Shown here: piece by piece, positions 1 to 35,057 of the stretch
Position numbering within the stretch: the first letter of the stretch is position 1
Layout: every line of letters begins with the position of its first letter
Source of the DNA: a virus
Virus record (IMG/VR): IMGVR_UViG_3300027752_001294
Coordinates: 1-35,057 of that record
DNA: 35,057 nucleotides
Direction: 5' to 3' (one strand)
Program-made: the position numbers and the translations under genes
Notes under the pieces: generated by a model
The model's database searches: none
The model's input: only the letters and a program-made list of their open reading frames with translations
What the model was told of the DNA's origin: nothing

Positions 1-1
1 T

Positions 2-3000
2 GTAAGAGGGTATAACAAAGAAAATCCAGTATTTAAATGGTATCAGCCTTTTAGTTCAAATAAAGATATTAATATAAACATTGGCGGAGTGTCAGAAGCG
101 TTTAGTAATTGGGATGCCGGTAAAGTATACGTTAAAGGAAAGAATATTCAGTACCTGAATAATTATTATTCAGTACTAGAAACTCATACAGCAACAAGTG
201 TTTTTGAAACATCTAAGTTTGCAAAACTTCCTAATTTACCTACAGTAGGCGGCGCAGACGCAATATTTAAAGAACGATTTAATAAATTTGATACACAAGT
301 TATGTCTTATGGATCTAATTTAGATACAATACAAGATGTTGTAGACTTTTTACTAGGTTATGAACAATGGTTAAAAGCCCAGGGATTTAGATTTGAATAT
401 TACGATGGTGAAGAACAAGTACTTTCAGACTGGAAAAATAGTTGTAGAGAGTTTATGTTTTGGAGTACACAAAATTGGACAGAAGGCGCACTTATTGCAC
501 TAAGTCCAGTCGCTGATGAAATAAACTTTGAAACTGAATATTCAACAGTTGATAATATATTTGATAATTTTTACGGCTACAGTTTATTAAAAGCAGACGG
601 TACTAAGTTTTCAGAAGAATTTACAAGAATAAGCAGACAAGATCCAAACAAATTTAAAATACGTCCGAGAAAAACTAGTGACGGTGTGTATGCTGTACAA
701 ATACCAATAATAAGAAAAGAACATATTGTATTATTAGATAATACAACAGTGTTTGGTGATGTAATATATCAACCACCTACAGGTTACCGTCAGGACAGAA
801 TACGTTCATTGGGATATAGAACTGTAGATTGGGATGGTAGTTTAAATATACCAGGCTTTATATATGACCAGGCTATTGTTACAGAATGGGAACCTTGGGA
901 AGACTACAACATTGGCGCATTAGTTAAGCATAAACAATTCTTTTATAGTGCAAACAATAAACTAACTGGTAGTGAAATATTTGAAGCATCTAGCTGGACA
1001 CGTCTTGCTAATAAACCGGAAAGTAAATTACTTACTAACTTTGAATATAAAACAAATCAGTTTGCTGACTTTTATGATCTAGACACAGATAACTTTGATG
1101 TAGAACAACAAAAGTATGCACAACACTTAATCGGATACCAGAACAGAGATTACTTAGCAAACATTATTAATGACGATGTGAGCCAGTACAAGTTCTATCA
1201 AGGAATGATTAAAGAAAAAGGTACATTAAATAGTCTTAATAAGTTGTTTGACGTACTTAGTGGAGCTGATAAAGAAAGCATTGATTTTTACGAAGAGTGG
1301 GCAATTAAACAAAGCCAATACGGAGCGAGTGAAGGATTTGACGAAGTTGAATTTAAATTAGACGAATCTAAAATTAGATATAATCCGCAACCGTTTATTC
1401 TTACTAACGATTTCACAGGCGAAGAAACTGATTTAATTTATAGAATATCTGATTTCCAAGTTTATAAAAAGCCAGCAAAATATAATAATAAGCCGTTCCC
1501 TACAACTGATGATTTACCACAATTTACAAAGTCACCTGGATATGCACATATTGAAGATGTATCGATTATATTAAGTGAGTATATAGATCTTGTTAATGTA
1601 GACTTTAATAGAATTAAAAACAATCAATATCTTTGGGTAGGAGACAGGAATGCGCAATGGAATATATATCAGCATGTAAACTCCGGTTATACTATTACAA
1701 GTATTAAAGGAAATGCTACAGCAGTTAGTGTTGGTTCATCAGATAAAGATCAGTTTAAAATTACAATTGATACTTCTGTTACAGATATAAAAGTTGGCGA
1801 CATTGTTGGCATTTATGATCTTATTGAAACTGATTACACTACAACTGATAGTACATATCCAATAGCAAATCAAACAACAGTAGATGTTGACGGATTCTTT
1901 AAAATACTTAAAATTAGTGTAAACGAAATTATTATCGAAACTAACAAAGTAATTTCCGACGTTAATCAATGTAAAGGAATCTTAACAAAATTTACTCCAG
2001 TAAGAGCAGAATCTTATGAACAAGCAAATAGTATTGCACAAGCAGGCATTGAAAAAGATAGCCTACTATGGGTTGATAGTGATGACAGCGGCGATTGGAG
2101 AGTTATTAAAAATAATAAACCATTTAACTTATTACAGCGTATTGAAGGCGAAGATAGAGTACCGTTTAATAGTTTCTCAGATGCAATAGCTATTGATAAT
2201 AGAAATGTTACAATGGCAGTGTCAACACCTTTAAGTGGATCATTAGATATAAACGGTGATCCGGTAGCAGGCGATGGAAAAGTTTTTGTTTACACTAGAG
2301 GCGGCAATAATCAAAACTTCCAATTTACACAAATTGTTGAGCCAGTAACACCAATAGCAGATTTACAAAAAGGATTTGGTAAAGGACTTGGAATTAGTTC
2401 AGATGGCAAATATTTAGTTATTGGTTCACCAGATAGTTCAAATGTAAAAACTAAATTTAAAGGATTGTACAGTACTACAACTGATTATCAAAACACAGAA
2501 ATTGTTTCATACAATGATCAATTATGGGAAGCTGTAATTGATATTAATGGTGCTAATTTATCACAGCCGTTTGGTAGCTTTACAGCAATGGTCGAAGTAT
2601 TATTAGACAACAATATTACTGGTGGCGAAATACAATTTAACAATTTACTAGCAGGTAATTATCCGTTTGTAAATACTGAAACAAATCACATACTAGTAAG
2701 AGCCGGCAAAGACCAATATACAGCAACAGGCCCAGGCGATACTGTTTTCTTAGATTGGTATGCTACTACAACGGCAAACCAAGGACAAGATCCTGCTAAT
2801 TTAACTAGAGCTCCGTTTGGAGGAGAGTTACCGTTAGTAACTGAAGCGTTCTTAGAAAGTGGATTAGTAGTACAAAAGAAAATTGATGTAGTATTATATA
2901 TTGATGCATTTTCAGTAATACCAAGCATAGGCGATCAAATAGACGCACAGGGAGTATTTGGGTATGTAGAATACGTATACCAAGAAGGTCCAAGTTGTGT

Positions 3001-6000
3001 AGTTTATGTAAGCGGTAGTGTAGGTGTTTGGCAAGAGACTGAAGCATTGTACTTAGAAACAGGAGAGTTTATAGGACAATATGTTCGTAACGCTCCTAAG
3101 GAATTAGCGCAAGTAGACACTACAGAAGATTTAGGCGGCTATTGGTGGTTTGATCTTCCTGCAACAGTAACAACAACAAGTATTGTTGAAGATGAAGGTA
3201 GAGCATTAGCAATTTATAATATTGTTCCTGCAGGTAAAACAGCAATTACATCCGCTGGTGGAAATATTTACGATTATAATAATACTGAAATATTTGAAGG
3301 TGCTAACAATATTAACAGTTATATTAGAACACTTACATCTGAAGGTACGCCAGGCGCATACGGAAACTTTGATATTATTGAGAGTGATTTGTTTGTAGTT
3401 AGATCTCCCAAAACACTCACTGACATTCTTGCTGTCGGCGACGATGTTAGTTTATTAGTGTTAAATCTTCCAAACTTAAATGATCAATCGTATGTTGATA
3501 TTACACCAGCAGGAATAAATTATACAGAAACAAATAAATCACATACACTGTTTGATTTGTGGGACGGTTACATTGAATTTTCTTTAGATGAGCCGGATGA
3601 CTTTGGTAATTATTATGAGCCACTAGTTGGACAATTTGTAAGAGATACTACAACAGGTGCAACGGCACAAGTTGCTTTCTATCAAAGAGATTCTAGAAAC
3701 GCAACAATATTTGTTAAAGATGTTCAAGGTACAAACAACTGGTCATTAGGTAGTGAAAACGGTGAACCATCTACTATTGAAATGTTGAGAATACCAACTA
3801 ATCCATCTCCAGTATATAACGTTACAAGAGATTTAGGAAATATTAAAGCTACGTCATTAGGTAGTACTAACTTAGGCATAGGAAAACTTTGTGTATTCCA
3901 GCTTGATGCTGAAATTGTAACTGTTCCTGTAAATGATACTATCATAGGTGCAGAATATATTATCTATAAAGATACTACAATTTTAGGATTACCAACAGAT
4001 GCAAATATTCCGTCTTCCTTAAACTTAGATTGGAAAAATACATACAGAGTTCCGGTAAATGCTGATGGAGAAGCATTACCGTTAAACAATTATGGTATGT
4101 TCTCTGTATACATTAGAGAAAACGTAAGCACATTTACTCCACAAGGCTCCTTTATTGTTCCTGAACAAATTGACGGATTGCGCATAGGATCCAATATTAA
4201 AATAGCCAAGCGTAACGAATTGTATAAAGCATTTATTGGGTGTGCTGGCAATGGCACAGAAGCTAATCCAGGTAGAATTTACTTTTTAAACAATGGAATA
4301 GACGAAGAAGGAATATCATACAACTGGGACCTTGCTAAAGATAAGAGATACAAAGGTGCATTTGGTAATGATAAAGATTACTACTTAAATGATATCGTGT
4401 TTAATGATGGCAATTTTTACACTGCACAAACTAACATAGCAAACGGTGATAGCTTTAATATATTAGATTGGCAACTTGCTACTGACGATAAAATTAAAAG
4501 TATTGATTATATTGGATATATACCAAACGATACTGACCATGTTTATAATAATGATTCATCCTTAAAACTTGATGCAACTGGGTTGACATCGTTTGGTAAA
4601 GATTTTGATATTAGTGACGACGGTGAAGTATTAGTTGTTACAGCAGAGTACACAGGCGCTGCTAACAAAGTTATTGTTTATAGAAACGTAAATGATAACT
4701 ATCAAAATTATCAAGAATTTGAAGCAACGCAAGTAGATGACGGATTTGGCACTCAAATAAGTGTAAGTCAAGACGGCACAATGATTGCAATATCTGCTCC
4801 TAATGCTAACACTATAGCTGGCGATGAAAGAGGCACGGTATACATTTATACTTACAACTCTAAAGCTAGTGTAAGAGCATTTGAACTAACACAAACACTA
4901 GTTAGTTCTAATCCAGTTAGGGGTGAAATGTTTGGCGGAAACATTGACTTTGACGGAAACATGTTATATGTCAGTGCATTTGCTGCACCTAGTGATGACG
5001 AAACATTATTTGATGCTTATCAAGAACGTTTATATCCTGAAAGCATTAAGCCTGGAGAAAAATATTTACTAGATCCTAATTCAGCAGGAACAACAGCAAC
5101 AACATTTGATAACGGATTTACATCGTTTAAAAATATTATAGCTACAAATGGTGTAGTATATGCTTATGATAGAATTGAAGATAGTTTAATATTTGGACAA
5201 ACACTTGATCTTAATAGTCCTAACATAAGATTCTTTGGTAAAAATATTAAAGCTAAAAATAACCACTTGTATGTTGCATTACCTAGCTATGATAATGTAA
5301 ATACTGACGGCACATCTACTAACAAGCCGGGGCTAGTACTAGATTACAGACGTAATGACAGTGATAAAATATGGGAAACATACAGAGCACCTAGCAAGCC
5401 TGTTAACTTAGAAAAAATAAAACGTGCAATGTTGTACAACAAAGATAAAAATATTATTTTACAACATTTAGATTATATCGATCCTGTACAAGGAAAGATT
5501 GCTGGCCCAGCCGATCAAGAAATTCGTTATAAGTCTAGTTTTGATCCAGCAACCTATGATGTAGGCACTTCGGATTTAGATGTTGACACTACTCAATCTT
5601 GGGGGTCAATACATGTTGGCCAAGTATGGTGGGATCTAACAACTTCTAAATTTGTAAACACATATCTAGATGGTAGTACAACTTACAAAAATAATAACTT
5701 TAATAAGTTATTTGAAGGATCTAGTGTTGATGTTTATGAATGGGTTGAATCTAAACTAAAACCCGAAGCTTGGGACACACTATCTTTACAACCAGAAGGC
5801 GAAGCTAGAGGAGTTACCGGCACAACAAAATATGGTCCGGCAGCATATACTGAAAATCGCGTGTACGATAAAATTGCAGAAACATTTACTTCTTACTACT
5901 ACTATTGGGTAAAAAATAAAACTTCGGCTCCTAGCTTAGAAGGTAGAAATCTTAGTGTAGCAACTATTGCTAAGTTAATCGAAGATCCAAGCGGTTCAGG

Positions 6001-9000
6001 TTACAAGTTTATTAGTTTGTTTGGTGATAATTCTTTTGCATTACACAACTGTGAATCTTTAATTGAAGATCAGTCTACAATATTAAACATTCAATATTGG
6101 ACATACAGTAACAAATATGATAACATACATAATCAATACCAAATTTTAGCTGAAGGTCTTGGCACAAGTAAACCTAATGCAGAAATAGAACAAAAATGGT
6201 TTGATAGTTTAGTAGGATACGACAAGCAAGTGCGCCCTGTTCCAGATCCTGCATTAACTGTTAATGAAAGATACGGAATGCTTAACAAGCCGAGACAGTC
6301 TTGGTTTGTTAACAGAGTTGAATCGTTAAAACAATTAGTTGAGCGTACTAATACAGTTTTAAAAAGTAACTTAGTTACTGATGAAAAGGATATTTCTAAA
6401 TTACTAGATTTTGATTCTGCACCAACTTTAATATCACGACATTATGATGTAGCTGTAGATACTGAAATTGATTTACAATTTGTAGGAGTTTCTAGATTAA
6501 TACAAACAGAATTACTACCAATTATAGAAGACGGTAAAATTGTACGTGTTGATATTGCAAACTCTGGCAGAGGATACAAAACAGCACCAACATACACTAT
6601 TGCAGGTCAAGGCACTGGCGCTGAATTCGAAGTAGTAATAAACACAGCTGGACAAATAACAGAAGTAAACGTACTTAATACAGGGTACAATTATAATAAC
6701 AACACACAAATTAAAGTTCGTCCGTTTACAGTTTTAGTAAATGCTGATAGTAATATTAGAGGTAACTGGGCATTATACCAAAGAGACTACACTGCTAGAA
6801 CTTGGGACAGAATTAACAGTCAATCATATGATGTAACCAAATACTGGTACTATTGTGATTGGTATGCAACTGACTACAGTACATTTACTGAAATAGACCA
6901 TGTTATTGATCAAAGTTATAGCTTACAGGGCCTTAACGATCAGTTTGGTGATATTGTTAAGATTCTAAATGTAGGAACTCAAGGTTGGTTACTATTAGAA
7001 AAAATTGACAGCCAAGATACAACAGACTATACTGTTAACTATAAAACAATTGGTAAACAAAACGGAACAATACAACTAAGCGAAAACTTGTATAACTTTG
7101 ATCTAAGTAGAGTTGGGTTTGACACACAAACGTTTGACACACAATTCTTTGATAGCCAGCCAATTACAGAAACAAGAATTGTATTAGAAACATTGAGAGA
7201 TAGTATTTTAGTTGATGATTTAGCATCAGAGTACAATAAATTATTCTTTGCAAGTTTGCGTTATGTATTTACAGAGCAAGGATATGTTGATTGGGCGTTT
7301 AAAACAAGTTTTGTAAAAGCACAGCACAATGTAGGAAGTCTAAGTAATCGTGTTACATATAAAAACGATAGTCTTGAAAGCTATGAAAAATATATTAACG
7401 AAGTTAAGCCTTACAAAGCTAAAATTAGAGAATATGTTTCGGACTATACGACTATTGAAAAGTCTGGAAGTGTAGTAAGTGATTTTGATAATCCTCCAAA
7501 GTACAATAGAGATACACAATCAATTGGAGTTAGTGATGTAAGAGTCATTAACGGACTACTAGCAGGAACACTTGAAGACTATAATACATATCCAAACAAG
7601 ATGTGGTTAGATAATGCTTCTTACAAAGTTATTGAAATATCAATTGCAGATACAGGATCGGGCTATTTAAGTGCTCCACAAATTATTATTGAAGGTAATG
7701 CAACAGCAAAAGCTTCTTTAGGCCCAGGCGGCAAACTATCATCAGTTACTATTGTTAATTCAGGAAGTGATTATATTGTTGCACCAACTGTAACAGTTAA
7801 CGGTACACAGGCAGATGGCGGCACGCCAGCAAAGATATCAGCTAAAATTGGTGATAGCTTAGTTAGGTCTATGCACACTACAGTTAAGTTTGATAGAGTT
7901 AGTGGAACATATTTCATTACGCAATTAAATGAAACTGAACAATTTGCAGGCACTGGAAGTGCTACAGATTTTAATCTAAAATGGCCAATGGACATGCGAA
8001 CTAACACAATTGAAGTTACAATCAATGACGAGTTAGTACTAAACAGTCAGTATGAATATAAAAATTATATTGATACAACAGGCACTTTTAACAAATATTA
8101 TGGAAGAATAGTATTTGATCAACCACCAGCAAATAATTCATTAGTAGTTATTAACTATAAAAAAGCTATAGACTTACTAGATGCACAGGATAGAATTAGT
8201 TTATTCTATAATCCAACTAGTGGACAAATAGGAAAAGATATTACACAGTTAATGGAAGGCGTTGACTACGGCGGCGTCCAAGTTAAGAGTTATGAGTTTG
8301 CAGGTCCTACAGGATGGGATACAGATAATTGGTATGCTGGATCTTGGGATATCTTTGATCAAGATTTTGATGACGAGTCCTTTGAAACAGATGGTTCAAC
8401 ATTAGTATTTGACCTAAGTGCTCCGCTACAATCAGGTGTAAAATATAATGTTTACATTAATGGAAAACGTGTAGATGACGATGCTTGGGACGGAACTACA
8501 AGTGCAGATAGTTTAAACAATAAAAAAGCATTTATGGCTCCGATTATTGGAGACGGAGTAACTAACACGTTTACTTTTGAAAATGAAACAGGCTATTATA
8601 ACTATCTTACTGAAATTAATCCAACATGGCAAGATAATCCACCAAAAGAAATTATAACAGTACGTAGATCTACATCAGATGGTTCATTAGCACCGGGCCA
8701 AGATAGTTTTGATACAGCATTACAAGGTGGTGACTTAGCATATACTACAGCACTTGGTATTAAAGCAGAAGAAATCAATGTAGACGGAGACGGATTTGTA
8801 ACACCAACAACATCAAAAGGACCAGAAGAAACTATTCCAGGACAAGTACTTGATACATTAGATATTACTGTATACGAAAGACCAGTAAGTGGTTCTAGTT
8901 TAATGCAAAGTCACATATTCAAAGGTGACGGAACTACAACAGTGTTTAATCTAAGAGAAAAACCTATCTCATATGAAAGTGTTATTGTTAAAGTTAACTA

Positions 9001-11359
9001 TGCTGTAGTTTATGGAAAAACTAATTACAGAATTGATTTTGACAATAACCAAATAGCATTTTATGAAGCGCCGGCAGTAGGCGACAATGTTGTAGTAATG
9101 ACTATGGGAATTTCCGGAGAAAATATACTTGACTATGATGAGTTTATAGCAGACGGAACTACACAAGAATTTTTAACTAACATTAAATTTGCTAACACAA
9201 TAAAAGCGTATGTAACTGTAAACGGTGATAGTTTAGCTTATGAGTTAATTGAGTCTGATGATAGTTACGAAGTACCAGGAAATTGTGTATTAAGATTCGT
9301 TCAACCACCAGAAGCTAATAGATTAATACAATATGGATTATTTGACAATGATATACAGTCATTTAGCCAAGTTACAATTGATGAAATTACAGCAGATGGT
9401 TCTTCCACTAGTTATGAGTTATCAAAAGCACCGTTCAGTCAAGATCCATCACAGTTCTATACTATTGTTACAGTTGGTAATGATTCAAATATGAAAGTTC
9501 TCAATGCAGGGTACAGTGAAGTGTTTACTGTTGAAGAAAATGTATTAGAATATAAAATGAAAGTATGGCAAACTCCAGTTGGGTCGTTGTCAGGCACACG
9601 ATTAAAAGTATTCCTAAACGATGTAGAAATTAGATTCTTGCAAGACTGGACTTTTGAAGGTGCTAGTTCCTTTAATCCAAACATTACTCCAGAAGCACAG
9701 CCAGGAAGTACAGTGATACTTAATAGGGGGTTTGCTGCAGTAGGTGATAAACTAAAGGTATATGTCATGGATGATGGCGATTATAGATTTGGCTATTGGA
9801 CAGAAGATGATGAATTTGTTGATACTACTGGCACCGACAGTGCTACATCAATAATACATTTTGATAACACATATGAAGCGGGTGAACTTATAAGAGTTTA
9901 CCAATTTAGTAATCACGATGGTCAAGGAATTGACAGAGAACATTATGACGTAGTCCAACGTACTGAAATGACATACCAGTCAAAAGGCTATTATGACTAT
10001 AGACAACTTAAGAAAGGTTTAATTAAATTAAGAGATCAAGCCGTTGGTGTTGATTATGTATGGGTAGCACTAAATGGTCGTTGGTTAACTCCTACAGCAG
10101 ATTATATACTATTAGATAATAAACAATACATTGAGTTTACTAGTAAAGTAGACGACGGCGACAGCATTGAAATTATTCACTTTAGTAATCCTCCAATATC
10201 AAATAAGTTTGGTTGGAGACAGTTTAAAGATATGCTAAACCGTACACACTATAAGCGTTTAGCAAAAGAAGACCAGTATGTACTAGAGCAACCTCTAAAT
10301 TGGTATGATAGATCAATTACTGTTGTTAACAAAATAGGTAATTTACCTAGTCCAGATCCAAAGAGTAATATTCCAGGTGTTATCTTTATTGACGGCGAGC
10401 GCATTGAATTCTTTAGAAAAGAAGAAAACGTGCTTAAACAACTACGTAGAGGCACATTAGGTACGGGTGTTAAGGATTTACATACCGCAGGTACTAGCTT
10501 TTATAATCAAAGTGCAGACAGTACTATACCTTATAGTGATACTGAAGAAAATGTAGTAGCACTATCGGGTCAATATCAAGATATGTCAATTACATATCCA
10601 AATGATAGTATTGAAATGAGTGTAACAAGTATTGCTTATAACTTTAATAACAACACAGTATTTCCATTAGGTGGACAAGTAGCAACAGTCGACGGAGAAG
10701 GCTTCCGTTTAGGTGTTAAAGTGTTAGTTCAAGATAAAGAATGTGCAACAGACTATGTAAGTGCAACACAACTAACATTTACAACACCGGCTATGGATGT
10801 TGGGTCATATGATTTGGTAATTATTAATCCAATTGAAACAGAACCGGTATATAGACCGTCTTCTACATTAGTTGTACCTAAGTATCTACCTTATGTGCAG
10901 ATACTATTACCTTATGCACCTAAACCAGTAACTTATTGGCCAGATGGATCAGTTAAAGTACAAAACCCGGCAGTGTTGAATGAATGGTACACTACCGATT
11001 TTGATAATGGCGGTATTCCAAGTGAAACATATTGGGAAGCACTAGACATTGAAGTATTTGCTAATGGACGTAGATTGCGTAAAAACCCAATCGAAGTATA
11101 TTCAGTAGATGAAGGACAGTATAGTCCAGATGGTGACATTTATTTAGAAGCAGAATATGCCGTTAACAAAAACGTTGGAGCATATGTGCGCCTAACTACG
11201 CCACCACAACCAAATACTGTGCTAACTATAGTTAGAAAGCAAGGTTTAATCTGGAATGAAATAACAAATGAAACAACAGGCGACTATAAACCACTGGCTC
11301 AGTCTAATACAAAGGTAGCAACGTTCTTACGCGGAAAGAGTATTGATCTACCGCGATAA
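2..11359 (+). CDS. Giant multi-repeat virion structural protein (tail/baseplate region), 5' partial
   Basis: The reading frame is open from base 2 to the TAA at 11357-11359, so more than 3,780 residues are visible and the true start lies left of the window. A GTG at 89 could start a 3,756-residue protein, but it has no properly spaced ribosome site and the in-frame codons before it read as ordinary protein. From residue 1 at that GTG, I see W-x-Y/G modules near 8-48 and 267-312, FG-GAP-like blades near 763-785 and 1500-1740, and a conserved non-repeat region at about 1880-2095. Two 'GxGY..AP' repeats lie at about 2151-2214 and 2512-2573. At least six 'DGtt..F.l' beta-repeats lie at about 2615-3110, and an IPT/TIG-like segment at about 3508-3582. 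There is no signal peptide or membrane span. Long proteins of this kind sit in the baseplate/tail gene block of marine T4-like phages. A structural role is likely; the exact virion position is unknown. Confidence 0.85.
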   Translation, partial: VRGYNKENPVFKWYQPFSSNKDININIGGVSEAFSNWDAGKVYVKGKNIQYLNNYYSVLETHTATSVFETSKFAKLPNLPTVGGADAIFKERFNKFDTQVMSYGSNLDTIQDVVDFLLGYEQWLKAQGFRFEYYDGEEQVLSDWKNSCREFMFWSTQNWTEGALIALSPVADEINFETEYSTVDNIFDNFYGYSLLKADGTKFSEEFTRISRQDPNKFKIRPRKTSDGVYAVQIPIIRKEHIVLLDNTTVFGDVIYQPPTGYRQDRIRSLGYRTVDWDGSLNIPGFIYDQAIVTEWEPWEDYNIGALVKHKQFFYSANNKLTGSEIFEASSWTRLANKPESKLLTNFEYKTNQFADFYDLDTDNFDVEQQKYAQHLIGYQNRDYLANIINDDVSQYKFYQGMIKEKGTLNSLNKLFDVLSGADKESIDFYEEWAIKQSQYGASEGFDEVEFKLDESKIRYNPQPFILTNDFTGEETDLIYRISDFQVYKKPAKYNNKPFPTTDDLPQFTKSPGYAHIEDVSIILSEYIDLVNVDFNRIKNNQYLWVGDRNAQWNIYQHVNSGYTITSIKGNATAVSVGSSDKDQFKITIDTSVTDIKVGDIVGIYDLIETDYTTTDSTYPIANQTTVDVDGFFKILKISVNEIIIETNKVISDVNQCKGILTKFTPVRAESYEQANSIAQAGIEKDSLLWVDSDDSGDWRVIKNNKPFNLLQRIEGEDRVPFNSFSDAIAIDNRNVTMAVSTPLSGSLDINGDPVAGDGKVFVYTRGGNNQNFQFTQIVEPVTPIADLQKGFGKGLGISSDGKYLVIGSPDSSNVKTKFKGLYSTTTDYQNTEIVSYNDQLWEAVIDINGANLSQPFGSFTAMVEVLLDNNITGGEIQFNNLLAGNYPFVNTETNHILVRAGKDQYTATGPGDTVFLDWYATTTANQGQDPANLTRAPFGGELPLVTEAFLESGLVVQKKIDVVLYIDAFSVIPSIGDQIDAQGVFGYVEYVYQEGPSCVVYVSGSVGVWQETEALYLETGEFIGQYVRNAPKELAQVDTTEDLGGYWWFDLPATVTTTSIVEDEGRALAIYNIVPAGKTAITSAGGNIYDYNNTEIFEGANNINSYIRTLTSEGTPGAYGNFDIIESDLFVVRSPKTLTDILAVGDDVSLLVLNLPNLNDQSYVDITPAGINYTETNKSHTLFDLWDGYIEFSLDEPDDFGNYYEPLVGQFVRDTTTGATAQVAFYQRDSRNATIFVKDVQGTNNWSLGSENGEPSTIEMLRIPTNPSPVYNVTRDLGNIKATSLGSTNLGIGKLCVFQLDAEIVTVPVNDTIIGAEYIIYKDTTILGLPTDANIPSSLNLDWKNTYRVPVNADGEALPLNNYGMFSVYIRENVSTFTPQGSFIVPEQIDGLRIGSNIKIAKRNELYKAFIGCAGNGTEANPGRIYFLNNGIDEEGISYNWDLAKDKRYKGAFGNDKDYYLNDIVFNDGNFYTAQTNIANGDSFNILDWQLATDDKIKSIDYIGYIPNDTDHVYNNDSSLKLDATGLTSFGKDFDISDDGEVLVVTAEYTGAANKVIVYRNVNDNYQNYQEFEATQVDDGFGTQISVSQDGTMIAISAPNANTIAGDERGTVYIYTYNSKASVRAFELTQTLVSSNPVRGEMFGGNIDFDGNMLYVSAFAAPSDDETLFDAYQERLYPESIKPGEKYLLDPNSAGTTATTFDNGFTSFKNIIATNGVVYAYDRIEDSLIFGQTLDLNSPNIRFFGKNIKAKNNHLYVALPSYDNVNTDGTSTNKPGLVLDYRRNDSDKIWETYRAPSKPVNLEKIKRAMLYNKDKNIILQHLDYIDPVQGKIAGPADQEIRYKSSFDPATYDVGTSDLDVDTTQSWGSIHVGQVWWDLTTSKFVNTYLDGSTTYKNNNFNKLFEGSSVDVYEWVESKLKPEAWDTLSLQPEGEARGVTGTTKYGPAAYTENRVYDKIAETFTSYYYYWVKNKTSAPSLEGRNLSVATIAKLIEDPSGSGYKFISLFGDNSFALHNCESLIEDQSTILNIQYWTYSNKYDNIHNQYQILAEGLGTSKPNAEIEQKWFDSLVGYDKQVRPVPDPALTVNERYGMLNKPRQSWFVNRVESLKQLVERTNTVLKSNLVTDEKDISKLLDFDSAPTLISRHYDVAVDTEIDLQFVGVSRLIQTELLPIIEDGKIVRVDIANSGRGYKTAPTYTIAGQGTGAEFEVVINTAGQITEVNVLNTGYNYNNNTQIKVRPFTVLVNADSNIRGNWALYQRDYTARTWDRINSQSYDVTKYWYYCDWYATDYSTFTEIDHVIDQSYSLQGLNDQFGDIVKILNVGTQGWLLLEKIDSQDTTDYTVNYKTIGKQNGTIQLSENLYNFDLSRVGFDTQTFDTQFFDSQPITETRIVLETLRDSILVDDLASEYNKLFFASLRYVFTEQGYVDWAFKTSFVKAQHNVGSLSNRVTYKNDSLESYEKYINEVKPYKAKIREYVSDYTTIEKSGSVVSDFDNPPKYNRDTQSIGVSDVRVINGLLAGTLEDYNTYPNKMWLDNASYKVIEISIADTGSGYLSAPQIIIEGNATAKASLGPGGKLSSVTIVNSGSDYIVAPTVTVNGTQADGGTPAKISAKIGDSLVRSMHTTVKFDRVSGTYFITQLNETEQFAGTGSATDFNLKWPMDMRTNTIEVTINDELVLNSQYEYKNYIDTTGTFNKYYGRIVFDQPPANNSLVVINYKKAIDLLDAQDRISLFYNPTSGQIGKDITQLMEGVDYGGVQVKSYEFAGPTGWDTDNWYAGSWDIFDQDFDDESFETDGSTLVFDLSAPLQSGVKYNVYINGKRVDDDAWDGTTSADSLNNKKAFMAPIIGDGVTNTFTFENETGYYNYLTEINPTWQDNPPKEIITVRRSTSDGSLAPGQDSFDTALQGGDLAYTTALGIKAEEINVDGDGFVTPTTSKGPEETIPGQVLDTLDITVYERPVSGSSLMQSHIFKGDGTTTVFNLREKPISYESVIVKVNYAVVYGKTNYRIDFDNNQIAFYEAPAVGDNVVVMTMGISGENILDYDEFIADGTTQEFLTNIKFANTIKAYVTVNGDSLAYELIESDDSYEVPGNCVLRFVQPPEANRLIQYGLFDNDIQSFSQVTIDEITADGSSTSYELSKAPFSQDPSQFYTIVTVGNDSNMKVLNAGYSEVFTVEENVLEYKMKVWQTPVGSLSGTRLKVFLNDVEIRFLQDWTFEGASSFNPNITPEAQPGSTVILNRGFAAVGDKLKVYVMDDGDYRFGYWTEDDEFVDTTGTDSATSIIHFDNTYEAGELIRVYQFSNHDGQGIDREHYDVVQRTEMTYQSKGYYDYRQLKKGLIKLRDQAVGVDYVWVALNGRWLTPTADYILLDNKQYIEFTSKVDDGDSIEIIHFSNPPISNKFGWRQFKDMLNRTHYKRLAKEDQYVLEQPLNWYDRSITVVNKIGNLPSPDPKSNIPGVIFIDGERIEFFRKEENVLKQLRRGTLGTGVKDLHTAGTSFYNQSADSTIPYSDTEENVVALSGQYQDMSITYPNDSIEMSVTSIAYNFNNNTVFPLGGQVATVDGEGFRLGVKVLVQDKECATDYVSATQLTFTTPAMDVGSYDLVIINPIETEPVYRPSSTLVVPKYLPYVQILLPYAPKPVTYWPDGSVKVQNPAVLNEWYTTDFDNGGIPSETYWEALDIEVFANGRRLRKNPIEVYSVDEGQYSPDGDIYLEAEYAVNKNVGAYVRLTTPPQPNTVLTIVRKQGLIWNEITNETTGDYKPLAQSNTKVATFLRGKSIDLPR
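4590..5300 (+). repeat. FG-GAP/beta-propeller-like repeat block inside the giant protein
   Basis: Four blades recur in the translation. They begin FGKDFDISDDGEVLVV, FGTQISVSQDGTMIAIS, FGGNIDFDGNMLYVS and FGKNIKAKNNHLYVA. Each has an FG pair, then a short strand with a D-G turn, then a hydrophobic strand ending in S/A-x-P or similar. A fifth, isolated blade (FGKGLGISSDGKYLVIGSP) lies near nt 2377-2435. The pattern fits integrin-alpha-like FG-GAP propeller blades, which commonly mediate adhesion. The copies are divergent at DNA level, so they are ancient repeats rather than a recent amplification. Confidence 0.6.
6540..7804 (+). repeat. Two copies of a 'GxGY..AP' beta-repeat in the giant protein
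   Basis: The segments at about 6540-6727 and 7623-7804 both encode the order: I-x-I-A-(N/D)-(S/T)-G-x-G-Y-x-(T/S)-A-P, then a small-residue strand, then G-x-(I/L)-(T/S)-x-V-x-(V/I)-x-(N)-(T/S)-G. The second half of each copy repeats the first, so each copy is itself a duplicated half-module. A separate conserved segment of about 900 bases lies between the copies. The module is common in marine phage virion proteins by recollection, and its function is unknown. Confidence 0.6.
7930..9440 (+). repeat. Array of 'DGTT-x-F' beta-sandwich repeats in the giant protein
   Basis: At least six repeat heads occur: GTGSATDFNL, TDGSTLVFDL, GDGVTNTFTF, GDGTTTVFNL, ADGTTQEFLT and ADGSSTSYEL. Several are followed by V-x-V-N-x-x-x-L, a Y-x-(I/V)-D strand, and a final F-x-x-P-P or Y-E-A-P turn before a V-x-(V/I) strand. 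This is a phage fibre/baseplate beta-domain pattern. Spacing is irregular, roughly 150-430 bases, so some copies carry inserts. Confidence 0.6.
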
Positions 11360-11362
11360 ATA
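11355..11362 (+). promoter_or_regulatory. Candidate T4-type late promoter (GATAAATA)
   Basis: The octamer GATAAATA, followed by C, overlaps the stop codon of the giant gene and lies 18 bases before the next ATG. It differs from the T4 late-promoter consensus TATAAATA only in its first base. The same nonamer, GATAAATAC, recurs at 16050. A start about six bases downstream would leave a short leader containing the AGGAA ribosome site at 11370-11374. Confidence 0.55.
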
Positions 11363-11380
11363 CATTGACAGGAAATAAAA

Positions 11381-11995
11381 ATGACAGATAAATTTTTAGA
11401 TAAACAGGGTATATTCTTAGAAGGACATGTAAAAATACATGATCCATCAACTGGAGAAGTACTCCTTAATAAACGTAATGCAATACATTATGAAAATATG
11501 AGTATTGCTCTTGCAGAAAGTTTAAGTAATGCAGGCCAGGGATGGGTGCATGAAATGAGCTTCGGCAACGGCGGTACAAGTTTGGATCCAACAGGCATCA
11601 TTACGTACCTAACGCCTAATAGCACAGGTACAAATGCAAGTTTGTATAACCAAACATTTGCAAAGGTAGTTGATGACAGAAGTGTTAACAACGTTGACCC
11701 TGCTAGAAACAAGATAGACATACGACACGTAAGCGGAACAAATTATACTGATATATTAGTTACTTGCTTACTAGACTACGGTGAGCCAGATGGCCAGGAT
11801 GCTTTTGATACAGCAAGTAATACTGAAAGTTTATATGTTTTTGACGAATTAGGATTGAGAGGGTATGATCCAGATGGCACAGGCCGTTTGTTAACACACG
11901 TTATTTTCCATCCAATACAAAAATCGTTAAACAGGCTTGTACAAATTGACTATACAGTAAGAGTACAAAGTTTAACAGGATTTAACGAGGGATAA
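11381..11995 (+). CDS. Conserved virion structural protein (204 aa)
   Basis: It starts at an ATG with AGGAA six bases upstream. The N-terminus has a G-H-V-K-I-x-D-P-x-T-G-E-V segment (residues about 15-27) followed by K-R-N-A-I-H-Y-E-N-M (about 31-40), then F-G-N-G-G near residue 61. I recognise this pattern as a small conserved protein of the tail/baseplate block in marine T4-like phages, but its position in the virion is not known to me. It has no transmembrane segment or signal peptide. It lies 21 bases after the giant gene, behind a candidate late promoter, and 3 bases before the first fibre gene, which suggests co-expression with the fibres. Structural assignment rests on context and pattern memory. 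Confidence 0.7.
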   Translation: MTDKFLDKQGIFLEGHVKIHDPSTGEVLLNKRNAIHYENMSIALAESLSNAGQGWVHEMSFGNGGTSLDPTGIITYLTPNSTGTNASLYNQTFAKVVDDRSVNNVDPARNKIDIRHVSGTNYTDILVTCLLDYGEPDGQDAFDTASNTESLYVFDELGLRGYDPDGTGRLLTHVIFHPIQKSLNRLVQIDYTVRVQSLTGFNEG

Positions 11996-11998
11996 TAA

Positions 11999-14110
11999 AT
12001 GTCATATACAATTAATTATACAGATGTTGCAAATAAAGGTACTATTACAGTTGAAGACAGCACTATTAATAGAGAAACCACACTTGGATTTCCAGGGCGT
12101 AATTCTACAGCATATGGTGCAACAATTGCAGAAAACTTTCTACACTTATTAGAAAGTTTTGCATCTAATAATCCGCCAAGTAGTCCAGTCGAAGGGCAAC
12201 TTTGGTATGATAATACATTAACTGAAGAAAAGTTAATGGTGTATAATGACACAAACTGGGTACCGGCAAGTGGTATTTCTAAATCAATTAATACTCCAGC
12301 TATTGCACAACTTGGTGATTTATGGGTAGACACAGATAACCAGCAACTATACTTATTTACAGGTGGTGGTTGGGTACTAGTAGGACCTAGTTTCTCAGAT
12401 GGACTAGCAACTGGTGCAAAAGCAGATCAAATTATTGGTCAAGATAACTTATTATATAATATTTTAAGAATTGAAGTATCAGGACAAACTATTGGTATCC
12501 TTAGTGGGTCTGAAGTTCCGTTTATTCCTAAATCTACTATTGCAGGATTTGCAACAATTAATCCAGGATTTAACTTAATTAATAAAGATACCGATAATGA
12601 CGGATTGAGTAATTATAAGTTCTTTGGTACAGCTGAAAAAGCAGAAAATTTAATTGTAAATAATGAAATTGTTGCCGCAGGAAATTTCTTAAGAGGCAAT
12701 ACTACTAGTACAACAACATTTCCGTTAAACATTCAGAATAACCAGGGTATTAACTTTGGCGTAAATGCAGAACTTACAGTTGGAGTTGAAGGTAATGCTG
12801 GTGTAATTCAACATAATATTGGCGGATCAAATATTGATATGCGTGTTAGAAACAACGATGTTGCTAAAACAGTTATACGTGTTGATTCGAACTTGCGTGT
12901 TGGTATTAATACAGAAGCACCAGAACAAGCACTTGACGTTGTAGGCAACATTCAATCAAGCGGCGGCATTGCTATTAATGATACAACTCAAAGTACGACT
13001 ATTAATAATGGCGCATTGCAAGTACGTGGTGGCGCAGGCATTAGACAAGGTCTAAATGTAGGCGGCGAAACAAAACTTTCTAATTTACTTACTACAAACA
13101 GTATAGTTCCAGATGATAATAATATTAGAGATTTAGGTTCTTCGACAAGGTATTATAGAAATACTTATTCAAGTAACTTTATTGGAACGTTAGACGGAAC
13201 AGTTAACGGTAAGGTTAACGGTCCATCAACATCATCAGCTAACTTAATTAACAAAACTACATTTATTATGCTTGGCGATGTAGCAACACTTGTTCCTGTT
13301 GAATTTGATGGAGCATATCAAGACCCACAATTTGATAACGGATCAACTACAGATGAAAATGGTGTAGTAACAGTTATAGCACCAGGCGAAGTGCCACTAA
13401 CAAAAACGTTTAGAACAGAAATTTCAAATCAATTTATATCAAAGAAACCGCGTGAATCAGATGTTGCATCAGATGACTTATTATTGTTTAATGATGTAGA
13501 CGGTTCTACACCAGGTCTTAAGAGTGTTACTAAAGAAAACTTACTAAAAACTATTCCAAGAACACCTGCTGGTGTACTAATGCCATATGGTGGAGATGTT
13601 GCTCCAGACGGCGGCAACTGGATTTTATGTGATGGTAGAGAACTTGATAAGACAGATTATCAAGCATTGTTCCAAGTACTTGGTTATAAATTTAAACCAG
13701 AGTCACAAGTTGGAAATAATAACTTTGCTGTACCAGACATGCGTGGTAGAATGCCAATGGGTGCTGATAATATGGGCGGACAAAGTGCTAATATTGTAAC
13801 AGCAACATCTGCAGATATTGTAGGTGCATTAGATGGTAGTGAAACAAAACTAATTGATAAAACTAACTTGCCTGAACACCAGCATGATATGAAGGACCAA
13901 GATAATAACCAATTTTATGCCACACAAGATAGACAAGATCCATCAACAGATACTAATGTTACAGGTATAGACGGCCCAACGGCTACTAATAGTGGCCAGA
14001 AATTATCAAATAGTGGTAACGTTATTAGTGATAACCCTGTAGGACAGGATTTTAATATTATGCCACCGACAGTAACAATGAATTACATTATATATTCTGG
14101 AAGAGGGTAA
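11999..14110 (+). CDS. Tail fibre-like protein with C-terminal phage tail-collar domain
   Basis: 703 residues. The start ATG follows GAGGGATAAT. The N-terminal module (about 1-135) contains GRNSTAYG, a helix with ENFLHLLE, GQLWYD at 66-71, GDLWVD near 106, and ends in WVLVGP; the next two genes share it. The middle (about 300-400) has VGINT-x-AP-x-x-x-LDV-x-G fibre repeats. A tail-collar domain (phage collar family, T4 gp12 type) occupies about 522-590, with PYGGD, GW-like GNWILCDG, and FAVPDMRGRMPMG. The C-terminus reads PPTVTMNYIIYSGRG, as expected after a collar domain. Role: a short-tail-fibre or fibre-like adhesin at the baseplate. Which T4 fibre it replaces is not clear. Confidence 0.88.
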   Translation: MSYTINYTDVANKGTITVEDSTINRETTLGFPGRNSTAYGATIAENFLHLLESFASNNPPSSPVEGQLWYDNTLTEEKLMVYNDTNWVPASGISKSINTPAIAQLGDLWVDTDNQQLYLFTGGGWVLVGPSFSDGLATGAKADQIIGQDNLLYNILRIEVSGQTIGILSGSEVPFIPKSTIAGFATINPGFNLINKDTDNDGLSNYKFFGTAEKAENLIVNNEIVAAGNFLRGNTTSTTTFPLNIQNNQGINFGVNAELTVGVEGNAGVIQHNIGGSNIDMRVRNNDVAKTVIRVDSNLRVGINTEAPEQALDVVGNIQSSGGIAINDTTQSTTINNGALQVRGGAGIRQGLNVGGETKLSNLLTTNSIVPDDNNIRDLGSSTRYYRNTYSSNFIGTLDGTVNGKVNGPSTSSANLINKTTFIMLGDVATLVPVEFDGAYQDPQFDNGSTTDENGVVTVIAPGEVPLTKTFRTEISNQFISKKPRESDVASDDLLLFNDVDGSTPGLKSVTKENLLKTIPRTPAGVLMPYGGDVAPDGGNWILCDGRELDKTDYQALFQVLGYKFKPESQVGNNNFAVPDMRGRMPMGADNMGGQSANIVTATSADIVGALDGSETKLIDKTNLPEHQHDMKDQDNNQFYATQDRQDPSTDTNVTGIDGPTATNSGQKLSNSGNVISDNPVGQDFNIMPPTVTMNYIIYSGRG

Positions 14111-14113
14111 CAG

Positions 14114-16042
14114 ATGAGTTATAAATTAAATAAAACTAACGGCGAATTATTAGTAGACCTTGTAGATGGTCAACTAGATATTACATCAACAGATATTTCG
14201 TTAGTTGGTAGAAATTACAGAGGCTACGGTGAAGCGTTTAATGAGAACTTAATTAAGTTATTAGAAAATTTTGCTAAAACTAGCGCCCCAGGAACACCGC
14301 TAATAGGACAACTTTGGTATGATACCGCTGAACAAAGATTAAAAGTTTATACAGGTGATACTTTTCGATCAGCAGCAGGAGCTGTTGTTAGTCAAACACA
14401 GCCTAATTTAGTAGCAGGTGACCTTTGGATTGATAGTTTAAATAATAAACTATATTTCTTTGATGGCACTGATACAGTTTTAGTAGGACCACAGTATACA
14501 GCTAGTCAAGGTAAAACAGGAACTGAAGCATTTACAATATTAGACGAAAATGGTCAAGACCAAACAGTTCTTCAACTATATATAAATGGTTCATTAACAG
14601 GAATTTATTCTAAATCAGAATTTAGACCAAGGGTTAATATTGTAGGGTTTCCAGTAGACGCAGACGACAACAGAGTTCCAAAGCGTCAAATAATACGAAT
14701 TGGATTTAATCCTGCAAGTACTAGTTTTTGGTTCCGCGGAACAGCACAAAGTTCAAGAGGACTAGTTAGTGACGCTGGCGAAGAATTTCAAGAAACTAAC
14801 TTTATGAAAACTGACAGAAACACTAGTACAACTGGTTCGTTAGCGGTTAAAAACGCTGGAGGGTTAACGGTTGGAGTTAGTGATACTGTATATGCAGCAT
14901 TAAAAATTGATAATAATTACATTACTACATTAGAAACACAAAGAATTGGTAGAGATTTTACTATTAGAACTCGTAGAGGTAACTTATTTGATAATGCATT
15001 TTATGCAGATTCAGATCTAAAGCGTGTTGGAATTTACACAACAACTCCTCAAGTAGATTTTGATGTAGTAGGCGACGGTAGATTTTCCGGAGACTTAGAA
15101 GTTCAAGGAAATTTAACAATACAAGGCGATACAACTTATCTTAATGTGTCGTCACTAAGGGTTGAAGATAAAAATATTGAACTAGGATTAATGAATGATA
15201 GTGCAATTGGCGACGATGCAGTTGTTGATGGTGCTGGAGTAATTATACGTTCAACAGACGGCAATAAGTCGTTAACATGGGAAAATGAAACAGGTAGCTG
15301 GACATTAAGTGAAGACTTAGATCTAGCAACTGGTAAAACATTCAATATTAATAACGTAACTAAACTATCAACAGATAGATTACATGATTCGGTATTGTAT
15401 GCTACAGGACTTATACAAGTTGGTAGTTTATCAACTCTAACAGTAGTAGGTAATGTTACAATTAATGATAATCTAATTTCAAGTAATGCACTTGCAATTA
15501 GTAGTAACGGTACAATAACTATCAACAATCAACTCATCACTGGCGCAGATACGCCAACTAGTGCTAGAGTTGCTAATAACCTAGGAGGCACAGAAGATTT
15601 AGACTCTAGTGTTGCTACTAAAGGTTATGTTGATCAAGAAATTAGTGCAGAACCGGTAACAATAGCATTAGATGCTACTGGAATGGTAAATCCATCGTCA
15701 GTATTTTCTGATAACATCGGACCGCACGAAGATATTAAAGATGCTATAGAATATCTATACCCGGCAGCACAAAAACAAGCCGGTAGCTATGCAAGGGTGT
15801 ATGCAACATCATATATTGATGCACCAGTAACAGGTATTGATGTAAATTCTGCAATAACAAAAACTACAGTTAATGTGTATGTTGATCCTGACGATAGTTC
15901 AACACCAGAATTTGACAGTGTACTAAAAGATATTACAATTAGTTCAGTATCTGGTTCTGCTAACTTATCACCGTCAAGGGCTAAGGTAGAGTTTCAAGTA
16001 GTAGGAGGAGTATGGCAATGGCAACGAACCATACCAGTTTAA
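14114..16042 (+). CDS. Tail fibre-like structural protein (642 aa), paralogue of the flanking fibre genes
   Basis: It starts 3 bases after the previous gene, behind AGAGGG (14102-14107). The N-terminal 130 residues match the flanking proteins module for module: SLVGRNYRGYGE, ENLIKLLENFA, GQLWYD, GDLWID and VLVGP. Residues about 305-415 contain VGIYTTTPQVDFDVVG and then DKNIELG and a TDGNKSLTW segment, a fibre-shaft pattern I associate with marine T4-like phage tail fibres. The last 100 residues are Ser/Thr/Val-rich and unfamiliar. It lacks the collar domain of its neighbour. A fibre or fibre-adaptor role is likely, with the N-terminal module as the shared attachment part (inference). Confidence 0.8.
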   Translation: MSYKLNKTNGELLVDLVDGQLDITSTDISLVGRNYRGYGEAFNENLIKLLENFAKTSAPGTPLIGQLWYDTAEQRLKVYTGDTFRSAAGAVVSQTQPNLVAGDLWIDSLNNKLYFFDGTDTVLVGPQYTASQGKTGTEAFTILDENGQDQTVLQLYINGSLTGIYSKSEFRPRVNIVGFPVDADDNRVPKRQIIRIGFNPASTSFWFRGTAQSSRGLVSDAGEEFQETNFMKTDRNTSTTGSLAVKNAGGLTVGVSDTVYAALKIDNNYITTLETQRIGRDFTIRTRRGNLFDNAFYADSDLKRVGIYTTTPQVDFDVVGDGRFSGDLEVQGNLTIQGDTTYLNVSSLRVEDKNIELGLMNDSAIGDDAVVDGAGVIIRSTDGNKSLTWENETGSWTLSEDLDLATGKTFNINNVTKLSTDRLHDSVLYATGLIQVGSLSTLTVVGNVTINDNLISSNALAISSNGTITINNQLITGADTPTSARVANNLGGTEDLDSSVATKGYVDQEISAEPVTIALDATGMVNPSSVFSDNIGPHEDIKDAIEYLYPAAQKQAGSYARVYATSYIDAPVTGIDVNSAITKTTVNVYVDPDDSSTPEFDSVLKDITISSVSGSANLSPSRAKVEFQVVGGVWQWQRTIPV

Positions 16043-16049
16043 CAAATCA

Positions 16050-16057
16050 GATAAATA
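16050..16057 (+). promoter_or_regulatory. Candidate T4-type late promoter (GATAAATA)
   Basis: This is the same GATAAATAC as at 11355. It sits in the 40-base gap between fibre genes, 25 bases before the ATG at 16083, with an AGGGG ribosome site between them. It is one of only a few real intergenic gaps in the structural block. Confidence 0.55.
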
Positions 16058-16082
16058 CTAAGTCGCAATAGGGGTTTAATAA

Positions 16083-17663
16083 ATGGCATATACAATAGAT
16101 ACATACAGCAACGGAAGGTCTTGGAAAATTGAAGACGGTACTGTTGATCAAACTACTGATTTAAAATTAGTAGGTAAAAATTACGCAGGTTACGGTGAAA
16201 TACAAAATGAAAATATGGTATTTTTACTGGAAAACTTTGCAGGGCAAACTGAGCCACCGAGAAAGATATCAGGTCAAATTTGGTTTGATACAGGTAACAG
16301 TAAATTAAAATTTTATGACGGAATTAAATGGCGTACAACAGGTGGCGCAGAAGTTAGTTCAACAGTTCCAACAGGCCTTAAAGAAGGTGACTTTTGGTGG
16401 GACCAAAATAACGAACAACTTTACACATATAACGGCGGCGACTTTGTACTTATCGGACCCCAGAGTGCAGGATCAGGCCAAACACAAATTGTAAGCCGTA
16501 CAGTACGCGACACTACTGGCTCTAGTAGAGGCATTATTACAGCAGTTGTAAATGACGAAGTTATATTTACTGTAAGTTCACAAGATTTTACAATTGATAC
16601 AAGTGATGTAGACTCTAATATTTTAGGATTTGATAGAATACGTCAAGGTCTTACATTAAAGAACACACTAAACAGTAGCGGTGGTATTACATCAGGTGAC
16701 TGGAGACTAGTAGGCACATCTACTAACTCAGAAAAACTTGGTGGATTATCAGCTAACTCATATGTACTAAAGACAGATGCTAACTTTAGTCAACTAGCTC
16801 GCTTTTCAGATCTAGGTATTGCTATTGGCGATTCAAACGATTTAAAAATTAAACAAGAAATTATTACTGGTAACGGCACACAAGTAGAACGTCCGATAAT
16901 TTCAAACGAAACTGGCGGCAGTATTGCATTTAAAGCTAAAAATAATTCAGGTGTTGTAGTTAACTCAATACAAGTATTAGCAAATGCAATTATTCCTGGT
17001 TACGTAAACGGCACAGAAACACAAAACAAGCCAACTGCAACACTTTCTACTATGGGTACAGCACAGTATCCTTGGCAAGAAATGTATGCAAAAGACTATA
17101 TTGGTTTAGGAACAGCTTCGAAAGGTCTAATACTAGAAGATGATGTTGATGCATATGTATTCGACTTTACAAATGGCGTAGCTCCTCCTGCTAACTTACT
17201 AAGAAAGCCTAGCAAAGCGGCCGCGGCAAATACAGTAGTAGTAAGAGATCAAGACGCAGATATTTACGCAAATTACTTCCAGGGTATTGCAACAGAAGCA
17301 CTATATGCTGACTTAGCAGAGAAATATACTACAGATGCTGAATATCCAGTTGGTACAGTAATGGCAGTTAGCTTAGATGATAATGCAGAAGCAACACAAG
17401 CAATGCGTGATACTATGGCAATTGGCGTTATATCATCTAAACCAGCATACTTAATGAATAAAGCATGTGACGGACAAGCAATTGGTCTTAAAGGCCGAGT
17501 TCCAGTTCGTATTATTGGTCCAGTTAGAAAAGGACATTCAGTATTTGTCGACGAAAGCGGATGCGCAAGCACTATGATCAATGGCGGATGCTTAGTAGGC
17601 ATAGCACTTGAGACTAATCTCGAAGAAGACGAGAAATTAGTTGAGTGTGTGTTGAAGGTATAA
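16083..17663 (+). CDS. Tail fibre-like structural protein (526 aa) with distinct C-terminal beta domain
   Basis: This is the third member of the fibre paralogue series. The N-terminal module reads KLVGKNYAGYGE, ENMVFLLENFA, GQIWFD, GDFWWD and FVLIGP. The shaft is shorter than in the two upstream genes. The last 120 residues (about 405-526) begin DLAEKYTTD, then have EYPVGTVMAVS, GVISSKPAYLMN, LKGRVPV and KGHSVFVD. This recognisable C-terminal beta domain is often found ending phage fibre proteins. It has some similarity in flavour to intramolecular chaperone/peptidase modules, but I see no convincing catalytic Ser/Lys arrangement. The start ATG follows AGGGG and a candidate late promoter. Role: host-contact fibre or fibre tip (inference). 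Confidence 0.8.
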   Translation: MAYTIDTYSNGRSWKIEDGTVDQTTDLKLVGKNYAGYGEIQNENMVFLLENFAGQTEPPRKISGQIWFDTGNSKLKFYDGIKWRTTGGAEVSSTVPTGLKEGDFWWDQNNEQLYTYNGGDFVLIGPQSAGSGQTQIVSRTVRDTTGSSRGIITAVVNDEVIFTVSSQDFTIDTSDVDSNILGFDRIRQGLTLKNTLNSSGGITSGDWRLVGTSTNSEKLGGLSANSYVLKTDANFSQLARFSDLGIAIGDSNDLKIKQEIITGNGTQVERPIISNETGGSIAFKAKNNSGVVVNSIQVLANAIIPGYVNGTETQNKPTATLSTMGTAQYPWQEMYAKDYIGLGTASKGLILEDDVDAYVFDFTNGVAPPANLLRKPSKAAAANTVVVRDQDADIYANYFQGIATEALYADLAEKYTTDAEYPVGTVMAVSLDDNAEATQAMRDTMAIGVISSKPAYLMNKACDGQAIGLKGRVPVRIIGPVRKGHSVFVDESGCASTMINGGCLVGIALETNLEEDEKLVECVLKV

Positions 17664-17666
17664 ATA
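17659..17666 (+). promoter_or_regulatory. Candidate T4-type late promoter (exact TATAAATA)
   Basis: This is an exact match to the T4 late-promoter octamer. It overlaps the stop codon of the 526-residue fibre gene (TAA at 17661-17663) and lies 30 bases before the next ATG. AGGA at 17683-17686 serves as the ribosome site of the downstream gene. Confidence 0.65.
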
Positions 17667-17696
17667 ATAGTAGCACTTAATTAGGAAGAAACGAAA

Positions 17697-18626
17697 ATGC
17701 CAGATTTAGTAAGAGGTACCAATGATCCCCAGGGTGCTTCTAGAATTACCGCAGCTAACTACAACGATCTACAGTCGTCTGTTGCAGATTTACTTGGTGA
17801 TGGATTTGCTGATACTGGTTATGGACAAGAACCTGTTAGTTCAGCACTATTAGCATCAGACATAGTAAGAGCCGAACACATGAATTTGTTAAGAGACGAT
17901 ATTAACAGAATCCAAGTACACCAAACTGGAAGTCTTAGTTCGTTATTAGAACTTGTTCCAGGAGAAAGAGTTAGTGCTAATGACATCGGCGGCATAGTTG
18001 ATAAAGGATTCAACCAATTTGTTGCTGTTGTTAATATTTTAATAGCTAATAAAGATGTAGTTGATGGAACCCAAGTAACACTTGAAACAGCAACTACTAG
18101 TACACGTTTTGCAGCCTGGAATGGTAAAGTAGTACATAGTTTTACAGTAGCATTTGATAATGCTACACACAGACGTGCTTATTTTAACGCTGGCGGCCAA
18201 ATACAACTAAGTGCAACTATTGAAGGTGATACTACACAAAAAGGCGCAGACTGGAATTCTATATTAACAAATATGGGAACAATTAAGTTTAGTGCTAATA
18301 CAACTTCAAAAACAGGTTCGGCAGGAATATTACAACCTGTTGGTAATTATGATTTGACAACAAGTTATCAAAAGATATTCGAACGTAGAGGGCAAGCTGA
18401 TTACTACGCAGAAAATAGATTTTTTATATATGCTAAAGAAGTAAGCAATCAGGCAATTCAATTTAGTATAGAATTTGAGGACAACGACCAGGGCGACCCA
18501 AATGATGATGAATTAATCCGCGGCACAATAACTAGTATAGTTAAACAATTAAGACCAACCGGATCTTACGTAACTGTAAGCTCGCCATCATACAGCACAC
18601 AATCTGCATTATCTGAAGGAGATTAA
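17697..18626 (+). CDS. Virion structural protein (309 aa), first of a tandem paralogous pair
   Basis: The N-terminus (about 1-85) has DTGYGQEPVSS and EHMNLLRDDINRIQVHQTG. The C-terminal half has THRRAYFNAGGQIQLSA, WNSILTNMGTIKF, and later YAENRFFIYAK and FEFEDND-like segments (IEFEDNDQGD). The next gene shares every one of these blocks, so the pair arose by duplication. No enzymatic motif, signal peptide or membrane segment is visible. It is placed in the late structural operon behind an exact TATAAATA. I class it as a virion protein by context; whether it belongs to baseplate, neck or fibre is not known. Confidence 0.7.
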   Translation: MPDLVRGTNDPQGASRITAANYNDLQSSVADLLGDGFADTGYGQEPVSSALLASDIVRAEHMNLLRDDINRIQVHQTGSLSSLLELVPGERVSANDIGGIVDKGFNQFVAVVNILIANKDVVDGTQVTLETATTSTRFAAWNGKVVHSFTVAFDNATHRRAYFNAGGQIQLSATIEGDTTQKGADWNSILTNMGTIKFSANTTSKTGSAGILQPVGNYDLTTSYQKIFERRGQADYYAENRFFIYAKEVSNQAIQFSIEFEDNDQGDPNDDELIRGTITSIVKQLRPTGSYVTVSSPSYSTQSALSEGD

Positions 18627-18629
18627 TAC

Positions 18630-19727
18630 GTGGTAGCAACTGGCGGAATTGTTAATAAGAGCGAATATGTAGCGTTATCGGATCGATTAGTCGCTATACT
18701 AGGCAACGGCTCTGGCCAAACTGGCTACGGACAATATGTGAGTTCAGCGTTCTCGAGCTTGCGTAATCCTGGTACACCAATAATTGAAAACATCCATTGG
18801 AATCTTTTAAAAAACGACATTAATAAAGCCTATAATCACCAAACTGGTGGAAACTCAGGAATAACGTCAATTGACGATGGTGCTATTATCGGTGCAGATG
18901 CATCTGGCACAAGTGTTACTAGAATATCGGGTGATACATTTAGTATTAATGGTACTAACACTCTTGAAGGTATTAATGATTTTAATACTAAAATTACACA
19001 AATTGAATCATCAGCTAATTCTATTGCTGCAGGACAGTTTGATCTTACTACAGGAAGACAAGCTGTAAATTCTTCAAGAACTACGCCCTGGGGTGTTAAT
19101 AATATTAATATTATGGTATATTCAGAATTTACTGTTGAGTTCCAAGGCGGATATACTACAACAAATAGTTCCGGCACTTCAATGACAGCTAGTGCTACAG
19201 ACCATCGTAGACACTTTTTTAATGCCGGTGGTGAAATTAGATTGAGTGCGGGACTTACTGGCTCAACAGCAAAAGACTCAGACTGGGGTACACTGTTAGG
19301 TAACATGGGTCAAGTTATTTTTGGTAAAAATGCTACTACAAATGGCACAGGTACAGGTCGAGCAAGAGACGGATCAACTAACGTAGATAATGTCGGCGGC
19401 ATTGAAAGTGCATTAGGTAATTATCAAGCAACAACTGGTTACCAATTAATATTCCAAAAGAATGGTTCTCAAGCAGAATACGCTGAAAACCTTGTAGCTA
19501 TATATGTGAAACGAAACAACACAGCTACTACTCTTACATTTTTGTTTGAATTTTACGATAATGACTCAGGCGACCAAACTGGTATCGGCCCTGGCGTTGA
19601 TGAAAATGTTTTATCTGGTGGAGGAAGTCATTTTTGTGGCCTTGACTTTAAACGTCCTAATGCAGCAAACGGAGTTGATATTCCGGCACCAGCTGTAGCA
19701 GTCCAAACGGAATTACGCCTCACATAA
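18630..19727 (+). CDS. Virion structural protein (365 aa), second of the tandem paralogous pair
   Basis: It uses a GTG start at 18630, supported by AAGGAG eight bases upstream and a 3-base gap from the previous stop. It has the same block order as its neighbour: QTGYGQYVSS, HWNLLKNDINKAYNHQTGG, HRRHFFNAGGEIRLSA, WGTLLGNMGQVIF, YAENLVAIYVK and FEFYDNDSGDQ. Extra insertions rich in Gly, Thr and Ser (about residues 185-195 and 235-255) and a Cys-containing tail make it longer. It is the last gene before the switch to a sigma70-type promoter. No enzymatic motif is seen. Confidence 0.7.
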   Translation: MVATGGIVNKSEYVALSDRLVAILGNGSGQTGYGQYVSSAFSSLRNPGTPIIENIHWNLLKNDINKAYNHQTGGNSGITSIDDGAIIGADASGTSVTRISGDTFSINGTNTLEGINDFNTKITQIESSANSIAAGQFDLTTGRQAVNSSRTTPWGVNNINIMVYSEFTVEFQGGYTTTNSSGTSMTASATDHRRHFFNAGGEIRLSAGLTGSTAKDSDWGTLLGNMGQVIFGKNATTNGTGTGRARDGSTNVDNVGGIESALGNYQATTGYQLIFQKNGSQAEYAENLVAIYVKRNNTATTLTFLFEFYDNDSGDQTGIGPGVDENVLSGGGSHFCGLDFKRPNAANGVDIPAPAVAVQTELRLT

Positions 19728-19730
19728 CAC

Positions 19731-19759
19731 TTGACAAATGCTTTTTCAGGCTATATAAT
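19731..19759 (+). promoter_or_regulatory. Consensus sigma70-type promoter upstream of the accessory operon
   Basis: TTGACA (19731-19736) and TATAAT (19754-19759) are both perfect and separated by exactly 17 bases. The predicted start is near 19766, giving a leader of about 17 bases with a GGAG ribosome site (19773-19776) before the ATG at 19783. Unlike the late octamers to the left, this fits host RNA polymerase, so the downstream genes may be expressed early. Confidence 0.8.
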
Positions 19760-19782
19760 ATATACTATACCTGGAGAATTAT

Positions 19783-20130
19783 ATGGACGAGAGATTAGAA
19801 CAAGCGTTAGACTTTTCAAACTACATGGTTACATTAAATAACCAACGTAGAGTTATTCATGAACAATTTTTAGAAACTTGTGTACATTATTTAAATGGAG
19901 GCAAATTTTCTATAAGCCGAGATTTAATTACCTTTTGTCAAACACTACGACATAATGATCAAGATAGTGCAATTCTAATTGACGACAACAATACTCCTGT
20001 TGAAGTAGAAGATCTACAGAAATTTCTAGATGATATTCTTGATATTTACTTTACTACGTCTTATGAATATCTTGATGAATATAATAAAATTAAAAAGAAT
20101 AGAAAAGTAGAAGGTCTTGTTAATTTATGA
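19783..20130 (+). CDS. Small conserved phage protein of unknown function (115 aa)
   Basis: An acidic protein starting MDERLEQALDFSNYMVTLNN and predicted to be mostly helical. A basic/aromatic segment follows (residues 20-45), then D-x-x-x-I-L-I-D-D-N (about 60-69) and an acidic helix with EDLQKFLDDILDIYF (about 75-89). There is no catalytic motif, membrane span or signal peptide. The pattern resembles small uncharacterised proteins that recur near structural genes of marine T4-like phages (recollection, not searched). It is the first gene behind the sigma70-type promoter and overlaps the next gene by ATGA, so it is translationally coupled to the glycosyltransferase cassette. It could be a regulator, adaptor or structural accessory. 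Confidence 0.6.
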   Translation: MDERLEQALDFSNYMVTLNNQRRVIHEQFLETCVHYLNGGKFSISRDLITFCQTLRHNDQDSAILIDDNNTPVEVEDLQKFLDDILDIYFTTSYEYLDEYNKIKKNRKVEGLVNL

Positions 20131-20987
20131 GTAAAGGTGTACTATTATTTGCACAAAACAATCACTCAATTGATTATATTAAACAAGCAATATTTTGTGC
20201 TAAAAAAATTAAAAAACACCTTGGTATACCTGTAGCAATTGCCACAGACAATTCAGATTATCTAAAAGCTACATATCCTTATTACGAAAAATATATTAGT
20301 CATGTAATAGAGTTAGACTGGTACGAATGTAAACAAAAGCGCACATACCGAGATGGTACTATGAGCAAAAAAGATTTAGAATGGCGAAATCATGATCGTG
20401 CAACAGCATATGATATATCACCGTTTGACGAAACTATAGTAATGGATACTGATTTTATTATTGGTAATGATATTTTATTAAATGCATTTGATACAGACCA
20501 AGATTTTTTAATATTTCGTCACATAACAGATCTTAATATGGATAGGCCTGATGAATACAGGTTTAATAAAATTAGTGATCGAAGTATAGACATGTATTGG
20601 GCTACAATATTTTATTTTAAAAAGTCAGAAGGCATGAAACGGTTCTTTGATCTTATAACTCACATTAAAGATAATTGGAATTTTTATAGACTTACGTATC
20701 AAATTGTAAATAAAACCTATAGAAATGATTTTGCATTTAGCATTGCAATACACATATTAAATGGTTTTCAGAGAACCAACTGGCCAAATGTATTACCAGG
20801 AAGACTATGGTTTACTAGCGATGCTGATGTGTTAGTAAAATTAGAAGACGAAACTTATACTTTTTTATTAGATAAAAAACATTGGGTAGGACATTATCAT
20901 GCAGGTTGTGTAAAAGATGTAAACATCCATATTCTAAATAAGTTTGCACTAGATAGATTTATTGACGAGGACTTAAAAAATGAGTAA
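20127..20987 (+). CDS. GT-A-type glycosyltransferase-like protein (286 aa)
   Basis: The protein opens with VLLFAQNN, helix YIKQAIFCAKKI, strand PVAIATD, and then SPFDETIVMDTDFI. D107-T-D109 forms a DxD-like metal/nucleotide-sugar motif after a hydrophobic strand, as in GT-A fold glycosyltransferases (GT8-like layout). W-A-T-I-F-Y-F-K and helix segments follow. The next gene has the same layout and an identical ATGAGTAAAGG start, so the two are duplicates. The ATG overlaps the preceding stop (ATGA). No signal peptide or membrane span is present, so it is expected to be cytoplasmic and to act on virion protein or glycan precursors. Donor and acceptor cannot be read from the sequence. Confidence 0.7.
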   Translation: MSKGVLLFAQNNHSIDYIKQAIFCAKKIKKHLGIPVAIATDNSDYLKATYPYYEKYISHVIELDWYECKQKRTYRDGTMSKKDLEWRNHDRATAYDISPFDETIVMDTDFIIGNDILLNAFDTDQDFLIFRHITDLNMDRPDEYRFNKISDRSIDMYWATIFYFKKSEGMKRFFDLITHIKDNWNFYRLTYQIVNKTYRNDFAFSIAIHILNGFQRTNWPNVLPGRLWFTSDADVLVKLEDETYTFLLDKKHWVGHYHAGCVKDVNIHILNKFALDRFIDEDLKNE

Positions 20988-21819
20988 AGGTTTTTGTTTA
21001 TTAGCACAAAATAATTCTAAAACAAACTATATTCGTCAAGCGTATGCACTTGCACTTAGTTTACATTTGTATAACAAAGGTCAGAAGATTAGCTTAATTA
21101 CTAATGACAAAGTTCCTACAGAATGGCAAGGCGTATTTGATCAAATAGTTCCTATTCCTTGGGACGACAATGCTGAGGACAGTGACTGGAAAATACAAAA
21201 TCGTTGGAAGGTGTATCATGCTAGTCCTTATGATGAAACTATTGTATTAGAAGCTGACATGCTAATTACATCAGATATAACACACTGGTGGAAAGAACTT
21301 TCAAAACGTGAACTATTTTTTGTTAGTAATGTTAGAACATATCGAGACGAAGTTGTAACTAGCAGATTTTATAGAAAAACATTTGACGCAAATGAATTAC
21401 CTAACTTATATAGTGCATTACATTACTTTAAAAAAGGCGATACAGCAAAAGAGTTTTATAACCTATTAGAAATTATTGTAAACAATTGGGCTTTGTTCTA
21501 TTCTAAATATGCGCCAAATGAATACCAAAAATGGTGTAGTATTGATGTGTCGATGGCCATCGCTAGTAAGATATTAGGAAACGAACACGATGTTACTGAT
21601 CCTAATAGTTTTATTACATTTACTCATATGAAGCCGCTTGTACAAGGATGGTATAACAAACCGGAAAAATGGACAAGGGTTACAGGAAAGTATTTTACTG
21701 AAGGTAAATTATTCTTAGGAAATTACTTGCAAAATAGAGTACTACATTATGTTGAAGATGAATTCTTAACAGATGAATTATTAGAGAAGATAGAAAATGG
21801 AACTACACTTTTACCTTAA
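20980..21819 (+). CDS. GT-A-type glycosyltransferase-like protein (279 aa), paralogue of the preceding gene
   Basis: It aligns with the preceding protein from the first residue: MSKG, LLAQNN, Y-I-R-Q-A, K-I-S-L-I-T-N-D, and S-P-Y-D-E-T-I-V-L. The DxD position reads E91-A-D93, so the first acidic residue is Glu rather than Asp. The later WCSIDVSMAIA segment corresponds to DFAFSIAIHIL of the paralogue. The ATG follows GACGAGG, and its 5' end overlaps the upstream gene by 8 bases. A sugar-transfer role is inferred. The E-x-D change may alter metal use or donor preference, or may be a harmless variant. Confidence 0.65.
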   Translation: MSKGFCLLAQNNSKTNYIRQAYALALSLHLYNKGQKISLITNDKVPTEWQGVFDQIVPIPWDDNAEDSDWKIQNRWKVYHASPYDETIVLEADMLITSDITHWWKELSKRELFFVSNVRTYRDEVVTSRFYRKTFDANELPNLYSALHYFKKGDTAKEFYNLLEIIVNNWALFYSKYAPNEYQKWCSIDVSMAIASKILGNEHDVTDPNSFITFTHMKPLVQGWYNKPEKWTRVTGKYFTEGKLFLGNYLQNRVLHYVEDEFLTDELLEKIENGTTLLP

Positions 21820-22375
21820 CTTTAAAGATGAAACAGGCGAAATTTGGAAATTAACAAATGAGTTAGATGTCTCTACACCTTACATTGAAATTAGTAGAGA
21901 AACAATGTTAGATTTTGCAAACGAAGTAAAGAAGATGGATGACTATATGGTTATTCCGTCCAGCGACAAAACATTAAAATATGAAATTGTTCTTAAACAT
22001 AAAGATTTAGATATTTTTGATGTAGACAAGAGTGTACATCATCTCCCAAAAGTAACTAGTGTAGACACTAACAATGCATTTATAATAAAACAAAATTTAG
22101 AAAGTGCAACGTGGACAATCAGTTTAACAAGTGAACTTAGAGAATTATTATCAAGCACTATGTATTACAAAGATAAAAATCAATACATATATGTTACACA
22201 AAAAGATAATCCAACAGTGTTATTAGATACACTTGATATAAAAATGTACAATGTGTTGTACTCAGAAAGTTTTAACATGACAGAACAAAATAAAAAGGTT
22301 GCTCAGAACCCCGATGTGAGTTTATACTGTGGTAAAGTATTTGAAAACTATTTGCATATTCAGGAGACAGTATGA
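21797..22375 (+). CDS. Protein of unknown function (192 aa)
   Basis: The ATG at 21797 lies inside the preceding gene (23-base overlap) with GAGAAG just upstream. The stop overlaps the next ATG (ATGA), so the gene is embedded in the operon by coupling at both ends. The predicted structure is beta-rich: NFKDETGEIWKL at the start, a YEIVLKHKDL strand, and a C-terminal KMYNVLYSESF segment. No Cys cluster, DxD motif or membrane segment is visible. I do not recognise a family. It could be a virion accessory protein or an acceptor/adaptor for the surrounding glycosyltransferases; nothing in the sequence decides. Confidence 0.55.
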   Translation: MELHFYLNFKDETGEIWKLTNELDVSTPYIEISRETMLDFANEVKKMDDYMVIPSSDKTLKYEIVLKHKDLDIFDVDKSVHHLPKVTSVDTNNAFIIKQNLESATWTISLTSELRELLSSTMYYKDKNQYIYVTQKDNPTVLLDTLDIKMYNVLYSESFNMTEQNKKVAQNPDVSLYCGKVFENYLHIQETV

Positions 22376-23265
22376 GTACTATAAAGGTAGTTGACCAAGA
22401 TATTATATTCTTATCGTATGATGAACCTAATGCAGAAAAAAACTATGCAGATTTGTGTAGTAAAGTACCTTGGGCTAAACGTGTACATGGTGTAGAAGGT
22501 AGTGACGCTGCACACAAAGCATGTGCTGACCTAAGTGAAACAGAATACTTTATTACTGTGGATGCAGACAACATTGTTGATCCAGAATTCTTAAATCAAG
22601 AAGTTGATTATGAAGCACTAGGATTATCAGCTGAACATGTGTTTAGTTGGTGTGGCAAGTTGTATGTTAACGGACTAATGTATGGTAACGGTGGACTTAA
22701 AATGTGGACACGTAAGTTTGTACACAATATGAAAACACACGAACATTCAGAAGAAGGCGATGAACGAGGCAAAGTAGAATTTTGCTTTGACGACAAGTAT
22801 TATCAGTTTAATGAAAACTTTAGTGTATCTTATACAAACGCAACACCTTGGCAGGCTTGGAGAGCAGGTTTTAGAGAAGGTGTTAAAATGAGTTTAGATC
22901 AAGGATCTAAAGTAGAAGATTTACGCAGAGTATGGTGGCAAAACTATCAACGCTTACTTGTTTGGAGCCAGATAGGTGCCGATGTTAAAAACGGTATATG
23001 GAGTATACTAGGCGCACGACAAGGATGTTATCTAACAAACTGTACACCTTGGGACTATGCTAATGTACGTGACTTTGAATGGCTAAACAACTTTTGGGAA
23101 AAAGAAGTAAAGGGTGTAGATCCGCTCGAAACATCTATTCATTTAGGAACTGAAATACTAAAAGGAACGGGTGCAGATATATCAACTACTCCTCTTGACG
23201 AACAACAAAGTAAGTTTTTTAAAAGTGTGTATCAAAACACTCCGAGGATAATTAGAACTCGATGA
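22372..23265 (+). CDS. Glycosyltransferase-like protein, GT2/GT-A type (297 aa)
   Basis: Residues 10-20 read DIIFLSYDEPN, and 36-43 KRVHGVEG. Hydrophobic FITVDADN follows, with D64-A-D66 as the nucleotide-sugar/metal DxD. G-N-G-G-L-K (about 105-110) is a candidate acceptor-side loop. The C-terminal half is helical, with AWRAGFREG, a W-rich segment, and DFEWLNNFW. The short protein at 32213 repeats this architecture, including the C-terminal AW(R/K)xxFRE and DF(E/D)WL blocks. The ATG overlaps the upstream stop, and an AGGAGA ribosome site is present. Cytoplasmic sugar transfer is inferred; the substrate is unknown. Confidence 0.7.
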   Translation: MSTIKVVDQDIIFLSYDEPNAEKNYADLCSKVPWAKRVHGVEGSDAAHKACADLSETEYFITVDADNIVDPEFLNQEVDYEALGLSAEHVFSWCGKLYVNGLMYGNGGLKMWTRKFVHNMKTHEHSEEGDERGKVEFCFDDKYYQFNENFSVSYTNATPWQAWRAGFREGVKMSLDQGSKVEDLRRVWWQNYQRLLVWSQIGADVKNGIWSILGARQGCYLTNCTPWDYANVRDFEWLNNFWEKEVKGVDPLETSIHLGTEILKGTGADISTTPLDEQQSKFFKSVYQNTPRIIRTR

Positions 23266-24644
23266 GCAATGAACAACGCATACAAATACTAGAAGAAAAG
23301 CGTGAAAAAATAAACAGTGTAAGTTGTTCATTTTGTACAGCCAAGTGGCTACAAACTACTCTAATGTTACAGAATGGTTACAATCACAGTTGTCATCATC
23401 CTGCACCGCACAAGATTCCGTTACATGAAATTGAAATAAATCCAGCAGCATTGCACAACAGTAAGTTTAAAAAAGAACAACGTGCTAAGATGCTTAATGG
23501 AGAACGTCCTAAAGAGTGTGGATACTGTTGGAAGATTGAAGACTTAGATAAAAACTATTTTAGTGATAGGCATTATAAAACAAGTGATACGTGGGCTTGG
23601 GATAGATTTGAAGATATTGCTAAAAGCAATCCACAAGACGATGTGTATCCAAGTTACTTAGAAGTATCATTTAGTAATGCTTGTAACTTTGCGTGTGCAT
23701 ATTGTTCACCTGAGATTAGTAGCAAGTGGATGGAAGATATCAAGAAGAACGGTGAGTACCCAACTAAGCACGGTTCGCATAATTTAGATTACTTAAAGTC
23801 TAGCGGAAAGATGCCTTACAAGAATAGAGAACATAATCCTTATGTAGAAGCATTTTGGAAATGGTTTCCTGACGCACTTCCACATTTAAAAGTATTACGC
23901 ATTACCGGCGGTGAGCCAACTATGAGTAAAGATACTTGGAAACTTTTAGATTATTTACTTGAACATCCGCAGCAAGGTTTAGACATTGCAATCAATACAA
24001 ATGGCTGTGTAGAAAATGCACTAATTGATAAACTTATTTTTAAAGTTAATCAACTTGCCGAAGTAGGTGTTAAGGTTGATGTATATACTAGTTTAGAAAG
24101 TACAGGTGCACAAGCAGAATATGCTCGAGATGGTCTAGATTTTTTTAAATGGCTTAAAAATGTAGATAGAATACTTAAAGAAACTAACTGTACAGTTGCA
24201 ATGATGACAACTATCAACATATTAAGTATCCCTAGTTTTCTTGACTTTATGATGACTGTAATGGACTTTCGTAAAGAGTATAACAATAGTTTTGACGTTA
24301 ATAGAATACCACTGAGTATTAACATTATGCATTGGCCACCGCATTTACAGTGTACACTACTTGATGTTGATTATCGTACAAAAACTGCAAACACGATTGA
24401 AAAAGTATGCGAACAATGGTTAAAGTATTATACCAAAGAAAAATATGCTAGATTATACTTAGAAGAATTTGATCAGATAAAAAGATTGTGTGATTACTTG
24501 CGCAACACAGAGCCAGCAATAGAACATAGAGCCGACTTTGTAAGATACATACATGCATACGATAAGAGAAGAAACAAGAACTTTGCGGATACATTTCCGC
24601 AATATATTCATTTAGTCGAGGAATGGGATGCCAAAACAACCTGA
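23262..24644 (+). CDS. Radical SAM protein with N-terminal twitch-type auxiliary cluster domain (460 aa)
   Basis: The radical SAM motif is C141-x3-C145-x2-C148 (CNFACAYC), with a GGEP motif at 216-219, for the [4Fe-4S] cluster that cleaves S-adenosylmethionine. Upstream of it is a second Cys set: C25, C44 (in SCHHP), C86 and C89 (in ECGYCW), around an LHN-x-K-x-K-x-x-x-R segment. This is a SPASM/twitch-like module placed at the N-terminus instead of the usual C-terminus. I recall such proteins being named 'twitch domain-containing radical SAM protein'. The ATG overlaps the upstream stop by ATGA. The next gene is a close duplicate. SPASM/twitch enzymes mostly modify peptides or small molecules; the substrate here is unknown. 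Confidence 0.93.
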   Translation: MSNEQRIQILEEKREKINSVSCSFCTAKWLQTTLMLQNGYNHSCHHPAPHKIPLHEIEINPAALHNSKFKKEQRAKMLNGERPKECGYCWKIEDLDKNYFSDRHYKTSDTWAWDRFEDIAKSNPQDDVYPSYLEVSFSNACNFACAYCSPEISSKWMEDIKKNGEYPTKHGSHNLDYLKSSGKMPYKNREHNPYVEAFWKWFPDALPHLKVLRITGGEPTMSKDTWKLLDYLLEHPQQGLDIAINTNGCVENALIDKLIFKVNQLAEVGVKVDVYTSLESTGAQAEYARDGLDFFKWLKNVDRILKETNCTVAMMTTINILSIPSFLDFMMTVMDFRKEYNNSFDVNRIPLSINIMHWPPHLQCTLLDVDYRTKTANTIEKVCEQWLKYYTKEKYARLYLEEFDQIKRLCDYLRNTEPAIEHRADFVRYIHAYDKRRNKNFADTFPQYIHLVEEWDAKTT

Positions 24645-26076
24645 AGAAAATCTACAACAGTACCGAGAACGAGTTTTAGACACTAAGTCTGAAAGTTTCT
24701 GTGGAGCAAAATGGTTTAATGCTACTACTTGGTTAGGTAGTGGAACAACCGCTAGTTGTCATCACCCGCCAGCACATCAGATTCCATTAATTGAATTACA
24801 CGACAATCCGTCTGCAATTCATAATACCAAGCATAAGAAAGAAATGCGCCGCATGATGCAAAAAGGCGAGCGTCCTAGCGAATGTGAATATTGCTGGAAA
24901 ATGGAAGATATGAAAAAGGATGCTGTTAGTGATAGAACTTTTAAAAGCATTATCTATTCAGATGAACAATTACAGCAAGCGTATGAAGCAGATGCTAACG
25001 ATAATACTAATCTTAAAACTTTTGAAATTGCGTTTGACAGAACATGTAATTTAGCATGTAGTTATTGTAATGCAAGTTTCTCAACTACATGGGCCAAAGA
25101 TATTAAGAAGAATGGCGAGTATACAAACTTAGTAAGTGATGGTGCTGGTGCATATAAGCAAGACGGTAGTTGGACACAGCCGTATAAGAACGACGACGAT
25201 AATCCTTACATACAAGCATTTTGGAAATGGTGGGACAGTGGTCTAGCAGATAGTTTAGAAGAACTACGTGTTACAGGTGGCGAACCATTAATGAGCGGAA
25301 ACACCTGGAAGTTGTTTGATTGGTTTAATGAGCAAGATACTGATATGCGATTTGCTATTAATAGTAACTTAATTGCTAAAGATGATATTATCGATAAGTT
25401 AATTCTAAAAACCCAAGGTATGAAACATTTTGACTTGTATACTAGTTGTGAAGCAACCGGCGCACAAGCAGAATACATACGTGATGGCTTAGATTACGAA
25501 CAATGGCTTAGAAATATTAAGCGTATGTTAGTAGAAGGTAACTGTAATGGTATTAACATTATGATGACTATTAACAGTTTGTGCTTGTTTAGTATTACTG
25601 ACTTTTTAGATGAGGTATATAAACTAAAAGAACTTACACAAAGTAGAACACCAACAGTAAGTTTAAACTTATTGCGTTTTCCAAGTTTTCAAAGTCCATT
25701 AGCACTACCTAACCATATTAAAGATTATTTACATAATCAATTTAGTACATGGTGGGAAGCACACAAAGATGACATTGGTTGGCATGAGTTTGAAAAAGCA
25801 AGTATTGAACGTTTGATAGATTACTTAGTAACTGTAGATGCTCCGCATAGACGTACAAGTAACCCTACTACACTATGGCGTGACTTTAAAACATTTTATG
25901 CACAGTATGATGTACGTAGAAACAAGAGTCTAAGTGTATTTCCTAAAATATTAACAGACTGGGTTGATAGTATTCCAGATACAGATGCAAGCATTATAGA
26001 ACTTGCAGAAAAAGAAGGCTGGATATTAAAACCTAGCTCAAGGAATATTGATGATCCCCTTGCGTCCTACGATTAA
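24628..26076 (+). CDS. Radical SAM protein with N-terminal twitch-type domain (482 aa), duplicate of the preceding gene
   Basis: The N-terminal Cys set sits at exactly the same residues as in the preceding protein: C25, C44 (SCHHP), C86 and C89 (ECEYCW). The radical SAM motif is C140-x3-C144-x2-C147 (CNLACSYC), with GGEP at 217-220. Both proteins also share KDIKKNGEY after the motif, A-E-Y-x-R-D-G-L-D, and a C-terminal Y-D-(V/K)-R-R-N-K block. This indicates tandem gene duplication followed by divergence. The start ATG at 24628 lies within the upstream gene (17-base overlap), with a GAGGA ribosome site. Both catalytic motifs are intact, so the duplication probably produced enzymes with different substrates or successive steps. 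Confidence 0.93.
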   Translation: MPKQPEENLQQYRERVLDTKSESFCGAKWFNATTWLGSGTTASCHHPPAHQIPLIELHDNPSAIHNTKHKKEMRRMMQKGERPSECEYCWKMEDMKKDAVSDRTFKSIIYSDEQLQQAYEADANDNTNLKTFEIAFDRTCNLACSYCNASFSTTWAKDIKKNGEYTNLVSDGAGAYKQDGSWTQPYKNDDDNPYIQAFWKWWDSGLADSLEELRVTGGEPLMSGNTWKLFDWFNEQDTDMRFAINSNLIAKDDIIDKLILKTQGMKHFDLYTSCEATGAQAEYIRDGLDYEQWLRNIKRMLVEGNCNGINIMMTINSLCLFSITDFLDEVYKLKELTQSRTPTVSLNLLRFPSFQSPLALPNHIKDYLHNQFSTWWEAHKDDIGWHEFEKASIERLIDYLVTVDAPHRRTSNPTTLWRDFKTFYAQYDVRRNKSLSVFPKILTDWVDSIPDTDASIIELAEKEGWILKPSSRNIDDPLASYD

Positions 26077-27406
26077 TTTATATTACGATAAAATTATAGA
26101 TGACATGCCAGTACCTAATGGTGTGTCAGACTATAAGTTTAGTAGTGACACTCATAGAATCCCTATGAATAAGTCTAAGGTATCGCCAATCAATTTTATT
26201 ACAATATTGTTTAATACATTAAAGGTACTAAACGTAGAACGAGTTAACTTATTTTCTAGTAATGAAACAGCAAAGAACTTATTTTATCCTTTAGAATTAA
26301 ATGAAGGCACTTCTTGGTATGATGCTGAATTTGAAGACTATATTCCTATTAAATCTATTAATAAGATTAGAAAAGGAAAAATGAAGTTATTAATATTTGC
26401 TCCAACACTATCACATGACTATAGTATCATGTGGAAACTACGGACAAAGCTCGATACTTTAGGTAGCAAAGGCATTACACGAGATAAGATTTATATTGTA
26501 TTAGGCGATATAAGTAGGTCATATAGAAAATGCTTTGATAATCCAAACGTATACGGAATTGACTGGTGGCAAATATATGCGCAACTTGCATATAAAAGTA
26601 GATACGGCCAAGAAGATTACTTTTGGGCTTTTAGAAATCCGACATTTCATCCTTTAATGCCAGAACAACTTGAGAAAGAAGACTTTAAATTTGAAGATTG
26701 GAAACCTAAGCGCATATTCACAGCATTTACTGGTAATAGGGCATTACACAACACAGCACTTATTAGTGAATTGATATACACAGGCCTTGATGCCCATGGC
26801 GAATACAGTTATAATCTAACCGGTGACTTAACTCCTAAAGATTATGATAATTTTAGAATAATTGATAAAACCCGTAGTGACGACTACATTGCAAAAAAGA
26901 AAGAAATAATTAATAACTTAACATCTGTAAAGCAACTTGACAAGACACTAGCTGAAATATCATCTCGTCCTTTAAACGTTGATAAACAGTACTACCAAGA
27001 TAGTCTTATTTCTATTGTTAGCAGTTCTTTCTCTCCAATGTTTGATCAACACTACTTAGATGAAATTGATGTATGTGCGCCAGGGCTTGGTATATGGCGT
27101 CAAATAGCCAAAGGACACCCATTCATGGCACTCGGTTGTTTAAATACTATGGGATACATAAGCGGCGAAGGATATTTTCTTCCTAACCCGATCACAAACC
27201 AGTTTTATGATAGAGTTGCAAAAACTCCTCAAAAAGTTAAACTAATGTGTGATAGTATTAGTAGAATGGCAGAACTTAGTGAAACTGAAATACAGGATAA
27301 GGTACAAGAATTAATACCCTTTATGGAAAAAAATAAACAGAAGTTTTTCAATATGAAGAATCAACGTAAATTTGAAAAACTATTCGGAGAAATGAATTAT
27401 GAATGA
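26051..27406 (+). CDS. Glycosyltransferase-like protein, GT-B/exostosin-like C-terminal half (451 aa)
   Basis: I place the start at the ATG 26051, with AAGGA ten bases upstream, rather than at the TTG three bases earlier. It overlaps the preceding gene by 26 bases. The N-terminal 150 residues contain a hydrophobic K-L-L-I-F-A-P-T strand. The middle has FTAFTGNRALHNTALI. The C-terminal part has SLISIVSSSFSP, then a helix, then IAKGHPFMALGCLN, G-Y-(F), and a F-Y-D-R-V tail. A serine-rich donor-site strand followed by 'hPF..lG' is what I associate with exostosin/GT47-like phage and marine bacterial glycosyltransferases. The usual T-E-K in that helix is not obvious here, so it is a divergent member. 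Confidence in the family is moderate. Confidence 0.5.
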   Translation: MIPLRPTINLYYDKIIDDMPVPNGVSDYKFSSDTHRIPMNKSKVSPINFITILFNTLKVLNVERVNLFSSNETAKNLFYPLELNEGTSWYDAEFEDYIPIKSINKIRKGKMKLLIFAPTLSHDYSIMWKLRTKLDTLGSKGITRDKIYIVLGDISRSYRKCFDNPNVYGIDWWQIYAQLAYKSRYGQEDYFWAFRNPTFHPLMPEQLEKEDFKFEDWKPKRIFTAFTGNRALHNTALISELIYTGLDAHGEYSYNLTGDLTPKDYDNFRIIDKTRSDDYIAKKKEIINNLTSVKQLDKTLAEISSRPLNVDKQYYQDSLISIVSSSFSPMFDQHYLDEIDVCAPGLGIWRQIAKGHPFMALGCLNTMGYISGEGYFLPNPITNQFYDRVAKTPQKVKLMCDSISRMAELSETEIQDKVQELIPFMEKNKQKFFNMKNQRKFEKLFGEMNYE

Positions 27407-28664
27407 CGATTTAAAAAATAGCCCAGGATTTTGCGTAGCACCCTGGATGCATTTACACGTTATTAATGACGGAAGATCGTTTGCGTGTTGCCAAACTCCA
27501 TTGCGTGAAGAAAACAGTTTTGGTAATGTTAAGCATGAAAAGTTAATAGACATAGTCAATAGTCCTCGCGCTAAGAAAATGCGTAAGGATATGCTAGACG
27601 GAAAGCCTTTGCCTAGTGCATGTGAACGTTGTGTGTCAAAGCAACAAAATAATTTAAACACTATGCGTACTGGTTTAAATTCTAAATGGTACGATGAAAC
27701 TAAAGACCTAATTGCAAAAACAGCTGAAGACGGTACACTATCAGAACTACAATTAAAATACTGGGACTTTAGATTTAGTAACTATTGTAACCTTGCATGT
27801 ACAACTTGCTCACCATTGTTTAGTACACAGTGGTCTAAAGACTTTCAAAAACTACATCCGGGTGCCGACAAGTATAGTGAAACCCAACTTATTGATCTAA
27901 AAGAAGCAAATGTTTTTTGGGAAGACATTGAAGACAATTTAGAAACAATGAAAGAAATACATTTTGCTGGAGGCGAGCCGTTGATTATGCCTGAGCATTG
28001 GCGCATTCTTAATATGCTTGACGAAAGAAAAAAATACGATATTGCATTGCGTTATAGCACAAACGGCACAACATTAGGTCAAAAGAAGCAAAACGTAATG
28101 GAAATGTGGAAGAAGTTTGATTATGTACACCTAAGTATAAGTATTGATGGCGAAGGTGATGCATTTGAGCATATACGATATAAAGGCAAGTGGGACCAAA
28201 CATTAGCGAATCTCAAAACTATTAGAGCCAGTCGTGCTGTTGATTTCTGGTTCCATCCTACTGTTAGTATTCTTAATATATTTAGGCTTACTGAATTACA
28301 TCACGAACTACACATAAATGATCTAATGCCATTGGAGTCAGTACATCCATTACGTGGGTTCCATATGGAAAATTATTGGGTTGATAGATTCCATATTAAT
28401 CCGTTGTTTACACCTGAGTATTATAGTATTACTGTATTACCTGAATTGTTAAAAGAACAAGCGGCTGATAAGATTACAAAATATGGTAAGAAGTTAGAAG
28501 CTGATACTGGCATACCGTTTAGCGGATGGCAAAATATTATAGACTTCATGTATCAACATGATAACAGTCATTTGTGGAAACAGTTTAAATGGAAGTCTAA
28601 GCAAATTGACGACATAAGAAATACAGATGTATTTAAATTAAATCCAGAGTTACGAAATGGCTAG
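27399..28664 (+). CDS. Radical SAM protein with N-terminal SPASM/twitch-type domain (421 aa)
   Basis: The N-terminal auxiliary Cys set is C12 (in FCVAPW), C30-C31, C75 and C78 (in ACERC). Between them lies G-N-V-x-x-x-x-L-x-x-I-V-N-S-P-x-x-x-x-x-R, a typical SPASM-domain stretch. The radical SAM motif is C130-x3-C134-x2-C137 (CNLACTTC), with FAGGEP at 189-194. Residues about 240-260 include a VHLSISIDG strand, as in the barrel of this superfamily. It is the third N-terminal-auxiliary radical SAM enzyme in this operon, less similar to the tandem pair than they are to each other. The start ATG overlaps the previous stop and follows GGAG. Substrate unknown. Confidence 0.93.
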   Translation: MNDDLKNSPGFCVAPWMHLHVINDGRSFACCQTPLREENSFGNVKHEKLIDIVNSPRAKKMRKDMLDGKPLPSACERCVSKQQNNLNTMRTGLNSKWYDETKDLIAKTAEDGTLSELQLKYWDFRFSNYCNLACTTCSPLFSTQWSKDFQKLHPGADKYSETQLIDLKEANVFWEDIEDNLETMKEIHFAGGEPLIMPEHWRILNMLDERKKYDIALRYSTNGTTLGQKKQNVMEMWKKFDYVHLSISIDGEGDAFEHIRYKGKWDQTLANLKTIRASRAVDFWFHPTVSILNIFRLTELHHELHINDLMPLESVHPLRGFHMENYWVDRFHINPLFTPEYYSITVLPELLKEQAADKITKYGKKLEADTGIPFSGWQNIIDFMYQHDNSHLWKQFKWKSKQIDDIRNTDVFKLNPELRNG

Positions 28665-29484
28665 AGGAAATGATTTTACACCATATCTTAAAACTTCACC
28701 TGCTAACATAAAGACAGTCGGTGATCTTCGAGTGTTTGGTAAAGTACATCAAGTTTTTAAACAGAGACTTCCTTTTGTTAAGCAAGGGTTTGAATTACTA
28801 GCATGTAATCAAGCAGAAGAAGAATTGTTAAATCCTAACACCGATTGGAAGTATTATATTAATGAATATAATTTTAGAAATCACTGGGACTTAGAATCTA
28901 AAAAAGAAACAATAGGATTCTTTGGTTGTAGCTTTACATTCGGCGAAGGCATACACAATGATGACATGTTTGTTAATATTGTTAGTGAATCATTAGATAT
29001 GAATCCTATAAATGTAGGTATGGGCGGAGCTGGTTTAGAAAGAACAGCACGAACCTTTGCAAGTGCAGTAAACGTAATTAATTTTGATTATGTTGTACTA
29101 ACACTTCCGGCTTGGTTACGTCAGATGCATTTAACAAAGCAAGGTGAAATAATTAACATTATTCCGTATTGGCCTCATAACGATTACGAAAAGTTAAATG
29201 AATTATTTTCAACAGTAGATGAGGATTTTTTCATCAATCAAGCAATATCGTATATTAACTGGATAGGCGATATTGCTAAAGCTAACAACATAAAAATAAT
29301 ATTAGCTTCGTGGGATCATCCGTTGAATGAATTATGTAAACTTATCTTTCCTGAAGATACAATTAAACCTTTTCCTAATATTGATGATAAGTGTGCAAGA
29401 GATAAAATGCACCCTGGTCCAAAGTCTCAAGCGGCACATGCAGAGCAGATTATAAAGGCATTTCATGATAGAGCTTGGGTTTAG
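28657..29484 (+). CDS. SGNH/GDSL hydrolase-like protein (275 aa)
   Basis: A strand and turn GFFGCSFTFGEG places S92 as the block I nucleophile, preceded by Gly-Cys rather than Gly-Asp. NVGMGGAG (about 119-126) matches block II with the oxyanion Gly. ARDKMHPG near the C-terminus gives D249 and H252 of block V. The block III G-x-N-D is not clearly present; VLTLPAW lies where it would be, so catalysis may be atypical. SGNH enzymes usually hydrolyse or transfer acyl/acetyl groups on sugars or lipids, which suits a glycan-modification cassette. There is no signal peptide, so it acts in the cytoplasm. Its ATG overlaps the radical SAM stop by 8 bases. Confidence 0.72.
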   Translation: MARGNDFTPYLKTSPANIKTVGDLRVFGKVHQVFKQRLPFVKQGFELLACNQAEEELLNPNTDWKYYINEYNFRNHWDLESKKETIGFFGCSFTFGEGIHNDDMFVNIVSESLDMNPINVGMGGAGLERTARTFASAVNVINFDYVVLTLPAWLRQMHLTKQGEIINIIPYWPHNDYEKLNELFSTVDEDFFINQAISYINWIGDIAKANNIKIILASWDHPLNELCKLIFPEDTIKPFPNIDDKCARDKMHPGPKSQAAHAEQIIKAFHDRAWV

Positions 29485-30433
29485 AAATATCAATAACGAT
29501 ATTAAGTACGTAACAATTAAACCAGATAATACTGAATTAGCAAACGTATGGCTAAGCCAACTCGATAGGTTATTAGAAACACATCAAAAAAAGATATTTC
29601 AAAAGAATTTTAGTTTGTTAGGAGTTCATAATAATAATAGAACAGTAGATCATATATGTAATGATTTAGATAGAAGTATTGCAACGATTAATTACTATAG
29701 TGATTACAAAATAGTAAACAACTTTGGTGCATTGCGTAGTGAAAATAATCAACAATTACTAAATGACTTACATCATCATTTCGAAACAATGCAGGGACAA
29801 CTTTGGAACCCCGGAAATGAATTAACAAAAGCAAATGGACATACTAGGTTAGCAATTTGTTATCTAAATCATTGTTGCCACGAACTCGAAGCATGGTACG
29901 AAACAACAGATATAGAAGCAGACGGATATCGCAATGGTTACTTTTATTATAATTTATTAGGTATACAAGAGCGCATTGAATTAGAACCAAAGTTTAAAAA
30001 ACAGTTTACTAAAAACGTTGAAGACGGAATGGTGTACTTACATTATGCACAAACTGGCAAAACTTGGTACGAAGCATATCTCGATAATGATGATGTAGTT
30101 ACAGCTGATGGTATTTCAGAACATCGTGTAATTAGTGGTGAATTTAATTGTTACTTTGGTACAGGGTATGAATTGCCATCAGACGATAAGTTTACAAGTT
30201 GGTTAGAGTCAAAAGGTGTTGATCCTAAAGATGAACAACTAGCATTAGGATATGCACCAGTTGGTAAAATACAAAATCTGCCTGACTTAGAAGCCCAAGA
30301 ATTTTTTAAAGAGTATACAGACTTTTATAGTATTGAATTTAATCGTAAGCGTATTGAGTATGACTTTAGACACAATGATGACTTTTATGTTAATCTTCTA
30401 ACAGAAATTTGGGACAAGTGGGGACAAACATGA
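29465..30433 (+). CDS. Protein of unknown function (322 aa)
   Basis: Starts at an ATG inside the preceding gene (20-base overlap). It is soluble and acidic, with a Trp/Tyr/His-rich middle: LHHHFETMQGQLWNPG near residues 102-117 and LNHCCHELEAWYE near 133-145. Then comes YLHYAQTGKTWYEAYLD (about 191-207), and the protein ends in DFYVNLLTEIWDKWG. I do not recognise a named family. The conserved-looking H-H-H and C-C-H clusters might bind a metal, but no known arrangement is present. The context of radical SAM, SGNH and glycosyltransferase genes suggests a shared pathway. Its stop is fused to the next ATG, so it is probably coupled to the next unknown gene. Confidence 0.5.
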   Translation: MIELGFRNINNDIKYVTIKPDNTELANVWLSQLDRLLETHQKKIFQKNFSLLGVHNNNRTVDHICNDLDRSIATINYYSDYKIVNNFGALRSENNQQLLNDLHHHFETMQGQLWNPGNELTKANGHTRLAICYLNHCCHELEAWYETTDIEADGYRNGYFYYNLLGIQERIELEPKFKKQFTKNVEDGMVYLHYAQTGKTWYEAYLDNDDVVTADGISEHRVISGEFNCYFGTGYELPSDDKFTSWLESKGVDPKDEQLALGYAPVGKIQNLPDLEAQEFFKEYTDFYSIEFNRKRIEYDFRHNDDFYVNLLTEIWDKWGQT

Positions 30434-31233
30434 TTTTTAAAACCCTCCCTCATAGTGACTCTCACCCTAGTTTATTTTTTAAATATATGCAACCTGGTGA
30501 AAAAATAGGTTTAGCAACAGTTGACAAAGACTTACTTTGTTATGATACTATTCATAATTTAAAAAGTGAAATTAATAATTTTTTGTCGTATGGTATACAC
30601 AGTAATCTAAACTGGAATACTGTAGATATTCATACTAAGCTATATAAAGACAGTTACAAAGTTCCTATAGAAAATTATTGTAAGTTGGCTTGGTTAACAC
30701 ATGATTATATAAAAAATAAATCATTTAAACATCCAGTTGGAATTCATTGGGATATGCAATCAAAAAAATGGATAATACATCCGGGAGGATCTCGACAAAA
30801 AATTATACATTTGTTTCATCAAGGTCCTTTAAAAGTTTTAGCTTTTAATACTGGAGGAGTTAAATTATTATTTGACAAGACTTTTTTAGATTATGATGAT
30901 ATGAAACAATACTTTAATTGTCCTGAAATGTATCTTTGTCTAGTAGCAGACCAAGGTAGCCTTATACCGCACATACACTTTAATAAGGAACGTACTATTA
31001 TAAATTCAGTACACAGATATTACATAAAATTAAAAAAGTTTTTTACAAAAACTAAATTAGTTGCTAATTTCGATTTAACTGAGTTTGGATATACTGTTCC
31101 TAAAACATATAAAAATACTATTAATATTACTATAGAAGATTCAACAAGTTTAAAACAACAAATTCGAGCATTGTGCCTAGTGCCTAACTTTGATACATTT
31201 AATAAACACGGAGTAAAAATTGAGCGTACCTGA
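30430..31233 (+). CDS. Protein of unknown function (267 aa)
   Basis: I choose the ATG at 30430, which forms ATGA with the upstream stop, over an in-frame TTG at 30409 inside the upstream gene. The protein is basic, rich in Lys, His and aromatic residues. VGIHWDMQSKKWIIHPGGSRQ (at most 20 residues quoted in parts: HWDMQ, IIHPGGSRQ) lies in the middle, followed by IIHLFHQGPLKVLAFNTGG. An LCLVADQGSLIPHIHF segment comes later. The 'hHPGgSR' loop looks like a conserved ligand-binding or phosphate-binding turn, but I cannot assign a family. It overlaps the next radical SAM gene by 14 bases. A role alongside its neighbours is inferred only. Confidence 0.5.
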   Translation: MIFKTLPHSDSHPSLFFKYMQPGEKIGLATVDKDLLCYDTIHNLKSEINNFLSYGIHSNLNWNTVDIHTKLYKDSYKVPIENYCKLAWLTHDYIKNKSFKHPVGIHWDMQSKKWIIHPGGSRQKIIHLFHQGPLKVLAFNTGGVKLLFDKTFLDYDDMKQYFNCPEMYLCLVADQGSLIPHIHFNKERTIINSVHRYYIKLKKFFTKTKLVANFDLTEFGYTVPKTYKNTINITIEDSTSLKQQIRALCLVPNFDTFNKHGVKIERT

Positions 31234-32191
31234 TTTAGAAAGAGCTGTAGTAGAAGTATTTGGCGGCTGCAATTACAAGTGTCAAATGTGTCCACAGACT
31301 ACCGGACGTGGCAAAGACTGGACACGCAAGATGCCGTTTGATATGTTTGAAGACATATTAGATCAGTTGCCGGGCAAGCCTGTAATTAACTTAGAAGGTT
31401 CAGGTGAGCCTACTATGGCAAAGGACTTACCACGTTACATTGAAGCATGTACCAAGCGTGGCCTGCCTAGCTTTATGTACAGCAACGGAAGTTTCTTTAG
31501 TGGACACTTTATGCAAGACTGTGTAGATGCAGGACTTAGTTTTGCAAGATTCAGTTGTATAGGCTATGACAAAGACAAGTATAAAGAATGGATGTCGATT
31601 GATAACTTTGAACTATTAAAAACAAATGTTATAAAGGCAAAACAATATATTAAAGAAACAAACAGCAAGTGCGAAATTAGTAGCTATCATTTAATATTAG
31701 ATAACAATCAAATTGAATACGAAGTTGATCAATATAGAAATAACTTTATAGGTCCTACTGGCACAATAGGATACATATGGAAGATGCATAATTGGAGTGG
31801 TAACTACCAGCCATTATACGTGCGTGATCCTAGTAAGCGTAGATCATGCGGTAGACCATTTGCTCCAGAGATTACAATACGTTCAGGTGGCATTGATGGA
31901 TTAAAAGGTGCGGTTACTCCTTGCTGTCAAACAATGGGACCACCTAATGAAAGTAAAAGCGTACTAGGGCATATTGAAACTACTAGCATAGAAGATATTT
32001 GGTACGGTGATGCGTATAACAAGTTGCGTAAAGATCACGAAATGGGTGACTTTCCTGACTACTGTCAAGGATGTGACTTTCTATACGAAGACCCAGAAGT
32101 CTTAGTATGGTCAAATGATAAAACAGCAAGTACAGATCATATGTTAGGTACAAACTTTAGTTTGCGTGACTTTATGATTGACAAGAAATAG
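31220..32191 (+). CDS. Radical SAM protein with C-terminal SPASM domain (323 aa)
   Basis: A TTG start at 31220 is supported by GGAG seven bases upstream and because the next in-frame ATG lies inside the Cys motif. The motif comes very early, C17-x3-C21-x2-C24 (CNYKCQMC), with EGSGEP near residues 60-65. The C-terminal SPASM set is C210 (SCGRP), C235-C236 (TPCC), and C282/C285 (YCQGC), with G-H-I-x-x-x-x-I-x-x-I-W between. This is the classical SPASM order, unlike the three upstream enzymes. SPASM enzymes modify ribosomal peptides, protein side chains or sugars/aminocyclitols. It is the last gene before the second sigma70-type promoter, which overlaps its 3' end. Confidence 0.93.
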   Translation: MSVPDLERAVVEVFGGCNYKCQMCPQTTGRGKDWTRKMPFDMFEDILDQLPGKPVINLEGSGEPTMAKDLPRYIEACTKRGLPSFMYSNGSFFSGHFMQDCVDAGLSFARFSCIGYDKDKYKEWMSIDNFELLKTNVIKAKQYIKETNSKCEISSYHLILDNNQIEYEVDQYRNNFIGPTGTIGYIWKMHNWSGNYQPLYVRDPSKRRSCGRPFAPEITIRSGGIDGLKGAVTPCCQTMGPPNESKSVLGHIETTSIEDIWYGDAYNKLRKDHEMGDFPDYCQGCDFLYEDPEVLVWSNDKTASTDHMLGTNFSLRDFMIDKK

Positions 32192-32206
32192 AAAATGCTG
32201 TATAAT
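32178..32206 (+). promoter_or_regulatory. Second consensus sigma70-type promoter, predicted to make a leaderless mRNA
   Basis: TTGACA (32178-32183) and TATAAT (32201-32206) are perfect, with exactly 17 bases between. Both promoters share the stretch GCT-(A/G)-TATAATATATA. Counting the last -10 base as -7 puts +1 at 32213, the A of the ATG of the next gene. No ribosome site lies between the -10 box and that ATG. Confidence 0.72.
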
Positions 32207-32212
32207 ATATAA

Positions 32213-32890
32213 ATGTATGACATTGTATTCATAAGTTACAACGAGCCTAATGCAGATGCAACCTGGCAAGCGTTAAAGGATAACTTTCCAAGAGCAAAGC
32301 GTATTGATGGTGTAAAAGGAATTCACCAAGCACATATTGCCGCCGCTAAGAAATGTTTTACTAAAATGTTTTGGGTAGTTGATGCTGATGCACAAATTCT
32401 TGACACATTTAACTTTGATCATAAAGTAGATGAATATGATTTAGAAACTGTACATGTGTGGCGTAGTCGCAATCCAGTAAACAATCTATTGTACGGATAT
32501 GGCGGAGTAAAGTTGTTACCACGTAAACTTACACTAAACATGGATACAACGAAGCCAGACATGACTACAAGTATTAGTGAGTATTTTAAAGCAATGCCTG
32601 AAACATCTAATGTTACAGCATTTAACACAAATGAGTTTGAAGCATGGAAAGGTGCATTTAGAGAATGTACTAAACTAGCAAGTAAAACTATAGACAGACA
32701 AAACGAGGATGAAACAAATGAAAGACTCAGAATATGGACAACAGTGGGAGAAGACCGTCCCTTCGGCAAGTACGCTATTAAAGGTGCTATCGCTGGCAGG
32801 GAGTTTGGGCTTTCTAGCAAGCCTAATTTACAATTAATAAACGACTTTGATTGGTTAAGGACACAGTTTGATGCAACATGTAATGAATGA
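32213..32890 (+). CDS. Short glycosyltransferase-like protein (225 aa), paralogue of the 297-aa protein
   Basis: It begins MYDIVFISYNEPNAD, aligning with DIIFLSYDEPNAE of the longer protein at 22372. It then has AKRIDGVKG, and V-V-D57-A-D59 as the DxD motif. GYGGVKL lies where the paralogue has GNGGLKM. The C-terminal AWKGAFREC and DFDWLRTQF blocks are also shared. It is about 70 residues shorter, through a reduced middle and loss of the last 45 residues. The alignment fixes the start at 32213 even though it has no ribosome site and no leader. It overlaps the next gene by 20 bases. A GT-A-type sugar transfer is inferred; the substrate is unknown. Confidence 0.68.
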   Translation: MYDIVFISYNEPNADATWQALKDNFPRAKRIDGVKGIHQAHIAAAKKCFTKMFWVVDADAQILDTFNFDHKVDEYDLETVHVWRSRNPVNNLLYGYGGVKLLPRKLTLNMDTTKPDMTTSISEYFKAMPETSNVTAFNTNEFEAWKGAFRECTKLASKTIDRQNEDETNERLRIWTTVGEDRPFGKYAIKGAIAGREFGLSSKPNLQLINDFDWLRTQFDATCNE

Positions 32891-33866
32891 TTACAACAAG
32901 ATACCTTGGCAAGATATTACTGAGTTTGGGCAGAAAACCCTCCTAAAGAGCCATCTTTTCACAGTTTCGTGGATCCTGGCTAGATTTTGTAATTATTCAT
33001 GCAGTTATTGCTGGCCATACGCTAGATCTAGTACCCCTGACCACCAAGATTTAGAATTGTACTTAAACACCCTAGATAGTATCAAAGCACAGGCTCGTGC
33101 AAACGGCTTTACAGACTTCCATTTTAGTTTCTCAGGCGGCGAACCCACAGCGTATAAATACTTTAATAAAGTAGTTGAGTACTATGCTAACGATGAGCTA
33201 CCGGAATATCAAAGCATACATATGACAACAAATTTAAGCCCAGGACACAAATGGTGGGCTAATTTTATTGACAATACTCAACACCTTAAACGTAGAAGCA
33301 TAACAGCAAGTTATCATGCTGAATTTGCTAATGAACAAGAGTTTGGAGATAAGTGTCTCCAATTAATAGAAGGAGGAGTATATGTTACGATCAATCAAGT
33401 TATGGTTCCTGAAATGTTTCAAGAGCTTTACGAACGCTTACAACGATTTGCCGCCAGAGGCATTAATGTTACTCTCAAGCCCCAGTCCGATCCCACTGCT
33501 TCCCATGTTGTGCATGGATACAATGATGCACAAATACAACAAATGCAATCTGGCTTCCCCCAACAATGGGACGGAAAGCAAATTGCCCAAATTGCACTCT
33601 ACGATAAAGACAGAAACGAATACGAATTAGATCAAGCAGAACGTTTTAATGCCTTTGGATTTAATAAGTTTAAAGGATGGGAATGTAACGCAGGCTATCA
33701 AGGCTGCGTTATACGTGAGAACGAAGTTAAGCGCAGCTACAGTTGCCACGATGAATCCTTAGGCACATTAGACGGCGGGTTTGAGCTCTTTAAAGCACCA
33801 GCTAAGTGTATTACTCCTAGCTGTGTAAGCAGTGCAGATAGCAAACTACCAAAGAGGAAGTTATGA
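32871..33866 (+). CDS. Radical SAM protein with C-terminal Cys-rich auxiliary region (331 aa)
   Basis: I choose the ATG at 32871, with TAAGGA about nine bases upstream, over the adjoining TTG at 32868. The radical SAM motif is C40-x3-C44-x2-C47 (CNYSCSYCW), with FSGGEP at 88-92. A Cys set near the C-terminus, C272, C279, C292, C313 and C318, fits one auxiliary [4Fe-4S] cluster of SPASM/twitch type, though the spacing is not canonical. Between 33360 and 33640 the base composition is much richer in G+C than in neighbouring genes, and codons such as CCC, TCC and CTC appear. This suggests a different recent history. It is coupled to the dehydrogenase-like gene by ATGA. Substrate unknown. Confidence 0.9.
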   Translation: MQHVMNDYNKIPWQDITEFGQKTLLKSHLFTVSWILARFCNYSCSYCWPYARSSTPDHQDLELYLNTLDSIKAQARANGFTDFHFSFSGGEPTAYKYFNKVVEYYANDELPEYQSIHMTTNLSPGHKWWANFIDNTQHLKRRSITASYHAEFANEQEFGDKCLQLIEGGVYVTINQVMVPEMFQELYERLQRFAARGINVTLKPQSDPTASHVVHGYNDAQIQQMQSGFPQQWDGKQIAQIALYDKDRNEYELDQAERFNAFGFNKFKGWECNAGYQGCVIRENEVKRSYSCHDESLGTLDGGFELFKAPAKCITPSCVSSADSKLPKRKL

Positions 33867-34600
33867 ATAAATTTGGAATATTAGGATATGGTTATGTAGG
33901 TAAGGCCACACACAAAGGCCTGCTTAATGATGAAAAAGCTATTGTGCATGATATTACATTTAATACAGAAAGAGAGATTCTAAAAGATGCTCATACAGTG
34001 TTTGTATGTATACCAACAGTAACACAAACAGATATTAATATTGTTATTTCTGAAATACAGCAAATACAAGAATTTAATCTTTTAGCAACATTTATTATTC
34101 GTAGCACATTGCCTTTAGGATCATGTGAACGTATACAAAAAGAAGTTGGCAATATAATCTATATACCAGAGTTTTTACGTGAACGTTATTGGGATACAGA
34201 TTGCTTTAAACGCCCGTTGGTTGTAGGTAGTGATAACAAGTCTTTGCCTCAATGGTTATTAGATGAAGAAATTAAAACTTGTTCTACTAATGAAGCAGAA
34301 CTAGTAAAAATGTATTCAAATAATTTTGCAGTAATGCGCATTGCATTTGCAAACGTATTTTATGATTTGTCAGAAAACGTCGGTGCTGATTATAGTAAAG
34401 TATTAGATATGTACTTAGACGTGCAACAAGACCAAACTTATATGGATGTGCCTGGTCATGACGGAACAAGAGGCTTTGGAGGTAAGTGTTTGCCTAAGGA
34501 TCTAGATTTCTTAATTTCTACGTTAGATGTACAAGGTATAAATTCAACAGTCTTTAAAGAAATAAAAAAGTTAAACAAAGAGTGGCAAAATGAAGGTTGA
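33863..34600 (+). CDS. UDP-glucose/GDP-mannose dehydrogenase-like protein lacking the C-terminal domain (245 aa)
   Basis: N-terminal Rossmann GYGYVG (residues 8-13) binds NAD. V-C-I-P-T and IRSTLPLG follow, then PEFLRER (102-108). Catalytic-region residues appear intact: K149 and N153 in ELVKMYSNN, and C209 in FGGKCLPKD. Family enzymes convert a nucleotide-sugar 6-alcohol to the uronic acid in two NAD-dependent steps and are usually about 400-450 residues. Here the protein ends 35 residues after the catalytic Cys, so the C-terminal nucleotide-sugar-binding domain is absent. The stop lies beside the next ATG, so this is not a sequencing break. It probably is a reduced phage form; full activity is uncertain. 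A sugar-nucleotide role suits the cassette. Confidence 0.78.
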   Translation: MNKFGILGYGYVGKATHKGLLNDEKAIVHDITFNTEREILKDAHTVFVCIPTVTQTDINIVISEIQQIQEFNLLATFIIRSTLPLGSCERIQKEVGNIIYIPEFLRERYWDTDCFKRPLVVGSDNKSLPQWLLDEEIKTCSTNEAELVKMYSNNFAVMRIAFANVFYDLSENVGADYSKVLDMYLDVQQDQTYMDVPGHDGTRGFGGKCLPKDLDFLISTLDVQGINSTVFKEIKKLNKEWQNEG

Positions 34601-35057
34601 TATACAAGATGTATTATTTTGGATGGATGCCATTCGTAACAGTGAAGATCGCTATCGTACCCTTGAAAGTTTTTGGAAAGGGCAAGTAAACAGCAAAGTA
34701 TGGTTAGCTAAGAACCTAATAGGATTTGTACCTGTTAGACCGTTAAATATCGTCATATACGGTGGTTGGAACGGTGTGCTGGCAAGTATACTCTTTAACT
34801 CTAACATTGCTGCACAGCACATTACAAGCGTTGATATAGACCCTGTATGTGAAGATATAGCAAACACAGTAAACAAGCGTCACGAGATACAAGGTAAGTT
34901 TAGTGCGGTAACAGCAGATATGTGCGAATACACTAATAATGCTGATGTAGTTATTAATACAAGCTGTGAACACGTTACGCAAGAACAATACGAACAATGG
35001 TTAAGTAATCAACCAGACGATGCAATATTTGTAATACAGAGTAATAACTATTTTGAC
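34590..35057 (+). CDS. Class I SAM-dependent methyltransferase-like protein, 3' partial
   Basis: The ATG at 34590 overlaps the preceding stop by 11 bases. The frame stays open for 156 codons to the window edge, with no stop. Residues about 53-64 read NIVIYGGWNGVL, a motif I (G-x-x-x-G type) S-adenosylmethionine-binding loop. After it, ITSVDIDP (about 78-85) gives the acidic residue of motif II, and VTADM (about 107-111) fits the adenine-binding strand. ADVVINTSCEH (about 118-128) sits where the catalytic strand lies. The start of the protein is helical. The methyl acceptor is unknown, but a surface sugar or protein substrate would fit the neighbouring genes. Confidence 0.75.
   Translation, partial: MKVDIQDVLFWMDAIRNSEDRYRTLESFWKGQVNSKVWLAKNLIGFVPVRPLNIVIYGGWNGVLASILFNSNIAAQHITSVDIDPVCEDIANTVNKRHEIQGKFSAVTADMCEYTNNADVVINTSCEHVTQEQYEQWLSNQPDDAIFVIQSNNYFD

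Follow-up and report, generated by a model that had tools for sequence, protein, structure and literature searches.

Beside the fibre genes of some uncultured T4-like phages, a large island of radical SAM (rSAM) and sugar-transferring genes probably serves to decorate a surface molecule chemically. Our tentative reading, to which we give a probability of roughly 40%, is that this adhesion and host-recognition island of T4-like phages codes for a maturation pathway acting on a surface protein or glycopeptide. We know of no virus shown to employ a whole set of rSAM enzymes in maturing proteins or glycans of its own, and no such study turned up in the literature searched.

Results

Five intact radical SAM genes in a tightly packed island

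The window, that is, the whole 35,057-nt stretch of DNA analysed, contains every open reading frame named in an earlier note on it, all on the plus strand and where that note had placed them (Table 1). From g08 to g24, 15 of the 16 junctions between genes overlap and the remaining one spans 21 bases, so the island in the window has no free gap where a short precursor could be coded.

Table 1. Genes of the window, with the assignment proposed for each and its basis
Gene	Position	Strand	Assignment	Basis
g01	2..11359	+	3' part of giant virion protein	PHROG virion structural; Pfam on three pieces
g02-g07	11381..19727	+	fibre/adhesion-type genes	tail collar, tail-fibre matches
g08	19783..20130	+	115-aa protein	usually adjoins GT8 pair
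g09	20127..20987	+	GT8-like glycosyltransferase	joint g09/g10 profile vs glycogenin
g10	20980..21819	+	GT8-like glycosyltransferase	joint g09/g10 profile vs glycogenin
g11	21797..22375	+	192 aa, variable	no family above cut-off
g12	22372..23265	+	possible GT-A type glycosyltransferase, weak	PF00535 E 0.075; g21 relative
g13	23262..24644	+	N-terminal-twitch rSAM enzyme	NF033640 320 bits
g14	24628..26076	+	N-terminal-twitch rSAM enzyme	NF033640 300 bits
g15	26048..27406 (or ATG 26051)	+	452 aa, fast-evolving	no family match
g16	27399..28664	+	N-terminal-twitch rSAM enzyme	NF033640 369 bits
g17	28657..29484	+	SGNH-hydrolase-like	motifs GCSFTFGEG, D-x-x-HP
g18	29465..30433	+	orphan protein tied to N_Twi rSAM genes	phage and Bdellovibrionota linkage
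g19	30409..31233	+	optional gene	absent from many relatives spanning its place
g20	31220..32191	+	rSAM/SPASM enzyme, C-terminal SPASM	PF04055 and PF13186
g21	32213..32890	+	shorter g12 relative, possible glycosyltransferase	alignment with g12
g22	32868..33866 (alternative ATG 32871)	+	rSAM enzyme	PF04055 41 bits, above cut-off
g23	33863..34600	+	short nucleotide-sugar dehydrogenase, 245 aa	PF00984 E 8e-17
g24	34590..35057	+	methyltransferase-like, cut at window end	PF13649 E 0.0045

The five rSAM genes claimed by the note (g13, g14, g16, g20 and g22) were all found intact. Three of them, g13, g14 and g16, scored above the membership cut-off (170 bits) of the NCBIfam model N_Twi_rSAM and are assigned to that family on these profile scores. 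The plain PF04055 model recognised g13 and g16 above the Pfam cut-off, and g14 at 22.2 bits, below the cut-off of 29.5. The other two genes are PF04055 proteins that fell short of NF033640 membership (36 bits for g20, 40 bits for g22); g20 scored above cut-off against both PF04055 (42 bits) and the SPASM model PF13186 (37 bits).

In alignments of 15 to 21 loci per rSAM gene, the CxxxCxxC cysteines were conserved in each ortholog; for g13, g14, g16 and g20, so were the cysteines that are candidates for binding an auxiliary cluster. In g13, the rSAM cysteines (C141/C145/C148) and the candidate auxiliary ligands (C25/C44/C86/C89) were conserved in 17/17 and 16/16 aligned loci. Both sets were retained in all 17-20 loci aligned for g14, an old paralog of g13 (38% identity), and in 21/21 for g16, which also matched PF13186 at residues 12-78; all 12 cysteines of g20 were conserved across 17 or 18 aligned loci. 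The rSAM genes had dN/dS values of 0.03-0.15, and the core is not decayed in other copies, the one exception being a broken g14 in a single relative (G005).

The sugar side is thinner than first claimed

Five glycosyltransferases had been proposed, and the sugar side of the island is thinner than that. Two stand as GT8-like, g09 and g10, whose joint profile matched glycogenin (GT8) with an E-value of 1.4e-6; Pfam gave no match for either. Two more, g12 and g21, are weak candidates: two of 11 members matched PF00535, the lowest E-value being 0.037, and no credible match was obtained in the PDB. The fifth, g15, is not supported as a glycosyltransferase: sequence searches of Pfam, PHROG and PDB returned no family match, apart from two stray weak Pfam matches in 7 members.

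The accessory genes fared unevenly. The sugar dehydrogenase assignment of g23 is backed by its PF00984 match, but none of 21 close relatives had a match to this gene, 13 of which cover its place with g22 and g24 both present. The SGNH-like motifs of g17 were visible by eye in an 8-member alignment, while Pfam returned nothing, and the match of g24 to a methyltransferase family was weak and below cut-off. In the 11 large contigs, sugar-nucleotide activation (PF00483) was found in one and an epimerase (PF01370) in nine; the rarity of PF00483 is more in line with enzymes that transfer sugars supplied by the host than with a complete polysaccharide pathway.

Upstream lies the fibre block. The giant protein g01, with CBM5/12, FG-GAP and TIG domains, has counterparts of 5,217 aa (G022) and 5,230 aa (G014) and, in isolate phages, matched jumbo-phage structural proteins. 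A tail collar domain was found in g03, and a tail-fibre PHROG match in g05 together with a weak autoproteolytic Peptidase_G2 match below cut-off. The pair g06/g07 is conserved without a family; from their genomic place they would be virion proteins.

The island is co-inherited in T4-like relatives but modular

The earlier note had proposed asking whether the genes co-occur in relatives. We compared 21 related contigs, a set in which several nearly duplicate one another. As far as they extend, 19 retained the gene order of the window; L020 and L021 retained the core only. This core, g13-g14-(g16)-g18, was not scattered, and g19, g20, g22, g23 and g24 were variably present.

We then considered 80 viral loci, the best of at least 593 hits (57 loci at 90% identity), whose genes were labelled by BLAST to the window and G014 proteins, by BLAST clusters and by eye; being the best matches, these loci and the bacterial ones below (best 80 of 96) yield counts that are not population frequencies. 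Upstream sequence of at least 5.5 kb was available for 39 non-redundant loci: 21 had the fibre-GT8-GT8-g12 block before g13, an arrangement that persists down to about 42% identity, and 15 lacked the GT8/g12 block within 8 kb upstream. The genes g09, g10 and g12 occurred in the same 24 loci, and g08 in 21 of the 24 bearing GT8. Flanks sufficed to place g14 in 51 loci: it was the immediate next gene after g13 in 34, lay within five genes in 38, and was absent from that range in 13. The island thus splits into separable modules.

Searches of the INPHARED isolate phages with g16, g14, g18, g10, g12 and g06 gave six weak Vibrio phage records for g16 and 11 weak Pseudomonas jumbo-phage records for g06, and none for g14, g18, g10 or g12 at the limits used; a 6.4 kb stretch gave no nucleotide match.

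A Gp23-type major capsid protein was found in 8 of 14 relative contigs, and was not found in G002, G003, G005, G013, G014 and G026, all shorter contigs. The window does not include the capsid region, so its T4-like status rests on kinship. Relatives carried additional rSAM genes downstream of g24. Their totals were 13 PF04055 matches in contigs of 31 kb and 79 kb, 16 in a T4-like contig of 186 kb, and 21 N_Twi matches in one of 519 kb. Judged from these contigs, the window is a piece of a larger island. The view in the earlier note that a third rSAM gene would be a rarity in a phage does not hold for this group, nor for a published genome with 12 (PMC5332604).

g18 is linked to the radical SAM core and has a predicted barrel fold

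Of 43 viral loci with the orphan g18, a set with many near-copies, 41 also had one or more rSAM genes beside it. By sequence it gave no Pfam match, no credible PDB match and one marginal PHROG match (E 0.0016) to a family without assigned function. A scan of genome contigs with g18 itself found no homolog; bacterial homologs came to light only through the g13/g14 scan described below.

A first structural model, from 13 sequences, was poor (pLDDT 66), and we relied on one from 27 sequences (pLDDT 89.1, pTM 0.88). Its top fold match was 6hix_BZ (Z 8.9, rmsd 3.4, 144 aligned residues), and most matches listed were cyclophilins with Z 8.5-7. This resemblance was weaker with the better model, seven chains reaching Z of at least 8 versus 81 with the poorer one, whose best Z was 10.9; Foldseek against the PDB gave no significant match with either. 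In the model relied on, g18 is predicted to form a barrel that scores modestly as cyclophilin-like and to bear a helical insertion, in which lie the invariant residues N100/H103/N135/H139.

Bacterial kin link the enzymes to PqqD and to g18

The best 80 of 96 bacterial matches to g13/g14 corresponded to 78 loci, nearly all from metagenome bins, 61 of which are titled Bdellovibrionota (Oligoflexia included) in their records. PqqD was present in 17 of these 78 loci, within 100 bases of the N_Twi gene in 12 of the 17, and Pfam upheld the assignment in both cases tested. By comparison, no viral locus searched, the window included, held a PqqD-like gene. A mini-protein with an S74 domain occurred in 10 of the 78 loci (Pfam upheld 2/2 tested) and g18 homologs in 4.

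Those four loci differ in arrangement. In L129, a Bacteriovoracaceae genome, the rSAM gene and g18 form a two-gene unit on one strand with a 4-base overlap, with no island and no glycosyltransferase beside it. In L137, the rSAM gene, g18, PqqD and a small S74-domain protein share about 11 kb. The homologs of L110 and L111 were weaker (E 1e-11 and 1e-13), and g18 lay on the strand opposite to the rSAM gene in L111 and L137. Genes named by eye in this best-80 set included ABC-type transporter genes (22 and 18 loci), carbamoyltransferase-like genes (15), glycosyltransferase-like genes (22) and nearby DegT-like genes.

For a FastTree phylogeny, filtering at 72% identity reduced 238 rows to 138, with at most two rows per bacterial locus; L101 and L102 resemble phage contigs and were labelled phage. 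In this tree, phages and these predatory bacteria appear to have exchanged genes of the g13/g14 type repeatedly, a count of exchanges that would be inflated if further bacterial loci were phage contigs. As a separate matter, Bdellovibrionota were weighed as possible hosts of the carrier phages, as a lead only.

Discussion

A co-inherited island under purifying selection beside fibre and adhesion genes makes one or a few shared pathways reasonable. The pathway for a modified glycan or glycopeptide that the earlier note had proposed is upheld to that extent and is qualified by the separable modules and the thin sugar side. The PqqD proteins that partner SPASM enzymes work on peptides. The bacterial PqqD linkage and the bare rSAM-g18 unit speak for a substrate that is a peptide or a protein, possibly the fibres, rather than for DNA or free polysaccharide, and on this gene linkage the case for peptides is better than the earlier reader could know.

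We infer a peptide substrate, a fibre target, late co-expression, and the following division of labour and chemistry. The g13, g14 and g16 enzymes, with g18 as partner, would use SAM-derived radicals to alter a peptide or protein, for instance by epimerisation, cross-linking, oxidation or similar; the GT8-like enzymes would attach host-supplied sugars to the same target; and g17, g20, g22 and g24 would tailor it further. The likeliest target would be the fibre or adhesin proteins coded directly upstream. A more specific version, a virus-coded, multi-step radical modification of virion adhesins in which g18 presents or co-processes the peptide in PqqD's stead, combined with protein glycosylation, we consider unlikely; the L129 pair strengthens this version and the fold result weakens it.

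The alternative that survives best, though we hold it doubtful, is that the island remodels the host envelope, altering lipopolysaccharide or capsule so that further phages are kept from superinfecting or the cell is masked, with the rSAM enzymes acting on sugars. BtrN/DesII/NeoN-type rSAM enzymes do act on sugars. The GT8-like genes and the frequent epimerase are in keeping with this, and the ABC-type transporter, carbamoyltransferase-like and glycosyltransferase-like genes of the bacterial clusters fit polysaccharide too, as do the DegT-like genes. In the accessible part of their report, the authors of the pelagimyophage study also read the glycosyltransferases of that phage island in this way (PMC7029224). 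Against it stand the PqqD linkage of the bacterial kin, the L129 pair free of sugar genes, the absence of PF00483 from 10 of 11 large contigs, the lack of conservation of g23 and the position next to the fibre genes.

Release of a small RiPP-like modified peptide as toxin or signal, its precursor coded elsewhere in the genome, appears improbable. SPASM/twitch enzymes are typical of RiPP-like pathways, and near the bacterial kin lie PqqD and a small S74-domain protein; yet the packed junctions of the window's island leave a precursor gene no room, and the viral loci searched lack PqqD. No better placed is the idea that unrelated rSAM enzymes, serving the host's metabolism or its Fe-S economy, have accumulated in a variable region and share no pathway. 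The partly separable modules agree with it, as do the genes for Fe-S assembly that some environmental genomes of T4-like type are reported to carry (PMC5332604), whereas order and co-occurrence are conserved at 40-60% identity and the A-type carrier PF01521 was found in 1 of 14 contigs.

Hypermodification of phage DNA bases is very improbable: rSAM and glycosyltransferase genes do occur in phage base-modification pathways, and a TET/JBP gene lies about 11 kb from the rSAM module of G021, but this family (PF12851) was found in 1 of 14 contigs and the hydroxymethylase type PF00303 in none, the 186 kb contig included (an absence that is not proof, as contigs may be fragments), and the island adjoins fibre genes.

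If a fibre is the substrate, as in the surface-protein maturation we favour, the chemistry of host range in aquatic phages would gain a new layer, and the N_Twi enzymes, g18 and the Bdellovibrionota clusters would offer testable new radical enzymology. If a host glycan is the substrate, it would still be an unusually large viral surface-tailoring pathway.

Several known systems invite comparison. No study of N_Twi_rSAM on phages was found in the literature searched, and the name of model NF033640 indicates no substrate. PqqD-dependent SPASM peptide maturases of the PqqE type resemble the bacterial kin of g13/g14 in adjoining PqqD, and differ from the viral loci, which lack PqqD, and from the window's island, which lacks a precursor gene; the g13/g14-type enzymes also carry an N-terminal twitch, unlike PqqE-type maturases. 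The T4-like environmental genome TARA_ERS488813_N000010 (183 kb; 2017; PMC5332604) likewise gathers many rSAM genes, 12, in one T4-like marine virus and is similar in size to G022; in the accessible part of that report they are treated as Fe-S metabolism, without gene order or a pathway. The host recognition cluster of pelagimyophages, also T4-like, is similar in setting: the window and its relatives present the same style of variable island with fibres and glycosyltransferases, and "radical SAM cassettes" were reported there (2020; PMC7029224), mentioned in passing, with nothing on their anatomy, on partner proteins or on the class of substrate in the part of the paper available.

Island genes and their integrity

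From 19783 onward, the island comprises 17 ORFs (g08-g24), all on the + strand, with 15 of the 16 junctions overlapping and the remaining gap being 21 bases. The genes to its left encode fibre-type proteins, a tail-collar protein and a giant virion protein whose domains are of the carbohydrate-binding, FG-GAP and TIG types. Three of the radical SAM genes, g13, g14 and g16, clearly exceeded the cut-off of NF033640, the N-terminal-twitch (N_Twi) radical SAM family, and are therefore members of it. According to Pfam, g20 is a radical SAM/SPASM protein and g22 a radical SAM protein; g14 was the sole radical SAM gene below the Pfam PF04055 cut-off. The combined g09 and g10 profile matched glycogenin, a GT8 enzyme, while g12 and g21 were akin to each other with a marginal GT2 signal. 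An earlier note had also counted g15 as glycosyltransferase-like, an assignment that Pfam, PHROG and PDB searches did not support. Finally, g23 encodes a short nucleotide-sugar dehydrogenase.

Comparison with three relatives gave dN/dS values of 0.03-0.15 for the radical SAM genes and at most 0.33 for every gene with finite dS. The radical SAM cysteines were conserved throughout all aligned orthologs. In one related contig (G005, 16040-17375), g14 is split, with one TAA and one TGA within the pieces, reflecting either sequencing error or decay.

Extent of the island in related phages

Using g16 as the query, 21 contigs were recovered, several of them near-copies of one another. Of the 21, 19 keep the window order as far as the contigs extend, and two loci (L020 and L021) retain only the g13-g14-g16-g17-g18 core. 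The window, a complete virus record of 35,057 bases, is probably a fragment. Among the 13 loci extending to g24, 12 have further radical SAM matches beyond it and one terminates there. The island extends beyond the window.

Larger contigs were scored for PF04055 matches with E up to 0.001, giving 13 in G012 (31 kb), 13 in G014 (79 kb) and 16 in G022 (186 kb); in the latter, 14 fell within 122-160 kb and 14 were above the Pfam cut-off. The G022 island (about 117.6-162.6 kb) lies downstream of the giant protein and fibre genes, and G022-G026 look like near-copies of one phage, judging by their equal sequence identities. A 519-kb contig (G046) had 21 NF033640 matches, 16 of them above the cut-off. 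Gp23, the T4 capsid family, was found in 8 of the 14 contigs tested (G021, G022, G023, G024, G025, G027, G028 and G029). The right part of the island holds further enzyme genes in G014 (see the table).

G022 also encodes a tryptophan halogenase (PF04820, E 3e-100; L085:7475-9070, contig 27475-29070) near 2OG-Fe(II) oxygenase-like ORFs that scored below cut-offs, and two more halogenase-like ORFs, named by eye, at contig positions 31516 and 34862. At the end of contig G021, a TET/JBP dioxygenase domain (95858-96241, E 6e-26) adjoins a GT2-like ORF, named by eye.

Coordinates of gene groups in one phage island and in bacterial loci
Feature	Coordinates	Location
QueC-like PP-loop protein (PF06508) and two Asp/Asn beta-hydroxylase-family genes (PF05118)	L030:4111-4788, 4819-5478, 7360-8010 (G014, ~61-65 kb)	Right part of island
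N_Twi radical SAM, PqqD and ~150-aa protein, consecutive	L158:7977-10186	Bdellovibrionota
Same row	L151:7986-10216	Bdellovibrionota
Same row	L148:1639-3891	Bdellovibrionota
Same row	L174:7845-10234	Bdellovibrionota

The g18 protein and its linkage to radical SAM genes

An AlphaFold model of g18 built from 27 sequences reached a pLDDT of 89.1 and a pTM of 0.88. Its listed structural neighbours were mostly cyclophilins with modest Z scores (8.9 down to 7); a previous, poorer model had given a higher Z of 10.9. Foldseek returned no significant match to the model in the PDB; it did retrieve ten phage proteins, all uncharacterised, with E values no higher than 1e-6. Nine residues are constant across the 27 sequences (N100, H103, F106, N135, H139, F181, G188, G198 and D209). 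The g18 protein may bind peptide.

In viruses, g18 was found at 43 loci, 41 of which carry at least one radical SAM gene. Of the other two, L074 comes from a contig cut immediately upstream of g17, and in L083 two SGNH-like ORFs come directly after the homolog of g18 (L083:7953-10653); the 237-kb parent contig of L083 has two PF04055 matches, both away from the g18 locus. Even at about 40-50% identity (L075-L080), N_Twi-like genes still accompany g18. Homologs of g13 and g14 are present in L075, L076, L077 and L080, L078 and L079 starting further right. A tail-sheath-like ORF, named by eye, comes next in L076 and L080. Upstream of g13 in L080, which belongs to a distant phage, an ORF (L080:254-1696) carries GT7-family galactosyltransferase domains (PF13733/PF02709) and a Laminin_G-like region below the cut-off.

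The best 80 of at least 593 viral g13/g14 matches gave 57 non-redundant loci, 39 of them with at least 5.5 kb upstream. Within this set, g09, g10 and g12 were all present in 24 of the 39 loci and the block was absent from 15; fibre-type genes accompanied it in 21 of the 24, as did g08 in 21. In the 51 non-redundant loci with enough flanking sequence for this comparison, g14 immediately followed g13 in 34 and lay within five genes in 38. These counts indicate two modules that mostly travel together yet are separable.

Bacterial relatives

The best 80 of 96 bacterial g13/g14 matches (33-45% identity) fell in 78 loci, to which all counts here refer. Bdellovibrionota-group titles were attached to 61, the others being other or unnamed bacteria; L101 and L102 look like phage contigs. 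PqqD-like genes, counted with a profile made from their own cluster, occurred in 17 loci, in 12 of which no more than 100 bases separated them from an N_Twi gene, and a mini-protein with a Peptidase_S74 domain occurred in 10; Pfam agreed in both cases tested for each. The ~150-aa protein of the table joins a conserved N-terminus of about 45 aa to the Peptidase_S74 chaperone domain. This row could possibly be a peptide-maturation system whose precursor is borne on a tail-fibre chaperone domain. By eye, transporter ATPase genes were seen in 22 loci, permease in 18, carbamoyltransferase-like in 15 and DegT-like in 9.

Homologs of g18 occurred in four loci. In L129 (Bacteriovoracaceae, E 1e-52), g18 overlaps the radical SAM gene by 4 bases on the same strand, the surrounding ORFs being unrelated. 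In L137 (8e-49), it lies 0.4 kb after the radical SAM gene on the opposite strand, and the same 12.7 kb also contains genes for PqqD, S74 and transporters; in L111 (1e-13) the two adjoin convergently, and in the bacterial locus L110 (1e-11) they are about 6.8 kb apart. A tree of 138 sequences implied at least 16 changes between phage and bacterial labels, at least 9 of them required by well-supported branches.

A model for the island

Alongside the observed presence, integrity, linkage and selection of these genes, we infer a substrate class, target, timing and chemistry. On the favoured reading, the twitch radical SAM enzymes and g18 would alter a peptide or protein, which the GT8-like enzymes would glycosylate, the likeliest target being the fibre proteins encoded directly upstream. 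That the island instead remodels host-envelope glycans is a possible, though doubtful, alternative. A released RiPP-like product seems improbable, and we give equally little credence to auxiliary metabolism by unconnected enzymes. DNA modification by the island enzymes is very unlikely.

A phrase search of the literature for phage-encoded radical SAM found no paper, and no phage study was evident from titles on NF033640 or the N-terminal twitch. Literature listings showed no published account of how the island is built, of g18 as a partner, of the counts for its modules or of the Bdellovibrionota/PqqD link. Radical SAM hoarding by such phages is already published: glycosyltransferases and radical SAM cassettes in the host recognition clusters of pelagimyophages (PMC7029224), a 183-kb T4-like genome with 12 radical SAM genes (PMC5332604), and Tasman Sea phage contigs enriched in radical SAM and glycosyltransferase (PMC7150976).
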